NCBI RefSeq assembly: GCF_025264665.1
Contig: NZ_CP073697.1
Span: 4,011,501 to 4,075,500 of the forward strand
DNA from: Edaphobacter flagellatus
Lineage (GTDB): Bacteria > Acidobacteriota > Terriglobia > Terriglobales > Acidobacteriaceae
DNA length: 64,000 nucleotides
Direction of reading: 5' to 3'
Shown here: one piece after another, positions 1 to 64,000 of the stretch
Layout of the letters: each line of letters starts with the position of its first letter
How positions within the stretch are numbered: position 1 is the first letter of the stretch
Translations under genes and position numbers: made by a program
Notes under the pieces: model-generated
The model's input: only the letters and a program-made list of their open reading frames with translations
Databases searched by the model: none
What the model was told of the DNA's origin: nothing

Positions 1-363
1 TTTTCCGTCTGCGATGGAGACAAGATGGCGGTCCTCGACTATCAGTCTGGCAAGCTACTTGGCTTGGCTGCGATTGGTGATTCTCCCGATGCTGCTGGGT
101 TTGATACAAAGCATGAGCTGGCTTTTTCTTCCAATGGAGAGGGAACGCTTACGGTTGTCTCTGCAGGCAAGCCAGGCTTTCCTACAACACAAGCGCTGAA
201 GACCGCAAGAGGTGCTCGCACAATGGCTTTGGATGCCGTTACCGGGCGAGTTTATCTGGTTACAGCGCAGTTTGGTCCAGCACCTGCTGCTACGCCCTCA
301 GCGCCTCGGCCACGCCCGTCAATACTTCCGGATACCTTTGAAGTGATCGTTGTAGAGCGGTAA
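1..363 (+). CDS. C-terminal part of a YncE/YVTN-type beta-propeller protein (5' truncated)
   Basis: The reading frame is open from the first base of the window and ends with TAA at 361-363, so only the last 120 codons are present. The visible part has short repeats typical of beta-propeller blades, for example HELAFSSNGEGTLTVV and TMALDAVTGRVYLVTAQ. This pattern is seen in secreted YncE/lactonase-like propellers. It ends in a Pro/Ala-rich linker and a final strand TFEVIVVER. The substrate cannot be told. A hairpin terminator follows 16 bases downstream, and the next gene is convergent. Confidence 0.6.
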   Translation, partial: FSVCDGDKMAVLDYQSGKLLGLAAIGDSPDAAGFDTKHELAFSSNGEGTLTVVSAGKPGFPTTQALKTARGARTMALDAVTGRVYLVTAQFGPAPAATPSAPRPRPSILPDTFEVIVVER

Positions 364-378
364 TCCAGCGAGTGAGTG

Positions 379-414
379 AAGGGCTGGCGTTCAGTTGAGC
401 GCCAGCCCTTTTAG
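379..414. terminator. Bidirectional intrinsic terminator
   Basis: An 11-bp perfect stem (379-389 with 400-410) has a 10-nt loop and is followed by a short T run on the plus strand. It sits between the convergent propeller gene and the RND pump gene and overlaps the pump stop codon, so it can serve both directions. Confidence 0.7.
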
Positions 415-3400
415 GCTTCCGTGACAGTATGCCGCGTAAGCAGGTAATAGACCACGGGAGTAACGATCAGGCTCAACAGCATCGATAACACCAGGCCGCC
501 GATGACTGCGATTGCCAGTGGCTGCAGCATCTGCGATCCGGAGCCAATGGCAAACGCAAGCGGTAACATGCCACAGATGGCTGCAGTAGCGGTCATCAGG
601 ATGGGGCGCAAGCGTCGCTGAGCGGCGTGGATCATGGCATCTCTGGCATTCGCGCCCTCGTGGCGATATCGCTCGTCGGCGTCGAGGAGAAGAATACCGT
701 TCTTTGCGACAATTCCAATGACCATAATGAGGCCCATGAACGAGGCAACGTTAAAGGTCGTCCGCGTAATGAGCAGGCCAAACAAAACTCCAGCAATAGA
801 GAGGATGGAAGACGTAAGGATGGCTATGGGAGCTGAAAGGTTGCGGAACTCAATCAGAAGGACACCAAAGACAAGTGCCAGCGATAACAGCAGCACGCGT
901 AGCAGTTCACGGAAGGATTGCTGTTGCTCCTGATAGGTTCCACCGTATTCGATCCGTACGGTCGGCGGAAAATGCATAGCGCTGACGGTTCGTTGAACTT
1001 TAGCAATCGCAGTCCCGAGGTCGGTGCCCTCAAGTCTGCCAGTGACAGTGATAAGTTGCTGTAAATTTTCGCGCTTGATTTCATTCTGGGGCGGCAGTTG
1101 TGTGACTTGCGCAAGAGCGCCTAGCGTCGCCAGCTTTCCCGTCGAACTATTGAAGACAGTGTTCTGGATGGTATCGAGAGATTGACGAGTCTCTTCGCCG
1201 AGGCGAACACGGATGGTGTAGGGTCTGCCGTTAGTGATGAGAGGATTTACGGCGTTCACACCATCCAGAATGGATGTGGCGTCCTCGGCGACTTCGCTTG
1301 CAGTGAAGCCCATGCGCCCAGCAACGCTTGGGTCGATCTGGAAGTTTGTAGCGGGTCCGCTGATCGTATTATCGATGCCATTTTGAATATCGACAACGCC
1401 ACCAATTTTCGAGATAGCGTCTCCGATGCGAGGGCCGAGGTTGGCTAAAAGCGCAGGATCATTCGCGAAGACTTTGATCTGGATGGGCTCTGGAGCGTTG
1501 GATAGATCGCCGATCATGTCCTGCAGAACCTGTGTAAATTCGATGTCCAACTCAGGTTCAGCTTTCTTGATCTGTGCTCGTGCGTCTGCAATCACCTCGT
1601 CGATTCCACGATCACGCGAGGTTTTCAGCTTGACGGTGATGTCGCCTGTATTGGCTTCTGTTACTGCGGCAAGGCCCATCTGGAGGCCTGTGCGACGCGA
1701 TGTGCTCTCGACCTCGGGCATATCGTGCAGAATGCGATCTACATGTTGTAGCACGCGGTTCGTCTCCGATAAGGAGCTTCCGGCGGGCATGATGTAGTCA
1801 AGGATAAAGCCCCCTTCATCCATTTCTGGAAGAAGGTCGGAGCCCAGAGAGCGATATGTAAACCAACTCCCTGTAACGAGGACGACACATAGCCCAAGAA
1901 GCGATGCAGGATGTTTGAGCGACCAACCGAGCCCTGTTCCATGCCAGCGCAGAATCCTGCTCATCAGCTTTCCATGGGTTTCATGGCTGGCTTTTGTGTT
2001 GTCGCGTTTTTCGCGCAATAGCACAAGGCTTAAAGCTGGAGTCCACGTCACGGCAAGCAGCAGTGATGTGAGGAGGGCGATGGTCATCGTGATGGCAAGG
2101 GCTCGGAAGAAACTACCGGTAACGCCGGTTACTGAGATCAGCGGAAGAAAGACGACAACTGGAGTGATGGTCGATCCGAGGAGCGGGACAGCAATTTCTT
2201 TCAGCGCAAGGCGAGCTGCTATTGCACGGTTTTCTCCATTATCGCGGTGCAGGACAATGTTCTCCACAACAACAATGGCGTCGTCGATGACCAGGCCTAT
2301 TGCGGCAGCGAGGCCGCCTAACGTCATCAGGTTGAAGCTTTCGCCGATTGACTTCAGCAAAAGGATCGTAATCGCAACAGTGACGGGTATTACCAGACCA
2401 GCTACCAGCGAAGATGTCCAATCACCAAGGAAAATGAAGAGAACGATGCAGGCGAGTACTAATCCAGTGAGGATGGCATCCCGGACGCTACGGATGCTTT
2501 CGCGCACAAGCTCAGATTGGTCATAGTAAGTCTCGAGCTTAACCCCAGCGGGGAGCGTCTTTCGTAGCTTGTCGATCTGCGTGGTCACCGTATCTACAAC
2601 GGCGACGGTGTTGCTTGATGGCTGGCGTGTGATATTCAGCAAGACAGCATCTTGACCATTTGCAGTAACGGTTGTGTAGACAGGGAGTACTCCAGGTTGA
2701 ACGGTGGCAACGTCCGCGATTCTGATGACAACTCCAGATTGCGAAGTTTTTACCGCAAGACGGCCTAGTTGGCTTGCATCATGAGCTTGCGCGCCAACAA
2801 GGCCGAGGATCAGCTGATGATTTGCTTCATACAGCCCGGGGGAATCGACAATATTGGATGCATCGACAGCGTTGACAAGGTCAAGGATGGTAACGCCAGC
2901 GGTTTGCATGCGCGCCATATTTGGCACGATATGGAACTCAGGTATCTTCCCGCCCTGCACTGTGACCGTGCTGACGCCGGGAAGGCGATTCAGTTGCGGC
3001 TTCAACTGATATGTTGCAAGCTCCCAGAGCTGGGTCTGTGACAAACGGTCTGAGGTGAGGCTGTAGCCCGCAATTGGAAATGTTGCGAAGGTAAGGCGAT
3101 TGGTGGTGATGACGGCAGTTGCAGGAAGTGTCTGACGGACCTTGCCGAGAGCAGCATCGACTAACTGGAGCGTCCTGAACATATCAACGTTCCAGTCGAA
3201 AAACAGGCTTACCTCAGCTGAGCCTCTGCTTGTTGTTGAGCGGACGGTAAGCAAGCCAGGGACGGCATTCACCGCGTCCTCAATGGGCTTGGTTACGGTT
3301 ACCTGCATCTGTTCGACAGGCATCACTCCGTTATCGACGCCAATGACGACACGTGGAAAATTCGTTTCCGGAAAAACGGAGATTGGAACTTGCGTTGCAG

Positions 3401-3506
3401 CATAGAGCCCGGCGATCGTAAGGACGATCAGGAAAAAGAAGATTGGGCCGCGATAGCGTACAAGCCAGAAGTGTCCCTCGACGTTAGCAGGATGCTGATC
3501 CATCAA
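411..3506 (-). CDS. RND-family efflux pump, inner-membrane transporter (AcrB/MdtB-like)
   Basis: This 1031-residue protein has the length and layout of a proton-driven RND pump. It has an N-terminal membrane segment (FFFLIVLTIAGLYAA), two large periplasmic loops and two blocks of transmembrane helices. The helix-4 motif GLVIDDAIVVVENI carries the paired aspartates used in proton relay, and GIVAKNGILLLD is the matching motif in the second half. It is the last gene of a minus-strand operon after the outer-membrane channel and adaptor genes, overlapping the adaptor by 4 bases, which implies translational coupling. The pump is expected to span the inner membrane and export drugs, metals or lipophilic compounds. 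It resembles the hydrophobe/amphiphile branch more than CusA, but the substrate is not readable. Confidence 0.93.
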   Translation of the reverse strand: MMDQHPANVEGHFWLVRYRGPIFFFLIVLTIAGLYAATQVPISVFPETNFPRVVIGVDNGVMPVEQMQVTVTKPIEDAVNAVPGLLTVRSTTSRGSAEVSLFFDWNVDMFRTLQLVDAALGKVRQTLPATAVITTNRLTFATFPIAGYSLTSDRLSQTQLWELATYQLKPQLNRLPGVSTVTVQGGKIPEFHIVPNMARMQTAGVTILDLVNAVDASNIVDSPGLYEANHQLILGLVGAQAHDASQLGRLAVKTSQSGVVIRIADVATVQPGVLPVYTTVTANGQDAVLLNITRQPSSNTVAVVDTVTTQIDKLRKTLPAGVKLETYYDQSELVRESIRSVRDAILTGLVLACIVLFIFLGDWTSSLVAGLVIPVTVAITILLLKSIGESFNLMTLGGLAAAIGLVIDDAIVVVENIVLHRDNGENRAIAARLALKEIAVPLLGSTITPVVVFLPLISVTGVTGSFFRALAITMTIALLTSLLLAVTWTPALSLVLLREKRDNTKASHETHGKLMSRILRWHGTGLGWSLKHPASLLGLCVVLVTGSWFTYRSLGSDLLPEMDEGGFILDYIMPAGSSLSETNRVLQHVDRILHDMPEVESTSRRTGLQMGLAAVTEANTGDITVKLKTSRDRGIDEVIADARAQIKKAEPELDIEFTQVLQDMIGDLSNAPEPIQIKVFANDPALLANLGPRIGDAISKIGGVVDIQNGIDNTISGPATNFQIDPSVAGRMGFTASEVAEDATSILDGVNAVNPLITNGRPYTIRVRLGEETRQSLDTIQNTVFNSSTGKLATLGALAQVTQLPPQNEIKRENLQQLITVTGRLEGTDLGTAIAKVQRTVSAMHFPPTVRIEYGGTYQEQQQSFRELLRVLLLSLALVFGVLLIEFRNLSAPIAILTSSILSIAGVLFGLLITRTTFNVASFMGLIMVIGIVAKNGILLLDADERYRHEGANARDAMIHAAQRRLRPILMTATAAICGMLPLAFAIGSGSQMLQPLAIAVIGGLVLSMLLSLIVTPVVYYLLTRHTVTEA

Positions 3507-4792
3507 TTTTTATCTCCGCTGGGCTTCTCTTCGTCCTCTTTGCCGATCTTGACTTTGGTTCCTTCGTCCAGACCATAGGCGCCGGTTGTGATCACTGTTT
3601 CGGAGCCGCCAAGGCCCTGAGTGATCTGAATATCAGTTCCGTCATTAATGCCTACCTGCACAGGCTTTTTGTGAGCAGTGCCGTCATCTCCGGCGACCAT
3701 GACGAACTTGGAGCCGTCTTGGTTTGTAAGGACAGATGCCATCGGTACTTTTATGGCTTTTGTTACTGTCCTTCCGGTGATGGATGTCCGTACCGGAGTT
3801 CCAGCTTTGTACTTGTTCGAATCATTCTCTATGCGGAGCCAAACCTCAACCGTAGTGCTTCCTGGATCAAGCGCCGGACTGATGAGCGTGATTTTTGCAG
3901 GAACTGGCTCGTCAACACCGGGTATTGAGACGGATGCGGAATCGCCGACGTGCAACCTTTGAGCGAGAGTTTGTGAGAGATGGACCTTTGCAAGAAGTGC
4001 TGACGTGTCCATAACGGTGATGAGCGGACTGCCGGATGCAGCCGTTTCGCCAGGGAAGAGTGGCCTGTCTGTAACAACTCCGGAGATGGGGCTGTGAATT
4101 TCGGAATAAGACACTAAGGCTTCTGCTGCTAAATACTTTCCCTTTGCAGAGGAGAGCTGGCCTTGGGCCTGCTGCATTGTTGCCGTACGGCTCACTTTTT
4201 GCAATGAGTTGAGATGGTTCAACGCAACATCATAGGCCGACTTCGCTTGGACGAGAGCGGCTACAGCAGTGTCATAGTCTCTGCCTGCGATGGCGCCTTC
4301 ATCGAGAAGCCTTTTGCGCGATGCAGTAATCTCTTCCTGCAGATGCAGTTGTGCCTTTGCCTGCGCGACATCTAATTCCGCCTTGTTGTAGTCCTCGGGA
4401 ACCTGGGCCTTTGTCTGCATCTGAAACGCGGCTTCAGCAGCGTTGTATTGCCCTTTATTGTCCTGAGCCTGCGCAACGAGATCCTGATTCTCAAGGACAG
4501 CGAGCAGCTGCCCCGCTTTAACCTTTGAACCACGTTGAACATAAAAAGCCTTAACTGGCGCCGTAATTTTGGGCGAGATTGCGGCCTGCGCGAGGGGCGA
4601 GAGGGTAGCGTCGGCAGTGATGTGTTCAGATATCTCGCCAACTTCGGGGCGCTCAGCCTGAACTGTGACCAGGGGTGCCGTATCGGCGTCCGTGTTCTTT
4701 TTGCAGCCTTGCAATGAAAAGGCTGACAGCAATAACGAAGCTAGCGTGAGTGTACGAAAGAAGTTTTTATTTGGATTCACGTTCTGGCTCAC
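3503..4792 (-). CDS. RND efflux periplasmic adaptor (membrane fusion) lipoprotein
   Basis: The 429-residue protein starts with a lipoprotein signal whose lipobox LQGC puts the lipidated cysteine at residue 30. It then shows the adaptor pattern: a barrel-sandwich half-motif (FYVQRGSKVKAGQLLAVLEN), a long coiled-coil hairpin rich in Ala, Gln and Lys (about residues 105-215), the second half-motif (IHSPISGVVTDRPLFPGE), then beta-barrel and membrane-proximal domains. It would bridge the RND pump and the outer-membrane channel in the periplasm. It overlaps both neighbours by 4 bases. The extreme C-terminus is Lys/Glu/Asp-rich (GKEDEEKPSGDKN). Confidence 0.93.
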   Translation of the reverse strand: MSQNVNPNKNFFRTLTLASLLLSAFSLQGCKKNTDADTAPLVTVQAERPEVGEISEHITADATLSPLAQAAISPKITAPVKAFYVQRGSKVKAGQLLAVLENQDLVAQAQDNKGQYNAAEAAFQMQTKAQVPEDYNKAELDVAQAKAQLHLQEEITASRKRLLDEGAIAGRDYDTAVAALVQAKSAYDVALNHLNSLQKVSRTATMQQAQGQLSSAKGKYLAAEALVSYSEIHSPISGVVTDRPLFPGETAASGSPLITVMDTSALLAKVHLSQTLAQRLHVGDSASVSIPGVDEPVPAKITLISPALDPGSTTVEVWLRIENDSNKYKAGTPVRTSITGRTVTKAIKVPMASVLTNQDGSKFVMVAGDDGTAHKKPVQVGINDGTDIQITQGLGGSETVITTGAYGLDEGTKVKIGKEDEEKPSGDKN

Positions 4793-6129
4793 AGTGTTCC
4801 TGTAAGAATTTGGAGTGCTGCAAGTGCTGACTGGTAGCGAACAGCCCCATCCGCCTGGGCTATCTGTGCTGCAAGCAAAGTATTTTGCGCGTCAACTACT
4901 TCCAGTGCCGTTGATTCGCCCGCTGAATAACGAAGCTTTGTAAGTCGCAAACTCTCGATCGAAGAGTGCACGCTCTGGTCGAGCAGATTGAGCTGATCGC
5001 GTGCGGTGTTGGCCTCGGCATAGGCTTCTTCCAGAGTTGCGATCAGGCGTCTCTGTGTAGCAGTCAACATCGTTTTCGCTGCGTCTCGCTGGATTTCACT
5101 TTGCTTGATACGTTTCTGAGTGGAGAGCCAGTCCCATACCGGGATATCGAGTGTTCCGCTGATGGAGTAGCCAAGATTTCGCACGCCATCCGGACCATAC
5201 TTGGCAAATTGTGCGGCATCGATGCCATAGGAAAAATTCAGAGCCAGATCTGGAAGGTATCCGGCTTTGGCCGATGTAACCCCAGCATCGCCAGCCTGCA
5301 CGCTTGCGAGTGCACTTCGTAAATCAGGATTATTGGCAAAAGCTGACTGATTCACTTCATCACGCGTCGGCATTGCAGGAGGCGCTCCGGGAGCTTGCGT
5401 GGTGTAGGCGGTTCGGGGATCGGGGAAGAGAAGAACTCCTAATTCCAGTCTGGCTTTGTCTGCGGCTAGAACTGCATCGCTAAGGTCTCGTTGGCGTTGC
5501 TGCTGCTGAAGCTGAGCTTTGACGACATCTGCATGCGCGATCTCGCGGCTGGCCTCGCGTTTTTGGGTTAAGTCCGCGAAGGTAGTGGCTTCGTCATAGG
5601 CTTCACGCAAAAGTTGTCTTTTGGTCTCTGAAGTCGATACCTGGTAGTAGAGATTGACAACCGCAGCGACTAATCCGCGCCGAGCTACTTCCAGGTCAGC
5701 TGATGCAACGGCCGCGTTAGCTGACGCAACGCGCGCATCGGCTAACTGCTTGACTCCGATTGTTTCGTTAATGGAGGCCTGGCTCACATATTCGTGAACG
5801 GCATTATTAGCGATGAAAGCTGGGAGCGTCATCGTTCCCTGGTTAGTCTGACCATTCGGCTGCGTATATAGCATCTGGTTGTGATACACCACCGATGGGA
5901 GAAGTGCCGCCTTAGCAAGGTAGCTATTAATTCCTGCATTCTGTTGCGCTGCGATTGCGCGAGCGAAGACTGGCTCATTTTGCTGTGCGCGATGGATAGC
6001 ATCGGAGAGAGAGATGATCGGGCTGGTTGTTGCCTCCTGACCCCGAGCAAGCAGAGCGAGGCTTGAGAGAACCAGAACAGCTGGAAATCGAACTTTCGGC
6101 CAGCGACACCCTTTTTTTATCAACAGCAT
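4789..6129 (-). CDS. TolC-family outer-membrane efflux protein
   Basis: The 446-residue protein has a signal peptide (PAVLVLSSLALLARGQ) and two similar halves of long amphipathic helices rich in Ala, Gln and Arg. The C-terminal half carries the family pattern of a leucine- and alanine-rich repeat ending in LEVVDAQNTLLAAQIAQADG. It would form the outer-membrane and periplasmic tunnel of the RND system. It is the first gene of the efflux operon, 78 bases after the histidine kinase gene on the same strand. No Shine-Dalgarno sequence precedes the ATG. A TATCCT box lies 7 bases upstream of it. Confidence 0.92.
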   Translation of the reverse strand: MLLIKKGCRWPKVRFPAVLVLSSLALLARGQEATTSPIISLSDAIHRAQQNEPVFARAIAAQQNAGINSYLAKAALLPSVVYHNQMLYTQPNGQTNQGTMTLPAFIANNAVHEYVSQASINETIGVKQLADARVASANAAVASADLEVARRGLVAAVVNLYYQVSTSETKRQLLREAYDEATTFADLTQKREASREIAHADVVKAQLQQQQRQRDLSDAVLAADKARLELGVLLFPDPRTAYTTQAPGAPPAMPTRDEVNQSAFANNPDLRSALASVQAGDAGVTSAKAGYLPDLALNFSYGIDAAQFAKYGPDGVRNLGYSISGTLDIPVWDWLSTQKRIKQSEIQRDAAKTMLTATQRRLIATLEEAYAEANTARDQLNLLDQSVHSSIESLRLTKLRYSAGESTALEVVDAQNTLLAAQIAQADGAVRYQSALAALQILTGTL

Positions 6130-6142
6130 AATGAGAAGGATA
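6130..6142 (-). promoter_or_regulatory. Candidate leaderless promoter -10 box for the efflux operon
   Basis: Read on the minus strand, TATCCT is followed by 7 bases and then the ATG of the outer-membrane channel gene, with no Shine-Dalgarno sequence. The spacing resembles that at several other genes in the window. An 8-bp inverted repeat (6154-6161 with 6168-6175) lies just upstream and may be an operator or the end of the preceding kinase transcript. Confidence 0.3.
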
Positions 6143-6207
6143 AGCCCATAACCTTAAAGCTGGATGAAGCTTTAAAAGGGGGCAGAGTTCTGCTTTTTCG
6201 ACAAAAT

Positions 6208-7689
6208 CTATATATTTTGTGAGTTCATTGCCGGGTGGAGTTTAAAGTTTGTCGAGTTTGCTGCCGGCAAATAAATAGTAAAAACAGATCCTTGTGCAGG
6301 CTGACTCACCACGGAAATTGTTCCGCCATGGGCTTCTACAATAGCCCGGCTGATAGCAAGCCCCATGCCGGTTCCTTGTGCAGAGTGCTCTTGAAAACGG
6401 CCACGGTAAAAGCGTTCAAAGATCAAAGCTTGCTCGGTAGAATCGATACCTATTCCTCGATCTGCAACGCTGATGGCTACCATATCCATATGCCGTTCTG
6501 CGCGAACGATGATCGGAGTACCTGCATTGGAATATTTGGCCGCATTCTCGAGAAGGTTGCAGATCACCTTTTCCAGCAACGTGGCGTCCGCATGAATGGC
6601 CAGCTCATCATCAATTTGAGCCTGCAACGGATGTTGATCTTCTATCCAGGAGCAGGCATCGCGTGCAGCATTCACCAGATGGCGTACGCTTACCGTGTCA
6701 AAGTGCATCTGAACTTGCTGGGCATCCAGTTGTGCCATCTGCACTGCTTCGGAGACAAGCAGGTTAAGTCGATCGCTTTCCTCATTAATAATGCTTAGCA
6801 ACTCTCGTTGATCGGTGGGACTGACCTCGCTTTGTAAGAGAGTAGTCGCGGCCCCTTTAATTGAAGTTAGAGGCGTCCGCAGGGCATGTGTGATGGAGTC
6901 GATCATCAGTGTGCGCAGCCGCTCACTTTCCTTTGCGGCATCGTTTCTCGCAACACTCTCCAGTGCCAGTGCGCGATCGATTGCAATGGATATCACTCCA
7001 CCCAGAGCATCGGCTGTCTTTGCAGAGAGAGTTGCTCCTCGCAGCAGCAGCAGCCCTTTAGGGCGTACGCCAGAACGTAGCGGAACCTGTATCTCATCGT
7101 TTTCAACCTGTGTGTTTTGTAGAGAAGTGGCAAGTTGTCGAAAATGTGGAATTTCAATTTCTGAGATAGAGTCGTTGCCTGCCTGATATAAGCGGTCACC
7201 TTCTAGCAGGTAAAGCATGCCAAAGGGGGCTCCTGTTACTCCTACCACTGCCGAGGGCAATGAGGTTAGCAGGGCCGGAAGGCTTTCAGATTGCAAGATC
7301 TCCCGGCTTAGCTGAAATAAAATCTCAAGCTCTCTTTGTCGGGTGCGGGCATCATCGGCTTCGTCCCGCGCCTTCTGGGCCAGACGGCTGGCCGTTATGG
7401 CTGTAGATAAGAATGCAAAAAGTGCGATCCAGTTCTGAGTGTCCGCAATCGTAAACGTATTGAGCGGAGGAAGAAAGAAGAAGTTATAGCAGGCAGCAGC
7501 AGCAAAAGAGATAACTACGGCATAGCGTAATCCCCAGTTTGCTGCCAGAAGCAGAACAAGCAGTAGTAGAGTAAGTGCTACTGTCGTTGGGTTAACATGG
7601 AGCCAGCGCTTACATACGAGTACAATTCCGGCGAGAGCGCCGAGTGCAAGAAACCATTTGGTGGCAGCAAGTGTGCGCCGAGAGTTCAT
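6208..7689 (-). CDS. KdpD C-terminal half: membrane-anchored sensor histidine kinase
   Basis: The 493-residue protein matches the second half of canonical KdpD. A DUF4118-type block of four membrane helices lies at about residues 13-105 and includes YNFFFLPPLNTFTIAD. It is followed by a GAF-like region (about 125-245) and a kinase core: His268 in THALRTPLTS, an N box NLLENAAKYS, and G boxes ADRGIGID and GTGMGLAIS. It lacks the N-terminal KdpD and Usp domains, which are encoded by the divergent neighbour. Its ATG overlaps that gene's ATG (the sequence CATG at 7687-7690). It probably phosphorylates KdpE from 8833. It is co-oriented with the RND operon 78 bases downstream, so a role in controlling that pump is also possible. 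Confidence 0.85.
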   Translation of the reverse strand: MNSRRTLAATKWFLALGALAGIVLVCKRWLHVNPTTVALTLLLLVLLLAANWGLRYAVVISFAAAACYNFFFLPPLNTFTIADTQNWIALFAFLSTAITASRLAQKARDEADDARTRQRELEILFQLSREILQSESLPALLTSLPSAVVGVTGAPFGMLYLLEGDRLYQAGNDSISEIEIPHFRQLATSLQNTQVENDEIQVPLRSGVRPKGLLLLRGATLSAKTADALGGVISIAIDRALALESVARNDAAKESERLRTLMIDSITHALRTPLTSIKGAATTLLQSEVSPTDQRELLSIINEESDRLNLLVSEAVQMAQLDAQQVQMHFDTVSVRHLVNAARDACSWIEDQHPLQAQIDDELAIHADATLLEKVICNLLENAAKYSNAGTPIIVRAERHMDMVAISVADRGIGIDSTEQALIFERFYRGRFQEHSAQGTGMGLAISRAIVEAHGGTISVVSQPAQGSVFTIYLPAANSTNFKLHPAMNSQNI

Positions 7690-8836
7690 GGAGGCATTGT
7701 ACGACTTGAGTGATCCCGTAAAGTCGCCAGAAGATTGGCTCTCCGTCTCGGAGACAGAAAAGCAGAGAGGGCGCTTTAAGATCTTTTTGGGCTATGCCCC
7801 AGGAGTAGGCAAGACATTCAGCATGCTGAGTGAGGGTATCCGACGCCGGAGCCGTGGCGAGGATGTCGTCATTGGTATTGTGGAAACGCATGGACGTGCG
7901 GGAACATCAGAGCTGGCTGCCAAACTTGAGCAGATCCCACGCAAAGAGGTCGAATACAAGGGCACTGTCTTTTATGAGATGGATGTCGACGGTATCCTTG
8001 CGCGAATGCCGCAAGTCGCTTTAATAGACGAATTGGCACATACGAACATTGAGGGTAGTCGATTCGCGAAACGCTACGAAGACGTTTTTCTTCTGCTCGA
8101 AAACAAGATCGACGTGCTGAGCACGGTCAATATTCAGCATGTTGAAAGTCTTTCTACACGCGTAAGAGCGCTCACCGGAGTGAGCGTGCGGGAGCAGGTG
8201 CCGGATTGGGTTTTGGACCGGGCTGATGAAATCGTGATTAGCGATTTGACTCCCGAAGCTCTCATCACGCGTATGCGACGTGGTGATATCTACCCCATGG
8301 AGCGTGTGGAGCGCTCGCTATCGAACTTTTTCCGCCGTGGGAATCTCATTGCACTGCGTGAGATGGCGCTTCAACGTGTCACTCGTGCAGTCGATCGGAA
8401 TCTAGACGATTATGTAAGGCGTAAGAAGCTGGGATCACATTGGATGGTCTCTGAAAAGATTGCCGTGTGCATCAGCTCGGGCACGCAGTCCCGGGATCTT
8501 ATCGCTCGAGGAGCGCGTATGGCTGAGGCGCTGGACGCGGAATTGTATGTGCTTCATGTGGCGAGCGAACGGGATGAAGAGCCTGATCGTAAGAGGCTGC
8601 TGGAAGCAAGTTTTCAGTTCGCGCGAAATCTCGGAGCATCCGTTATTGAGTTGACTGGTAATGATACGCCGAGGACAACAGCCGCCTTTATTAGAGAGAA
8701 TCGAATTACACAGGCATTGGTTGGCCGCTCGGCTACGCATGGCCTTAGAAGCTATTTCTACTACCTTGCTATTCAGAAATTCATGTCAGAAGCGCCACAT
8801 GTGGACCTTCATATTGTTACGCAGGAGAGCCATTGA
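7688..8836 (+). CDS. kdpD: KdpD N-terminal half: KdpD ATP-binding domain plus universal-stress-protein domain
   Basis: The 382-residue protein carries only the cytoplasmic N-terminal part of KdpD. The KdpD domain begins RGRFKIFLGYAPGVGKT, with a Walker A motif at residues 35-43 and Walker B-like ALIDELAHTN. A Usp-like domain follows from about residue 245 (VSEKIAVCISSG to TQALVGRSATHGLRSYF). The membrane and kinase halves are missing; they are encoded divergently at 6208-7689. Short KdpD proteins of this kind are known in other bacteria and modulate the kinase. In-frame TTG (7658) and GTG (7661) starts lie upstream, but the ATG at 7688 is preferred. It overlaps kdpE by 4 bases. Confidence 0.88.
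   Translation: MEALYDLSDPVKSPEDWLSVSETEKQRGRFKIFLGYAPGVGKTFSMLSEGIRRRSRGEDVVIGIVETHGRAGTSELAAKLEQIPRKEVEYKGTVFYEMDVDGILARMPQVALIDELAHTNIEGSRFAKRYEDVFLLLENKIDVLSTVNIQHVESLSTRVRALTGVSVREQVPDWVLDRADEIVISDLTPEALITRMRRGDIYPMERVERSLSNFFRRGNLIALREMALQRVTRAVDRNLDDYVRRKKLGSHWMVSEKIAVCISSGTQSRDLIARGARMAEALDAELYVLHVASERDEEPDRKRLLEASFQFARNLGASVIELTGNDTPRTTAAFIRENRITQALVGRSATHGLRSYFYYLAIQKFMSEAPHVDLHIVTQESH
7690..7701 (-). promoter_or_regulatory. Candidate leaderless promoter -10 box (TACAAT) for the histidine kinase gene
   Basis: On the minus strand TACAAT is separated by exactly 6 bases from the kinase ATG, and no Shine-Dalgarno sequence is present. The box lies inside the first codons of the divergent kdpD N-terminal gene. 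No convincing -35 box is visible. Confidence 0.4.
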
Positions 8837-9516
8837 AACGTATCCTGGTTGTAGATGATGAGCCCCAGATCAAAAGAATGTTGCGTACATCCCTGCAAAG
8901 TAGCGGGTACGAGGTCATTCTTGCCGCGAATGGTTTGGAGGGCCTCGCAGAAGTTGAAAAGCATCAGCCAGATTTGATTATCACCGATTTGGCCATGCCA
9001 GAAATGAATGGTTTGGAGTTGACGCAAGCAGTTCGGCGAATCACGTCCACACCCATTATTGTCTTGAGTGTCAGGGATACAGATGTGATGAAGGTATCCG
9101 CTCTCGATCAAGGAGCCGATGACTATCTCACGAAGCCCTTCAGCATGCCGGAGCTATTGGCCCGTGTCCGAGCGCAGCTTAGGCGCGTTCCTGATGCGGA
9201 GGTCATGGCATCACGTCTTGCGGTGGGAGATTTTACGATCGACACGGACGCTCATGAAGTGACGGTGCGTGGTGAAGTGGTTCATCTTACGCCAAAGGAG
9301 TTTGACCTCCTGCTCCATTTCGCTCGATCCCCCGAAAAGGTTTTAACGCATAAAGTCTTGCTAAAAGCGATATGGGGGCCTGCGGGAGAAAATCAGCCTG
9401 AATATCTCAGGGTCTTAGTCGCAGGATTGCGCAAAAAAATAGAGCGTGGTGAAGGGCTTCGGTATATTCAAAGCGAGCCTTGGGTTGGTTATCGGTTTCA
9501 TCCAACGCTGGATTGA
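8833..9516 (+). CDS. kdpE: KdpE, OmpR-family response regulator of the Kdp potassium transporter
   Basis: The 227-residue protein has a receiver domain with acidic pocket VDDE and phosphoacceptor Asp52 (ITDLAMPEMNG), followed by a winged-helix DNA-binding domain ending WVGYRFHPTLD. It starts at a TTG overlapping the stop of the KdpD N-terminal gene. AGGAGA 7 bases upstream supports this unusual start. It should bind upstream of the kdp structural genes when potassium is limiting. About 270 bases separate it from the next gene and hold no convincing gene; that gap is the likely site of a kdp promoter. Confidence 0.95.
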   Translation: MKRILVVDDEPQIKRMLRTSLQSSGYEVILAANGLEGLAEVEKHQPDLIITDLAMPEMNGLELTQAVRRITSTPIIVLSVRDTDVMKVSALDQGADDYLTKPFSMPELLARVRAQLRRVPDAEVMASRLAVGDFTIDTDAHEVTVRGEVVHLTPKEFDLLLHFARSPEKVLTHKVLLKAIWGPAGENQPEYLRVLVAGLRKKIERGEGLRYIQSEPWVGYRFHPTLD

Positions 9517-9785
9517 TTTACGCTTTCTTAACTTTTTTTCTACGGACTTCCAATGCCTTACGGGATTTCAATAACCCATGAGGCGATAGATGAAGTCTCT
9601 GGAATTATTGAAGTCTCCTGCCCCCACTACTCTTCGCAAGTTGTACCCTACCTGTTTTTTCATAATGAAAAACGATAGAGAAGATCGCGCAGAGAAAAAC
9701 CTGCGTGCCGTGCCCGTTTTTGAGGGCAATAAAAGTATTCGCTTCGTGCGCGTTTACAAAGAAAGACGCATAAACAGAGGTTGGA

Positions 9786-9884
9786 ATGACTGACATTGTC
9801 TGCGTAGCTTCGCTAGCCTTTCTCTTTGCCCTGAGCGTGCTTTACGTATACGGCTGCGACGGCCTGAAAGGGAAGTCCCGATGA
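9786..9884 (+). CDS. Very small membrane peptide upstream of kdpF
   Basis: A 32-codon frame starts with ATG after a GAGG Shine-Dalgarno sequence. It encodes one hydrophobic segment (VASLAFLFALSVLYVYGC) followed by a basic tail DGLKGKSR. It overlaps kdpF by ATGA, so the two are probably translated together. Small single-helix peptides ending in a Tyr-X-X-Cys-Asp-type motif occur upstream of kdpF in some other Kdp operons as far as I recall, which makes this a plausible extra Kdp peptide. The function is unknown. The 269 bases between kdpE and this gene contain no other frame that looks coding. Confidence 0.6.
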   Translation: MTDIVCVASLAFLFALSVLYVYGCDGLKGKSR

Positions 9885-9967
9885 TGATTAATGTTTTGCT
9901 TTTCGCCGTTTCCATAGCTCTGCTTGTCTATCTTGTCTATGCCCTCCTGCGTCCGGAGAAATTTTGA
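9881..9967 (+). CDS. kdpF: KdpF, small stabilising subunit of the Kdp potassium ATPase
   Basis: The 28-residue peptide is a single hydrophobic helix ending in LVYALLRPEKF, the hallmark C-terminus of KdpF. It starts at 9881 (or the second ATG at 9884), overlapping the stop of the preceding small gene, and its stop overlaps the kdpA start (TGATG). KdpF lies in the inner membrane and stabilises the KdpABC complex. Confidence 0.9.
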   Translation: MMINVLLFAVSIALLVYLVYALLRPEKF

Positions 9968-11730
9968 TGTCAGTTAATGGTTGGCTACAAATCATTTTAT
10001 TTATTGCCATCGTTGTCTTGTTAGCGAAGCCTCTGGGCATCTACATGGCACGTGTTTTTGAGCGGCGAAAGACTTTCTTGGATCCGGTGTTGCTCCCAAT
10101 AGAGCGGCTTATTTACCGGATGACGGGTGTCCAGGCCGATACTGAGATGGTATGGACAGAATATGCTGTTGCCACAATAGCGTTCAGCGCGGCTACGTTG
10201 TTTCTGACATATGCCGTTGAGCGAGTTCAGCACCTGCTTCCTCTCAATCCGCAACACTTATCAGCCGTAGAGCCCATTCTGGCACTTAATACTGCAATCT
10301 CGTTTACAACGAATACAAACTGGCAGAGTTATACCCCAGAAACGACGATGAGCTATCTCACACAGATGCTCGGACTGGCAACGCATAATTTCTGGTCTGC
10401 CGGAGTGGGCATAGCTTTGGCTATAGCGTTTGTTCGCGGTATATCTCGCAAAGAGACTAGGTTACTGGGTAACTTCTGGGTTGATTTGACTCGGGCCACT
10501 CTTTGGGTCCTGGGACCGATTTCACTGATTCTCGCTCTGGCGCTAGTCTCACAAGGAGTTGTGCAGAATTTTCGGCCATACGATACCGCCAAGGTTCTTG
10601 AAGTTCAGAAAACGGTTGGAGCAGATGGAAAAGCTGCGACCGTAGCAACCCAAACAATTGCTCAAGGCCCTGTTGCTTCTCAGGAAGCAATCAAAATGCT
10701 TGGTACAAATGGTGGTGGGTTCTTCAATGCGAATAGCGCTCACCCATTTGAGAATCCAACGCCGCTAACGAACTTCCTGCAAATGCTGGCTATATTCATT
10801 ATTCCGGCTGGACTGGTAATGACACTTAGCCAAATGGTTGGATCTCCCAGGCATGGATGGGCTGTTTTGGCTGCGATGATCTTCCTGTGGTTTGCGGGGG
10901 TGTTCACATGTTACTGGGCTGAATCGCAACCAAACCTTCTGGTACATGGTGTTGATCAGCATGTTTCGGTTCTTCAGGCTGGCGGCAATATGGAGGGGAA
11001 GGAGGTTCGCTTCGGTATTGCCAACTCGGCTCTGTTTGCGACCGTCACTACGGATGCAAGCTGCGGCGCAGTGAATAGTATGCATGACAGTTTCATGCCG
11101 TTGGGTGGAATGGTGCCCATGATAAATATCCTGCTGGGCGAAATTGTGTTCGGTGGAGTTGGTGCGGGGCTTTACGGCATGCTTATCTTTGTCATCCTGG
11201 CTGTCTTTATCGCTGGATTGATGGTAGGCAGAACCCCTGAGTATCTCGGGAAAAAGATAGAGGCGTACGACGTGCAAATGTCGATGCTTTACATCCTTAT
11301 CTTCCCGCTGATCATTCTTGGGTTTGCAGCAGTCTCGGTGCTAATGCCGAACGTTGCCCTAACAAGCCTTACCAATCATGGTGCTCACGGGCTAAGTGAA
11401 ATTCTTTACGCTTATGCTTCAGCGACCGGGAACAATGGGTCGGCCTTTGCTGGGTTAAATGCGAACACGCATTGGTACAACTACTCACTTGGCGTCGCCA
11501 TGTTTTTTGGCCGATTCATGATGATGATTCCAATGCTTGCTGTTGCAGGGAATCTTGCCCGTAAGAAGATAGTTCCTGCATCGGCTGGAACATTTCCTGT
11601 GACAACATCTCTTTTCACGATTCTTCTTGTAGGCGTGATTTTGATCGTGGGCGCTTTGACGTTCTTCCCGGCACTGTCTCTCGGACCAGTTCTTGAACAT
11701 CTGCTGCTGCACGCTGGAAAAGCGTTTTGA
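9967..11730 (+). CDS. kdpA: KdpA, potassium-translocating subunit of the Kdp P-type ATPase
   Basis: The 587-residue protein is the channel-like subunit related to potassium channels. Several selectivity-filter-like loops are visible, including [27 protein letters not shown] and [16 protein letters not shown], as well as [11 protein letters not shown]. It has about ten membrane helices. The ATG at 9967 overlaps the kdpF stop codon, so the two are coupled. It imports potassium with high affinity under limitation, driven by KdpB. Confidence 0.97.
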
Positions 11731-11749
11731 AGGAATTAGGAGATCTAAA

Positions 11750-13783
11750 GTGTCATCTCATCGACGTTCGTTATTTGATAAAAAAATCTTGCGCCGTGCC
11801 CTCGTTGACGCATTCGTTAAACTTAGCCCAAGCGTGATGATGCGCAATCCGGTGATGTTTGTCGTGGAGGTAGGAAGCGTCCTTACTGCAATCCTTCTTA
11901 TTAAAGATAAGGTGACCGGAGCGGGCCATTTTGGCTTCAATCTGCAGATCACGCTGTGGCTGTGGTTTACCGTATTATTCGCCAATTTTGCAGAAGCGAT
12001 GGCTGAAGGACGCGGCAAGGCACAAGCGGATGCGCTTCGTCAGGCAAAGTCCGAGACCACTGCATACCGTTTAGAAAAGGGGCAGATTGAGGAAGTTCCC
12101 AGCTCTCGCCTGCGTGTCGATGACATTGTTCAGGTTACAGCCGGCCAGATGATCCCTGGCGATGGCGAGGTAATCGAAGGTGTTGCTTCGGTTGATGAAT
12201 CTGCTATTACGGGTGAATCTGCGCCAGTCATTCGTGAAGCGGGTGGTGATCGCTCTGCTGTCACCGGAGGCACGCGCGTTCTCTCTGACGTTATTACTGT
12301 CCGCATCACATCGAACCCGGGAGAAACCTTTCTCGATCGCATGATCGCGTTGGTCGAGGGTGCGGAGAGGCAAAAGACTCCAAACGAAATCGCGTTGAAT
12401 ATTCTTCTTGCTGGTCTCACGGTGATATTTCTTCTTGCAGTGGTGACGCTTCAGCCGTTTGCTGTGTATTCCGGAGCTCCTCAGACGGTATTTGTTCTTA
12501 TCTCTCTGCTGGTCTGTCTTATTCCCACGACGATTGGCGGCCTTCTCTCGGCTATCGGTATCGCCGGGATGGATCGGCTCGTCCAGCACAACGTGCTTGC
12601 TACTTCTGGGCGAGCTGTTGAGGCGGCAGGCGATGTCAATACATTGCTGTTGGATAAAACCGGCACAATTACGATCGGGAACCGTCAGGCCGCAGAGTTT
12701 GTGGCAGCACCTGGCGTAAGTGATGAAACGTTGGCGGATGCGGCGCAGCTTTCTTCTCTTGCGGATGAAACTCCAGAGGGGCGCTCCATCGTCATTTTGG
12801 CGAAGGAGAAATACAATTTGCGCGCCCGCGAGCTTACTCAAGCCAAAGCGGAGTTTGTCCCCTTCTCCGCGACAACGCGCATGAGTGGAATCGAGGTGAT
12901 GGGCCGCAGCATCCGCAAAGGTGCAGTGGATGCGATTGCGCGCCATCTGGAGGAGCATGGAGCGCATATGCCGCCAGAGGTACGTAGTTCGGTCGAAAGC
13001 ATCGCGCGGAGCGGGGGAACGCCTCTTGTAGTTGCCGAAAACGGTCGCGCCCTTGGTGTGATTCATCTCAAGGATGTCGTCAAGGGAGGAATGCGCGAGC
13101 GTTTCGATCAGCTTCGCGCGATGGGAATCCGCACGGTAATGATTACCGGCGACAATCCCCTGACTGCAGCTGCGATTGCACGGGAAGCCGGCGTCGACGA
13201 CTTCCTGGCTGAAGCAAAGCCCAAGGACAAGATGGATCTCATCAAACGCGAGCAGGCTGAGGGCAAGCTTGTTGCGATGACGGGTGACGGAACCAATGAT
13301 GCTCCAGCTCTTGCACAGGCAGATGTAGGAGTTGCTATGAACTCGGGCACTCAAGCCGCAAAAGAGGCTGGCAATATGGTGGATCTGGACTCCAATCCAA
13401 CCAAGCTGATTGAAATTGTCGCTATTGGAAAGCAGTTGCTGATGACGCGTGGTGCACTCACAACGTTTTCCATCTCGAACGACGTCGCGAAGTACTTCGC
13501 TATCATCCCCGCTATGTTTGCAGGAGTTTTCCCGGTATTGAACACGCTCAATGTAATGCACCTGCACAATGCGGAATCAGCGATTCTTTCAGCTGTCATC
13601 TTCAATGCTCTGATTATCATCGCTTTGATCCCACTCGCTTTGCGCGGTGTCTCATACAGACCGATGTCGGCTGCTGCGCTATTGCGGCGCAATCTGTGGG
13701 TTTATGGAGCAGGAGGGGTTGTAGTCCCTTTTATCGGAATCAAGCTGATTGATATGGCTATCACTGCTCTTCACCTCGCTTAG
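11750..13783 (+). CDS. kdpB: KdpB, ATP-hydrolysing subunit of the Kdp potassium transporter
   Basis: The 677-residue P-type ATPase has the phosphorylation motif DKTGT with Asp302, the actuator motif TGES, and the hinge motif [12 protein letters not shown]. The GTG start at 11750 is chosen because a strong AGGAATTAGGAG Shine-Dalgarno region precedes it and the protein then begins close to known KdpB N-termini. It lies 19 bases after kdpA. It energises transport through KdpA in the inner membrane. Confidence 0.97.
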
Positions 13784-13795
13784 AAGGGACATGAC

Positions 13796-14350
13796 ATGAA
13801 AAGACATTTTGTTACCGCAGTCTTATATACGATTGTTACAGCGGTCCTCCTGGGCCTTGTCTATCCAATGGTTGTCGCTGGTCTTGGCCATCTTCTCTTT
13901 CGAGAGAAGGCGAACGGACAGCTTATGGTGAAGAACGGCGAAATCGTTGGTTCGCGCCTTATCGGGCAGCCCTTTACTGGGCCACGCTACTTCCATAGCC
14001 GACCTTCTGCGGCGGGTACTGGTTACGATGCTTCGTCTTCGTCCGGTTCCAATCTTGGCCCGACGAGCAAAACGCTGATCGACAGAATCAACAGCAGTGT
14101 CGCAACTGAAATGGCTGCAGGGGACGTTCCGGTTGATCTTGTGACGGCGTCGGGTTCGGGGCTCGATCCGGATATCACTCCGGCCTCCGCGCTCTATCAG
14201 GTGAGCAGAGTAGCCAAAGAGAGAGGTTTGCCCGACGACAAGGTTCGTGGGCTTGTTCTGCAGCACATCACTCCGCGGCAGTTCGGACTTCTGGGAGAGC
14301 CGCGAGTCAATGTTCTGGAATTGAATATGGCGCTCGATCAAATGAGCTGA
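13796..14350 (+). CDS. kdpC: KdpC subunit of the Kdp potassium ATPase
   Basis: The 184-residue protein has one N-terminal membrane helix ([19 protein letters not shown]) and a periplasmic domain with the conserved stretches [21 protein letters not shown] and [15 protein letters not shown] KdpC of about 190 residues is usual. It follows kdpB by 12 bases and closes the operon, with a strong terminator 24 bases downstream. KdpC stabilises the complex and raises nucleotide affinity of KdpB. Confidence 0.96.
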
Positions 14351-14374
14351 GCTTCATTCATCCTGAATATCGCT

Positions 14375-14413
14375 AGAAGCGGAAGGCTATTGTGGCCTTC
14401 CGCTTCTTTGTTC
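14375..14413 (+). terminator. Intrinsic terminator of the kdp operon
   Basis: A 13-bp perfect stem (14375-14387 with 14395-14407) has a 7-nt loop and is followed by TTGTTCT. It lies just after kdpC and before the glycosidase region. Confidence 0.85.
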
Positions 14414-14555
14414 TGCTCACAAGTGCTGCGATCTGGTCTCCGAGGCGCTTATGGTTTGGTTTACAGGTGAGAGTCAATTTCCGTCTGCTGATGGTAGCGT
14501 ATACATCTGAAGTAGGATTTGGATACGCGATCCTAGTCCAGAGGACCTTTTCCAT

Positions 14556-16787
14556 ATGAAGAAACGCCTGCTAACTATCTCTGCCACCATTTTTGCGTGT
14601 GGTTTGAACGTCTTGGGTCAGGATGCTGTTCGGTCCGTCGATGCTTCTCAACAGTGGTATCTGAATGCAGGCGAGAGCACCTATGTTGTTGGCATTAATG
14701 AGCGTCACATGCTGCAGAGTCTCTACTGGGGACCAGCGCTTCCTGCGGATGCTCGCTTGCCGCAGGCGCACAGTTCAGGTGAATGGGCCTCCTTTGATAC
14801 GCCAGCCAACACAACGGCGCTTGAGTATCCAGCGTGGGGAGAAGGTCTGTTTGCGGAGCCGGCGTTGAAGGTTGACTCGCCGAATGGCGATCGCACGCTG
14901 GTTTTGGTTTATGAGAGCGCGAAGGTCTCGAAGAGCGAGCTGGAGATCGTGCTTCACGATACGGTGCAGCCGATCAAGGTGCATCTTTTTTATGAGGTTT
15001 TTCCCCAAGGGATTCTGTCGCGTTGGTCGCGTATTGAAAATGCAGGCTCGCAGACCTTCGTCGTCGAGCAGGCGGCGTCGGCCGTCTGGAATCTTCCTGC
15101 GGCAGAGGATTATTCGCTTAGTTGGCTGACGGGTCAGTGGGCCGGCGAGTGGCAGCTGCATTCGGAGTTGATTCAGGCTGGTTCGCATGTGATGGAGAGT
15201 CGCCGCGGGAGCACAGGACATCAGGCTAATCCGTGGTTTGCTATCGGGCGGGAACATGCGACCACGGAAGATAACGGTCCTGTCTGGTTTGGCGAGCTTG
15301 GCTGGAGCGGAAGCTGGCGGATGAATGTCGAAGGTACATCGCAGAACAAAGTTCGTGTTACTGCGGGCTACAACCCGTTCGACTTCGCGTATGTGCTGGA
15401 GCCGGGCAAGAGCCTGGAGACGCCGAAGTTTTACGCAGGTTATACCTCGCACGGTCAAGGGGAGGCATCGCGCATTCTGCATCGCTTTCAGCTGGCTGAA
15501 ATCCTTCCGACGCATCCCAATCCGAAACCGCGTCCTGTCATCTACAACTCGTGGGAGGCGACTGAGTTTGCCGTCAACGAGGCTGGTCAGATATCGCTTG
15601 CCGAAAAGGCAGCCAAACTCGGCGTCGAGCGATTTGTCGTCGATGATGGATGGTTCGGACAGCGTTTGACGGATAAGGCTGGTCTCGGCGACTGGTATGT
15701 CAATAAGACGAAGTTTCCGAACGGGCTGAAGCCGCTGATCGACCGTGTTCATGCGCTTGGGATGGACTTCGGCCTTTGGGTTGAGCCGGAGATGGTGAAT
15801 CCTGACAGCGACCTGTATCGCGCGCATCCGGATTGGGCGATGCATTTCCCGGATCGCAACCGGACTGAAGCGCGCAATCAGCTTGTGTTGAATCTTGCTC
15901 GGGAAGACGTGAAAGAGTATGTCTTCAATTTTCTCGATCGTCTTGTTACCGAGAACGACATCGCATTTCTCAAGTGGGACTATAACCGCAATTGGAGCGA
16001 GCCAGGCTGGTCAGAGGCTTCCGGTTCTGCGAATGGTTCTGCTGAAGTTGCGAAGCAGAAGGAGATCTATGTTCGCTATGTAGAGAATCTCTACGACATT
16101 CTGGCGAAGCTGCGTGCGAAGCATCCTAAGCTGGAGATTGAATCCTGCTCAGGCGGTAGCGGCCGCGTGGATCTTGGCATCCTGCGCTATACCGATGAGG
16201 TTTGGACTTCGGACAACACGGACGCGCTCGACAGGCTTGCGATTCAGTATGGCTTCACGCACGCGTATGCGCCTGAGACGATGGCTGCGTGGGTGACAGA
16301 CGTTCCGAACTTTCTTAATAGGCGCTCGATTCCGTTGCAGTTCCGGTTTCTGTCGGCGATGCAGGGAGCGCTTGGTATCGGCGGCAACCTGAATAAATGG
16401 ACGACTGACGATATGGCTCTGGCGACAAAGCTGACTGCGTTCTATAAGGACATCCGAACGACGGTCCAGCATGGCAATCTTTATCGGTTGCAATCGCCGT
16501 TGAAGAGCGAGAGCAGTCACGTTGAGTATGTTGCACAGGATGGATCGCAGGCTGTGCTTTTCAGCTACCTGCGTTCGCAGCACTTTGGAATGGCTTTGCC
16601 GAAGGTGCAGCTGAAGGGGCTGGAGCCGAAGGCAAGTTATCAAGTGCGTGCGCTGGACGCGGGCAAATACAAAGGTGAAGCTGTGGTCTCCGGTGCGGTC
16701 CTGATGGGCGAGGGAATCAACCTGGGACTGGCAGGAGACTATGACAGCACGGCCGTGGTGCTGGAACGGCTGGAAACGCGCCGGTGA
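14556..16787 (+). CDS. Secreted alpha-galactosidase, glycoside hydrolase family 36
   Basis: The 743-residue protein starts with a signal peptide (KKRLLTISATIFACGLNVLGQ). It has the N-terminal beta-sandwich of GH36, then the melibiase barrel with YNSWEATEF, RFVVDDGWFG and GLWVEPEMVN. The catalytic nucleophile is Asp475 in LKWDYNRNW and the acid/base is Asp553 in WTSDNTDA. It should release terminal alpha-galactose from oligosaccharides or glycoproteins, acting outside the cytoplasm. AGAGGA precedes the ATG. It stands first in a run of glycan-degrading genes. Length and motifs match full-length bacterial GH36 enzymes. Confidence 0.93.
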   Translation: MKKRLLTISATIFACGLNVLGQDAVRSVDASQQWYLNAGESTYVVGINERHMLQSLYWGPALPADARLPQAHSSGEWASFDTPANTTALEYPAWGEGLFAEPALKVDSPNGDRTLVLVYESAKVSKSELEIVLHDTVQPIKVHLFYEVFPQGILSRWSRIENAGSQTFVVEQAASAVWNLPAAEDYSLSWLTGQWAGEWQLHSELIQAGSHVMESRRGSTGHQANPWFAIGREHATTEDNGPVWFGELGWSGSWRMNVEGTSQNKVRVTAGYNPFDFAYVLEPGKSLETPKFYAGYTSHGQGEASRILHRFQLAEILPTHPNPKPRPVIYNSWEATEFAVNEAGQISLAEKAAKLGVERFVVDDGWFGQRLTDKAGLGDWYVNKTKFPNGLKPLIDRVHALGMDFGLWVEPEMVNPDSDLYRAHPDWAMHFPDRNRTEARNQLVLNLAREDVKEYVFNFLDRLVTENDIAFLKWDYNRNWSEPGWSEASGSANGSAEVAKQKEIYVRYVENLYDILAKLRAKHPKLEIESCSGGSGRVDLGILRYTDEVWTSDNTDALDRLAIQYGFTHAYAPETMAAWVTDVPNFLNRRSIPLQFRFLSAMQGALGIGGNLNKWTTDDMALATKLTAFYKDIRTTVQHGNLYRLQSPLKSESSHVEYVAQDGSQAVLFSYLRSQHFGMALPKVQLKGLEPKASYQVRALDAGKYKGEAVVSGAVLMGEGINLGLAGDYDSTAVVLERLETRR

Positions 16788-16794
16788 TGCCAGC

Positions 16795-17058
16795 CCCCTC
16801 CCCCCGGGGTGGCTATATAAGTTGCTTGGTTTCAAAAAGTTGAGCGATTTGCACAGGCTAAAATATTGAGGGCAGGGGAGTTAACTCTAAAAATATAGAT
16901 TCTAAATGAGTTAGCCTCCAGCAAGGGCTGGAGGCTAACTCATTTCTTTCTGATCTGTATTAAGTGTAGCAAAACGGGTAGGGGGAATCGGCACTTTAAA
17001 ACGCCTCTATTTTATTTGAAATGAATGATTTGCGATTTCAGGGGGCTTGACAGGATTT
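16795..17058. repeat. Dispersed intergenic repeat, full copy 1, with 19-bp hairpin
   Basis: The stretch between the alpha-galactosidase stop and the next gene is a copy of an element found again at 31900-32160. Shared landmarks in order are a CCCCTCCCCCC run, AAAATATTGA, a short inverted repeat (16878-16887), CTAAAAATATAGATTC, a perfect 19-bp hairpin (16904-16922 with 16927-16945, loop AAGG), GATCTGTATTAAG, GAATCGGCA and GGGGGCTTGAC. No coding frame is seen. The whole 348-base gap up to 17136 holds only this element and the start region of the next gene. Confidence 0.85.
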
Positions 17059-17135
17059 TGGTGGAGAGCCGAGGAGGCCAGATACGACTTCCGCCAGATG
17101 CATGGGATAAAGAGAGCAGCTAGGATGAGAGCACA

Positions 17136-18116
17136 ATGACATGTGGTAGCGATATAACGACGAAGGGATGCTGCACGCCTGCGTCAGAACGTGATGTTCC
17201 GGTGGCCCAGGCGGACAGTGGTGTGCACTCCGCTTCTGAGGTCTCATCCGCGACGCTTGAGGGGATGATTGCTCTGCCGGGCGGAAGTTTTTTGATGGGG
17301 ACGGACTATGCGGAGGCGTTTCCGGCGGACGGTGAGGGGCCTGTCCGTGAGGTGACTGTGGATGCATTTCGCATCGACCGCTATCCGGTGACGAACAAGC
17401 GGTTCGCCGAGTTTGTTGCTGCGACCGGGTACAAGACCGAGGCGGAGCAGTATGGCTGGTCTTTCGTCTTCTGGTCGCATGTGCCGAAGGACCGTTTTTA
17501 CGAGATGGTAGAGGATACGGTTGCTGCGGCTCCGTGGTGGTGCAAGGTGCGAGGCGCGTACTGGAATGCTCCGGAGGGGCCGGGTTCGAATGTTTTGAAG
17601 CGTGGCGATCATCCTGTCGTTCACGTTTCGTGGAACGATGCGGTGGCCTTTTGCCAGTGGTCGGGGCAGCGATTGTTGACGGAGGCGGAATGGGAGTATG
17701 CAGCGCGCGGCGGGCTGGAGCAGAAGCTGTATCCGTGGGGAGACAAGCTGCGGCCCAATGGAGAGCATCGCTGCAACATCTGGCAGGGTGAGTTCCCGAA
17801 GGTGGATACGGCAGACGATGGCTATGCGGGGACGTGTCCGGTCGAGGCCTTTCCAGCGAACGAATATGGTTTGTTTTCGATTACAGGAAATGCCTGGGAG
17901 TGGTGCGCGGACTGGTTCGATACGGCGTTTCATCGCGCGGCGACGGCGGCAACGAGGATCAACCCCAAGGGGCCGCCGACAGGTACGGGGCGGGTGGTGA
18001 AGGGCGGTTCGTTTCTCTGCCACAAGTCGTACTGCAATCGGTATCGGGTTGCGGCGCGCAGCTCGAACACGCCGGACAGCTCGACCTCGAATATGGGATT
18101 TCGTTGCGCCTTGTGA
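17136..18116 (+). CDS. Formylglycine-generating enzyme (sulfatase-modifying factor family)
   Basis: The 326-residue protein has the FGE-sulfatase fold signatures MIALPGGSFLMGTD, RLLTEAEWEYAARGG, ITGNAWEWCADWFD and a C-terminal SNMGFRCAL. The two copper-binding catalytic cysteines are present as Cys295 and Cys300 in FLCHKSYCNRYR, so this looks like a true formylglycine-forming enzyme and not only a structural relative. It would oxidise a cysteine in a client sulfatase. The first 40 residues contain several extra cysteines (TCGSDITTKGCC) and no clear signal peptide. No sulfatase gene lies in the window. TAGGATGAG precedes the ATG. Confidence 0.88.
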   Translation: MTCGSDITTKGCCTPASERDVPVAQADSGVHSASEVSSATLEGMIALPGGSFLMGTDYAEAFPADGEGPVREVTVDAFRIDRYPVTNKRFAEFVAATGYKTEAEQYGWSFVFWSHVPKDRFYEMVEDTVAAAPWWCKVRGAYWNAPEGPGSNVLKRGDHPVVHVSWNDAVAFCQWSGQRLLTEAEWEYAARGGLEQKLYPWGDKLRPNGEHRCNIWQGEFPKVDTADDGYAGTCPVEAFPANEYGLFSITGNAWEWCADWFDTAFHRAATAATRINPKGPPTGTGRVVKGGSFLCHKSYCNRYRVAARSSNTPDSSTSNMGFRCAL

Positions 18117-18219
18117 GGGAGCGGATACATCGCTACCCTATCGCAGGATTTCCGGCGGAATGGCTGGCACAATATTGCAGTAAAGGATAAAAAATAAGTC
18201 GAAAGTGTGAGGAGAAAGT

Positions 18220-19131
18220 TTGGCGTTCTATCTGGCGTTGGATGTGGGCGGTACGAAGACAGAGTATGTACTGGCGGATGAGACGAAGGAGCTGGCGCGC
18301 GTACGCGGAGGCACGATCAAGCGGATGCGAACGGATGCGGCTTCGGCGCAGGAGAACCTGGACAAGGCAATTGCCGAGCTTGAGGCGCAGAGCGGCATCG
18401 ATCTGAAGTCTGTTACGCGGAGCTGCGTTGGCGCCGCTGGAATCACGGTTCCGATGGTGACGGAATGGATTGAAGAGGCATTTTCCAAACGCATCGGCGG
18501 CTCGCTGATTATGGTGGGCGATGTTGAGATTGCGTTGGACGCTGCGTTCTTTGGCGGTCCGGGTGTGCTGGTGATGGCAGGCACGGGCTCGAATGTGGCA
18601 GGGCGGACGACTTCGGGCAAGCTGATGACGGTTGGCGGCTGGGGGCCAGCGCTTGCCGATCAGGCATCGGGAGCGCGGATCGGGCAGCAGGCGCTGCGGG
18701 ATACGTTTCTTGCGATCGATGAGCAGAAAGAAACGATGCTGCTGCCGGCGATTCTTAAGTTATGGGACCTGCCGGATGCGATGGCCATCGTGGACTATGC
18801 CAACAGAATTCCTTCACCCGATGTGACGAAGCTGGCTCCGGTCGTGGTGGCATGCGCGGCTGCGGGCGATGCTGTGGCGTCGCGGGTGCTACGCCGTGAG
18901 GCCGAAGAGCTGGGGCATCTTGCGCGGGTGATGATTGATCGTGTGCGACGCGAAGAAGGAAGATCGGACTGGATACCGGATCTGGCGTTTACAGGCAGCA
19001 TTCTGGAGCACGTCGATGCTGTGCGAAACGGGATCGTCGAGGTGCTGCGCGTGGATTTTCCCGGCCTGAAGGTGCTGCCGGGGGTTGTCGATCCGCTGCA
19101 GGGTGCGCTGTGGCGAGCACGTCACGGCTGA
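18220..19131 (+). CDS. N-acetylhexosamine kinase, BadF/BadG/BcrA/BcrD ATPase family
   Basis: The 303-residue protein begins with the ASKHA phosphate-1 motif LALDVGGTKTEYVLAD and contains GPGVLVMAGTGSNVAG and GGWGPALADQASGARIG, as in bacterial GlcNAc kinases. It probably phosphorylates N-acetylglucosamine or a related sugar in the cytoplasm. The start is a TTG preceded by GAGGAGAAAG at good spacing, and no better start exists. It lies between FGE and the convergent GH125 gene. With NanE at 24075 it suggests uptake and use of amino sugars released from glycans. Confidence 0.82.
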   Translation: MAFYLALDVGGTKTEYVLADETKELARVRGGTIKRMRTDAASAQENLDKAIAELEAQSGIDLKSVTRSCVGAAGITVPMVTEWIEEAFSKRIGGSLIMVGDVEIALDAAFFGGPGVLVMAGTGSNVAGRTTSGKLMTVGGWGPALADQASGARIGQQALRDTFLAIDEQKETMLLPAILKLWDLPDAMAIVDYANRIPSPDVTKLAPVVVACAAAGDAVASRVLRREAEELGHLARVMIDRVRREEGRSDWIPDLAFTGSILEHVDAVRNGIVEVLRVDFPGLKVLPGVVDPLQGALWRARHG

Positions 19132-19135
19132 GGTT

Positions 19136-20599
19136 CTACGGTTGCAGCAGCTCGGGGTGCGTTGCTGCAACCGTTCCAAGAAGCTCTCCGAAGAGCGTGT
19201 TGGCCCAGGCAAACCAGGCGCGCGTGAAGTTCTTCGGATCGTTTTTGAAGTAGCTCTCGTGCATAAAGCCGAAGCCCTGCGCGGAGCCTTTGAGCATGTG
19301 GAGCGAGCGGCGGATCTCGTCGGGGTTGCTGCTGGTGAGTGCATAGATGATCTGCGACATGGGCCAGATCATGTCGCGACCTACGTGCGGGCCGCCGATG
19401 CCTTCTCCTGCAGTGCCCTGGAAGAACCAGGGATTGCGCGGGCTCCAGCAGAAGGCGCGCGTGCGGTTGTAGAGCGCAGGATCGGGAGAAGCGTCGAGGT
19501 AGGGAAGGCCGAGCAGGCTGGGGACGTTGGCGTCGTCCATCAAGAGCTGGCTGCCATAACCGTCGACCTCGTAGGCCCAGATGGTGCCTTCAGGAGTTGT
19601 GGCAATGGCGTGTTGGTGCAGTGCCTGTTCGACCTCTTTGGCTAGAGAGGAAGCTTTGTTTGCAAGCTCATCGTCGTGCGCGACGGTGTGTGCCATCTCG
19701 GCGAGCTGGCGCAGCGAGGTGACGGCGAAGAGATTGGACGGCACGAGGAAGGGGAAGATGCAGGCGTCGTCAGAGGGGCGGAAGCCGGAGGCGATGAGGC
19801 CGACGGGTTTGACGGGATTGCCGAGGCCGGCTGCGGGCAGGGTCTCTGTCGAGGTGTCGGAGATGCGGCGGAAGATGTAAGGGCCGTCGCCATCTTTACG
19901 TTGCTGGACACGGAAGGTTTCGACGATCAGGTACATCGCCTGCAGCCAGCGCTGATCGAAGGGGCCAGTGTCGCCGGTGTGTTTCCAGTAGCCGTGCGAG
20001 AGGCGAATGGGGTAGCAGAGGGAGTCGACTTCCCACTTGCGCTCGCCGACGCCGCGCTTGAGGTCGGTCTTGTCCTTGAGGCTCCATGGGAGAGGCGGGG
20101 CATTGAGATCGGCCATGATGGCGTTGGCGTAGGGGTCGATGAGGATGCAGCGTGCCTGGCGGCGGATGACCCCCTCGAGGAGATCGCGGAGTGGGCGGTC
20201 GTTCTTCGCCAGAGGAAGGTAGGGCCAGACCTGTGCGGAGGAGTCGCGGAGCCACATGGCGGCGATGTCTCCGGTGAGGACGGCGGTGTCGGGCTTGCCC
20301 TGGTAGGTGCCGGGCTCAACGGTGGTGTCGAGTGTGTTGGGGAAACAGTTGACGAAGAGTGCGCGCAGGGCAGGATCGGCGATGCGCGTCTGGCGTTCGG
20401 TGAGGAACTGCTCGACGGCGGTGCTGCGGAATTTGCGCTGGGCGACAGGGGGACGTCCGTGGGCCATGTCCCACGGGGCTTTTACGGGTGGCACCTCGAC
20501 GGAGGATTGCGCCTCGGCGAGAGCGGCTTCGCCGGCTGTGTTTACGAAGAGGGCGGCTGCGCTGGTGCTGTAGAGAAAATTTCTTCGGCTGATGGTCAT
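19136..20599 (-). CDS. Exo-alpha-1,6-mannosidase, glycoside hydrolase family 125, Tat-exported
   Basis: The 487-residue protein starts MTISRRNFLYSTSAAALF, a twin-arginine signal, which fixes the start at 20599 although open frame continues upstream. GH125 features include FPNTLDTTVE, TGDIAAMWLRDSSAQVWPY, CILIDPYANA, RPSDDACIFPFLVPSNLF and LLMDDANVPSLLGLPYL. The enzyme removes alpha-1,6-linked mannose from N-glycan cores or yeast mannan. It diverges from the GH92 mannosidase gene with a 119-base gap that must carry promoters for both. It converges with the kinase gene 4 bases away. Confidence 0.9.
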   Translation of the reverse strand: MTISRRNFLYSTSAAALFVNTAGEAALAEAQSSVEVPPVKAPWDMAHGRPPVAQRKFRSTAVEQFLTERQTRIADPALRALFVNCFPNTLDTTVEPGTYQGKPDTAVLTGDIAAMWLRDSSAQVWPYLPLAKNDRPLRDLLEGVIRRQARCILIDPYANAIMADLNAPPLPWSLKDKTDLKRGVGERKWEVDSLCYPIRLSHGYWKHTGDTGPFDQRWLQAMYLIVETFRVQQRKDGDGPYIFRRISDTSTETLPAAGLGNPVKPVGLIASGFRPSDDACIFPFLVPSNLFAVTSLRQLAEMAHTVAHDDELANKASSLAKEVEQALHQHAIATTPEGTIWAYEVDGYGSQLLMDDANVPSLLGLPYLDASPDPALYNRTRAFCWSPRNPWFFQGTAGEGIGGPHVGRDMIWPMSQIIYALTSSNPDEIRRSLHMLKGSAQGFGFMHESYFKNDPKNFTRAWFAWANTLFGELLGTVAATHPELLQP

Positions 20600-20718
20600 G
20601 TGAGAAAAGGTTCGTCGCTCCGCTCGTGCCATTGTGTCATATTTGCTTGTGCTTTCTGCTTTGCGTGAGAATGGTTGCGGATAGTAAACAGCCAACGAAA
20701 ACGGAAGATGGGGTAAGC

Positions 20719-23040
20719 ATGATCAGTCGCAGGAATTTTTTGCAGGGAAGCTCCGCTGCTTGCGTCGTAGGCGCAACGACGATGAACAAATTTGCCGGCG
20801 CTGCTGTGCTTGGACAAAAGGCGGATGATCCGCTTCGCTGGGTGGACCAGCGGATTGGCACGGGCGGGCATGGTCATTGCTATCCCGGTGCTTCGATGCC
20901 GTTTGGTGCTGTGCAGCTAAGCCCCGACACATTCAACGATGGCTGGGACTGGTGTTCGGGCTATCACGTTTCGGACGATTCGATTATGGGGTTCAGCCAT
21001 ACGCATCTGAGTGGCACGGGGTGCGGTGACCTGCTGGATTTTCTGGTGATGGCGGGAACTGGGACGGCACATCTTGTGCCGGGAGATCGACGGTTTCCTG
21101 AGAAGGGATATCGTTCTCGTTTCGATCACGCGGACGAGCAGATGGAGCCGGGTTACTACTCGGTGCTGTTGAAGGACTACGGTGTGCGCGCAGAGCTGAC
21201 TGCGACGGAGCGCGTTGGCGTGCATCGTTATACGTTTCCGGCAAGCGATAAGGCTTATCTGATTCTCGACCTGCAGCATGGATATGGGCCAGGAGAAGGG
21301 CCGGTGACTTCGGCTGAGCTGCGTCAGGTGGCGGCGGATACGCTTGCGGGAGGGCGACGGACTTCGGCATGGGGGAAGGACCGCCATGCGTACTTCACGA
21401 TGAAGGTGTCGAAGCAGCCGGAGCGGATTGTGTTTTTTGTCGATGACAAAGAGGTTGCTGCGCCCGCCAGCAACGAAGATCTTCGCGGCAAGAATTTGAA
21501 GTGCGTTCTTTACTTCAAGACGAAGGCCAAGGAGACGATTCTGGTCAAGACGGGTATCTCCGGTGTGGATGCGGATGGCGCCGCGAAGAATGTGGCTGCC
21601 GAGGTTTCCGCGTGGGAGTTCGACAAGGTGCGTGCTGCCGCTCGCGAGGCATGGCGCCGACAGCTTTCGAAGGTGCGCGTGCAGGGCGCGAACGAGACGC
21701 ATAAGAAGATTTTTTACACGGCGCTGTATCACATGTCGCTGGGGCCGACGTTATTTGACGATGTGGACGGGCGATATCGCGGCATGGACAACCAGGTCCA
21801 TACGCTGGCGGCGGGAGAGCACAATTTCTCGACGTTCTCGTTGTGGGATACCTTCCGTGCGGCGCATCCTGCCTACACGCTGATTGAGCAGGAGCGTGTG
21901 CCGTTGCTGGTGAACACGTTGATCCGGATGGCGGAGCAGAGCCCGGAGGGCATGCCGGTCTGGCCGCTGATGTCAACTGAAACGGGAACGATGACGGGCT
22001 ATCATTCTGCCGCGGTGATCTCGGAGGCGTGCAATAAGGGCTTCAAGGGCGTCGATTATGAGAAGGCTTACGGGCTGATGATGAAGCGCGCCATGGTCGA
22101 TGACTTCCGCGGCCTGAGCTACTATCGCAAGCTCGGTTATATTCCGGCCGACAAAGAGGGCGAGTCGGTATCGAAGACCTTCGAGTACTGCTATGACGAC
22201 TGGTCGATTGCGCATGTCGCGAAGAAGCTTGGTAAGACCGATGATGCTGCGATGCTGCGTAAGCGCTCGACCAACTATCGCAACTACTTCGATGCGTCGG
22301 TGGGCTTTATGCGTCCTAAGCTCGAAGACGGAAGCTGGACATCGCCGTTCCGGCCGATCGATATGGGCCACTCGAAGAAGTGGCGCGACTATACGGAATC
22401 AAACGCATGGCAGACGACGTTTGGTGTGCAGCATGACGCGGCTGGCCTGATTCAGCTCTTCGGTGGCAACGAGCCGTTTGTGGCGAAGCTGGATTCTCTG
22501 TTCACCGTTCCGTCGGATCTGCCGGAAGATGCTCCGCCGGATATTGCCGGTATGGTGGGGCAGTATGCGCATGGCAATGAACCTTCGCACCACATTTCGT
22601 ATTTGTATGTTTATGCCGGTGCACCGCACAAGACGCAGGCCCGCGTTCGCAGCCTGCTGGAGACGATGTATGCGGCATTGCCGGATGGCATGCAGGGCAA
22701 TGAAGATGTGGGACAGATGTCTGCCTGGTATCTGCTGAGTGCACTTGGTTTCTATCCGGTCGATCCGGTCAGCGGCAACTATATTCTGGGCTCTCCGTTA
22801 TTCGAGGGAGCGACGGTCGATCTGGGACATGGCAAGAAGCTTGAGATTGTGGTGGAACGAAAGGATCCGTCGCATCGGTACATCCAGTCGTTCTCGCTGA
22901 ATGGACAGCCGCAGCAGCGTGCCTGGTTCAACCATGCCGACATAGCGCAGGGAGGCAAGCTGGTCTTCACGATGGGTGCAGAGCCAAATCTGAAGTTTGG
23001 TTCGGATGCCGCATCGATTCCTCCGTCGCTGACGCTGTAG
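20719..23040 (+). CDS. Alpha-1,2-mannosidase-like enzyme, glycoside hydrolase family 92, Tat-exported
   Basis: The 773-residue protein begins MISRRNFLQGSSAACVVG, a twin-arginine signal, which selects the ATG at 20719 (preceded by GATGGGG). GH92 signatures follow: VDQRIGTGGHGHCYPGASMPFGAVQLSPDT, interrupted here only for description, then GFSHTHLSGTGC, LWDTFRAAHPAYTL, GNEPSHHISYLY and NEDVGQMSAWYLLSALGFYPV. Calcium-dependent GH92 enzymes trim alpha-mannose from N-glycans or mannoproteins. It pairs divergently with GH125. Both being Tat substrates suggests that they fold in the cytoplasm before export. Confidence 0.93.
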   Translation: MISRRNFLQGSSAACVVGATTMNKFAGAAVLGQKADDPLRWVDQRIGTGGHGHCYPGASMPFGAVQLSPDTFNDGWDWCSGYHVSDDSIMGFSHTHLSGTGCGDLLDFLVMAGTGTAHLVPGDRRFPEKGYRSRFDHADEQMEPGYYSVLLKDYGVRAELTATERVGVHRYTFPASDKAYLILDLQHGYGPGEGPVTSAELRQVAADTLAGGRRTSAWGKDRHAYFTMKVSKQPERIVFFVDDKEVAAPASNEDLRGKNLKCVLYFKTKAKETILVKTGISGVDADGAAKNVAAEVSAWEFDKVRAAAREAWRRQLSKVRVQGANETHKKIFYTALYHMSLGPTLFDDVDGRYRGMDNQVHTLAAGEHNFSTFSLWDTFRAAHPAYTLIEQERVPLLVNTLIRMAEQSPEGMPVWPLMSTETGTMTGYHSAAVISEACNKGFKGVDYEKAYGLMMKRAMVDDFRGLSYYRKLGYIPADKEGESVSKTFEYCYDDWSIAHVAKKLGKTDDAAMLRKRSTNYRNYFDASVGFMRPKLEDGSWTSPFRPIDMGHSKKWRDYTESNAWQTTFGVQHDAAGLIQLFGGNEPFVAKLDSLFTVPSDLPEDAPPDIAGMVGQYAHGNEPSHHISYLYVYAGAPHKTQARVRSLLETMYAALPDGMQGNEDVGQMSAWYLLSALGFYPVDPVSGNYILGSPLFEGATVDLGHGKKLEIVVERKDPSHRYIQSFSLNGQPQQRAWFNHADIAQGGKLVFTMGAEPNLKFGSDAASIPPSLTL

Positions 23041-23119
23041 CGAGGGGGACCGAAGCGTAGAGGTCGTCAGAAGGATTCAAATCGGCAGTGCGGGTGGATT
23101 GTGCGATTCGTTGCGCGGT

Positions 23120-23971
23120 TTACTTTGCCTGCCGTTTCTTTTGCGTGCTGCTACGGATTGGCTTCCGGGTGGGCAGATCGTTGAGGTGAATCAACGCAGC
23201 GGCTGCGGTATAACGAACGATCTCTTTCGGGTTGTCGAGGTACATTTCTACGGTGCTTCGCGTGCCTGGATCGCCTCGCTGCGCGATGGCGGCCAGGGCC
23301 GCAACCTGAACCTGCCAGCTATTGTCTCTGCATGCTGCTTCAAGGGCGGCGAGAGATTTCGGGTCGGGATCTGCGGCCAGTATTCTGGCTGCGGCAGCTC
23401 GTATCGGCGAAACATCATCTTTGGTGAGCGAGCGAACGACGGTCAGGCCCAGGCCGCCGAAGGGAACAAAACCTACACCTTGTTCAAATCCAAATTGAGC
23501 GAGCTTCTGCGGATCCTTGAGCATCTTTTTCTGATCTTCCATCAAGCCACCACCGCTCTTTTTCTCGCCGGTCAGTACGGCGTAGAAGACGCCGTAGCCC
23601 AGGGAGTCGTCCATCGCGATAAGAGCACGCGCTGCTCCCAGTACAACGGGAGCTTCCTTATCGTGCTGAATGACTTCGGTGAGTTGGGGGATGGCGGACT
23701 TTGCCTTAAGGCGGCCGAGGGCATCGGTGGCTGCTTCGCGTACTTCGGGCTTCTCGTCCTTGAGTGCTTCGAGCGCGAATTGCGGTGCTTTCTGTTCCTC
23801 CGGCAGCAAACCGAGAAGCCGGACGGCGGCGGCGCGGCTTTCGGTGTTCTTGTCGGACAGGCCAGCCTGCAGTACTGTCCATGCCTGATCGAGGGATGCC
23901 TGCGGGTAGCCGATTCGAGTGAGGGCGATCAGTATGGCGAAGGAAAGCAGTCGGGAGCGCGGGATGATCAT
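23120..23971 (-). CDS. Exported HEAT-repeat protein
   Basis: The 283-residue protein has an N-terminal signal segment (IPRSRLLSFAILIALTRIGYPQA) followed by at least five HEAT-like helix pairs, such as DKNTESRAAAVRLLGLLP, DEKPEVREAATDALGRL and DDVSPIRAAAARILAAD. Such repeats bind other proteins. The start at 23971 follows an AAAGGAA Shine-Dalgarno sequence, so an upstream in-frame start at 23995 is not needed. It ends in a basic tail. It converges with the GH92 gene over a 79-base gap that holds no gene. The partner is unknown. Confidence 0.75.
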   Translation of the reverse strand: MIIPRSRLLSFAILIALTRIGYPQASLDQAWTVLQAGLSDKNTESRAAAVRLLGLLPEEQKAPQFALEALKDEKPEVREAATDALGRLKAKSAIPQLTEVIQHDKEAPVVLGAARALIAMDDSLGYGVFYAVLTGEKKSGGGLMEDQKKMLKDPQKLAQFGFEQGVGFVPFGGLGLTVVRSLTKDDVSPIRAAAARILAADPDPKSLAALEAACRDNSWQVQVAALAAIAQRGDPGTRSTVEMYLDNPKEIVRYTAAAALIHLNDLPTRKPIRSSTQKKRQAK

Positions 23972-24074
23972 GGAGGATTCCTTTGGAGAAGCCAAGGTAG
24001 TATACGAAACGATAAAGGCTCGTTATGCGCTTCGGCCGTCGACATGGCTTTCGGCATTCTGCTAAATAAGTTTC

Positions 24075-24782
24075 ATGGCATTCGATCCCACGAAGCAAAC
24101 AGCGGCGTCCCTGCTTGGCAGGCTCAAAGGAAAGTTGATTGTCTCTTGTCAGGCGGATCGTGGCGATCCGATGGATCACGCCGAGACGATAATCCGGCTG
24201 GCTGCTGCGGTGCTGCGTGGTGGGGCGGAAGGTCTTCGCGCTGAGGGAGCTGAACGGATTCGTGCTTTTCGGGCGCTCTCTCCGGCGCCGATTCTTGGCA
24301 TGGCGAAGACGTGGGATGCGCAAGGCGAGGTCTACATTACTCCTACGTTTGCGTTGGCCCGGGATGTAAACGATGCCGGTGCCGATATGATTGCGCTGGA
24401 CTGTACGCGTCGCCGTTTGAGCGAGGCTGAGCCGTGGCCGGAGATGGTGAAGCGCATTCAGATAGAGCTGCAGAGACCCGTGCTGGGAGATATTGCATCG
24501 TTAGAGGACGGGATTATGGCAGAGGAAGCAGGGGTGGATGCGATTGCGACAACACTCTACGGATATACCGCGGAGACTGCCGGCAAACGCAGCTTTAACT
24601 GGGATTTGCTTGAGGCTCTGGTGGCGAGACTCCGCATCCCGGTTTTTGCCGAAGGGCATATCGAACAACCGGAGGAAGTGCAGCGCGCCCTAAAGCTAGG
24701 GGCACATGCTGTGGTGGTGGGTTCGGCTATTACGCGTCCGGAGAAGATCACGGCGCGCTTCGTTGCGGCGACTCGGTTGTAA
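24075..24782 (+). CDS. nanE: N-acetylmannosamine-6-phosphate 2-epimerase (NanE)
   Basis: The 235-residue TIM-barrel protein has the NanE signatures KLIVSCQADRGDP, GAEGLRAEG, PILGMAKTWD, DIASLEDGIMAEEAGVDAI, TTLYGYTAET, PVFAEGHIEQPE and GAHAVVVGSAITRP. It converts ManNAc-6-phosphate to GlcNAc-6-phosphate in the cytoplasm. No NanA lyase is nearby, so the substrate may be ManNAc phosphorylated by the kinase at 18220. It converges with the GntR regulator 10 bases downstream. No Shine-Dalgarno sequence is evident before the ATG. Confidence 0.9.
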   Translation: MAFDPTKQTAASLLGRLKGKLIVSCQADRGDPMDHAETIIRLAAAVLRGGAEGLRAEGAERIRAFRALSPAPILGMAKTWDAQGEVYITPTFALARDVNDAGADMIALDCTRRRLSEAEPWPEMVKRIQIELQRPVLGDIASLEDGIMAEEAGVDAIATTLYGYTAETAGKRSFNWDLLEALVARLRIPVFAEGHIEQPEEVQRALKLGAHAVVVGSAITRPEKITARFVAATRL

Positions 24783-24792
24783 TCTGCGGCGA

Positions 24793-25584
24793 TTATTCGA
24801 TGGTTGTTGTTGGAACACGGATCAATGCTCGATAGCGATCGCCACGATATCGAGAGCACGCGATTTCGATCGGGACTTGTTCGGTTGTAATGATGACACG
24901 TGAGATGGAGAGAACGCTGGCGCGGCGGGGAATGGTCAGCAGCTCGGATTCTTCTTTGGTGGCCGGCAGCGCTTCGATGGTCTCGTCGGCCCAGGCGACA
25001 CGAACACCATAGTCTTCGCGAAGGGTGTAGTAGAGAGACTGCTTCGCAAAGTTGATGCGTTCGAGATGAGGGAAGGGGCTGAGAGGAATATGGGATTCTT
25101 CGAGAGCCATTGGGATGTCGTCTGCAAGCCGTAGGCGGCGGAGCTTCATGACGGAGGCTGCCGGCTCAATCCTGAGTGTTTCGGCGAGTTCGTCGGTTGC
25201 CTGGATGACGGTCTGCTCCAGCAGCTTTGAGCTGGGTACCATGCCGCGCTGCTTCATATCTTCGGTAAAGCCGCGCAGGTGCATGATGTTTTTTTCCATC
25301 TTTGGCCGGGTAACAAAGGTTCCACGGCCTTTCTGGCTGTGGGCGTAGCCTCGTGACTTGAGGCCATGCAGAGCCTGACGGGCAGTCATCCGGCTGACCT
25401 GATAGGAGCGTGCGAGCTCTTCTTCGGAGGCCAGCAGGTCGCCCTCGGCGAGGGCGCCGGATTGAATCTTCTCCATGAGTACGCGCTGAATCTGGTAGTA
25501 GAGGGGGACAAACCCGTGCTTGTCGAGTGGGTGCACTTCGGTGGCTGGCCGTGCCTGAGTTTTTGCTCTGTGATGGTCTGGCAT
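24793..25584 (-). CDS. GntR-family transcriptional regulator, HutC/UTRA type
   Basis: The 263-residue protein has an N-terminal winged-helix domain (VPLYYQIQRVLMEKIQSGAL, EEELARSYQVSRMTARQAL, GRGTFVTRP), with about 20 extra residues in front. A UTRA effector domain follows, with LRRLRLADDIPMALEESHIP and LSISRVIITTEQVPIEIACSRYRGDRY. Regulators of this type sense phosphorylated sugars or amino sugars. It is divergent from the dehydrogenase-DUF993-isomerase operon and convergent with nanE, so it may control either or both. Repeated TATGAA motifs lie in the 260-base divergent gap. Confidence 0.9.
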   Translation of the reverse strand: MPDHHRAKTQARPATEVHPLDKHGFVPLYYQIQRVLMEKIQSGALAEGDLLASEEELARSYQVSRMTARQALHGLKSRGYAHSQKGRGTFVTRPKMEKNIMHLRGFTEDMKQRGMVPSSKLLEQTVIQATDELAETLRIEPAASVMKLRRLRLADDIPMALEESHIPLSPFPHLERINFAKQSLYYTLREDYGVRVAWADETIEALPATKEESELLTIPRRASVLSISRVIITTEQVPIEIACSRYRGDRYRALIRVPTTTIE

Positions 25585-25644
25585 GTACGTGACTTAGGCT
25601 GCTTCTCCCCTAAACCTCTCTGGCTGCGGTCATATTCCCTTACG

Positions 25645-25758
25645 TATGAAAAGCGGATTAGTTCCGTATGAAGGGAAAAGTATAGCCATATAGACAGATT
25701 TTAGAAAGCGTGTTGTTTCAGCCGGTTGTGCTGGCCTCTATGAAAGCGGCCTTTCATA
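25645..25758. promoter_or_regulatory. Candidate operator array for the GntR regulator
   Basis: The divergent gap holds TATGAAAAGCGG (25645-25656), TATGAAGGG (25667-25675) and a palindrome TATGAAAG-CGGC-CTTTCATA (25739-25758). The first and third share TATGAAA(A)GCGG. Their position between the regulator and the operon suggests binding sites, but this is inference from pattern only. Confidence 0.4.
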
Positions 25759-25844
25759 TATGATCCGGTCGTGGCTGTTTTTCGCCAAACCAGCGTCGCC
25801 TGTTCAGCGGGTGAGCCAAATATTAAAAATCAGGGGGAAGCCGG

Positions 25845-26993
25845 ATGCGGAAGATCGGCATCATCATGAACGGTGTGACTGGGCGCATGGGGACCAACCA
25901 GCACCTGGGCCGTTCGATTGCGGCGATTCGTAAGCAGGGCGGACTGGAGCTGCGCGATAAGACGGTTATCATGCCGGAGCCGGTGCTCGTAGGAAGAAAT
26001 GCCGGAAAGCTGGAAAAGCTGGCTAAGGAATGGGAGATCGACCATTGGTCGACCGATCTGAACGAGTGCCTGGCAAAGAAAGAGAATCTGATCTACTTTG
26101 ACGCGCAGTCGACGTTGCTGCGCGCCGAAAGCGTCAAGGCTGCCCTCAAGGCGGGCAAGCATATTTACTGCGAAAAGCCGCTTGCGGGAACTCTGGAGGA
26201 GAGCCTGGAACTTGCTCGCGAGGCGGCAAAGGCTGGAGTGAAGAACGGGGTCGTTCAGGACAAGCTGTTTCTGCCCGGGCTGCTGAAGTTAAAGCAGGTG
26301 ATCTCGAGCGGCTTTCTCGGCAAAGTGCTCTCAGTGCGCGGAGAGTTTGGCTATTGGGTCTTTGAAGGGCCGACGCCGCCTGCGCAACGCCCTTCGTGGA
26401 ACTACCGTAAGGAAGATGGCGGCGGCATCATCCTCGATATGTTTCCTCACTGGCAATATGTACTGGAGAATCTCTTTGGCCGCATTACAGGCGTAAGCTG
26501 CATCGCAAGAACAACGATCCCGACACGTATAGATGAGACGGGGGCCAGTTATAACTGCACGGCAGACGACGCGGCCTATGCGACGTTTGAGATTGCGGGT
26601 GGTGTTGTTGCGCATATTAACTCGTCCTGGGCAACGCGCGTCAATCGCGATGAGCTGCTGGAGCTGCATGTCGATGGAACGGAGGGAAGCGCTGTGGCCG
26701 GTCTTCGCGAGTGCAAAGTTCAGCCGCGCGTGGCGACGCCGAAGGCGATCTGGAATCCGGATATTCCTAATCCCATCAAGTTCCGCGACGGATGGCAGAC
26801 GGTTCCGACTACGGGTGCTGAAGAAAATGCCTTCAGGATTCAGTGGGAGATGTTTTTCCGCCACGTGCTTGAGGATGCGCCGTTCCCGCACGGATTTCTT
26901 GAGGCCGCGAAGGGAGTGCAGCTTGCTGAGGCAGGCATCCAGTCGTGGAGCGAGAGACGCTGGGTGGAGCTGCCCGAGCTGACGTTGAACTAA
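25845..26993 (+). CDS. Gfo/Idh/MocA-family NAD(P)-dependent sugar dehydrogenase
   Basis: The 382-residue protein starts with a nucleotide-binding stretch (RKIGIIMNGVTGRMGTNQHL), which is a variant of the usual GxGxxG. It contains the family motif YCEKPLAGTLEESLELA around the catalytic lysine of EKP, and YRKEDGGGIILDMFPHWQYVLE in the C-terminal sheet domain. Such enzymes oxidise or epimerise sugars, inositols or their derivatives. GGGGGAAG precedes the ATG. It leads a three-gene operon with the DUF993 protein (28-base gap) and an isomerase. The substrate is unknown. Confidence 0.85.
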   Translation: MRKIGIIMNGVTGRMGTNQHLGRSIAAIRKQGGLELRDKTVIMPEPVLVGRNAGKLEKLAKEWEIDHWSTDLNECLAKKENLIYFDAQSTLLRAESVKAALKAGKHIYCEKPLAGTLEESLELAREAAKAGVKNGVVQDKLFLPGLLKLKQVISSGFLGKVLSVRGEFGYWVFEGPTPPAQRPSWNYRKEDGGGIILDMFPHWQYVLENLFGRITGVSCIARTTIPTRIDETGASYNCTADDAAYATFEIAGGVVAHINSSWATRVNRDELLELHVDGTEGSAVAGLRECKVQPRVATPKAIWNPDIPNPIKFRDGWQTVPTTGAEENAFRIQWEMFFRHVLEDAPFPHGFLEAAKGVQLAEAGIQSWSERRWVELPELTLN

Positions 26994-27021
26994 GACTATC
27001 TTTGAGATCATTGATTGACCC

Positions 27022-28161
27022 ATGAGCCTGCAAATTCGTCTTCCGCTCGCTGAAGGACTTTCTAACTATCGGCTGAATGAGGCTGGCCCGCTCCCCGTGA
27101 TTGCGGGGCAACCTCCAACATTGCGCGTGGCCTATGCGGCAGCGCATGTTGTCGTCGATCCGCTGCGTCCGCAGGTGCTCGACATGGATGCGACGATGGC
27201 GTTTCGACGCTATCTCTGGTCGTTGGGTTTTGGCGTCGCGGAGGCGATGGACACCTCGCAGCGCGGCATGGGGCTTGATTGGGCGTCGGCGCGTGAGTTG
27301 ATTCGGGTCTCTGCCGGGGAACGCGGTGGGGAGATCGCGTGTGGAGCGAACACCGATCAGCTTGACCCTGCGCAGCAGGCAACGATCGATGAGGTTATCG
27401 CTGCCTACGAGGAGCAATGCGAGACGATCGAGGCAGCGGGCGGACGCGTCATTTTGATGGCTAGTCGCGCGCTTGTGAAGTGCGCGAAGACTCCTGAGGA
27501 CTATGCCAGGGTCTATGGAAGGCTGCTGCAGGGGCTGCGTCAGCCGGCGATTCTGCATTGGCTTGGCGAGGCCTTCGATCCGCAGCTTCGCGGCTACTGG
27601 GGAAGTAGGAATGTTCCCGATGCGATGGCGACATGCCTCCACATCATTCGCGAGAATCAGCACAAGGTCGATGGTGTGAAGATCTCGCTGCTTGATAAGC
27701 AGCAGGAGATCATCATGCGGCGGCAGCTACCGCATGGTGTCAGGATGTATACCGGCGACGACTTCGATTACGCGGAGTTGATTCGCGGCGATGAGGTCGG
27801 GCACAGTGATGCGCTGCTGGGTATATTTGACGGCATCGCACCTGCGGCGGCATTGGCTCTGCGCGCTCTGGATGTGGGCGATCTCGTCCAGTATGAGGAG
27901 CTGCTCGCACCGACGGTTCCGCTCTCGCGGCATATCTTTCAGGCGCCAACGTACTTCTATAAGACGGGCCTGGTTTTTCTTGCTTATCTCAACGGACGAC
28001 AGCGTCACTTTGTGATGCTGGGCGGTCAGCAGAGCGCACGCTCGATTACGCACCTTGCCGAGCTGTTCGTACTGGCGGATAAGGCACGTCTCCTCGTTGA
28101 TCCTGACCTCGCATGTCATCGCATGAGGCTGGTGCTTGAGCTCGCCGGAGTGGAAGGCTGA
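27022..28161 (+). CDS. DUF993 family protein (dihydrodipicolinate-synthase-like TIM barrel)
   Basis: The 379-residue protein resembles the DUF993/dihydrodipicolinate synthase family. Visible landmarks are FRRYLWSLGFGVAEAMDTSQRG, a possible Schiff-base lysine in KVDGVKISLLD, YTGDDFDYAELIRGD, GHSDALLGIFDGIAPAAA and FQAPTYFYKTGLVFLAYLNG. Members are thought to cleave or condense keto-acids or keto-sugars, but no reaction is assigned to this one. It lies between the dehydrogenase and the isomerase with a 1-base overlap to the latter, so all three probably act in one pathway. No good Shine-Dalgarno sequence precedes the ATG. Confidence 0.75.
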   Translation: MSLQIRLPLAEGLSNYRLNEAGPLPVIAGQPPTLRVAYAAAHVVVDPLRPQVLDMDATMAFRRYLWSLGFGVAEAMDTSQRGMGLDWASARELIRVSAGERGGEIACGANTDQLDPAQQATIDEVIAAYEEQCETIEAAGGRVILMASRALVKCAKTPEDYARVYGRLLQGLRQPAILHWLGEAFDPQLRGYWGSRNVPDAMATCLHIIRENQHKVDGVKISLLDKQQEIIMRRQLPHGVRMYTGDDFDYAELIRGDEVGHSDALLGIFDGIAPAAALALRALDVGDLVQYEELLAPTVPLSRHIFQAPTYFYKTGLVFLAYLNGRQRHFVMLGGQQSARSITHLAELFVLADKARLLVDPDLACHRMRLVLELAGVEG

Positions 28162-28970
28162 TGGCCGATCTCTCCAGACTGAGCTTCAACCAGATGACGG
28201 CGGGAAAGGCTTCGCTGGGTGACGTCGTCAAGGCTTGCGTGAAGCACAACGTTGGGTGGATCGGGCCGTGGCGTCATGCCGTCGGCGTGAATCCGCAAGC
28301 CGCAGCACAGTTGATTCGCAGCGCGGGTTTGAAGGTGTCCAGCCTGTGCCGCGGCGGTATGTTTCCTGCTGCTACGGCAGAAGAGCGTCGCCGTCGCATT
28401 GAGGACAATCTTCGCGCTATCGATGAGGCTGCAGCGATCGGCACCGATCTTCTGGTGCTCGTCAACGGCCCTGCTCCAGGACGCGATATCGATGGGGCGC
28501 GTCAGATGGTTGTTGATGGTATTGCCGCCGTTGCAGGCCATGCGGCGCAGAGCGGAGTACGGCTCGGCGTTGAGCCGCTGCATCCCATGTTTGCCGCTGA
28601 CCGTAGTGTGGTCGTGACTATGGGGGAGGCGAATGAGATTGCAGCTCGCTTTCCGGCGGGACAGGTTGGCCTGGTCGTCGATGTCTATCACATCTGGTGG
28701 GACCCGCAGGTGTATGCAGAGATCGCGAAAGCAGGTGACAGGATATTCGCGTTTCATGTGTCGGACTGGATCGTGCCGACTCCCGATTTTTTGATGGGAC
28801 GTGGCATGATGGGTGACGGTGTTATCGAGCTGCAGCGTCTACGGGGCGCCGCCGAGCGCGCAGGGTACAAAGGGCCGATTGAGGTTGAGATTTTCAATGA
28901 GGCGCTCTGGGCTCGGCCGGCGGATGAGATCGTTGGGCTTGTGGCGGAACGCTTTCAGGAGTTTGTCTGA
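28161..28970 (+). CDS. Sugar phosphate isomerase/epimerase, xylose-isomerase-like TIM barrel
   Basis: The 269-residue protein fits the AP-endonuclease-2/xylose isomerase-like fold: KHNVGWIGPWRHAVGVN, DLLVLVNGPAPG, RLGVEPLHPMFAADRS, VGLVVDVYHIWWDPQVYAEI, FHVSDWIVP and GPIEVEIFNEALW. Conserved Glu, Asp, His and Glu in these segments would bind a metal. Its ATG overlaps the TGA of the DUF993 gene. It probably isomerises the keto-sugar made by the dehydrogenase. The precise substrate is not readable. Confidence 0.8.
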   Translation: MADLSRLSFNQMTAGKASLGDVVKACVKHNVGWIGPWRHAVGVNPQAAAQLIRSAGLKVSSLCRGGMFPAATAEERRRRIEDNLRAIDEAAAIGTDLLVLVNGPAPGRDIDGARQMVVDGIAAVAGHAAQSGVRLGVEPLHPMFAADRSVVVTMGEANEIAARFPAGQVGLVVDVYHIWWDPQVYAEIAKAGDRIFAFHVSDWIVPTPDFLMGRGMMGDGVIELQRLRGAAERAGYKGPIEVEIFNEALWARPADEIVGLVAERFQEFV

Positions 28971-29013
28971 AAAGCCGGCCGTACGAATCCCTAGACGTGA
29001 TAGAGATTAGGAC

Positions 29014-30678
29014 ATGAGAGCGCGATGGTCTGAACGGGTGGCAGTTTTGCTTCTTCTGTTGGCTGTAGTTCTGCCGGCAGTGTCGCAGACAAAGCGGACG
29101 GCTTTTCCGGCAGTCGTCATGGCTCCGGTTCAGGCTAGATTTCAGCCTGCTCCTGTCAGGGTCGACAATCGATCCATCATTGAAATCTCCTGGGGCTTTG
29201 GCAGTATCAGCCCTGAGGTTCGCGCCCGGGCGATCTCTGAGCGGCTCGACAAGCTTGCGCGGGATACATCGCAAGCCGTCCATTTCACCATCAATGAGAC
29301 GGACACGAGCACGGACATTATGGAGGACGACCTCGTCATCGCATCGGTCTTCGATGGCGATGCGGCTGCTGCGGGTGTCTCACGGACTGCGCTTGCGAAC
29401 CAGTGGCTGACGGCGCTGAGTGGAGCGGTCAATCAGTATCGCGCCGAGCACAGTCGCGAGCGACTGCTGTTGCGTATTGGACTGACGGTTCTGGTGCTTG
29501 TCGTGACGCTGGCTCTATTGTGGCTGCTGGTGCCGCTTACGCGCTGGCTCGCAGATGTAACGGCGCGTTCGGTCTTCGACCGGCTGGCTCACTCTCGCCG
29601 TCAGAGCTGGTCTTTGATCGATACGAAGGAGCTGAATGGCTTGCTTCGGCTTGTCTTCAGGACAGTGCGCCTGGCGGCTTCGGTCTTCGTTCTCTATCTT
29701 GCGTTCCAGATTTTGTTTTCTCTCTTTCCGCAGACTCGCCCGCTTGGCGAACGGATGCTCGATGGCGTTTTGCGGCCCGCGGAGCAGTTCGGACGGGCGG
29801 CGTGGAACAGTGCTCCTTCGCTGGTCTTCATTCTGATCATCGCGCTGGTCTGTCGTTATGTTCTGCATCTTGTCTCCTTTGCTTTTGCCCGCATTGGCGA
29901 AGGGCAAGTACGCATTGAAGGCTTCAGGCCGCAGTGGGCACCAGTCACGTCCAGGCTGGTGAGTCTTGCGCTGATTCTGCTGGCTGTTCTGATTGCTTAT
30001 CCATATATTCCCGGGTCGGAGTCGGCGGCGTTCAAGGGCTTTTCGCTCTTTCTCGGAGTGCTGGTCTCGCTGGGATCGACGGGCATGGTTGCGAATGTTT
30101 TCAACGGCATTGTGCTGACGTATATGGACTCGTTTCAGACAGGCGATTTTATCCAGATCGGCGAGACGCAGGGATATGTAGAGTCGACTTCTTTGTTTGT
30201 TACGAGGCTGCGTACGCGACAGCAGCGGGTTGTGACGATTCCAAATGCTCAGGTGCTGAGCAGCCAGATTACGAACTTCAGTACGGCGGCGACGAACTCG
30301 CTGACGCTTTCGACGACTGCGGGTATCGGTTATGACACGCCGTGGCGACAGGTGGAGGCGATGTTGCTGGGCGCGGCGCGGAATACGCGGACGGTGCGCC
30401 AGACGCCGCCTCCGTTCGTGCTTGAGGTGTCGTTGAACTCGTTCGATATCACTTATGAGCTGACTGTCTTTCTGACGGGTGAGGTTCCGATTAATGTTGT
30501 GCGGGCTGAGCTCAACCGCAACATTCTGGATGAGTTCAATCAGTACGGTGTGCAGATTATGACGCCGTCGTATGTGGCTGATCCGGCCAAGCCTGCGGTT
30601 GTGGCTCCGGAGAACTGGTTTGCGGAGCCTTCGGAGAAGCCGGCTGCAAGTGAAAAGAAGCCCGATTTGCAGCCGTAA
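29014..30678 (+). CDS. Mechanosensitive ion channel, MscS family, with large N-terminal extension
   Basis: The 554-residue protein has a signal-like N-terminus (VAVLLLLLAVVLPAVSQ), a periplasmic region to about residue 150, several membrane helices, and the MscS core near residues 340-520. The pore helix and following beta domain are seen in LGSTGMVANVFNGIVLTYMDSFQTGDF and VVTIPNAQVLSSQITNFS. MscS itself is about 286 residues, so this is one of the larger family members. It should release solutes on hypo-osmotic shock. The C-terminal tail is Pro/Lys-rich. It stands 43 bases after the isomerase operon and could be read through from it. Confidence 0.85.
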   Translation: MRARWSERVAVLLLLLAVVLPAVSQTKRTAFPAVVMAPVQARFQPAPVRVDNRSIIEISWGFGSISPEVRARAISERLDKLARDTSQAVHFTINETDTSTDIMEDDLVIASVFDGDAAAAGVSRTALANQWLTALSGAVNQYRAEHSRERLLLRIGLTVLVLVVTLALLWLLVPLTRWLADVTARSVFDRLAHSRRQSWSLIDTKELNGLLRLVFRTVRLAASVFVLYLAFQILFSLFPQTRPLGERMLDGVLRPAEQFGRAAWNSAPSLVFILIIALVCRYVLHLVSFAFARIGEGQVRIEGFRPQWAPVTSRLVSLALILLAVLIAYPYIPGSESAAFKGFSLFLGVLVSLGSTGMVANVFNGIVLTYMDSFQTGDFIQIGETQGYVESTSLFVTRLRTRQQRVVTIPNAQVLSSQITNFSTAATNSLTLSTTAGIGYDTPWRQVEAMLLGAARNTRTVRQTPPPFVLEVSLNSFDITYELTVFLTGEVPINVVRAELNRNILDEFNQYGVQIMTPSYVADPAKPAVVAPENWFAEPSEKPAASEKKPDLQP

Positions 30679-30704
30679 TCGATGCAATTTGTGTCGATGC
30701 GTTT

Positions 30705-30716
30705 TACCATAGAGAG
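30705..30716 (+). promoter_or_regulatory. Candidate leaderless promoter -10 box (TACCAT) for the flavoprotein reductase
   Basis: TACCAT lies exactly 6 bases before the ATG at 30717. Only a weak AGAGAG sits between them. The position would place transcription start at or next to the start codon. Confidence 0.3.
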
Positions 30717-31892
30717 ATGAGCGAAGTTCTGGAGCAGCAAGCGAACGCAGGGGCGGGGCACGCCCAAAAGTACACGCGGAACAATCCGTACCAGTCGAAT
30801 GTCAATGTCAACTACCTTCTGACGGCTGAGGGTTCGGAGAAGGAGACGCGTCACGTCGAGCTGGCGGTTGAAGCGGGCATGACGTATACGCCGGGCGACG
30901 CGGTTGGCATTATTCCGGAGAACCGTCCTGAGGCGGTCGCGGATGTGCTGAAGGCGCTGAGTTATAAGGGTGACGAGCGCGTTCTGGACCACTACAAGGT
31001 TGAGATCTCGCTGGAAGAGGCGCTGCGCACGCGTCTTGGAATCGGCAAGCTGGCGCGCGGCAGCGTGGGACAGTATGCAAAGCTGGCTCCGAACGTCGAA
31101 GGGCTTCAGGTTCTGACCGGGCCTGACAATCGCGCCCGCGCTGAGGAGTATTGCTGGGGCCGTGAGTTTGTCGATCTGGCTACGGATTTTCCCGGCGTGA
31201 TCACCGATCCGCAGCAGTTGTTCAACGTGCTGCAGCGCCTGACGCCGCGCATGTACTCGATCTCGTCGAGCCAGAAGGTTCATCCTGACAGCGTGCACAC
31301 GACAGTGCGCGTGATTCGTTACGATTCGCACGGACGCGAGCGGCAGGGTGTGGCGAGCGGACATATTGGCGATCGCGCGGGTGAGGGAACGGTGATGCCA
31401 ATCTTCCTGCACTCGAACAACAACTTCCGCTTACCGGAGGACTCGAATGCTCCGGTGATCATGATCGGGCCGGGAACCGGTATCGCGCCGTTCCGCGCGT
31501 TTCTTGAGGAGCGCGAGGCGACGGGCGCGAAGGGCAAGAACTGGCTGTTCTTCGGCGAGCAGCGCGAGAAGATGGACTTTCTGTATAAGGACCAGCTTCT
31601 GGGCATGGTGAACAAGGGCGTACTGACGCATCTGCATACCGCGTTTTCGCGCGACCAGCACAACAAGGTATATGTGCAGGACCGTATTCAGGAGAACGCC
31701 AAAGAGGTGTTCGACTGGCTGGAGCAGGGCGCTTACTTCTATGTTTGCGGCGATGCGACGCGCATGGCAAAGGACGTAGAGAATGCTCTGCTGGATGCGA
31801 TTGCGAAGGGCTCAAACGGCACGCTGGAACATGCTGCCGAGTACCTGGCGACGATGAAGAAGCAGAAGCGCTATCAGCGCGACGTGTATTAG
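30717..31892 (+). CDS. CysJ-like FAD/NADPH flavoprotein reductase without flavodoxin domain
   Basis: The 391-residue protein matches the reductase half of sulfite reductase flavoprotein or P450-reductase-type enzymes. The FAD motif is RMYSISSS, the NADPH motifs are GPGTGIAPFRAFLEE and FFGEQ, then YFYVCGDATRMAKDVE, and the end is KRYQRDVY. The N-terminal FMN/flavodoxin domain of CysJ is absent, so electrons must pass to a separate partner. No CysI or flavodoxin gene is in the window. The N-terminus NPYQSNVNVNYLL resembles the start of the FAD domain. It is followed by repeat copy 2 directly after its stop codon. Confidence 0.82.
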   Translation: MSEVLEQQANAGAGHAQKYTRNNPYQSNVNVNYLLTAEGSEKETRHVELAVEAGMTYTPGDAVGIIPENRPEAVADVLKALSYKGDERVLDHYKVEISLEEALRTRLGIGKLARGSVGQYAKLAPNVEGLQVLTGPDNRARAEEYCWGREFVDLATDFPGVITDPQQLFNVLQRLTPRMYSISSSQKVHPDSVHTTVRVIRYDSHGRERQGVASGHIGDRAGEGTVMPIFLHSNNNFRLPEDSNAPVIMIGPGTGIAPFRAFLEEREATGAKGKNWLFFGEQREKMDFLYKDQLLGMVNKGVLTHLHTAFSRDQHNKVYVQDRIQENAKEVFDWLEQGAYFYVCGDATRMAKDVENALLDAIAKGSNGTLEHAAEYLATMKKQKRYQRDVY

Positions 31893-31899
31893 GCTCTGA

Positions 31900-32160
31900 C
31901 CCCTCCCCCCAGGGGGTGGTTGGGAAAGTTGAATGGTTTCAATGTCTTGCGAGATTTCAACAAGGCAAAATATTGAAATCAGAGGCTTTAAGCCTAAAAA
32001 TATAGATTCCAAACGAGTTAGCCCCGCTATGAAAAGACGGGGCTAACTCGTTTCTTTTGCGATCTGTATTAAGTTTAGCAAATCGGGCTGGGTGAATCGG
32101 CAGATTTTTTGACCTCTATTTCCTTTGGATTGTTGAGGTTGTGATTTAAGGGGGCTTGAC
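31900..32160. repeat. Dispersed intergenic repeat, full copy 2, with 16-bp hairpin
   Basis: This stretch is homologous to 16795-17058 along its whole length. It has the same order of landmarks: CCCCTCCCCCC, AAAATATTGA, a short inverted repeat (31983-31995), CTAAAAATATAGATTC, a hairpin (32011-32026 with 32038-32053, 11-nt loop), GATCTGTATTAAG, GAATCGGCA and GGGGGCTTGAC. The hairpin differs from copy 1 at matching positions on both arms. It begins 8 bases after a stop codon, as in copy 1. No coding frame is present. Confidence 0.85.
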
Positions 32161-32242
32161 TTAAATTCCTGACCCGATCATCCGGTGATGAGTGCGTTAG
32201 GGCTGAAGCCATCCTTTGGCAAGCAAGGCTGGAATGTGAATC

Positions 32243-32272
32243 TTGACAATCGATAGTCGAATGTCTACTATC
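32243..32272 (+). promoter_or_regulatory. padR promoter with overlapping imperfect palindrome (likely PadR operator)
   Basis: A perfect -35 TTGACA (32243-32248), a 17-base spacer and -10 TACTAT (32266-32271) precede the padR gene. A 21-base imperfect palindrome (32252-32272, GATAGT at one end and ACTATC at the other) covers the spacer and -10 box. Part of it recurs as a direct repeat 29 bases downstream over the start codon. This arrangement suits autorepression by PadR. Confidence 0.65.
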
Positions 32273-32291
32273 GCCCTCTATCGAGGGTCGG

Positions 32292-32657
32292 ATGTCTACC
32301 ATGGATAAGAATATGCAGCAGCGTGCGAACGTACTCCAGGGAACTCTGGACATGCTCATTCTGCGAACACTTGTTTACGGCCCAGCTCATGGTCGTGAGA
32401 TTGGCAAGCATATTCAGCGGACCACCAACGACTTCCTTCAAATGCAGCATGGCTCTCTCTATCCTGCGCTGCACCGTCTGGAAGCAAAGGGATGGGTTGT
32501 TTCCAAATGGGAGACGGCGCCTGATCGCAATCGGGAATTCAAGTATTACCGGCTTACCGAAAAAGGCAGAAAACAGCTTGTAATCGAAGAATCGCAGTGG
32601 AAGCAGATGGCCGAAGCTGTGGCGCGCGTCATGTGGCCCGCCGGTGAGGAGAGCTGA
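32292..32657 (+). CDS. PadR-family transcriptional regulator (acidobacterial type)
   Basis: The 121-residue protein is a small winged-helix PadR regulator: LQGTLDMLILRTLVYGPAHGREI, MQHGSLYPALHRLEAKGWV and KYYRLTEKGRKQL. This form, placed directly before a long ADOP permease, is a known acidobacterial arrangement. The ATG at 32292 follows GAGGG. A second in-frame ATG at 32301 has no ribosome site. Its stop codon is 1 base before the permease start, so the two are co-transcribed and likely coupled. Confidence 0.9.
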   Translation: MSTMDKNMQQRANVLQGTLDMLILRTLVYGPAHGREIGKHIQRTTNDFLQMQHGSLYPALHRLEAKGWVVSKWETAPDRNREFKYYRLTEKGRKQLVIEESQWKQMAEAVARVMWPAGEES

Positions 32658-32658
32658 G

Positions 32659-35352
32659 ATGAGATGGTGGGAGATCAGGAAACGGGATGCAGACCTACAG
32701 CGGGAACTAGACTCTGACCTCGAACTGGAAATGGAAGAGCAGCGGGAACGCGGCCTATCACCAGAAGAAGCCCGCCTCGCCGCCCTGCGTGCCTTCGGCA
32801 ATCCGACACTTATTCGCGAGCAAAGTCATCTCGCCTGGGGCCTGGAATGGCTGGAAAGCTTTCTGAAGGATGTCGCCTACGGCATGCGCTCCCTGCTCCG
32901 CAGCCCCGCCCTCACCGCCGTCGCCGTGCTTTCGCTTGGCCTCGGCATCGGCGCCAACACTGCCATCTTCAGCTTTCTTGACGCAATCCTGCTCCGCAAC
33001 CTGCCTGTCCAGCAGCCTTCGCAACTCGTCCTTCTTGGCACGGGCGCCTGGAGCGGAATATCAGATTCCTGGGCGATCACTGAGCTCCATTCCTATCCGT
33101 TCTACCGCGATCTGCAGAAGGACAACACTGTCTTCAGCGACACGGCTGCTGTTTTAAGCATGACGAACCCGGTCTTCGGCACAGTCGACCACCGCGACCA
33201 CACCGAGCCGATGAAGGTTCAGCTCGTCTCGGGCACCTACTTTCCCACGCTCGGGGTCTGCCCGCTGATGGGCCGTCTTTTCACCGATGAAGACGACAAC
33301 ACCGAAGGCAACCATCCCGTCGCCGTCGTCAGCTACGCCTGGTGGGCCGGCAGTCTCTTCCGCGATCCGCAAGTCCTCAACCGCAAACTCAAACTCGGCG
33401 ACACCACCTTCGACATCGTTGGGGTCGCTCCTCAGGAATTCTTCGGGACTACCGTTGGTCAGCAGCCCGATATCTGGGTCCCGATGTCGATGATCGCTTC
33501 AGTCCCACCAAACTGGGGCAGCTATACCGACAAGCGCAGCGAATCGCTTTACGTCTTTGGCCGACTCAAACCCGGTGTCTCGCTCGATCAGGCAACTTCC
33601 AACATCAATCTCGTCTTCCACCAGATCTGGCTTAGCTATCGCAATGAGCATGTCACCCAGCAAGACCTCGCCGACCTCCAAAAAACTCAAATCCCCCTTA
33701 CGCCCATGGAGAAAGGACTCTCAGGCCTACGTCGCGAGTACTCCCAGCCTCTGAAGGTCCTCATCTCGCTGACCGGAATTGTTCTCCTCATCGCCTGCGC
33801 CAACATCGCAAACCTTCTCCTCGCCCGCTCCACCGTCCGTGTCCGCGAATTCGCCGTCCGTCAGGCTCTTGGCGCAAAACGCTCCCGTCTCATTCGCCAA
33901 CTCCTCACCGAATCCCTTTTGCTCGCCGCTGCAGGTGGCGCACTCGGCATTGTCTTCGCAGGTCTCGCTGATCGCATTCTGCTCCACATGATCTCCGGCG
34001 GTCCCGATACCGTTCCACTCGATGTCTCCATCCATACCAACGTCCTGCTTTTCACGATCGCAGTCAGCGTATTCACCGCCCTTCTCTTCGGAACTCTCCC
34101 AGCTCTTCGCGCTACCAGGCTCGAGCTCACCGAATCTCTCAAAGACGGTCGCAACGCCAACAGTGGCTCTCCAAAAACGCCGCTCGCCAATGGCCTCATC
34201 ATCACGCAGGTCGCCTTCTCGCTCGTCCTTCTGGTTGGCGCGGTTCTCTTCGTCCACAGCCTTATCAATCTCAACGAGGTCGATACCGGCTTCAACCGCG
34301 AAAATACCCTTGTCATCAACCTCGATCCCAGTTCCATCGGGTACAAGGATTTTGAACCCCGGCTCAACACCCTCTATCAGCAGATTGAGCAACGCGTTGC
34401 TGCCATCCACGGCATTACCTCTGCCAGCTTTGCCATGATCACTTTCAATCAGGGCGCCTGGACCAATTCCGTCATCATCCCAGGCATTGATCCGAGCCTT
34501 TCCCACAACATCATCCAGAATGTTGTCGGCAACGATTACTTCAAGGCGATGCAGATCCCACTCATCGCCGGCCGCTCCTTTGGCCCGCAGGACACATCCA
34601 CCTCGCAAAAAGTCACCATCATCAGCGAGAGCTTTGCCAAAAAATTTTTCCCCAACACAAATCCCATCGGCCACCACTTTGCCATTGGCGCTGACCAAGA
34701 TATTTCCCAGTACGACATGGAGATCATCGGCATCGCCAAAGACGTAAAGTCCCAGGGACTCAAAGAAGGCCGTATCGCTAGCGACTACCTGCCTTACGTC
34801 CAGCGTCCGCGATATCTCCACAACCTCGTAGTCCGTTATACCGGCGACTCCACCATGGTCTCGTCGGCTGTCCAGACCGCAATCCGCTCCATAGACCGCA
34901 CCCTCCCCATCACCGGCGTCTCGTCACTCGATGAACAGGTCACCGGTTCCATTACCCAGCAGCGCACCGTTGCTCAGCTCTCCACCTTCTTCGGCCTGCT
35001 CGCCGTCTTCCTCTCCTGCATCGGGATCTACGGTTTGATGTCCTACATGGTCTCCCGCCGCACCAACGAGATTGGCATCCGGATGGCCCTCGGTGCCGAA
35101 CGCTCCAACGTCAGCTGGCTCATCATGCGCGAGATTATGCTGCTTGTCGCCATTGGCGTTGTCATCGGCGTGCCCGTCACTCTCGCTGGCTCCCGCCTCG
35201 TCACCAACATGCTCTTCGGGATTCAAGGCGCAGACACCATCACTCTCATTGCCTCTGTCGCCGCCCTGCTCCTCGTCGGCCTCATCTCCGGCTACCTGCC
35301 TGCCCGCCGTGCCTCGCAAGTCGATCCTATGATCGCCCTACGCTACGAATGA
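32659..35352 (+). CDS. ADOP-type (acidobacterial duplicated orphan permease) FtsX/MacB-like membrane protein
   Basis: The 897-residue protein has a short N-terminal cytoplasmic region (MRWWEIRKRDADLQREL), a first membrane helix (LTAVAVLSLGLGIGANTAIF), a MacB-type periplasmic domain, an FtsX block with RVREFAVRQALGAKRSRLIRQ, then a second copy of both domains ending in NEIGIRMALGAERSNVSWL. No ATPase is encoded beside it, fitting the orphan permease name. The ATG at 32659 follows AGGAGAG. Members are abundant in Acidobacteria and have no settled substrate. Coding-strand composition is clearly C-rich, unlike other plus-strand genes around it. Confidence 0.92.
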   Translation: MRWWEIRKRDADLQRELDSDLELEMEEQRERGLSPEEARLAALRAFGNPTLIREQSHLAWGLEWLESFLKDVAYGMRSLLRSPALTAVAVLSLGLGIGANTAIFSFLDAILLRNLPVQQPSQLVLLGTGAWSGISDSWAITELHSYPFYRDLQKDNTVFSDTAAVLSMTNPVFGTVDHRDHTEPMKVQLVSGTYFPTLGVCPLMGRLFTDEDDNTEGNHPVAVVSYAWWAGSLFRDPQVLNRKLKLGDTTFDIVGVAPQEFFGTTVGQQPDIWVPMSMIASVPPNWGSYTDKRSESLYVFGRLKPGVSLDQATSNINLVFHQIWLSYRNEHVTQQDLADLQKTQIPLTPMEKGLSGLRREYSQPLKVLISLTGIVLLIACANIANLLLARSTVRVREFAVRQALGAKRSRLIRQLLTESLLLAAAGGALGIVFAGLADRILLHMISGGPDTVPLDVSIHTNVLLFTIAVSVFTALLFGTLPALRATRLELTESLKDGRNANSGSPKTPLANGLIITQVAFSLVLLVGAVLFVHSLINLNEVDTGFNRENTLVINLDPSSIGYKDFEPRLNTLYQQIEQRVAAIHGITSASFAMITFNQGAWTNSVIIPGIDPSLSHNIIQNVVGNDYFKAMQIPLIAGRSFGPQDTSTSQKVTIISESFAKKFFPNTNPIGHHFAIGADQDISQYDMEIIGIAKDVKSQGLKEGRIASDYLPYVQRPRYLHNLVVRYTGDSTMVSSAVQTAIRSIDRTLPITGVSSLDEQVTGSITQQRTVAQLSTFFGLLAVFLSCIGIYGLMSYMVSRRTNEIGIRMALGAERSNVSWLIMREIMLLVAIGVVIGVPVTLAGSRLVTNMLFGIQGADTITLIASVAALLLVGLISGYLPARRASQVDPMIALRYE

Positions 35353-35559
35353 TGCACTGGCGTGCGCTGGCCGCTGTCGGTTTCCAGCGTTGTTTTCTAA
35401 ACGGTGGCTCAGTGGAACGGCGCATAGTTACTTGAAGCGGCGCGAATCGCTCGTGTCACCCAAGAATGCTTTTGGATTCACGCAGGATCGCCGAGTATCA
35501 AATCGAGCAGCCTCATCGCACGCTTGTTCCGGTGTAATGAGGCTGCGATCGTTTCGCTC

Positions 35560-36207
35560 TCAGCTTCTCTCCAGAGTAAGGTGAGTCGCATATTCCGAGG
35601 TTTTACGGTCGGTCACCGAAAACCCAAGTTCCCGCAGGTCCAACCCCTGGAACAGTGCTTCACCTCTGCCCAGGAGAACAGGCGCCGACACGAGGTGAAG
35701 CGAGTCAATCAATCCAGCCTGCAGGTACTGTCGCACCGTCGAGACTCCGCCGCCAATCTTGACATCTTTCGTTCCAGCGGCTTTCTTCGCGCGATCCAGA
35801 GCTTCCTCGATTCCGCCGGTTACAAAGTAGAAGGTGGTTCCGCCTTCCATGACGATGGGCTCACGTTCATAGTGAGTCAGAATAAAGGTCGGCGCATGAT
35901 ACGGCGGATTGTCGCCCCACCAGCCCTTCCATGAATCGTCCGGCCAGGGACCACGTACGGGGCCGAACATGTTGCGTCCGAGGATGAACGCACCGAAGTT
36001 TTCCATTGCTCGAGAGCCAAAGACATCATCGATGTCGCCGACCGATCCACCCTCTTTGCCGACCATTGAACAGAAGGTCCGCGTATGGAAGAACCACTGA
36101 AAAATCTCCGGTCCTCGCTTTCCAAGCGGATCGGTCAGGCTCTGTTCAGGCCCTGCGCCGAACCCGTCCAAAGAGACCCCAAATCCAGCGACTCGCACTC
36201 TCGACAT
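35560..36207 (-). CDS. Dihydrofolate-reductase-like protein, RibD C-terminal family
   Basis: The 215-residue protein begins MSRVRVAGFGVSLDGFGAG and contains FGAFILGRNMFGPVRG, PIVMEGGTTFYFVTGG, KIGGGVSTVRQYLQAGLIDSLHL and VLLGRGEALFQGLD, as in YyaP/YwjB-type RibD_C proteins. The start at 36207 has an AAAGGAA Shine-Dalgarno sequence; open frame continues upstream without one. It may reduce a pterin- or flavin-like substrate, but many members are uncharacterised. About 205 bases between the ADOP stop and this gene hold no gene. Confidence 0.85.
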   Translation of the reverse strand: MSRVRVAGFGVSLDGFGAGPEQSLTDPLGKRGPEIFQWFFHTRTFCSMVGKEGGSVGDIDDVFGSRAMENFGAFILGRNMFGPVRGPWPDDSWKGWWGDNPPYHAPTFILTHYEREPIVMEGGTTFYFVTGGIEEALDRAKKAAGTKDVKIGGGVSTVRQYLQAGLIDSLHLVSAPVLLGRGEALFQGLDLRELGFSVTDRKTSEYATHLTLERS

Positions 36208-36352
36208 GTTTATTCCTTTCAAGTTCCTGGTGGCTAGTTTGTCTGGGTAGATGCAAAAGATGGGCAAATGGTGCTCGTCTTCGAATCTTTTATCTCGAGT
36301 TTGTGACGTGTGTCCATCTGCTCATGCCCAGACCGCCAGTCAAAGTGAATCT

Positions 36353-37333
36353 CTAGATCATGCCGAGTGATTGCAGCCATGTTCCTACCAGCTGGGGCCA
36401 TGCAGTTACGGGAAGTTTGGTTCGGCGGAGGCCGAAGGCGTGTCCCCCTTGCGGATAGAGGTGCATTTCTACGGGGACACCGGCGTTTTTGAGCGCGATG
36501 TAGTAGGTGAGCGCGTCGTCGACGTTGTCGACGTGATCGTCTTCGTTCTGCAGCAGGAAGGTGGGCGGCGTTTGGCGTGTGATGTGCAGGTCGGGGTTCA
36601 GGGCCAGATATTTGTCAGTGTTTGGCGGATAGTGAAGCGGGATTTTTTTGGTGCCCTGTCTGGCGTCCCACTCGGTTGCTGAACGCGAGAGGTGGCCTGG
36701 GTAGATGGCAACTGCGAAGTCGGGGCGGCAGCTTAGTTTGTCGGCGGCGTCTAGGGCGGGGTAGAGGCGCTGCTGGAAGTGATTGCTGATGGCGGCGACC
36801 AGGTGTCCTCCGGCGGAGAAGCCGAGGACGCCGATCTTGTGCGGGTCGATGTGCCACTGGGCGGCGTGAAGGCGTACGAGCCCGAGGGTTCTTTGTGCGT
36901 CTTCGAGTGCCATGGGCGATTCCGGATAGGGGCCGGATTTTGGATAGTCGCCCATATCCGTGACGCGGTACTTGAGGAGGATGCAGGTGATGCCTCGTGG
37001 TATGAGCCAGTCGCAGACCTCTGTGCCTTCGAGATCGATGGCGAGCATCTGATAGCCTCCGCCGGGAAAGACGACGACGGCTGCGCCGGTGTTTTTTCCT
37101 TTTGGTGAGTAGACGGTCATGGTCGGTTGCGTCACATTGCTGACGCCGACGATAGGCTTGCCCGCAATTAGAGAAGTCTTATCTGTCGTTGTAGTCTCTG
37201 GCCCTTTGACGGGTTGAGGATCGGGAGCTTTTCCGGGCCATATCGGAATTTGTGTGTATCCGGGGGCAGGCTGCCAGGTCTGAGGATGGGCGCTGAGTGT
37301 GGAGAGGAGGAAGAGGGCGAGGAGAGGTTTCAT
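36353..37333 (-). CDS. Secreted alpha/beta-hydrolase, acetyl-esterase-like
   Basis: The 326-residue protein starts with a signal peptide (MKPLLALFLLSTLSAHPQ). It has the oxyanion-hole motif VVFPGGGYQMLAID, the nucleophile elbow GFSAGGH, an aspartate in NEDDHVD and the catalytic histidine in PQGGHAFG. The fold resembles acetyl-xylan or feruloyl-type esterases of the alpha/beta-hydrolase 3 group. It would deacetylate plant polysaccharide fragments outside the cytoplasm. Open frame extends upstream to 37801, but the signal peptide fixes the start at 37333. Confidence 0.85.
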   Translation of the reverse strand: MKPLLALFLLSTLSAHPQTWQPAPGYTQIPIWPGKAPDPQPVKGPETTTTDKTSLIAGKPIVGVSNVTQPTMTVYSPKGKNTGAAVVVFPGGGYQMLAIDLEGTEVCDWLIPRGITCILLKYRVTDMGDYPKSGPYPESPMALEDAQRTLGLVRLHAAQWHIDPHKIGVLGFSAGGHLVAAISNHFQQRLYPALDAADKLSCRPDFAVAIYPGHLSRSATEWDARQGTKKIPLHYPPNTDKYLALNPDLHITRQTPPTFLLQNEDDHVDNVDDALTYYIALKNAGVPVEMHLYPQGGHAFGLRRTKLPVTAWPQLVGTWLQSLGMI

Positions 37334-37574
37334 TTGCGGGCTCCGCTGGTGTGGAAGGACTGAGCGGAGTGTAGGCCTGAGGCGGGTGGATAAAAGAGTG
37401 GATAACCTGTGACGGCGGGGATGGGGAATCGAGTCCATTAATACGTCGAATGTTATGGAGCGTGAACGGTGCCTGGTGCGTAGCCGTATGCAATGTTCAC
37501 GCAATGCAGGGGCGGCAGGATTGTGTACGCCGATTGATCCTGGGGCGGCGACGCCGTTGGCTATGGGGAGTTGG

Positions 37575-38186
37575 ATGTCTGATCTGGAGAAACGTTCAGG
37601 TTGTTCTGATGTGCTGTCTTTCCTGGGTGCGTGGGTGTCGGCACCTGTTTCGATCGGCGCGGTGGCTCCTTCGGGGAGGGCTTTGGCAGAGTTGATTGCG
37701 TGCGAGGTGACGCCTGCATCGGGCTCGGTGATTGAGCTTGGGCCGGGGACGGGTGTGTTTACGCGCGCGGTTCTGGCTCGTGGTGTGAGCGAGGAGAACA
37801 TGACGCTTGTCGAATCGATGCCGGAGTTTGCAGAGGCTCTTCAGCAGAAGTTTCCGAAGGCGCGTGTGCTTTGCATGGACGCGGCACGTTTGCGCGAGCG
37901 GAATCTGTATGAGGAGGCTTGCGTCGGCAGTGTGATCAGCGGCCTTCCGCTGCTGAACATGTCGTCGAAGCGTGTGATGTCGATTTTGAAAGGCGCGTTC
38001 GGGTACATGGGAGCGCACGGCGCTTTTTATCAATTCACGTATGGTCCGTGGTGCCCGGTGCCCCGCATGCTGCTGGACCGGCTGGGCCTAAAGGCGACTC
38101 GCGTTGGCGGTACTGTTCTCAACGTCCCTCCAGCTACGGTGTATCGCATTACGCGGCGGCGTGTGCCGAGGCTTGCGCTAGTCTGA
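37575..38186 (+). CDS. SAM-dependent methyltransferase, PmtA/KsgA-like
   Basis: The 203-residue protein has SAPVSIGAVAPSGRALAELI followed by the SAM-binding motif SVIELGPGTGVFTRAVL, then SVISGLPLLNM and YQFTYGPWCPVP. These are typical of phospholipid N-methyltransferases related to PmtA. The start at 37575 follows GGGGAG; upstream in-frame starts at 37455 and 37563 lack a ribosome site. It lies 18 bases before a response regulator and kinase pair, suggesting one operon. A role in membrane-lipid headgroup methylation is inferred. Confidence 0.78.
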   Translation: MSDLEKRSGCSDVLSFLGAWVSAPVSIGAVAPSGRALAELIACEVTPASGSVIELGPGTGVFTRAVLARGVSEENMTLVESMPEFAEALQQKFPKARVLCMDAARLRERNLYEEACVGSVISGLPLLNMSSKRVMSILKGAFGYMGAHGAFYQFTYGPWCPVPRMLLDRLGLKATRVGGTVLNVPPATVYRITRRRVPRLALV

Positions 38187-38204
38187 GGGATGGAGTGGTG
38201 AGGT

Positions 38205-38879
38205 ATGCGGGTTCTGCTGGTGGAAGATGAGCCGGAGATGGCTTCGGCGTTGTCGTCGGCGCTGAAGAAGTATGACATTGTTGTTGACTGCACGCGTACG
38301 CTGCGTGAGGCGAAGGAACTGCTTGCGGCGGGTGTGCATGATGCGATTCTTCTGGATCGCCAGCTTCCGGATGGCGATGGGCTGACTCTGATCGCGGCGC
38401 TGCGTGCTCAAGGGGCGATTGTGCCGGTGATTGTGTTGACGGCGAAGGGAGAACTGACGGAGAGGATCGCAGGTCTGGATAGCGGCGCCGACGACTATCT
38501 TGCCAAGCCATTTGCGATTGAGGAACTGCTGGCTCGTCTGCGGGCTGTGTTGCGGCGGCCAAGTCGTGTTCCTGCCGATACGGTGCGAGTGGGCAATCTC
38601 AGCTTCGATTTCAGCCATCGTGAGGCGAGTGTTGAAGGGCAGGTGCTGGATCTGCCACGTCGCGAGCTGTTGGTATTGGAGGCGCTGCTGCGAAGGATGG
38701 GGAGAACGGTGCTGCGTTCGGCGCTGGAGGAGTCGGTCTTCAGCTTTGATGACGAGGTGCAATCGAATGCGCTGGATACGCATGTGTCGAGGCTGCGGCG
38801 AAAGTTATCGGAGTCGCGGTCGGGTGTGGAGATTCATGGAATCCGCGGTGTCGGCTATCTGCTGAGGCAGAGTGCATGA
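38205..38879 (+). CDS. OmpR/QseB-type response regulator
   Basis: The 224-residue protein has a receiver domain with acidic residues VEDEPE and phosphoacceptor Asp51 (ILLDRQLPDGDGL), a conserved switch TAKGE and DSGADDYLAKPF, and a C-terminal winged helix ending in EIHGIRGVGYLLRQSA. It overlaps the kinase gene by ATGA, so the two form a coupled two-component system. The target genes are unknown. The methyltransferase in front is a candidate. Confidence 0.93.
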   Translation: MRVLLVEDEPEMASALSSALKKYDIVVDCTRTLREAKELLAAGVHDAILLDRQLPDGDGLTLIAALRAQGAIVPVIVLTAKGELTERIAGLDSGADDYLAKPFAIEELLARLRAVLRRPSRVPADTVRVGNLSFDFSHREASVEGQVLDLPRRELLVLEALLRRMGRTVLRSALEESVFSFDDEVQSNALDTHVSRLRRKLSESRSGVEIHGIRGVGYLLRQSA

Positions 38880-40252
38880 GGTGGCGGCGGGACGGATCGC
38901 TGCGCTGGAGTCTTATCTGGCGGCTGATGACGATGCAGAGTGTGGTGCTGGGAGTCATCTGCATCCTGATTGTTGGGGTGCTGTACTGGACGGGTGGGCT
39001 GCTGACGCTGGAGTCTGAGGACCAGGTGATCGGCGTTTTGCAGAAGGCTGTCGATCGCGATGCGAAGGGCGGATTGGTGCTGCGGCCAACGCCGGAGCTT
39101 GTGAGCCTGAGGAAGAAGGTTCCGGGGCTTTGGTTTGTTATCAGGGACAAAGAAGGGCACTCGTTATCCGAGGGGAGTGTGCCGCCGGAATTTTCGCATA
39201 TTGGCGATTCGCTGGATGCGGTGAGTCAGGCGAGGCTGGGGTGGCAACTGGGTGATCCGCCGCGTCCGAATGCGGTGATGCGGTGGAGTAAGACGTCTGC
39301 GGGAAGAGTTCAGATCTTAACGGGTCCGGGGGGCAAGGTAAGGCTGCGTGCAGCGTTGCTGGCGATAGTGATTGTGATGATGACGTATATCGGGCCGTTG
39401 CTGATCCTGATGGTGATTGCGACGCTGATCGCGACACCGATTGTCATTCGCAACGCGCTGGCGGGTTTGGGGGCGGCTGCGTCGGAGGCTGCACAGATCG
39501 ATATCGACCAGCGCGGAACGAGGCTGTCGGTGGAGCGTGTACCGGCGGAGGTGCGTCCGTTGGTGAAGGCCGTGAACGATGCGCTTGGGCGGCTGGATGA
39601 AGGGTATGAGCGACAGGGCCGTTTTCTTGCGGACGCGGCGCATGAGCTACGGACCCCGATTGCGATTTTGAATACGCGTCTGGAGTCGTATCCGGTCAGT
39701 CCGGAGAATGAGCGGCTGATGGAGGATGTTTCGCGGCTGTCGATTCTTGCGGAGCAACTGCTCGATCTGGAGCGCCTGAATCGTGGTGGGTTACGACTTT
39801 TGCAGGTCGATCTGGTGGCGATGGGAGAACGCGTGGCAGCGGACCTGGCTCCGCTGGCTATTGCTGCCGGTTACAGGCTGTCGTTTGATGCGCTGAGGCG
39901 TCCTGTGATGGTGATGGGGGATCGGGCTTCGTTGGAGCGAGCTTTGATCAATCTTGTGCAGAATGCGATCGAGCATGGCGGGCGCAGAGGAATGATCACC
40001 ATCACGGTTCGGCCGTTAGGTGCGATCGAGGTGATGGACGAAGGGCCGGGGATTCCTGCAGCGGATCGCGAACGTATCTTCGAGCCGTTTTATCGTCTGG
40101 AGACGCGGGATCGAGGCGTTGGACTGGGGCTGAACCTGGTGCGGGAGATCGTTGAGCTGCACAAGGGAAGTGTGGTGGCTGTTGCCGGGGAGACGGGTGG
40201 AGCCTGTTTCAGGATGACGCTGCCACTCAGCGGAGAGTCAACAGCGAACTGA
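38876..40252 (+). CDS. Membrane sensor histidine kinase (partner of the preceding regulator)
   Basis: The 458-residue protein has a membrane helix at about residues 20-40, a periplasmic sensing region of about 120 residues, a second long hydrophobic segment at 155-190, a HAMP-like stretch, the H box ADAAHELRTPIAIL with His256, an N box LINLVQNAIEHGG and G boxes MDEGPGIP and GVGLGLNLV. It belongs to the QseC/EnvZ class. The periplasmic part shows no named domain. It is the last gene of the methyltransferase-regulator-kinase operon. Confidence 0.92.
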   Translation: MRWRRDGSLRWSLIWRLMTMQSVVLGVICILIVGVLYWTGGLLTLESEDQVIGVLQKAVDRDAKGGLVLRPTPELVSLRKKVPGLWFVIRDKEGHSLSEGSVPPEFSHIGDSLDAVSQARLGWQLGDPPRPNAVMRWSKTSAGRVQILTGPGGKVRLRAALLAIVIVMMTYIGPLLILMVIATLIATPIVIRNALAGLGAAASEAAQIDIDQRGTRLSVERVPAEVRPLVKAVNDALGRLDEGYERQGRFLADAAHELRTPIAILNTRLESYPVSPENERLMEDVSRLSILAEQLLDLERLNRGGLRLLQVDLVAMGERVAADLAPLAIAAGYRLSFDALRRPVMVMGDRASLERALINLVQNAIEHGGRRGMITITVRPLGAIEVMDEGPGIPAADRERIFEPFYRLETRDRGVGLGLNLVREIVELHKGSVVAVAGETGGACFRMTLPLSGESTAN

Positions 40253-40261
40253 CGCGATGCG

Positions 40262-40837
40262 CTACGCGCCGAGGTGCAGAAGGTGGAGTAGCCGGGTGCT
40301 GCCGAAGATGTAGAGCGCGGAGCATAGGCCTTCGCCGATGAAGACGCCGAAGAGGAGTTTGAGGATGTTGAGCTTCATGGCTCCACTGACGCAGCAGATG
40401 GCGTCGGTGGGGAGGGCGGGAAAGAAGCTCCAGCCGATGATGATGGGGAGCTGATGATGTTTCAGGCCAGATTCGATGGTGGCCAGGCGCCTGCGGTTTC
40501 TGCGCTGCAGGTGCTCGTAGAGCTTGAATGATGCAGAGAAGTAATAGATGCCTGCGGATGAGATGAGTGCGCCGATCATGGTGAGAGCAAAGAGCGGAAC
40601 AGGAGGCAGAAAGAAGGAGCCTGCTCCGATCAGGACGAGCAGAGGCACGAAGGTGAATCCACGAAGGCAGCCGATAAGAAGATAAAGCGCGCAGGCGCTG
40701 AGCGTGGAGACAGAGGCAAGGTTGCGCGCTTCTGCTGGCGAAAGGAAGGCGTGGGTGAAGCGAAGGTAGAGCGCCGCTGTGACGCATAGGGCGAGCAGGC
40801 TATAGCGCAGCAGCGGGTTTTTCATCGGGTTTTCCAT
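40262..40837 (-). CDS. Small membrane protein with VTT/SNARE-associated-like domain
   Basis: The 191-residue protein has membrane segments at about 11-25, 48-75 and 80-100, and later ones near 130-150 and 160-180. The middle part (RGFTFVPLLVLIGAGSFFLPP, then IGWSFFPALPTDAICCVSGAMKL) resembles VTT/DedA-like proteins, including the re-entrant FPALPTD motif. DedA-type proteins move lipids or keep membrane potential. Open frame extends far upstream in this frame, but only this part looks coding. ATGs at 40837 and 40825 are both possible. Confidence 0.65.
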   Translation of the reverse strand: MENPMKNPLLRYSLLALCVTAALYLRFTHAFLSPAEARNLASVSTLSACALYLLIGCLRGFTFVPLLVLIGAGSFFLPPVPLFALTMIGALISSAGIYYFSASFKLYEHLQRRNRRRLATIESGLKHHQLPIIIGWSFFPALPTDAICCVSGAMKLNILKLLFGVFIGEGLCSALYIFGSTRLLHLLHLGA

Positions 40838-41077
40838 TGGCACAATCTCAGCGTCACAAGTGACGACTCCATAGAGCTTGCGGCTGGAGAATTGCGTGAA
40901 CATTGCGTTCGAGGGGATCGCCTTCTGCGCTATGACCTGGGCGTGGCGGAGGAGCAAGACAGAGATTTTCACAGACATTTTCGCTAAAAGTAGGTTCTTG
41001 AGCGTAACGTATGAATCCTTCGGTAAATTGGCACATCTGTATAAACGACAAATGTTGTCGAATAGGAGGAAATAGCA

Positions 41078-41707
41078 ATGAACGTAGTAGTTTACGGAGC
41101 GACAGGAAATGCGGGTTCGGAGATTGTGAAGGAGCTGGTAGCTCGCGGACATAAGGTGACGGGTGTGGCCAGGAAGGTGGACGCGTTGAAGTCGCAGCCG
41201 GAAGTTACGGCGAAGGTTGACGACCTTTCGAATGCGGACACGGTGGCTTCGATCATCAAGGGAGCCGATGTCGTGGTTTCGGCATATCAGCCTCCGGCAG
41301 ACAATACGGACAAGCTGGTGGATGTGACGAAGCTGCAGATTGAGGCGGTGAAGAAGGCTGGTGGTCCGAGGCTGATCGTTGTCGGCGGAGCAGGGCAGCT
41401 GGAGGTAGCTCCCGGAGTGACGCTGATCAAATCGGGATATCTGCCGGCGGAGTACCTGCCGATTGCGACGTCGCATGAGAAGGCGGCGGAGGTGCTGAAG
41501 GGATCGGATATCAACTGGACCTACATTGCTCCGGCTGCGTTTTTTGTTCCGGGTGAGCGGACGGGCAAGTACCGTACGGGTACCAACAATCTGGTGGCAG
41601 ATGCGAAGGGCGAGAGCAAGATCTCGTTTGCGGATTATGCGATTGCTCTGGTGGATGAGATCGAGAAGCCGCAGCACGAGAAGAAACTGTTTTCGGTTGG
41701 CTATTGA
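41078..41707 (+). CDS. NAD(P)-binding Rossmann protein, NmrA/YwnB-like
   Basis: The 209-residue protein begins NVVVYGATGNAGSEIVKELVARGHKV, a GxxGxxG dinucleotide-binding motif, and includes ADVVVSAYQPP, LIVVGGAGQLEV and WTYIAPAAFFVPGERTGKYR. It fits the short atypical SDR family related to NmrA or flavin/biliverdin reductases. A strong AGGAGGAAAT Shine-Dalgarno sequence precedes the ATG. The gene is alone on the plus strand and is closed by a terminator. Its substrate is unknown. The 240 bases upstream, divergent from the VTT gene, hold no gene. Confidence 0.82.
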   Translation: MNVVVYGATGNAGSEIVKELVARGHKVTGVARKVDALKSQPEVTAKVDDLSNADTVASIIKGADVVVSAYQPPADNTDKLVDVTKLQIEAVKKAGGPRLIVVGGAGQLEVAPGVTLIKSGYLPAEYLPIATSHEKAAEVLKGSDINWTYIAPAAFFVPGERTGKYRTGTNNLVADAKGESKISFADYAIALVDEIEKPQHEKKLFSVGY

Positions 41708-41722
41708 GGTTTTGCGGAAGTG

Positions 41723-41749
41723 AAGAGGCGGCCAAGGCCGCCTCTTTTT
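41723..41749. terminator. Bidirectional intrinsic terminator
   Basis: A GC-rich stem (41723-41731 with 41738-41746) with a CCAAGG loop is followed by TTTTT on the plus strand and flanked by AA on the other side. It lies between convergent genes. Confidence 0.75.
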
Positions 41750-41762
41750 CGTGGGGAACTCA

Positions 41763-42173
41763 TCAGAGACACACTTCTGGCTGCTCTTGAAGAGCAAGCC
41801 TTTTGAGCATGTCCGTCGGATTTGGCGTCAATGAAAGATTTGGACTAGAAGAGACGAACTGGAAGACGACGTACACATTAACTTCGTTGCAAAACCATGG
41901 AGGCTCCTCGGTCCCGATTTTGACCAGATCGGCGTAGGAACGGTCGTCGCCATAACAACATCTGCTAGAAAATTGAAGATTTTTCAGCCGCAAAGATGTC
42001 TCAACGTCGTTGCGGTTCATCCCCGGCATAAAAGCTTCTTCATAGGAACGAAGAGCTTGCTGATATGTCTTCTCGCGTTGTTGCCTGGAATGTTTCTTCC
42101 ATGCTTGGTATACCGCGAAGCTCAAGACCAAGATGCAGCAAGACATCACTAAGATTTTGCCAATCTGTTTCAT
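41763..42173 (-). CDS. Small membrane-anchored protein of unknown function
   Basis: The 136-residue protein has one N-terminal membrane helix (ILVMSCCILVLSFAVYQAW) and a soluble part with several cysteines (SSRCCYGDD, PWFCNEVN). I recognise no family. It is 6 bases downstream of the DUF6526-like gene on the same strand, so the two are probably co-transcribed. GAAAG precedes the ATG. Base composition is lower in GC than its neighbours. Confidence 0.55.
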   Translation of the reverse strand: MKQIGKILVMSCCILVLSFAVYQAWKKHSRQQREKTYQQALRSYEEAFMPGMNRNDVETSLRLKNLQFSSRCCYGDDRSYADLVKIGTEEPPWFCNEVNVYVVFQFVSSSPNLSLTPNPTDMLKRLALQEQPEVCL

Positions 42174-42179
42174 AACTTT

Positions 42180-42620
42180 CTACACGCGGTGGTTGTCGGG
42201 GCGCCAGTTGGTGATGGCTTGTTTGATGGCTTTAGGCTCGAGGTTCTGGGTGAGGGTCTTGTGGAAGAGAGCGGGCAGCTCGGCGTCAGAGGCGAAGCGG
42301 AGAGCGACGAACTGTTTGAGGGTGAGGTCGTCAATGTGCTGGCGCTGGTCGGGTGGGAGAAGCGCTTCGAGGCGCAGGCGCTCTTCGAGGCGGATGAGGC
42401 GGTCCTGCAGCTTGAGGTCGTTGATGCGGGATTTGAAGGCGAGGACGAGGAGGGCGAGCGCAACGATGATGGACCAGTGGCCGAGCCAGGGGTGTTCGTG
42501 CCGGAAGCGGATGGCGATGTAGACGGCGACTCCCAGGTTGGCGATGACGACTGGGAAGACGAAGAGGTGCATGGGGGAGTCGGTGCGAGCGTGGTTGCTG
42601 AAGCTTTGCGGGGCGGCCAT
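42180..42620 (-). CDS. DUF6526-like small membrane protein
   Basis: The 146-residue protein begins MAAPQSFSNHARTDSPMH and has two membrane helices (LFVFPVVIANLGVAVYIAI and WSIIVALALLVLAFKSR). A charged helical part follows, with LQDRLIRLEERLRLEALLP. The N-terminal PQSFSNHAR and the two-helix layout match the DUF6526 group, which is widespread but uncharacterised. An AAAGGA Shine-Dalgarno sequence precedes the ATG. It is divergent from the endonuclease IV gene. Confidence 0.7.
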   Translation of the reverse strand: MAAPQSFSNHARTDSPMHLFVFPVVIANLGVAVYIAIRFRHEHPWLGHWSIIVALALLVLAFKSRINDLKLQDRLIRLEERLRLEALLPPDQRQHIDDLTLKQFVALRFASDAELPALFHKTLTQNLEPKAIKQAITNWRPDNHRV

Positions 42621-42683
42621 CGTGCGGAGTCCTTTCGTTTTGGCGCAGCGGCATCAGCATAGCAGGTGCGTTAGGCTGGAAAG

Positions 42684-43559
42684 ATGGCGAAGAAGCGTAT
42701 TGGAGTTCATGTAGGAACGGGCGGCGGTGTTTGGACGGCAGTGGATCGCGCGGTAGCGGCTGGTGCGAACACATTTCAGATTTTTTCGGCGAGTCCGCGC
42801 ATGTGGAAGGCTCCGGCAGTGAAGCCTGCGGATGCGGCGAAGTTGCTGGAACTGCGGGCGAAGCATGATGTGGGGCCGGCTGTGATTCATGCGAACTATC
42901 TGATCAATGTGTGCAGCCAGACAGAGGCGGTGCGGGAGAATTCGGTGACCGCGTTTCGTGGCGAGGTGGAGCGTGCGCTGGCGTTGGGCGCCGAGTATCT
43001 TGTGCTCCATCCGGGGAGCTGGAAGGGACTGACGCGTGACGAGGGGCTGAAGTTGGCGGCGGAGTCGATTGAGCGTGCGGTGCAGGGGATTGATTTTTCG
43101 AAGGCCATGAGCCCGGGGAAGGACTTTCATCTGCTGATTGAGAACACGGCGGGCGCGGAGTTTTCGCTGGGAGGGAAGCTGGAACAGGTAGCGGAACTGG
43201 TGGAGAAGCTGAAGGCGCATCTGCCGGTGGCGGTGTGTCTGGATACGTGTCATGTGCATGTGTCGGGGTATGACATCGTGTCGGCGGATGGGTACATCGA
43301 GACGATGAAGCTGGTGGAGTCGACGGTGGGTTTCGATGCGGTGAAGGTGTGGCACTGCAACGATGCGAAGGCGGCAATGGGATCAAAGCTGGACCGGCAC
43401 GAGCATATTGGAGAGGGCACGATTGGGGCGGAGGCGTTCCGGCGGCTGCTGCATGATCCGAAGTTTGCGCATGCAGCATTTGTGGCGGAGACGCCTGTGG
43501 ATTCGCCGGGGGATGAGGCGCGTAATGTGGGCGTGTTGCGAACGCTGGCAGCGGGGTGA
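42684..43559 (+). CDS. nfo: Endonuclease IV (AP endonuclease)
   Basis: The 291-residue TIM-barrel protein shows the metal-binding motifs of endonuclease IV: IGVHVGTGGG, NTFQIFSASPRMW, VIHANYLINVCS, EYLVLHPGSWKG, LLIENTAGA, CLDTCHVHVSGYD, WHCNDAKAAMGSKLDRHEHIGEG and FVAETP. It cleaves DNA 5' to abasic sites and removes blocked 3' ends. GGAAAG precedes the ATG. Length is normal for the family. Confidence 0.95.
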   Translation: MAKKRIGVHVGTGGGVWTAVDRAVAAGANTFQIFSASPRMWKAPAVKPADAAKLLELRAKHDVGPAVIHANYLINVCSQTEAVRENSVTAFRGEVERALALGAEYLVLHPGSWKGLTRDEGLKLAAESIERAVQGIDFSKAMSPGKDFHLLIENTAGAEFSLGGKLEQVAELVEKLKAHLPVAVCLDTCHVHVSGYDIVSADGYIETMKLVESTVGFDAVKVWHCNDAKAAMGSKLDRHEHIGEGTIGAEAFRRLLHDPKFAHAAFVAETPVDSPGDEARNVGVLRTLAAG

Positions 43560-43601
43560 AATTTCGCTGCTGCTATTTACGGCGCGACAGGATGCGGTTG
43601 T

Positions 43602-43648
43602 GTCATTCCGAGCGAAATGCGGGGGTTCCTCGCTTCGCTCGGAATGAC
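43602..43648. repeat. Palindromic intergenic repeat (possible bidirectional terminator)
   Basis: A 15-bp perfect inverted repeat (GTCATTCCGAGCGAA at 43602-43616 and its complement at 43634-43648) surrounds a 17-base centre. It lies between the convergent nfo and flavoprotein genes. Palindromes of this GTCATTCCGAGCG type are common dispersed elements in various genomes. Only one copy is seen here. Confidence 0.7.
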
Positions 43649-43670
43649 GCGGGTTGTTAACTGACCGCTG

Positions 43671-45020
43671 CTAGGAGTAGAGCTCGGCGGAGATGAATTC
43701 GTTGCGGAATTTGCCTTTGGGGTCGTACTGCTGGACGAGGGCTTTGAAGTCGTCGAGCTTTGGGTAGACCTTGCGGAAGTGATCGGCTTTGAGGGTGGAA
43801 AGCTTAGCCCAGTGGGGGCGCGGGTTGAAGGGCGCGAGTTTGGCTTCGATGAGAGGGAGAATCTTCTGTACCTCGGGCCACTGGAGCTTCCAGGTGAAAT
43901 GGATGGCGAGCGAATCCTGCTGGTAGGCCATCGAGAGCCAGAGGTTGTCGGCAGCGATGGTGCGCAGCTCGGTGGTGAGCAGGTGCGGGGTGATCTTGTC
44001 GTGCAAGGTTTCGACGGCGCGGATGACCTGATAGCCCTGGGCGCGAGGGACGAAGTATTCCGTCTGCAGCTCTTCGCCGCTGGAAGGTGTGAAGTTCATG
44101 CGGAAGTGCGGGAGGCGCTCGTACCAGGGGCCCGGAACATTCATCTGCGGTGTGCAATTGACGGGATCGAGTGCGGGGATGGGGTGGAGGTTTTTGGTGG
44201 CGAGCGTGGCGTTGTAGAAGAGCTCGGGCGTGTCGAGGGGATGATCAGCGGTGACGAGGCGCTTGAGCCAGAGCTCGGTGCCGCGTGCGTGCTGCCAGTC
44301 GGTGAAGATGCTGACGGAGTAGCCGGCGCCGAAGATCGCGTCGAAGTGATGCCCGAGCTCGGCGAAGGGAATGTCGGTGTAGACGGTCTGGGCGATCTGG
44401 AAGGAGGGTTCGAGATCGAGGGTGACCCGGGTCATGACGCCGAGCAGCCCGAGGTTGACGACGGCTCCGTTGAACTTGTCTCCGTCGGCGCGGGAGAGAG
44501 TGTGGAGGTCGCCGTTGGCGTCGACGAACTCGATGGCGGCTACGGACGATGACAGGTTTTTGTTGTGGAGGCCGGAGCCGTGGGTTCCAGTCGCGATGGC
44601 TCCTGCGACGGAGATGTGAGGCAGGGAGGCGAGATTGTGGATGGCGAAGCCTTTGGCGTCGATGACGGGGGCGAGGTCGCCGTAGCGGATGCCTGCGCCG
44701 ACGGTGACAGTATGGGCCTTTTCGTCGATGGTGATGTCTTTGAAGTTCGAGAGCGCGACCTGGGCCTGCGTGCTGTCGGCGAGGGCATTGAAGGAGTGAC
44801 GGGTGCCGAGGGGGCGGATGCTGGGGTGATCCTTGACGATCTGCTGGAGCTCGGCGAGGGTTGCTGGTTCGAAGAGGTTGTCGGTGTGGTAGGTCAGGTT
44901 GCCGGCCCAGTTGGTCCGCGGCTTTGCGCTGCGCTGTGCGGTATCCGGGTTGGCGAAGCGGGAGAGGAAGCTGCCGGTCACGAGGACTCCTGAGGACTTG
45001 AGAAACTGTCGTTTATCCAT
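43671..45020 (-). CDS. FAD-linked oxidase, alditol oxidase / aldonolactone oxidase-like
   Basis: The 449-residue protein has the FAD-binding PCMH domain with WAGNLTYHT, LGTRHSFNALAD and GAIATGTHGSGLH, and an ALO-type C-terminal domain ending LVQQYDPKGKFRNEF. His75 in GTRHSFN lines up with the histidine that carries covalent FAD in alditol oxidase. It probably oxidises polyols or aldonolactones with oxygen. The N-terminus DKRQFLKSSGVLVTGSFL looks like an export signal with Lys-Arg in place of Arg-Arg. The ATG at 45020 is preferred over a GTG two codons earlier. Confidence 0.82.
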   Translation of the reverse strand: MDKRQFLKSSGVLVTGSFLSRFANPDTAQRSAKPRTNWAGNLTYHTDNLFEPATLAELQQIVKDHPSIRPLGTRHSFNALADSTQAQVALSNFKDITIDEKAHTVTVGAGIRYGDLAPVIDAKGFAIHNLASLPHISVAGAIATGTHGSGLHNKNLSSSVAAIEFVDANGDLHTLSRADGDKFNGAVVNLGLLGVMTRVTLDLEPSFQIAQTVYTDIPFAELGHHFDAIFGAGYSVSIFTDWQHARGTELWLKRLVTADHPLDTPELFYNATLATKNLHPIPALDPVNCTPQMNVPGPWYERLPHFRMNFTPSSGEELQTEYFVPRAQGYQVIRAVETLHDKITPHLLTTELRTIAADNLWLSMAYQQDSLAIHFTWKLQWPEVQKILPLIEAKLAPFNPRPHWAKLSTLKADHFRKVYPKLDDFKALVQQYDPKGKFRNEFISAELYS

Positions 45021-45117
45021 GATCACGCTCGAAGCGAAGGGGTGACGTGCTGCCTGGGCAGGATGATTGTAGTTGCTGATGGGAATGTGTGGCGGGCGAA
45101 TCGATGCAGAGATTCTT

Positions 45118-45131
45118 TACAATGAAGAGAT
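45118..45131 (+). promoter_or_regulatory. Candidate short-leader promoter -10 box (TACAAT) for leuS
   Basis: TACAAT is followed by 8 bases and the leuS ATG. Only GAAGAGA could act as a weak ribosome site. No clear -35 box is seen 16-18 bases upstream. Confidence 0.3.
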
Positions 45132-47696
45132 ATGGCTGAATTTGCGAGAGATGAGAACGAGCGCCAGGGGCGTTATAACCCGGCGGAGATCGAACCGAAG
45201 TGGCAGGCGCGGTGGGACGCCGATCCGGCTCTTTATGCAGCCGAAGGACATGATTCGGGCAAGCCGAAGTATTACTGCCTGGAGATGCTGCCGTATCCGA
45301 GCGGGCAGCTGCATATGGGGCATGTGCGGAACTACTCGATCGGCGATGCGCTGGCCAGGCACATGTGGATGCGCGGGTACAACGTGCTGCACCCGATGGG
45401 ATGGGACGCGTTTGGTTTGCCGGCTGAGAATGCAGCGCTGAAGAACAACACGCCTCCGCGCGAGTGGACGCTGAAGAATATTGCTGCGATGAAGTCGCAG
45501 ATGCGGCGCATTGGCTTGAGCTATGACTGGTCGAACGAGGTGACGACCTGTCTGCCGGATTACTACCACTGGAACCAGTGGTTCTTCCTGAAGATGTACG
45601 AGAAGGGCTTGGCGTACCGGAAGAAGAGCAAGGTGAACTGGTGTCCTGATTGCCAGACGGTGCTTGCCAATGAGCAGGTGATCAATGGGCGCTGCTGGCG
45701 GCATGAGGATACGATCGTCGAGCTGCGCGATCTGACGCAGTGGTTTTTGAAGATTACGAAGTACGCCGATGAGCTGCTGGATGGGCTCGACAAGCTGGAA
45801 GGCTGGCCGGAGAAGGTGCGCACGATGCAACGCAACTGGATCGGTCGCAGCGAAGGCGCGCTGGTGGATTTTGCCGTCGACGGTGAGGTGAAGGCCGATT
45901 GCGGCAAGATCACAGTATTTACGACGCGTATCGATACGATTCTGGGTGCGACGTCGGTGCAGCTGGCTCCAGAGCATGCGGTGGCGAAGGCGTTTGCGGC
46001 TGAGGATGCGGAGTTGGCCGCGAAGGTCGAGGCTTTGCTGGCCGAGCAGCAGAAGGCGCGTGAGTCGGACGATTTGGGCAATATCGAAAAGCACGGAGTG
46101 AACACGGGGCGCTTTGCCGTGAATCCGTTCAACGGCAAGCGTGTGCCGATCTGGGTGGGAAATTACATCCTGGCCGATTACGGTACGGGCGCGATCATGA
46201 GCGTTCCGGCACACGATGAGCGCGACTACGAGTTTGCGATCAAGTATGGGTTGGAGATCAAGCGCGTCATTGCTCCGAAAGACGTGGCTCCGCAGGATGG
46301 CGGTGAGCCTGAGCTGCCGTATACGGCGGAAGAGGATGCGGTGCTGATCGATTCGGGTGAGTGGACGGGGTTGAACTGTGTTGAGGCACAGCAGAAGATG
46401 GCCGCGTTTGCGAAGACGAAGGGATTTGGCGAGCCGACGGTAACGTATCGACTGAAGGACTGGGGCGTGAGCCGTCAGCGTTACTGGGGCACGCCGATTC
46501 CGATGGTGTATTGCCAGAACGGACATGCGAATGTAGAACCGGGCGGTGTCGTTGCGTTGCCGGAGAGCGCATTGCCGGTATTGCTGCCGGAGAATGTGGA
46601 GATTACGCAGGAGGGCGGATCGCCTCTGGGTAAGCTGCCGGAATTCCTGAACACGACGTGCCCGGTGTGTGGTGGTCCTGCGAAGCGTGAGACGGACACG
46701 ATGGATACGTTCGTCGATTCGAGCTGGTACTTCTACCGCTATACGGATGCGAAGGACGCATCGTTGCCGTTTGCGAGTGACAAGGCGAACTATTGGTTCC
46801 CGATCGATCAGTACATCGGCGGCGTGGAGCATGCAATTCTTCACCTCATCTATTCGCGCTTCTGGACGAAGGTTGCGCGCGACCTGGGCATGATCAAAAA
46901 CGATGAGCCTGCAGAGCGGTTGTTTACGCAGGGCATGGTGATCAAGGACGGCGCAAAGATGTCGAAGTCGAAGGGCAATGTGGTTTCGCCCGACGACATG
47001 ATTGCTCGTTATGGCGCCGATGCGACGCGTATGTATGCGCTGTTTGCGGCTCCACCGGACCGCGATCTGGAGTGGCAGGAGGAGGGCGTTGCCGGGATCA
47101 GCCGCTTCCTCGGACGCGTACATCGACTGGCAACGAAGTATGTCGGCCTTGTGCACAAAGGCCAGCAGCCGTTGCTGGAGAGCCGAACAGTCACTGACCA
47201 GAAGCTGCTGCGTAAGCTGCATCAGACGATTGCGAAGATCACGCAGGACTTTGGCGGGCGCTGGCACTTCAATACGTCGATCGCGGCGATCATGACGCTT
47301 ATCAATGAGATCAGCGCGGCTGAACCGGCAATCGATGCGGGTGAGGTCTCACCTGCTGCAGTGGCGGAGATCTTCCGCAATCTGGTTCTTCTGCTCGCGC
47401 CGTTTGCGCCGTTCTTTGCGGCGGAGATGTGGGAGCAGATCGGTGGCGAAGGAGTCGTGTTCCGCGCACCGTGGCCCAAGGCTGACGAAGAGCTCGCACG
47501 TGAGGATGAGGTTGAGATCCCGGTGCAGGTGAACGGCAAGCTGGTGAACGTCGTGAAGGTTCCGGCTGGCAGCGATGATGGAACTGTGAAGGCCGCGGCG
47601 CTTGCGGATGAGAAGGTAAAGGCTCGCGTTGAAGGCAAGACGGTTGTGAAGGTGATCGTGGTGCCGAACAAGCTGGTCAACCTTGTGGTGAAGTAG
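45132..47696 (+). CDS. leuS: Leucyl-tRNA synthetase
   Basis: The 854-residue class I synthetase has the HIGH-type motif HMGH at residues 61-64 within LPYPSGQLHMGHVRNYS, a zinc-binding-like VNWCPDCQTVLANEQV, an editing domain with SVPAHDERDYEFA, and the KMSKS loop at 609-613 in AKMSKSKGNVVSPDD. The anticodon-binding domain follows, with a C-terminal end KVIVVPNKLVNLVVK. It charges tRNA-Leu in the cytoplasm. It overlaps the next gene by one base. Length is normal for bacterial LeuRS. Confidence 0.98.
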   Translation: MAEFARDENERQGRYNPAEIEPKWQARWDADPALYAAEGHDSGKPKYYCLEMLPYPSGQLHMGHVRNYSIGDALARHMWMRGYNVLHPMGWDAFGLPAENAALKNNTPPREWTLKNIAAMKSQMRRIGLSYDWSNEVTTCLPDYYHWNQWFFLKMYEKGLAYRKKSKVNWCPDCQTVLANEQVINGRCWRHEDTIVELRDLTQWFLKITKYADELLDGLDKLEGWPEKVRTMQRNWIGRSEGALVDFAVDGEVKADCGKITVFTTRIDTILGATSVQLAPEHAVAKAFAAEDAELAAKVEALLAEQQKARESDDLGNIEKHGVNTGRFAVNPFNGKRVPIWVGNYILADYGTGAIMSVPAHDERDYEFAIKYGLEIKRVIAPKDVAPQDGGEPELPYTAEEDAVLIDSGEWTGLNCVEAQQKMAAFAKTKGFGEPTVTYRLKDWGVSRQRYWGTPIPMVYCQNGHANVEPGGVVALPESALPVLLPENVEITQEGGSPLGKLPEFLNTTCPVCGGPAKRETDTMDTFVDSSWYFYRYTDAKDASLPFASDKANYWFPIDQYIGGVEHAILHLIYSRFWTKVARDLGMIKNDEPAERLFTQGMVIKDGAKMSKSKGNVVSPDDMIARYGADATRMYALFAAPPDRDLEWQEEGVAGISRFLGRVHRLATKYVGLVHKGQQPLLESRTVTDQKLLRKLHQTIAKITQDFGGRWHFNTSIAAIMTLINEISAAEPAIDAGEVSPAAVAEIFRNLVLLLAPFAPFFAAEMWEQIGGEGVVFRAPWPKADEELAREDEVEIPVQVNGKLVNVVKVPAGSDDGTVKAAALADEKVKARVEGKTVVKVIVVPNKLVNLVVK

Positions 47697-48658
47697 TGGC
47701 GGCATCTTTTAATGACGGTAAGGGCACGATCGTCTCTGCGGGGGGCGGGGACGTTCGTGCGACGCAGTCGTTTGTCCGTGTGTTGTCGGAGTGCTGGAAG
47801 CGTCCGACGCTGACGGCGGTGGAGGTCCTGTGGCGGTGGCTGTATGGGATTCCAGCATTGCTGGTGCTGTGGCGTGCCGGAATGAGGATCGCTGCGGCGG
47901 CTCCGATGAGCATCAAGGCGCTGGAGTCGATGACGGTGACGCAGCCGATGAAGGTGGCGGAGACGATCGCGGAGGCGATGGCCGATCTGCTGCCTCCGAT
48001 AGCGGCCGAAGCGGTGTGGCTTGGGCCGCTGCTGCTGGTGACGTGGGTGGTATGGTCTTCGCTTGGGCGGACGATGGTGCTTCGCAAGATGGACCCGGCT
48101 TTGCATGCGCGGCCCTGGACGCTGATGGTGCTGCAGGCGATCCGCATTGTCGCTTTGGCGGCGAGCTTTGTCGTGTGGTTTTTGTGTTTGCAGTGGGCTG
48201 CGAACATGACGGTGACCGGGCCGCTGTCGCACGGTGGTGAACCGAATCTGGTTGGGTACTTCGCGCTGGCGATCATCGCGACGCTGGTGTTGTTTGTGCT
48301 GTGGGCGGTGGTGAGCTGGGTCTTCAGCGTGGCTCCTCTGCTGGCGATGCTGCGTAATGTCGGCGTGGGGGCGAGCCTTGCGTCGGCGTTTCAGCTGGGT
48401 CCGCTGAAGAGCAAGCTGGTGGAAATCAATCTGGTGATGGGAATCGTCAAGATCGCGCTGATTGTGTTGGCGCTGGTCTTTTCATCGACGCCGCTGCCAT
48501 TTGAGAGTGTGGCGACGCCGGAGTTTCTCTATACCTGGTGGGCCGGTGTGGCGGTGCTGTATCTGGTGGCATCGGACTTCTTCCACGTGGCCCGGCTGCT
48601 TGGCTACCTGAGGCTGTGGCGAGCCTACGAAACGCCTGAGAAGGAATCGCAGAATTGA
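47696..48658 (+). CDS. Multi-pass membrane protein of unknown function between leuS and guaA
   Basis: The 320-residue protein starts at a GTG that overlaps the leuS stop codon by one base. It has about six hydrophobic segments, for example LYGIPALLVLWRAG, WLGPLLLVTWVVWSS, IRIVALAASFVVWFLCLQW, YFALAIIATLVLFVLWAVVSWVF and LVMGIVKIALIVLALVF. The pattern VLWRWLYGIPAL near the N-terminus and the long alpha-helical middle part suggest a conserved acidobacterial family, but I cannot name it. It probably shares a transcript with leuS. Confidence 0.75.
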   Translation: MAASFNDGKGTIVSAGGGDVRATQSFVRVLSECWKRPTLTAVEVLWRWLYGIPALLVLWRAGMRIAAAAPMSIKALESMTVTQPMKVAETIAEAMADLLPPIAAEAVWLGPLLLVTWVVWSSLGRTMVLRKMDPALHARPWTLMVLQAIRIVALAASFVVWFLCLQWAANMTVTGPLSHGGEPNLVGYFALAIIATLVLFVLWAVVSWVFSVAPLLAMLRNVGVGASLASAFQLGPLKSKLVEINLVMGIVKIALIVLALVFSSTPLPFESVATPEFLYTWWAGVAVLYLVASDFFHVARLLGYLRLWRAYETPEKESQN

Positions 48659-48667
48659 CGGGGCATT

Positions 48668-48679
48668 TACACTGGATGT
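48668..48679 (+). promoter_or_regulatory. Candidate leaderless promoter -10 box (TACACT) for guaA
   Basis: TACACT lies exactly 6 bases before the GTG start of guaA, and no Shine-Dalgarno sequence is seen. The box is in the 21-base gap after the membrane protein gene. Confidence 0.3.
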
Positions 48680-50239
48680 GTGGACACCTCGACAATCGTT
48701 ATCCTGGACTTTGGGTCGCAATATACGCAGCTCATCGCGCGGCGCATCCGCGAATTTAATGTCTTTTCGGTCGTGCTGCCGTGCACGACGCCGCTGGAAA
48801 AGATTCGTGAACTGAACCCTAAGGGATTGATCCTGTCAGGTGGGCCCAGCTCGGTCTATGACGCCGATGCTCCTGCGGCCGATCCGGCGTTGCTGAAGAT
48901 GGAGCTGCCGGTGCTCGGTATCTGTTACGGGCTGCAGTTCATCACGCACCATCTCGGCGGCAAGGTGGAATCGGCTCCCGCGCGCGAGTATGGCCATGCG
49001 CAGGTGAGTGTGATTGCCGAGACGCCGCTCTTTCGCGGGCTGCCGCAGACACTGGATGTGTGGATGTCGCATGGCGATGAGGCGAAGATGCTGCCCGAGG
49101 GCTTCAGGCTGACGGCGCAGACGTCGAACGCCGTTGCAGGAATCGCCAACGAAGAGCGCAGGATGTGGGCAGTGCAGTTTCATCCCGAGGTCGCACACAC
49201 GCGGCAGGGCATGGAGTTGCTGAAGAACTTCTGCATCGACATCTGTGGCGCGAAGCAGGACTGGACGCCGGAACATTTTATTCAGTCGACGGTGGAGCGG
49301 ATTCGTAAACAGGTGGGTGATGGCCATGCGATCTGCGGTTTGAGCGGGGGGGTGGATTCGTCGGTTGCCGCGGTGCTTGTTGCCAAGGCGATTGGCGACA
49401 GACTGACGTGCATCTTCGTGAACAACGGCGTGCTGCGCAAGGATGAGTTTGCCAAGGTGCAGAAGACAATGCGCGAGGGCCTAGGCCTGAATGTCGTTGC
49501 CGTCGATGCGGGCGAACGTTTTCTGACGAAGCTGGCAGGCGTTACCGATCCCGAGAAGAAGCGCAAGATCATTGGCAATGAGTTCATTGCGGTGTTCGAC
49601 GACGAGGCCGCGAAGATATTCCAGGCTGAGAAGAGCGCGGGGGAAGAGGTCGCGTGGCTGGTGCAGGGAACGCTGTATCCGGATGTGATCGAGTCGTCGA
49701 GTGTGCATGGCCCCTCACATACGATCAAGAGCCACCATAATGTGGGTGGTTTGCCGGAGAACATGAAGCTGAAGCTGATCGAGCCGCTGCGCGATCTGTT
49801 CAAGGATGAAGTGCGCAGGATCGGACGTGATCTCGGCATGCCGGATGAGATTCTGGAGCGCCAGCCGTTCCCAGGACCGGGGTTGGCGGTGCGTATTCTG
49901 GGCGAGGTGACGGCGGATCGCGTTGCTCTGTTGCAAGAGGCCGACGAGATCGTCGTTACGGAGATCAAGAAGGCGGGGCTCTATCGCAAGGTGTGGCAGA
50001 GCTTTGCCGTTCTGCTGCCGGTGAAGAGCGTGGGTGTGATGGGTGACCAGCGCACCTACGCGTTCACCTGCGCGATTCGTGCAGTAGAGAGCGAAGACGG
50101 CATGACAGCCGACTGGGCTCCACTGCCATATGAGGTATTGCGAACGATTTCGAGCCGTATTGTGAGCGAGGTGCGCGGCATCAATCGTGTGGTGTACGAC
50201 ATCACCTCGAAGCCGCCCGGAACGATTGAGTGGGAGTAG
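48680..50239 (+). CDS. guaA: GMP synthase (glutamine-hydrolysing)
   Basis: The 519-residue protein has a class I glutamine amidotransferase domain with catalytic Cys82 in GICYGLQ and His in VQFHPEV. An ATP pyrophosphatase domain follows with P-loop [12 protein letters not shown], and then the dimerisation domain ending [19 protein letters not shown]. It converts XMP to GMP. The start codon is GTG, giving [17 protein letters not shown] close to the N-terminus as usual. It is followed by a convergent gene 22 bases away. Confidence 0.98.
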
Positions 50240-50261
50240 AAGTCCCTCTGATCGACTGACG

Positions 50262-51572
50262 CTATTTATTGTTGCTGCGAAGTACCGAAGCGTTGCGCGG
50301 CATGGCTTCAATGACGAGTCGCGTATCGCGTGCGAAGGTGACATCGTGCCCGTGTGCGATCCAGCGACGATAGAGCGATACGGCTGTACCGTAGGCGCCG
50401 ATTCCAGCTGCAACATTGGGCGAGGTGCCGGACATCGCGATGATGCGTGCCGCGAGGCCGAATCCATTGGCGCCGACAAAATTTTTGCCAAGCTGTCCGT
50501 CGCGGTCCCGATCCAGAGGACGGGTTGCGAGCAAGGCGAGGAGCAGCGGCACGACAATCTTGTCCTGTGGCTTGGGCTTGACCTTGCCTTCGGAGTCCAT
50601 TGCGAGATTGGCGGTCGAGGCAGTGTCTGCGCCGGTGAGTGCTGACTGTACGTTTTGCGTCTGGCCACCAGGCAGGACAATCTGGCGGAAGTCGAAGCCT
50701 AGCGTACCTGCACGTGCGAAGGAGCGCGCAGGCTTTGCCCGGGTGACGGCACCGATGAGAACGGCGCCTGCGGGAATCGCAAGTGTGTGGTCGGCGTTAT
50801 AGATGGGTTCGGCGACGACAGCCTGGACGGGCTCACCCGTCTTTGCTGTTGCAGATGTGAGCTGGTCCCGCAGATAGGCCTGGATCATCCAGGCATCCTT
50901 GGTTGCGGGTGCTGGTGTTGTTGGGTCTGGTTTCGGCGCTGCATGAAGGACGGGGAAGGTGACTGGTTGCGTCGTCTCCACGGTCCATGCAGTACCCGAT
51001 TCGATGCGCTCCGGATGGTAGGGAAGCTGATGATAGAAGAGCTGCAAAAGCCGGTCACCTTTTTCGGGCGCGGTGACGACGGCGATCTGGCCGTGCAGAA
51101 TCTGCATGCCTGTATCCCACTGCTTGCGAATGAAGCCACCTTTGCGCGGCTCAGGAGCGGTGAGGCGCAGAATAGGGGCACCATTGGTTGCAGGGCCGGC
51201 TGTGAATGGGATCGAGGTGCCGTCGCTCAACATAATCTGAGTGAACTGAACGACAGGAATATGGAAGGGAGTGAAGTCCCCGTTCAGCCGTGCCTGCACA
51301 CGCTGGGAGTGATTGGAGTTGAGCTGGATGACGGTACCGATGACAGCGGTCTTTTCAGGTAGAACAATCTCCTGGCCGATGTATACGGGATAGATCAGCT
51401 CGCCGCGGACTGTCTCTCCAATACGCATCGGAAGATGACCCACGATGCGAACAGGCAATGGGGTTCCTGCAGGGAGAGTCGCTGTCGGTGGATCACACCA
51501 TGCAGCGCGGCCAGCAAGGAGGAGTAAAGGCAACAGAAATAGAAACTTGAACTGGCGCTGTGAGGAGGGCAT
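50262..51572 (-). CDS. Exported protein of unknown function with TrbI/VirB10-like domains
   Basis: The 436-residue protein has a signal peptide (FKFLFLLPLLLLAGRAAWC) and at least two similar beta-rich modules. The first (TLPAGTPLPVRIVGHLPMRIGE to LPEKTAVIGTVIQLN) and the second (SATAKTGEPVQAVVAEPIYNAD to IPAGAVLIGAVTRAKPARSF) share the pattern of a variable start, an IPxG or LPxK step and a G-x-V strand, as in TrbI/VirB10-like domains. No secretion-system genes are nearby, so the role is probably envelope-related. The ATG at 51572 is chosen; a TTG 9 bases earlier is also possible. Confidence 0.65.
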   Translation of the reverse strand: MPSSQRQFKFLFLLPLLLLAGRAAWCDPPTATLPAGTPLPVRIVGHLPMRIGETVRGELIYPVYIGQEIVLPEKTAVIGTVIQLNSNHSQRVQARLNGDFTPFHIPVVQFTQIMLSDGTSIPFTAGPATNGAPILRLTAPEPRKGGFIRKQWDTGMQILHGQIAVVTAPEKGDRLLQLFYHQLPYHPERIESGTAWTVETTQPVTFPVLHAAPKPDPTTPAPATKDAWMIQAYLRDQLTSATAKTGEPVQAVVAEPIYNADHTLAIPAGAVLIGAVTRAKPARSFARAGTLGFDFRQIVLPGGQTQNVQSALTGADTASTANLAMDSEGKVKPKPQDKIVVPLLLALLATRPLDRDRDGQLGKNFVGANGFGLAARIIAMSGTSPNVAAGIGAYGTAVSLYRRWIAHGHDVTFARDTRLVIEAMPRNASVLRSNNK

Positions 51573-51687
51573 TGAAGTCAAAGGTAGCGGCGATGGATTA
51601 AGCCGTGCTGAAGAGACGTAGCTGTCTACGGATCGTCACTGAAAATGTAAAAAGCGCACTTTTGCAGAAATATTTGATTCCTAGTGG

Positions 51688-51715
51688 TTGACAACTGCGT
51701 CTATATCGCTAGACT
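51688..51715 (+). promoter_or_regulatory. Candidate sigma-70-type promoter
   Basis: A perfect -35 TTGACA (51688-51693) is followed after 16 bases by TAGACT (51710-51715). It precedes the small secreted-protein gene by about 16 bases and could also serve the carbonic anhydrase and transporter genes. Confidence 0.5.
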
Positions 51716-51731
51716 TCAGAATAGAATTGCC

Positions 51732-52157
51732 ATGATGCGGCAGAAATCCATTTCGGACAGGTTGTTACTCGGCGCGATTTTCTTCGGGCTGAACCTGCTC
51801 TGCTTTTTTGGCGTCATGCACGGCCACCATGTGGTTCATCACACCCGTGTGAACTATTCGCATATCACAGCTCATGCGACGCGCAGAGCTGGATCGCGCA
51901 GTGGCCGCGACAGCGTAGCATTTGCTGTCGATGCAAACTTCGATCATTCGGCTGTCGATCATGCGCCGAAGGTGACGCTGTCGAAGGCGTCGCCTGCAGG
52001 GAAGACAATCTTTGCTCCGGTTGCAGTAGCAGCTGTTGCATTTGTGCTTCCTCGTCCTGAAGAGCGGACTGAACCGCTTGCTCAGGAAAACGTCATTGCT
52101 CTGGGTTCTGCTCCTCGTGCGCCCGGGCTTGGACGTGCCCCTCCTATCGCTGCTTAG
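51732..52157 (+). CDS. Small His-rich exported or membrane protein of unknown function
   Basis: The 141-residue frame begins MMRQKSISDRLLLGAIFFGLNLLCFFGVMHGHHVVHH, described in parts: one hydrophobic segment and then a histidine cluster. The rest is Ala/Pro-rich and low in complexity (FAPVAVAAVAFVLPRPEE). I recognise no family. The promoter in front and the position ahead of carbonic anhydrase support it as a gene, but coding status is not certain. The start could be 51732 or 51735. Confidence 0.45.
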   Translation: MMRQKSISDRLLLGAIFFGLNLLCFFGVMHGHHVVHHTRVNYSHITAHATRRAGSRSGRDSVAFAVDANFDHSAVDHAPKVTLSKASPAGKTIFAPVAVAAVAFVLPRPEERTEPLAQENVIALGSAPRAPGLGRAPPIAA

Positions 52158-52305
52158 TCCTCCATCGCAGAACTGCATTGTGCGTTCGGTATAGGTGCGT
52201 TTCAGCACCCATCGAATCGCAGGTTCTTCAACCAACAATGCGTGTATTCATGACGATTTTGCGCAGTGCCTGACCAGATTCGGGCCTGCAGCACGGAGAA
52301 ATACT

Positions 52306-52977
52306 ATGCAGCAGTTGATTGATGGCTACAGCCGTTTCCGTTCCAAGGTCTATCCGCAGCACTCCAAACTCTTCGAAAAACTTGCCAAAGGCCAGCAGCC
52401 GCAGGCTCTGTTCATCACCTGCGCAGACTCGCGTGTGATGCCCGAGATGATGATGCAGTGCGAGCCTGGTGTGCTGTTTTCGTGCCGCAATGCGGGCAAC
52501 CTGATTCCTCCTCCGAGCGAAGTTGGCAGCGGTGTGCCGGCGACGATCGAGTATGCGATCCGCGTTCTGAAGATTCGTGACATTGTGGTTTGCGGTCACT
52601 CGGATTGCGGCGCTATGAAGGGCATTCTGAAGATAGATGAGCTGGAGTCGCTGCCGGTGGTTCGGGGCTGGCTGGAGCATGCGGGCCCATCGGCGCGCTG
52701 GCTGACGAAGATGCTGAAGAAGACGACCACGATGTCCTTTGAGGAGACGCTGGAGGCGGTGACCGAAGCCAACATCATCGTCCAGATGCAGAACCTGAGG
52801 ATGCATCCGTCGGTGGATGAGGCGATCCGGCAGGGAGCGTTACATCTGCATGGATGGATGTACGACATCGGCAGCGGTGCGATCCGGCAGTTCGATCCTG
52901 AGACGGGAGCCTTCACCCCCTTGATTGCAGACGGCCGCACGGAAACGCACAGCGAGCCTGCGAAGAAGATCGCCTAA
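52306..52977 (+). CDS. Beta-class carbonic anhydrase
   Basis: The 223-residue protein has zinc ligands Cys39 with the Asp41-Arg43 dyad in TCADSRV, and His98 and Cys101 in GHSDCGAMKG. It also has SCRNAGNLIPPP and ATIEYAIRVLKIRDIVVCGH. The ATG at 52306 follows CACGGAGAAA, so an upstream extension to 52195 is not needed. It hydrates CO2 to bicarbonate in the cytoplasm. The SulP transporter begins 29 bases downstream, fitting a bicarbonate supply pair. Confidence 0.95.
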   Translation: MQQLIDGYSRFRSKVYPQHSKLFEKLAKGQQPQALFITCADSRVMPEMMMQCEPGVLFSCRNAGNLIPPPSEVGSGVPATIEYAIRVLKIRDIVVCGHSDCGAMKGILKIDELESLPVVRGWLEHAGPSARWLTKMLKKTTTMSFEETLEAVTEANIIVQMQNLRMHPSVDEAIRQGALHLHGWMYDIGSGAIRQFDPETGAFTPLIADGRTETHSEPAKKIA

Positions 52978-53006
52978 CCACAGATCGCCAGCAAAGGAGA
53001 GCGACC

Positions 53007-54593
53007 GTGAACACTACAGTGGACATCATTACACCCAAGCATCAAGCAAACTCCGCAGGCGGCCCGCCGGGCGCATCGACGGGCTCGGCGAAGGCGGGAG
53101 CGTGGATGCGCGACCTCTCCGCTTCTCTCGTTGTCTTTCTGGTGGCGTTGCCGCTGTGCATGGGCATTGCACTGGCTTCAGGCATGCCTCCCGCCGCTGG
53201 CCTGGTGACGGGCATTATCGGTGGTCTCGTCGTTGGATTTCTTGCGGGGCAACCGCTGCAGGTTTCGGGACCTGCAGCGGGACTCGCCGTTATCGTCTTT
53301 CAGATGGTGCGTGAGCACGGCGTCGGCGCGCTTGGGCCGATTCTGATGCTGGCCGGTGCTGTTCAGCTTGTAGCCGGATTGCTGAAGACGGGCCGTTGGT
53401 TCCGGGCGATTTCGCCTGAGGTGATTCACGGCATGCTTGCCGGCATCGGCGTGCTGATTGTGATCCAGCAGTTCCATGTCGTTCTGGATCGTGCACCGGA
53501 ACACAGTGGACCGGCAAACATCAAGGCGATGTGGGGCGCGATCTTTGGCGGACTGTTTCCGCTGAATGGCAGCAAGGAAGAGGCAGCCGCGCTGGTCGGT
53601 ATTACGACGATCGCCGTCATGCTGCTGTGGGAGCGATTCCGTCCGGCGAAGCTGAAGCTGGTTCCGGGCGCGCTGCTGGGCATTACGGCTGCGACGACGA
53701 TGGCACAGGTGCTGGGGCTGCATGTAAACCGCGTAAAGGTTCCAGCGAATCTGACGCAGATGATTTCGTTTCCCAGTCTGGATGCACTGCATGGGCTCAA
53801 GCTTTCCACAATTGTGGGCACCGCGCTTGCACTTGCATTTATCGCCAGCGCAGAGACGCTGCTTTCTGCCGCTGCCGTCGATCAGATGCAGACGCGCTCG
53901 AAGACGAACTACGACCGCGAGCTCGCGGCGCAGGGTATTGGCAATATTTTGTGCGGCCTGGTTGGATCGCTGCCGATGACAGGCGTGATTGTTCGCAGCT
54001 CTGCAAACGTACAGGCCGGGGCGGAGACACGGCGCTCGGCGATTCTGCACGGGGCGTGGATGTTGGTTTCCGTCGTGCTGCTTGGATCGATGCTGCGCTT
54101 GATTCCAACGGCGAGCCTGGCTGCGGTGCTGGTGCTGGTCGGTATCAAGTTAGTGAAGCCGGCAGAGATAAAAAAACTGGGCCGCTTCGGTGTGGTTCCG
54201 GTACTGATCTACTTCGCTTCGATGATCACGATTGTTGCTACGGACCTGTTGACTGGCGTACTGGTCGGCGTTGGATTGTCGCTGATGCGCCTGCTGTACA
54301 CCGTCACGCACCTTGAGGCACGCGTCGTTGAAGAGGAGAACAACACCCATATTCATCTGAACGGGGTGGGCACATTCCTGGCGATTCCGCGGATTGCACA
54401 GGCGCTCGACAAAGTTGGCCCGGGCAAGGATGTGCACATCCACTGCGCGAATCTGCGCTACATCGATCATGCCTGCATCGAGGTGATCGAAGGCTGGACG
54501 GAGCAGAGAGAGCAGAATGGACAGCTTGTCCATGTCGAGATCGAGAAGCTGCATTTGCGGTATCGCGCACGGGTGAGCGAGTCCGTGAGCTAA
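53007..54593 (+). CDS. SulP-family anion (probably bicarbonate) transporter with STAS domain
   Basis: The 528-residue protein has ten or more membrane helices with the SulP signatures LVVFLVALPLCMGIALASGMPPAAGLVTGIIGGL, read here as one region from residue 37, and PLQVSGPAAGLAVI. A short C-terminal STAS domain holds VHIHCANLRYIDHACIEVIEGW. The GTG start follows AAAGGAGAG. Pairing with a carbonic anhydrase gene is known for bicarbonate-type SulP proteins, so bicarbonate is the likely substrate; sulfate remains possible. A terminator follows. Confidence 0.9.
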   Translation: MNTTVDIITPKHQANSAGGPPGASTGSAKAGAWMRDLSASLVVFLVALPLCMGIALASGMPPAAGLVTGIIGGLVVGFLAGQPLQVSGPAAGLAVIVFQMVREHGVGALGPILMLAGAVQLVAGLLKTGRWFRAISPEVIHGMLAGIGVLIVIQQFHVVLDRAPEHSGPANIKAMWGAIFGGLFPLNGSKEEAAALVGITTIAVMLLWERFRPAKLKLVPGALLGITAATTMAQVLGLHVNRVKVPANLTQMISFPSLDALHGLKLSTIVGTALALAFIASAETLLSAAAVDQMQTRSKTNYDRELAAQGIGNILCGLVGSLPMTGVIVRSSANVQAGAETRRSAILHGAWMLVSVVLLGSMLRLIPTASLAAVLVLVGIKLVKPAEIKKLGRFGVVPVLIYFASMITIVATDLLTGVLVGVGLSLMRLLYTVTHLEARVVEEENNTHIHLNGVGTFLAIPRIAQALDKVGPGKDVHIHCANLRYIDHACIEVIEGWTEQREQNGQLVHVEIEKLHLRYRARVSESVS

Positions 54594-54613
54594 ACAAGAT
54601 TGGTTTTTCGCAG

Positions 54614-54652
54614 GAGCGGGGCTGCAATCCCGTCGGCCCCGCTCTCTTTTTT
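54614..54652 (+). terminator. Intrinsic terminator after the SulP gene
   Basis: A 9-bp GC stem (54614-54622 with 54636-54644) is followed by TCTTTTTT, 20 bases after the SulP stop codon. Confidence 0.8.
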
Positions 54653-54713
54653 CAAGTTCTTACGATGTTGTCCGAGAGCAGTACAGACGATGTAAATGCA
54701 GTAGATCAGTAGA

Positions 54714-54774
54714 AAAAGAGAGCGGCGAACTCATTCGTGGGTTCGCCGCTCTTATTCGTGGGTTCGCCGCTCTT
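54714..54774 (-). terminator. Terminator of the lacD-like gene with a tandemly duplicated arm
   Basis: Two head-to-tail 21-base copies (54733-54753 and 54754-54774, zero spacing) each carry one arm that can pair with 54719-54730 over 12 bp. Read on the minus strand, the stem is followed by CTTTTTCT, which is a U tract. Either copy can form the hairpin, so there are two mutually exclusive structures. Confidence 0.75.
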
Positions 54775-54796
54775 AATTGATATTTCTGTTTTCGTT

Positions 54797-55807
54797 TTAG
54801 CCAAGCTCAGCGAGGCTCTTGGCACCGAATTTGAGGTACCAGGGGCTGGCGGCCTTGAGAGCATTATTGACGTTCTCGATGTTCTGCACCCCGGTGGTCT
54901 CGAGCCACTCGTGGAAGGCTTTTGCACCCTGCTTGGCGTAGATCGGGATGCCATCCTTCCAGGTGGCGCGGCCGCAGAGGACGCCGTTGAACTTGGTACC
55001 GGATTCGGCGGCGAGCTCGAGAGTTTCAATAAAGACCGGGTTGGAGACGCCAGCCGAGAGGTAGATAAAGGGCTTGTGGGTCATGGTTTCGGCGTCGCGG
55101 AAGTGTTGCAGCGCCTCAGCGCGTGTATAGGCACGCTCGCCCTTGAAGGCTTTGGTGCCCTCGACGAAGGCCATTTCGACGGGAACCTCAACCTTGAGGA
55201 CGTCGACGTTGTAGCGCTCTTTGCCGAACTCGGCCATGGAACCAGAGACGACCTCGGGCTTCTTCTTGGCGTATTCGAGCGACTTCTCATCGCCGCCCTC
55301 GGCGTCGTAACCGACGGTTTCGAGGAAGAAGGGAATGTCGTGGGCGAGGCACTCGTCGCCGATACGCTCAACCCAGGCATGCTTGTGATTGTTGATGGAG
55401 CTCTTCTCGTAGGGGGTGTAGTAGAGAAGAATCTTGATGCAGTCGGCCCCGGCTTCCTTGAGGCGGCGAACGCTCCAGAGATCGAGCAGGTCGGGCAGAC
55501 GGCCAGGGGTGGCAGCGTCGTATCCGGTCTTCTCATAGGCGAGCAGGAGACCAGCCTTGTTGCGTTCCTTGGAGGCGGGCAGGCCATATTCGGGATCGAG
55601 GAGGATGGCGGAAGCATGCTTTGTAAGCACTTCGGTGACGTTGATCTTGAACTGCTCGAGGTCGGCGGCGTTGGCCGCGGCGCCGCGCTCTTTGGCAAGG
55701 GATTTCTGGAGGGAGCCGCGCTGGTCCATGGCAGCGGCGGCGATAACGCCGCGCGAGTCGGATACGGCCTTGAGTCCTGCAAGTTTACCGGGGGTCAGCT
55801 TCGGCAT
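54797..55807 (-). CDS. Tagatose-1,6-bisphosphate aldolase-like protein (LacD family)
   Basis: The 336-residue protein shows LacD-type class I aldolase features: VIAAAAMDQRGSLQKSL, AILLDPEYGLPASKERN, ADCIKILLYYTPYE, NVDVLKVEVPVEM with a candidate Schiff-base lysine, and PFIYLSAGVSNPVFIETLELA and GVLCGRATWKDG. It would split ketohexose bisphosphates in the cytoplasm, feeding triose phosphates to glycolysis. AGGAGA precedes the ATG. It stands alone with its own terminator. Confidence 0.88.
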   Translation of the reverse strand: MPKLTPGKLAGLKAVSDSRGVIAAAAMDQRGSLQKSLAKERGAAANAADLEQFKINVTEVLTKHASAILLDPEYGLPASKERNKAGLLLAYEKTGYDAATPGRLPDLLDLWSVRRLKEAGADCIKILLYYTPYEKSSINNHKHAWVERIGDECLAHDIPFFLETVGYDAEGGDEKSLEYAKKKPEVVSGSMAEFGKERYNVDVLKVEVPVEMAFVEGTKAFKGERAYTRAEALQHFRDAETMTHKPFIYLSAGVSNPVFIETLELAAESGTKFNGVLCGRATWKDGIPIYAKQGAKAFHEWLETTGVQNIENVNNALKAASPWYLKFGAKSLAELG

Positions 55808-56283
55808 TGCTGTGTATCTCCTGAAGTTTAGATATGGGGGTTCATTTTACACAGTGCGTTGAGGAGCTTGCGTTACAGGTGAGGGAAGCTGGGGAGCCAC
55901 CGATATTGTTTTTGTGCAAACTATTCTTTTGTAAAGAGTTATTTGGACGGTTACCTTGTCGGTCTCGTTCTGTTACCGAACCTGATGGAAGCGCCTCGCT
56001 TTCTCTATCCCTCTTTAAGAATAGCGGATGAGCGGGAATGAATCGGCAAATGTAAGTTACTGGTCCTAAAAAACTTGACGTGCATCGGGGCTTGACAGGA
56101 TTTCTGTGGAAATCTGGCCCGGATTTGTGTCGGTGAGAACGTCCTGGGACAGACTGTCGATCGCAAAGATTTCATGAAATTGGAGTTGATCTGTAACTGG
56201 ATGGCAATACGGACTGCATAGGTTCTCCTCTGACGAGAGGAGCGGATGGAGAATGTGCTCTCTCGCACTAGGAGAACATTTAT
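55808..56283. other. Intergenic region of 476 bases with a truncated repeat copy
   Basis: This divergent gap between the aldolase and phosphoesterase genes contains no plausible gene. It holds the 3' part of the dispersed repeat (56015-56103) and a 7-bp hairpin (56225-56231 with 56236-56242) in the likely 5' leader of the phosphoesterase gene. Promoters for both genes must be here, but none is convincing. Confidence 0.6.
56015..56103. repeat. Dispersed intergenic repeat, truncated copy 3
   Basis: TTAAG, TAGC, GCGGG, GAATCGGCA (56040-56048) and GGGGCTTGACAGGATTT (56087-56103) occur in the same order and at similar spacing as in the 3' halves of the copies at 16795 and 31900. The hairpin half is missing. 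Confidence 0.6.
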
Positions 56284-57573
56284 ATGACGGGAAAGAATGT
56301 TGCGGTATGTTTGCTGGCTGCGTCCCTGGCCGGTTCCATGAACGCGCAGGAGGGCAGCGCGGCCAAGAGTATTCCTCACCTGGATCACGTCTTCGTGATC
56401 ATGATGGAGAACCACGGGTATGGGCAGATTGTGAACAACCCGAATGCTCCGTTTATCAACGCCTATATGAAGTCGGCGAACACGGCGACCAACTACTTCG
56501 CCATTGCACATCCGAGCCTGACGAACTATCTGGAGGTCGTGGGCGGATCGAACTTCGGCGTCCACACCGACAACTATCCTGACTGGCACAACAAGAACTG
56601 CACGACGAACCTGGCGTCCGGCATCCCAGCGACGGACAACCCGGCCAGTCCGATCATCTGCCCGATCGAGGGCACGGGCACAGACGCCGCCACTCCGGCG
56701 ATCGACTACACAAACGAGACACAGGGCCCTCCAGGAACGATCAACATCGACGGCAAGCAGAGCATTCCAGCGGACAAGAACATCACCGGCAAGACGATCG
56801 CCGACCAGCTGGCGGCGTACGGCATGCGCTGGAAGAGCTATCAGGAGAGCCAGCCCGAGAATCCGGATACGGTCAACATCAGCGACGGCTTCTATACGAA
56901 CAACACGGACTTCAGCAAGGTGCTTCCGGCGCAGACCCCTGCGCTCTCGCAGAGCGACATCGTGGCGCTGTATGCGGTGAAGCACAATCCTTTTCTTTAT
57001 TTCAGAAGCGTGCAGGAGGGATGGGATCCGCTGAACTCGATGAAGAACTCGGTAGGCTTCGATGGGCCTCGCGGGTTGTTTGCGGACCTGGCTTCGGGAC
57101 ATGTTCCGGAGTACTCGTTTGTCGTGCCGAACCAGTGCAACGACCAGCATGGCCGCGGCAATGCCGGCGCCTTCTGCAACTATGACCCGAATGACAACGG
57201 AACGCAGGCGGGACTGAACCCGGCGCTGATCTATCGCGGCGACGTGACGGTGAAGCGGCTGGTGAATGCGATCCATAAGTCGCCGGTATGGCATGAGGGC
57301 CGCACCGCCATTGTGGTGGTGTGGGATGAGAACGACTATGCGACGGTTCCGGAGACTAACCAGGTACTGCTGATCGTGGACACGAACTACGGTGTACGCG
57401 GTGTGCAGAGCTCGAAGCGGTACGATCACTTCGCGTTGCTGAAGACGATTGAGGCGGGTCTGGGGCTTCCGTGCCTGAACCATGCCTGCGACAGCAACGA
57501 GCAGGTGATGTCGGACCTGTTTGCGCGGGGCGGTGGCCGTGGTGATGGTGACGGCGATTGGGACGACCAGTAA
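56284..57573 (+). CDS. Secreted phosphoesterase (acid phosphatase / phospholipase C-like)
   Basis: The 429-residue protein has a signal peptide (VAVCLLAASLAGSMNAQ) and the phosphoesterase motifs VFVIMMENHGYGQIV with metal-binding Glu-Asn-His, HPSLTNYLEVVGGSNFG, SYQESQPE, VVWDENDYA and SSKRYDHFALLKTIEAGLG. It should hydrolyse phosphate esters outside the cytoplasm. AGGAGAAC precedes the ATG. It ends in a short Gly/Asp-rich tail (GGGRGDGDGDWDDQ). A terminator lies 27 bases downstream. Confidence 0.85.
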   Translation: MTGKNVAVCLLAASLAGSMNAQEGSAAKSIPHLDHVFVIMMENHGYGQIVNNPNAPFINAYMKSANTATNYFAIAHPSLTNYLEVVGGSNFGVHTDNYPDWHNKNCTTNLASGIPATDNPASPIICPIEGTGTDAATPAIDYTNETQGPPGTINIDGKQSIPADKNITGKTIADQLAAYGMRWKSYQESQPENPDTVNISDGFYTNNTDFSKVLPAQTPALSQSDIVALYAVKHNPFLYFRSVQEGWDPLNSMKNSVGFDGPRGLFADLASGHVPEYSFVVPNQCNDQHGRGNAGAFCNYDPNDNGTQAGLNPALIYRGDVTVKRLVNAIHKSPVWHEGRTAIVVVWDENDYATVPETNQVLLIVDTNYGVRGVQSSKRYDHFALLKTIEAGLGLPCLNHACDSNEQVMSDLFARGGGRGDGDGDWDDQ

Positions 57574-57600
57574 GAAGCTTATCGAACGCTTATCAACGAG

Positions 57601-57640
57601 AGATGCCGCATGGGAAAGCCCCATGCGGCATCTTTATTTT
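57601..57640 (+). terminator. Intrinsic terminator after the phosphoesterase gene
   Basis: A 14-bp perfect stem (57601-57614 with 57620-57633) with a 5-nt loop is followed by TTATTTTTG. Confidence 0.85.
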
Positions 57641-57722
57641 TGCGTGGCGGACTGGAAAGAGGGCTGTAGCTATCGTGCTCTCTGGGGCATCCTATGGATG
57701 GGTGCCTGGAGGGAAGTTGCGG

Positions 57723-58433
57723 ATGATGGCTCGGAGAGTTCTTCTGTTTTTTCTTGCGCTGCCGATGATGACAGTAGCCCAGACTGCAGCTCCGCAGCGT
57801 CCGGTCCCGCCAGCGTTGCCGCAGACGACATCGTTGACGGTAACGGGGCACGTGGGGCAGGCAACGGTGATTCGTCGCAATGGGCGATCGTATGTGGATG
57901 TCGAGGCGCTGGCCCGGGTGACGGGCGGGACGCTGGGGTTTGAAGGGAGCCGTGTTGTGCTGACACTGCCTGCTCCTGCTGCGCCAGCTCCGGTCGTGGT
58001 GCAGCAGGTGGCGCCTCAGACAAAGCCTGAGGAGAAGGGATTCACGCGGGAGTTTCTGCGGGCAGGGGTGGAGCAGCTCTCGGTGGTGCGGGAGTGGCGT
58101 AGCGCGCTGGAGAATGCGATTCGTACGAACAATCCAGTCGACGAGAGCTGGGTGAGGGAGTATCGCAGGACGGCGACCGACAAGCTGGCGATGGCCTCGG
58201 CTACGGCGACAACGGAGTCAGACAGGCAGGCGCTGCCCCTACTGCAGAATGCGGCTTCGATGGTGAATCAGCTGAGCGACCGGTTCCTCGCGCTACGCAC
58301 GACCGCGACGTATGTGTCCCCGGACTCACTGGATCATGACGCGCTGGACCAGAAGATTCTGACGTGCGCCCAGGGGATGGCGGCGCAGGCGATTCCAGGT
58401 GGGCTGTTTGAGGATGTAGCCGCCTGCCACTAA
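57723..58433 (+). CDS. Small exported protein with stalk-like N-terminal domain, unknown function
   Basis: The 236-residue protein has a signal peptide (RRVLLFFLALPMMTVAQ) and a beta-rich stretch GQATVIRRNGRSYVDVEALARVTGG that resembles the copper-amine-oxidase N-terminal (stalk) domain. A helical C-terminal part follows. GGAGGGAAG precedes the tandem ATGs at 57723 and 57726. It converges with signal peptidase I over 10 bases. No function can be assigned. Confidence 0.65.
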   Translation: MMARRVLLFFLALPMMTVAQTAAPQRPVPPALPQTTSLTVTGHVGQATVIRRNGRSYVDVEALARVTGGTLGFEGSRVVLTLPAPAAPAPVVVQQVAPQTKPEEKGFTREFLRAGVEQLSVVREWRSALENAIRTNNPVDESWVREYRRTATDKLAMASATATTESDRQALPLLQNAASMVNQLSDRFLALRTTATYVSPDSLDHDALDQKILTCAQGMAAQAIPGGLFEDVAACH

Positions 58434-58443
58434 TCAGTTGTGA

Positions 58444-59208
58444 CTACTGAATTCTCTTGAGTGTGCGATCCCAGCGGGTTTCGTCGAAGAAATGGAGAAA
58501 CTCGTGAAGAGCAAAGCTGGTTTTGTCGGCAGTTGATGTCTTATATTGCTGCTCTTCTGACATCCTAAAGGACCAGTACACGAAGAGCGGCCGGCCGATA
58601 AGGTTGGCGCGTGGGACGAGGCCCCAGTAACGACTATCGAAGCTGTTGGTGCGGTTGTCTCCCATCATGAAGTAGTAACCGGGAGGAACGATGAGGTCTT
58701 CGCCCTGGATGTGAGTGGGAAGGTCGACGGACCATGTTGCGAGTACGTCGCGTCCCTCGTTGGCAGGAAGAGCGGGGAAGTCGTCGTTATAGGGATCGTA
58801 GTTGGTTGCGTTGGGCATGGCGGCGTAGGGCTCGTGTAACGCAACGCCGTTGCGGTAGACAACACCATGACGGAGGTGGATGCGGTCGCCGGGAATGCCT
58901 ATGACCCGCTTGATGAGAATGTCATGGTCGCCCTGAGCGTTGGGTGCGGGACGAAAGAAGACGACGGGCTCGTCGCGCTTGAGGTCGCTGTAAGGGATGA
59001 AGTTCGGCAGAGAAGAAGAGGGCGAGAGGGAGACCCGTTCGACAACGACATGGTCACCTACCAGCAGGGTGCTGGCCATGGAAGCTGACGGAATGACGAA
59101 GTTCTGGAAGAGAAAGCTCATGACAAAGAGCCCGACGGCGAGGGTGGAACAGAGGGAAGCTAGTTCGTGAATGCTGGAGCCTTGCTTGTCTTTGCCGTGT
59201 TTGGTCAT
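58444..59208 (-). CDS. lepB: Signal peptidase I
   Basis: The 254-residue protein has one N-terminal membrane helix (STLAVGLFVMSFLFQNFVIPS), the catalytic Ser43 in PSASMASTLL, the general base Lys100 in ILIKRVIGIPGDRI, and the box GDNRTNSFDSRYWGLV. It removes signal peptides from exported proteins at the membrane. The ATG at 59208 follows AGGAAG and is preferred over an upstream extension to 59292 that would run into the RNase PH gene. It is 19 bases downstream of that gene on the same strand. Confidence 0.93.
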   Translation of the reverse strand: MTKHGKDKQGSSIHELASLCSTLAVGLFVMSFLFQNFVIPSASMASTLLVGDHVVVERVSLSPSSSLPNFIPYSDLKRDEPVVFFRPAPNAQGDHDILIKRVIGIPGDRIHLRHGVVYRNGVALHEPYAAMPNATNYDPYNDDFPALPANEGRDVLATWSVDLPTHIQGEDLIVPPGYYFMMGDNRTNSFDSRYWGLVPRANLIGRPLFVYWSFRMSEEQQYKTSTADKTSFALHEFLHFFDETRWDRTLKRIQ

Positions 59209-59227
59209 GGGGTGGCTTCCTGGTGGG

Positions 59228-59974
59228 TTAGAGTGCGGCGAGGATGGCGGATTGCTGCGCGGCGAGCAGCTGGTGGATTCCTTTTTCAGCATAGTCGAGC
59301 ATCTCGTTGAGCTGGGCGCGTGAGTAGAAGTCCTTCTCGGCGGTGGCCTGGGTTTCGACGAGGCCTCCGTTGGCGAGCATGACGACGTTCATGTCGACGG
59401 TGGCGCGTGAGTCCTCTTCGTAGCAGAGGTCGAGCAGGACGTTGCCGTCGACGATACCGACGGAGGTGGCGGCGACCATCTGGCGCAGGGGTGAGGCCTT
59501 GAGGGTTCCGGCGGCGACGAGTTTCTGAAGCGCGATGGCGAGCGCGACGGCGGCTCCTGAGATGGCGGCGGTACGGGTTCCACCGTCGGCCTGGAGGACG
59601 TCGCAGTCGAGGATGACGGTGCGCTCACCGAGGGCCTTCATGTCGACGACGGAGCGGAGGCTGCGGCCGATGAGGCGCTGGATCTCGTGAGTGCGTCCGC
59701 CGATCTTGCCACGCTCGGCCTCGCGGGGGGTGCGGGTAAGGGTGGCGCGGGGGAGCATGCCGTATTCGGCGGTGACCCAGCCGCGGCCGGAGTTGCGGAG
59801 CCAGGCGGGGACGCCCTGCTCGACGGAGGCGTTGCAGAGGACGCGAGTGTTGCCGGTCTCGATGAGGACGGAGCCTTCGGCCATGGCAACGAAGCCGGGG
59901 GTGATGCGGACGGGGCGGAGGGAATCGGCGGGGCGGGAGTCCGGACGGAAGACGGGCGATGGTGCGTCGGGCAT
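59228..59974 (-). CDS. rph: Ribonuclease PH
   Basis: The 248-residue protein begins with [20 protein letters not shown] and has [47 protein letters not shown] and [18 protein letters not shown], the signatures of this phosphorolytic exoribonuclease. It trims tRNA 3' ends. No Shine-Dalgarno sequence is seen; TATAAT lies 6 bases before the ATG. It is co-directional with lepB and divergent from rplA. Confidence 0.96.
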
Positions 59975-59986
59975 TCGGAGATTATA
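59975..59986 (-). promoter_or_regulatory. Candidate leaderless promoter -10 box (TATAAT) for rph
   Basis: On the minus strand a perfect TATAAT is followed by 6 bases and the ATG of rph. This would start transcription at or next to the start codon. No clear -35 box is visible. Confidence 0.45.
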
Positions 59987-60039
59987 GAGGGGTTCAGGCT
60001 TGCATATCGGAGAAAGGTTGCTAATGTAGTAGGTTTTAT

Positions 60040-60068
60040 TTGCAAAATTTGGGACAATTCGGCATACT
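60040..60068 (+). promoter_or_regulatory. Candidate promoter of the rplA-rplJ-rplL operon
   Basis: TTGCAA (60040-60045) and CATACT (60063-60068) are 17 bases apart. They lie about 85 bases before rplA, in the gap divergent from rph. Confidence 0.45.
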
Positions 60069-60077
60069 TAGAAGAGT

Positions 60078-60154
60078 GTCTCGACTTGCCGTCGAGACCA
60101 GTCGATTACCACGCCCCGGGGATGTGATCCGAGTGGGGTGGGAGATGAGGAAAG
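60078..60154 (+). promoter_or_regulatory. Structured rplA leader, possible L1 autoregulatory site
   Basis: The leader contains an 8-bp hairpin (60078-60085 with 60091-60098). A nested structure follows in which CACGCCCC can pair with GGGGTG around an inner GGAT-GTG-ATCC, just before the ribosome site. L1 represses its own mRNA in many bacteria by binding a leader that mimics 23S rRNA. The match here is only structural resemblance. Confidence 0.35.
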
Positions 60155-60865
60155 ATGGCTAGGAAGATTTCAAAGAATCTGGCGAAGGCGCGTGCGCTCG
60201 TTGAGCCCCGTTCTTACGTTCTGGCGGATGCGGTTCCGCTTCTGCAAAAAGCAAAGTACGCAAAGTTTGATGAGACGGTCGACCTGACGCTGCGTCTGGG
60301 TGTCGATCCCAAGCATGCTGACCAGATGGTTCGTGGCACGGTGGTTCTGCCACACGGTCTGGGTAAGACGAAGATCGTGGCTGTGATTGCTTCGGGTGAC
60401 AAGGTGAAGGATGCACAGGCCGCGGGTGCTGAGTTCTTCGGTGGCGAAGAGCTGGTTGAGAAGATTCAGAAAGAGAACTGGACGGCATTCGATGCGCTGA
60501 TCGCGACTCCCGACATGATGAAGTCGGTTGGCCGTCTGGGTAAGGTTCTCGGCCCGAAGGGTCTGATGCCCAACCCGAAGACTGGTACGGTGACCACGGA
60601 TGTGGCCTCGGCGGTGAAAGAGATCAAGGCCGGTAAGGTTGAGTTTCGTACCGACAAGACGGCTCTGGTTCACGTTCCGGTAGGCAAGCTTTCGTTCGAT
60701 CCGCAGAAGCTGATCGACAACGCGACGACCGTCATCACCAGCGTGGTGAAGGCGAAGCCTGCGGCGGCGAAGGGCAAGTACATCAAGGGCGTGACGCTGA
60801 GCTCGACGATGGGCCCCGGAATTCAGCTGGACTACGCGGCGGCTGAGGCTGCCGGCAAGGCGTAA
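60155..60865 (+). CDS. rplA: Ribosomal protein L1
   Basis: The 236-residue protein has the L1 signatures [58 protein letters not shown] and [24 protein letters not shown], each normal for bacterial L1. It forms the L1 stalk of the large subunit. GATGAGGAAAG precedes the ATG. The usual upstream neighbour rplK is absent; a divergent rph is there instead. Confidence 0.98.
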
Positions 60866-60952
60866 ACGCGCCGGTTCGGGTTTTGCCGCCTGATGCGCGG
60901 CGCACAAATTTCAGCTGGCGTTTGAGGGCCAGCAGTGAAGGCTAGGAATTTT
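60866..60952 (+). promoter_or_regulatory. rplJ leader, possible L10 control element
   Basis: The 87-base gap between rplA and rplJ has a 6-bp hairpin (60914-60919 with 60928-60933) shortly before the ribosome site. L10 leaders are normally found at this place, but I cannot match the full consensus by eye. Confidence 0.3.
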
Positions 60953-61639
60953 ATGGCACTGTCCAGATCACAGAAGTCGGATAAGGTAAAGAAGCTCGCG
61001 GCAGAGCTGGAGACCTCGACCTCGGCTATTATCGGTACGTTTACCGGGCTGACGGCGTCGAAGGACTTCGACCTGCGCAAGACGGTTCGTGCTGCCGGTG
61101 GCAGCTATCACGTGGTGAAGAACAAGCTGGCGGCGAAGTCGGCTGAGGGAACGAAGATCGAGGCGGCTCTGAAGGGCCTGAAGGGTGTGAACTCGGTTGC
61201 GTACACCTCGGGCGATCCGGTAGCGCTGGCCAAGGCTCTCTCGAGCTGGGTCAAGGAGAACTCGGAGTTCACCTTCAAGCTGGGAATCGTAGACGGCGAA
61301 GTCCTGACGGTTCAACAGATTGGTGAGCTGGCAACGATGCCGGGCAAGGAAGAGATCTTTGCCAAGCTGCTGTTCCTTATCAATGCTCCTGCGCAGCGGT
61401 TGGCGACGGTGATCAATGCGACCGGACGCGATCTGGCTGTGGTGATCAACCAGGGCGTGGAGAAGGGCAAGTTCACGGGTGCGGCTCCGGCGGCGAAGGC
61501 CGAGGCGGCAGCTCCTGTGGCTGAGGCTCATGCAGAGGAATCTGCGGCTGGCGAGCAGCCTTCGGGCGCAGCGCAGCCGGAGAATGCGACGGCATCGCAG
61601 GCTGGCGAAGCGGCAGACGCGGCGCCTGCTGAGGGGTAA
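60953..61639 (+). CDS. rplJ: Ribosomal protein L10 with long Ala/Glu-rich C-terminal tail
   Basis: The 228-residue protein has the normal L10 core (SQKSDKVKKLAAELETS, YHVVKNKLAAKSA, YTSGDPVALAKALSSWVKEN). The L12-binding helix region is followed by a low-complexity tail of about 55 residues that is rich in Ala, Glu and Gln. Bacterial L10 is usually 165-180 residues, so the tail is an extension. The ATG at 60953 follows TAGGAA. L10 anchors L7/L12 dimers on the large subunit. Confidence 0.95.
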   Translation: MALSRSQKSDKVKKLAAELETSTSAIIGTFTGLTASKDFDLRKTVRAAGGSYHVVKNKLAAKSAEGTKIEAALKGLKGVNSVAYTSGDPVALAKALSSWVKENSEFTFKLGIVDGEVLTVQQIGELATMPGKEEIFAKLLFLINAPAQRLATVINATGRDLAVVINQGVEKGKFTGAAPAAKAEAAAPVAEAHAEESAAGEQPSGAAQPENATASQAGEAADAAPAEG

Positions 61640-61774
61640 GGTTTCGTTCAGTTCTCTTGAGGGTGCGCTTGTCTGGGCGCAACGGAAACCCTGAAGGGGC
61701 TGGACAACCGGAGCGGAACAAGGCTTCGGGCGAGGTAATCGGCAGTACAAGTTCAGAAGTAATTGGAGATAAAC

Positions 61775-62152
61775 ATGGCAGACATTCAGCAGTTGGAAGA
61801 TCAGATTGTTAGCCTGAGCCTGCTCGAGGCTTCGGCTCTGGTGAAGAAGCTTGAGGAGCGCCTTGGCGTTTCGGCTGCAGCTGCAGCCGTTGCGGTCGCT
61901 CCGGCGGCAGGCGGCGGCGCAGCTGCTCCTGCAGCAGAAGAGAAGACCGAGTTCACCGTCATCCTGAAGGATGCAGGCGCGAACAAGATCAACACCATCA
62001 AGGCTGTACGCGAAGTCACCGCTCTTGGTCTGAAGGAAGCCAAGGACTTGGTGGACGGCGCTCCCAAGCCTTTGAAGGAGAATGTCTCGAAGGACGACGC
62101 GGCTGCGATCGCGAAGAAGTTCGAGGGCATTGCTACCGTCGAGATCAAGTAG
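61775..62152 (+). CDS. rplL: Ribosomal protein L7/L12
   Basis: The 125-residue protein has the N-terminal dimer domain ([26 protein letters not shown]), an Ala-rich hinge and the conserved C-terminal domain ([41 protein letters not shown]). TTGGAGAT precedes the ATG at 61775. It recruits translation factors on the ribosomal stalk. The 135-base gap after rplJ holds no gene. Confidence 0.98.
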
Positions 62153-62813
62153 TTTTTCTGGTAGTTGCACTTCCGGGCGGAACGAGGTATTCTTTATTGC
62201 TAGAGAAGATTCGTTCCGCCTCGTTGTGCTACACGGGCGAACAAAAGATTCGGGTAAATCGCAAAATATCGTGCATTCGGTGGTACTCCGGTCCATCCCC
62301 TAAAGAAGAAAGGGGTTAGGGGGCCGGCCATTATGCGTATCTAGCGGCGGATGCGTATAGTGCAACAGGTTTCAGGCAGACAGCAGCGAATTTGGGGCAA
62401 GGCGAGCCTCAAAATGGCGGCGGACATTCATCTCATTACGATCGAAATAGTGCACAAGTCGACCTTTGCGCTCGTGGGGCAAGCTGTCCCTATGAGCGCT
62501 TTGCCGTGTTTTCAAGCACTTCGACCCCTTGAGGGCGGGCCACAAACGGCCGGTACGCGTTCCTTATAGCAGATTCCGCCGGCAGCAGGCGAATGCATGC
62601 TGTGAAAAGTTTGAAGAATTATCGCCCAGATCGGGCGGGGCAGGACCAAAAGATTTTGCGCACGGGTGGCCGCAGTCGAGGGTGGCCGGACCCGAAGAAG
62701 CTTGAGGCGCAGGGAAATAACCAGGAGGGCCTGGACCGGGCTCTCCCCTTCGCGGAGACGGTTGCAACCGGCTTCGGGGAGGACCTCGAAGGTTCAGTTT
62801 TCAGGGAGAGAGC
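62153..62813 (+). other. Long rplL-rpoB intergenic region of 661 bases without a gene
   Basis: No convincing coding frame is present. A 10-bp stem (62176-62185 with 62211-62220) lies 24 bases after rplL and could be an attenuator or processing site. A short CCCCT/AGGGG hairpin near 62295-62318 follows. The rest shows no clear promoter, though a separate rpoB promoter would be expected in a gap this long. Confidence 0.6.
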
Positions 62814-64000
62814 ATGTCTGGTCAGAACAACAGCGAAATGCGCGCGATCCGCAGCCGTCTAGATTTTTCCAAGATTCCAACCGCAATCGAGATTCCCAAT
62901 CTTATCGAGGTGCAGCGTCGCAGCTACGAGCGCTTCCTGCAGATGGACAAGCTGCCGCAGGAGCGTGAGGACAACGGCCTGCAGTCTGTGTTTACGTCGG
63001 TCTTCCCGATCACCGATTTCCGCAATGTATCGGAGCTCGAGTTTGTCGATTACTCCATCGGCAACTGGGAGTGCAAGTGCGGCTACCTCAAGGGGCTGAA
63101 CCACCTGCGCACGGCCTGCACGCACTGCGGCCACATGGTGATCACCGACCCGTTCCATCCGGGCGACGTACTTTGCAACTTCTGCGGAACCTACAACAAG
63201 AACACTCCTGACTTCTGCACCAAGTGCGGCGACCCCGTGGGTCTGCAGCTGAAGTACGACCAGGCTGAGTGCGAAGAGCGCGGCATGACCTACTCGGCTC
63301 CGCTGAAGGTGACCATCCGCCTGAAGATCTACGACAAGGACCCGGAGACGGGTGTGAAGACCCTGCGCGATATGAAGGAGCAGGAAGTCTTCTTCGGCGA
63401 TATTCCGCTGATGTCAGCCAACGGCACTTTCATCGTGAACGGTACGGAGCGCGTCATCGTTTCGCAGCTGCACCGTTCGCCCGGCGTCTTCTTCGAGACG
63501 GCGAACAACCGTACCTACTTCCTCGGCAAGATCATTCCGTACCGCGGCAGCTGGGTGGAGTTCGAGTACGACCAGAAGAACACGCTGTATGTTCGCATCG
63601 ACCGCAAGCGTAAGTTCCTGGGCACGATCTTTCTGCGTGCTCTTGGCCTGCGCACGGACGAGGAGATTCTGAAGACCTTCTACACGGTCGACACGATCAA
63701 CGTGAAGGACGGCAAGCTGAGCTGGAAGGTCGCGCCCGAGGGCACGCCGACCAACCTGCAGGGCACGCGTCCGGCTGGCGCGATCACGGTGAAGGGCGAG
63801 GAGATTGCTCCGGCGACGCGTAAGATTTCGGCGCACTCGATGAAGGGTCTGCGCTCGCACAAGATCGAAGCGGTCGAGGTGGAAACCTCGGAGTTTGATG
63901 GTGCGATGACGGCCGCTGATGTGGTCGATCTGACGACCGGCGAGCTGCTTTACGAAGCGAACCAGGAGCTGACTGCCGACAAGCTGCACAAGATTCTGCA
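62814..64000 (+). CDS. rpoB: RNA polymerase beta subunit, N-terminal 395 residues (3' truncated by window)
   Basis: The gene starts at an ATG after CAGGGAGAGAGC and stays open to the window end. The start DFSKIPTAIEIPNLIEVQRRSYERFLQ, and later KEQEVFFGDIPLMSANGTF, NGTERVIVSQLHRSPGVFFE and YRGSWVEFEYD are classic RpoB. Between FVDYSIGN and QLKYDQAECEERG lies an insertion of about 60 residues with eight cysteines: 87, 89, 102, 105, 121, 124, 135 and 138. They form one CxC and three CxxC pairs, which suggests two zinc sites. The E. coli protein has no such pairs at this place. The beta subunit forms part of the polymerase active site. Confidence 0.98.
   Translation, partial: MSGQNNSEMRAIRSRLDFSKIPTAIEIPNLIEVQRRSYERFLQMDKLPQEREDNGLQSVFTSVFPITDFRNVSELEFVDYSIGNWECKCGYLKGLNHLRTACTHCGHMVITDPFHPGDVLCNFCGTYNKNTPDFCTKCGDPVGLQLKYDQAECEERGMTYSAPLKVTIRLKIYDKDPETGVKTLRDMKEQEVFFGDIPLMSANGTFIVNGTERVIVSQLHRSPGVFFETANNRTYFLGKIIPYRGSWVEFEYDQKNTLYVRIDRKRKFLGTIFLRALGLRTDEEILKTFYTVDTINVKDGKLSWKVAPEGTPTNLQGTRPAGAITVKGEEIAPATRKISAHSMKGLRSHKIEAVEVETSEFDGAMTAADVVDLTTGELLYEANQELTADKLHKIL

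Follow-up and report, generated by a model that had tools for sequence, protein, structure and literature searches.

The 64-kb window, by which we mean the whole stretch of Edaphobacter flagellatus DNA analysed here, holds two full-length copies and one degenerate copy of an intergenic element of about 250 nt. Copies 1 and 2 are both members of one family and share 74% identity across query positions 1-257 (E 1.6e-36). The initial annotation had described them as two homologous gaps following stop codons, and this proved correct at the coordinates below. Scores in bits refer to our profile R1, and the features are as follows.

14556-16787, + strand: GH36 alpha-galactosidase gene (Pfam), left neighbour of copy 1
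16794..17054, + strand: element copy 1, full length (170.4 bits, E 9e-52)
16794..16805, + strand: C-run CCCCCTCCCCCC, left edge of copy 1, 6 nt past the stop TGA at 16785-16787
16816..16844, + strand: repeat unit U1, placed by alignment position (match weak)
16858..16884, + strand: repeat unit U2 (matrix score 25.4)
16888..16914, + strand: repeat unit U3 (matrix score 38.0)
16904..16949, + strand: central hairpin followed by CTTT, intrinsic-terminator-like, with covariation
16963..16970, - strand: putative extended -10-like motif GCTACACT (5'-3'), from column frequencies, facing the galactosidase gene on the left
17007..17033, - strand: inverted repeat unit U4 (minus-strand matrix score 20.5)
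17041..17054, + strand: right-end block GGGGGCTTGACAGG, from the alignment
17136-18116, + strand: ORF with an FGE-sulfatase domain (Pfam), right neighbour of copy 1
30717-31892, + strand: flavoprotein-reductase gene (FAD_binding_1/NAD_binding_1, Pfam), left neighbour of copy 2
31900..32160, + strand: element copy 2, full length (171.1 bits)
31900..31910, + strand: C-run, 7 nt past the stop TAG at 31890-31892
31923..31951, + strand: repeat unit U1, by alignment position
31965..31991, + strand: repeat unit U2 (matrix score 31.1)
31995..32021, + strand: repeat unit U3 (matrix score 36.5)
32011..32058, + strand: central hairpin with T-rich tail
32072..32079, - strand: putative extended -10-like motif GCTAAACT
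32116..32142, - strand: block aligned with inverted unit U4, absent among unit matches scoring >=9
32150..32160, + strand: right-end block GGGGGCTTGAC, then TT in place of AG
32292-32657, + strand: PadR-family gene (Pfam), right neighbour of copy 2
54797-55807, - strand: DeoC/LacD-like gene, left of copy 3
About 55916-56099, + strand: element copy 3, degenerate (R1 match 55986-56099, E 2.4e-7), with one repeat unit at 55916-55942 (score 22.6), a -10-like motif, AATCGGCA and GGGGCTTGACAGG

The family is dispersed, as had been supposed from the two gaps. All copy numbers rest on R1, a sequence-only profile built from 38 copies, which gave at least 105 matches at E<1e-3 in this genome, far more than chance would yield (113 are listed at E<=1, and a few are two matches at one place). 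Since 150 of 618 candidates were scored, 105 is probably a lower bound. Three genomes were counted, E. aggregans having 128 matches and another 34, and the profile search found matches in 36/37 genomes of the genus and 58/120 of the family. The position of copy 2 is occupied by the element in 5 of 18 relatives examined. Among plasmids and phages there was no BLAST match to copy 1, and 11 viral pattern matches reach just 5-13 bits with R1. Acidobacteria are abundant in many soils, and a literature search found no small interspersed repeat like this for Acidobacteriaceae.

For this genome we aligned 101 matches at a threshold of 1e-5, with two loci omitted and the window's copy 3 excluded. Context was analysed for 96 copies (five lie in loci too short), and the 75 with length >=225 entered the adjacency and hairpin statistics. 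The E. aggregans sample comprised 90 of 128 loci with 92 matches within them, 69 of which entered those statistics and 71 the column comparisons. Gene calls came from an in-house codon-usage caller, not a published program. All 96 copies with context lie between called genes, and the element is short, non-coding and multi-copy, as a MITE is.

The element runs from the C-run through U1-U2-U3 to a variable hairpin with T-run; then come an opposite-strand motif resembling an extended -10, inverted U4 and GGGGCTTGACAG. The conserved parts outside the hairpin look like sequence motifs. There are four sites of about 27 bp per element, three direct (U1-U3) and one inverted (U4); the median score of U1 over copies is -1.8, against -16.5 for shuffled letters. 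Seven of the eight unit matches scoring >=9 in the window fall inside the three copies. Solitary operator sites were considered and set aside, with one weak match (score 10.0) in the window outside the copies. The minus-strand motif is conserved in the manner of a TGNTANNNT-type sigma70 extended -10, with G-14 at 97%, T-12 at 100%, A-11 at 99%, A-9 at 91% and T-7 at 100% of 80 own copies (89, 96, 99, 86 and 96% of 71 E. aggregans copies) and T or C at position -15. No convincing -35 was found for this -10: in copy 1 the hexamer is preceded by TGCCGAT at a distance of 18 nt, so that a TTGNCR-like -35 there would need a 19-20 nt spacer. The right-end TTGACA was rejected as the -35 of a rightward promoter, TANNNT following 16-18 nt later in 0/88 copies.

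The claim that the main hairpin is kept by paired changes holds across the family. The arm pairs AAATGAGTTAGCC/GGCTAACTCATTT in copy 1 and AAACGAGTTAGCC/GGCTAACTCGTTT in copy 2 differ by a T-A versus C-G exchange, and a second paired exchange sets CCTCC/GGAGG against CCCCG/CGGGG. A helix scan with permutation control, run on the 85 of 93 long copies left after near-duplicates were discarded, gave eight overlapping windows at z 6.6-9.8 where the 99.9% quantile is 5.2, and no pattern of non-compensatory change spoke against the hairpin. A GC-rich stem followed by a T-run, the sequence hallmark of an intrinsic terminator, is present, though not in every copy. The T-rich side of the hairpin is that of the + strand: in copies with a same-strand left gene the 8 nt past the stem contain 4.84 T and the 8 nt ahead of it 3.12 A; the other copies have 3.96 and 3.08.

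Copies do lie at stop codons, often though not always: the C-run falls -3 to 9 nt from the stop of a same-strand left gene in 38/49 own and 28/45 E. aggregans copies, whereas such adjacency on the right side occurs in 1/48 and 0/42. Hairpin strength follows the direction of the neighbour. Strong hairpins were found in 42/49 copies with a same-strand left gene but in 14/26 with an opposite-strand one (p=0.0046), and in E. aggregans in 33/45 and 12/24 (p=0.066, a trend only). By contrast, CTTGAC (0.98, 0.96) and the -10-like motif (0.82, 0.73) are similarly frequent in the two classes. The hairpin difference could partly stem from older copies. The suggestion of a simple 3' UTR element fits poorly, as the left gene is on the opposite strand in 33/96 own copies, where hairpins are more often weak.

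Taken together, we favour, at a probability of roughly 0.5, an occasionally moving cassette in which a terminator and a putatively active reverse promoter sit between repeats for a candidate binding protein, spread by a presumed mobiliser. In this reading the element is a small cassette interspersed between genes, not one that encodes a structured RNA. The hairpin would terminate transcription of the left gene. The extended -10 would fire leftward and so give antisense transcripts of that gene; with a left gene of opposite orientation, the same -10 may serve as its promoter, with a long leader. The four sites of about 27 bp flanking the promoter may bind a protein that controls the promoter or moves the element. 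Copies would be spread by a trans-acting activity and then retained for their usefulness at gene ends. Part of the conservation could be explained by active master copies spreading neutrally. The element is numerous, spread through the family and tied to gene ends, and in one lineage or more it appears to be moving to this day. Two genomes, each with some hundred natural replicates, allow one to ask whether a mobile repeat has joined gene punctuation, and also how an element ends up just a few bases from a stop codon.

A tentative alternative, which we think unlikely, is a miniature mobile element that is purely selfish; its insertion downstream of genes would be tolerated, its conserved blocks would be what a transposase needs and its terminator and promoter effects would be incidental. 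With repeated sites on either side, it resembles elements whose ends are bound by a transposase, 39/96 copies lie between convergent genes (a raw count), and BOX, RUP and SPRITE are reported to be over-represented there (PMC3049150). Moreover, near-identical copies exist, pairs reaching 96% identity, and one such copy occupies a site without a match in 27/30 species. That insertion looks recent, and with it the idea of a non-autonomous mobile unit gains ground. However, the ends CCCCCTCCCCCC and GGGGGCTTGACAGG, read from the alignment, are complementary in the C/G run alone, so terminal inverted repeats are absent. No target duplication was seen, but at locus L059 the sites without the element differ too much from the occupied one for a duplication to be read. 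Neither is the dependence of hairpin strength on the neighbouring gene's direction expected of a selfish element, nor the pattern at loci shared with E. aggregans, where 999/1154 comparisons of core columns show identity and the variable columns, at 594/1509, are close to saturated.

There are 27 such loci (37 best pairs before filtering, 18 with both copies long), and their similarity exceeds that of permuted pairing (z 5.0, 0 of 20,000). Judging from this, some copies are vertically inherited. Orthologous copies are mostly not mutual closest matches (ranks 1 to 87 of 92), and in the core columns they resemble each other no more than non-orthologous pairs do (0.866 versus 0.860); therefore, some shared positions may be parallel insertions. 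Concerted evolution between species, first suspected by eye, was dropped as a main claim because just 3 columns differ in majority letter (>=60% on both sides).

Our search for a mobiliser covered Y1_Tnp and RT and found none. PF01797 had 0 matches in this genome (5/14 control genomes matched), and for this lack of a Y1 transposase, which also counts against the selfish element, REP/RAYT mobilisation was rejected. RT-mediated spread was rejected too, as the 3.7 kb in which the genome's only RT match is found contain no copy of the element. It would be a long shot that a mobilisation system of a new type sets regulatory cassettes at the first bases past stop codons, each bringing a terminator along with an antisense promoter kept silent between the binding sites of a lineage-specific protein; if true, a single factor acting in trans could govern both 3' ends and antisense transcription for some hundred unrelated genes in each genome of Edaphobacter and its relatives.

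Comparison with known systems gives partial likenesses. Tn7-type elements have several repeated binding sites at their ends and insert just behind a gene, as our element does with its candidate sites; unlike Tn7 it has many target genes, and no genes for transposition were noticed next to the copies that were read. By description, an ERIC element consists of a single long inverted repeat, whereas the hairpin here is the centre only. REP/BIME sequences with their RAYT transposase are extragenic and often 3' of genes, again as here. The unit is much longer than REPs, given as 20-40 bp in PMC3733652. ERIC of enterobacteria is described in PMC10969869 as intergenic and spread over related taxa with lineage-dependent copy number, all of which applies to our element. 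In kind it stands near the Correia, BOX and SPRITE repeats, but without terminal inverted repeats. Correia elements of Neisseria are dispersed, non-coding and intergenic, exceed 120 copies per genome and carry a sigma70-like promoter (PMC10969869), and are bounded by 26-bp inverted repeats (PMC3049150). The first set of properties is shared, down to the promoter-like motif on board; unlike Correia, our element has its left edge at stop codons and a terminator-like hairpin at its centre. BOX and SPRITE of Streptococcus pneumoniae are modular, and SPRITE is terminator-like (PMC3049150, PMC10969869); the present element differs in make-up and phylum and, by description, in its 27-bp sites and reverse promoter-like motif.

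It is improbable that the copies are chromosome-organising or topology sites like BIMEs, whose AT-rich units would bind nucleoid protein or gyrase between genes. The units are AT-rich and have weak dyad symmetry (0.34-0.40 complementary versus 0.27-0.30 for shuffled letters), and the many copies between convergent genes would suit such a role. Against it, the extended -10, the stop-codon anchoring and the hairpin's dependence on gene direction are left unexplained. As RNA hairpins the units were rejected, the symmetry lying at consensus level: covariation is clearly positive just for own U3, on one axis (z 4.6), the other five sets giving z -5.3, -1.0, -4.0, 0.5 and 1.4.

Least credible is a structured RNA, some 200-260 nt long, that acts in trans: the sequence is conserved, with one covarying hairpin and a U1-U2 helix whose signal is weak (11 pairs, z 4.2), but the central hairpin is the sole helix clearly above background, no Rfam family matches at the gathering threshold across the window, and the + strand hairpin with its T-run would end a + transcript mid-element. 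For copy 1, ten Rfam matches at E<=10 were all far under gathering scores and mostly onto the hairpin. RNAalifold on both strands, mutual information (dominated by subfamily signal) and the helix scan left just the central hairpin of a whole-element structure, and the several covarying helices of a structured ncRNA or riboswitch were not seen. Outside the hairpin, 22/29,161 windows exceeded z 5.24 and none z 6.3 (columns 22-49, 32-98 and 29-63 lead). Selection on structure, as initially proposed, thus finds backing for the main hairpin and not for the element as a whole. As for the short repeats, GAGTTAACTC and AGGCTTTAAGCCT do occur, though their axes in the alignment differ, and neither axis covaries (z -1.3 and 0.1 in 85 non-redundant copies); therefore, the notion that this second inverted repeat is kept is unsupported. 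An axis neighbouring its own gave z 3.6. By eye, U1-U2 pairing is persuasive in single copies, such as L020 and L026, and a weak RNA helix may exist there. Some windows in the right half, among them 217-238 with z 5.7, could reflect another helix, likewise weak.

The element is real, numerous and interspersed. The initial annotation had singled out two homologous gaps, and both proved to be full copies of one element of about 250 nt, with a third copy in the window:

16794-17054, copy 1, full length
31900-32160, copy 2, full length
about 55916-56099, copy 3, degenerate

BLAST returned 48 matches to copy 1 in the genome of the window (4.446 Mb, one contig). A sequence-only profile (R1), built from an alignment of 38 copies with a mean column identity of 68%, gave at least 105 matches with E<1e-3 there, among at least 113 at E<=1 (150 of 618 candidates were scored and a few sites hold two matches), which bears out the suggestion of a dispersed family. 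At E<=0.01, R1 matches occurred in 36 of 37 genomes of the genus, counting the own one, and in 1 of 24 outside it, there with E 1.2e-3. Across the family, matches at E<=1e-3 occurred in at least 58 of 120 genomes and at least 45 of the 79 genera sampled; this count is probably a lower bound because filters were stricter and few candidates were scored per genome. E. aggregans (an assembly listed with contamination 8) holds 128 R1 matches, and one other genome (G023) 34. The protein upstream of copy 2 shows 91-93% identity to those of E. aggregans DSM 19364, Acidobacteriaceae KBS 146 and E. modestus, which places the window in Edaphobacter or a near relation. BLAST with copy 1 found nothing in plasmids or phages, and the 11 matches from a pattern scan of viral contigs scored only 5-13 bits with R1.

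On the plus strand the element runs from a C-run at its left edge, often CCCCCTCCCCCC, through three direct units of about 27 nt each (U1, U2 and U3) to a hairpin, T's, a -10-like block, an inverted unit and GGGGGCTTGACAGG. The U2/U3 matrix of the own copies has a consensus close to YAAAATATTGATTNNAAAAGAGTTAG, the two units are spaced by 30 nt in both full window copies, and over the 64-kb window this matrix gave 8 matches with a score >=9, 7 of them within the three copies. The fourth unit is inverted: its median score is 2.4 when read on the minus strand and -15.1 on the plus, and shuffled letters give -13.1. In copy 1 the block after the hairpin reads TTAAGTGTAGC-N16-ATCGGCA. Inspection by eye of 20 loci from other genera shows this plan in most, some being truncated or without parts. 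Own matches beginning at model position 62-66 (e.g. L119, L122, L124, L132 and L134) carry one unit (GCAAARTATTC...AGTTATTNGGAC) with U1/U2 not clear, and are possibly a shorter subtype. One locus (L145, 2001-2393) holds two tandem copies with identical hairpin sequence, suggesting local duplication.

A permutation-controlled scan covered all 5-pair helices in 85 non-redundant own copies (29,161 windows). The main hairpin is indeed kept by paired changes, as had been proposed from the two copies: with z between 6.6 and 9.8, eight overlapping windows at the central hairpin exceed the 99.9% quantile of 5.2. Its sequence varies among copies, with T's directly 3′, and its columns pair via different letters (columns 124-135, for instance, include GC, AT and CG types), not in every copy. 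Outside the hairpin 22 windows lie above z 5.24, the highest being 6.3, 6.1 and 6.1. The second inverted repeat, also thought to be kept, shows no covariation on either of its axes (z -1.3 and 0.1); z is 3.6 on a neighbouring one. For a long U1-U2 helix of 11 pairs, z is 4.2. Consensus symmetry within the units is weak, and among six sets covariation is clearly positive in own U3 only (z 4.6). The hairpin is therefore a structure, and the remainder seems to consist mainly of sites recognised by their sequence. Within the window no Rfam family reached its gathering score, the matches at copy 1 being sub-threshold.

Observations on the hairpin fit selection on it as the left gene's terminator, the left gene being the one before the C-run edge. 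Among 75 own copies of adequate length, a strong hairpin (score >=20) is present in 42 of 49 with a same-strand left gene versus 14 of 26 with an opposite-strand one (Fisher p=0.0046), and in E. aggregans in 33 of 45 versus 12 of 24 (p=0.066). Other motifs are nearly equal between the two classes (CTTGAC 0.98/0.96, -10-like 0.82/0.73). The T-rich side lies on the plus strand: in same-strand copies the 8 nt following the stem contain 4.84 T and the 8 nt preceding it 3.12 A, the other copies having 3.96 and 3.08, respectively.

Placement was scored in the 96 own copies whose neighbouring genes were called: as raw counts, 39 lie between convergent genes, 24 and 25 between co-directional genes in the two orientations and 8 between divergent genes. 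Among copies with a same-strand left gene, 38 of 49 in the own genome (median 3) and 28 of 45 in E. aggregans (median 5) have the C-run placed -3 to 9 nt from that gene's stop codon. Equally short distances between the right end and a facing stop codon occur in 1 of 48 own copies (median 110) and 0 of 42 in E. aggregans. When the left gene is on the opposite strand, its start codon is 10-45 nt away in 12 of 26 own and 7 of 24 E. aggregans copies.

Read on the minus strand, the right-half block is T-Y-G-C-T-A-N-A-C-T. Its key positions are conserved in 80 own copies (G-14 97%, T-12 100%, A-11 99%, A-9 91%, T-7 100%) and in 71 E. aggregans copies (89%, 96%, 99%, 86% and 96%), and such conservation is the pattern of an extended -10 element. 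In copy 1, TGCCGAT stands another 18 nt upstream and could not be matched to a -35 at normal spacing. Transcription from the predicted promoter would run leftward across the hairpin and units and enter the left gene.

Taken together, the hairpin would terminate transcription of the left gene, a reverse and possibly repressible promoter would sit between repeated protein sites, and the cassette would be moved by a mobilising activity and then retained where genes end. Covariation and context dependence support the terminator step; the promoter, binding protein and mobilisation we infer from sequence. The element is alike in kind to Correia, BOX and SPRITE repeats (PMC3049150 on BOX, RUP and SPRITE; PMC10969869, a review of prokaryotic MITEs). 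In make-up it is a distinct variant beside them, marked by the absence of terminal inverted repeats, by anchoring at stop codons, by a direction-dependent hairpin, by a reverse extended -10 and by 27-bp sites of which three are direct and one is inverted. PMC3733652 and PMC12306157 deal with REP elements, and PMC2864571, on RNA motifs, names the Acido-1 motif. Among the papers listed for Edaphobacter, Acidobacteria, Acidobacteriaceae, Granulicella or Terriglobus in the open-licence PMC literature, no title or abstract opening describes this family.

A search for a mobiliser found no match to the Y1 transposase PF01797 in the own genome, while 5 of 14 control genomes matched. There is one reverse transcriptase match (PF00078), whose best PADLOC model is general RT, followed by RT_UG17. 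It adjoins a protein with a weak DrmC match:

L393 1201-2403 and 18-1220, both minus strand, reverse transcriptase and adjoining weak-DrmC protein (E 9.6e-7), PADLOC

R1 found no element in the 3.7-kb stretch around the reverse transcriptase.

At 27 loci with filtered flank matches the element is common to the own genome and E. aggregans, in the same orientation. Shared-locus copies are more alike than permuted partners (mean score 134.6 vs 114.3, z 5.0, 0 of 20,000 permutations); the likeness is weak, with the true partner's rank among 92 running from 1 to 87. Column by column, the 18 long pairs agree in 999 of 1154 comparisons at positions conserved in 115 other copies and in 594 of 1509 at variable positions; wrongly paired members of the same set give 0.860 and 0.355. 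Because wrong pairing gives 0.860, core identity reflects constraint on the family, not the descent of each pair. Behind the flavoprotein gene, at the position of copy 2, 18 relatives were read (of 73 loci): five also hold the element (L150, L151, L152, L154 and L156) and the remaining 13 have no R1 match, four of these (L155, L160, L206 and L210) showing by eye a plain hairpin-T terminator. To the right of this position, L150-L153 carry dyads of ACGACTAATGTTGTC-like sequences ahead of the next gene, possibly its operator.

The element also spreads. Seven own loci (L052, L055, L056, L059, L061, L063 and L065) have 87-96% identity in top pairs. The site of L059 lies behind an FtsW/RodA-family gene that is present in 59 of 60 genus genomes; R1 matches there in 3 of 30 species (own, G197 and, partially, G200), the element beginning 0-4 nt past the stop codon in all three, with no match in the four species nearest by gene identity. 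Repeated gain at one spot and many losses both fit this pattern, a recent gain of the own copy being the simpler reading. To the right of the element, the seven loci share a mosaic, rich in GC and built of other repeats (TTTTCGCTCCAGTTGGC..., GGCCAAGCCTGAAGGCTTGG..., ...GATGAAGCTGCGCCATGAGTGGGGCACC) that recurs at other loci. Behind the ftsW/rodA-like stop, L366 (no Rfam match at the gathering threshold) and many of L362-L392, a set of 30 Edaphobacter loci read, carry a conserved block, TTAGTGCAATACTA ... GTAGATGCC ... AAAAGGCCGGCCAGGCGAGAG ... CGTTGGCCGGACAGG, which looks like a promoter and a conserved RNA gene.
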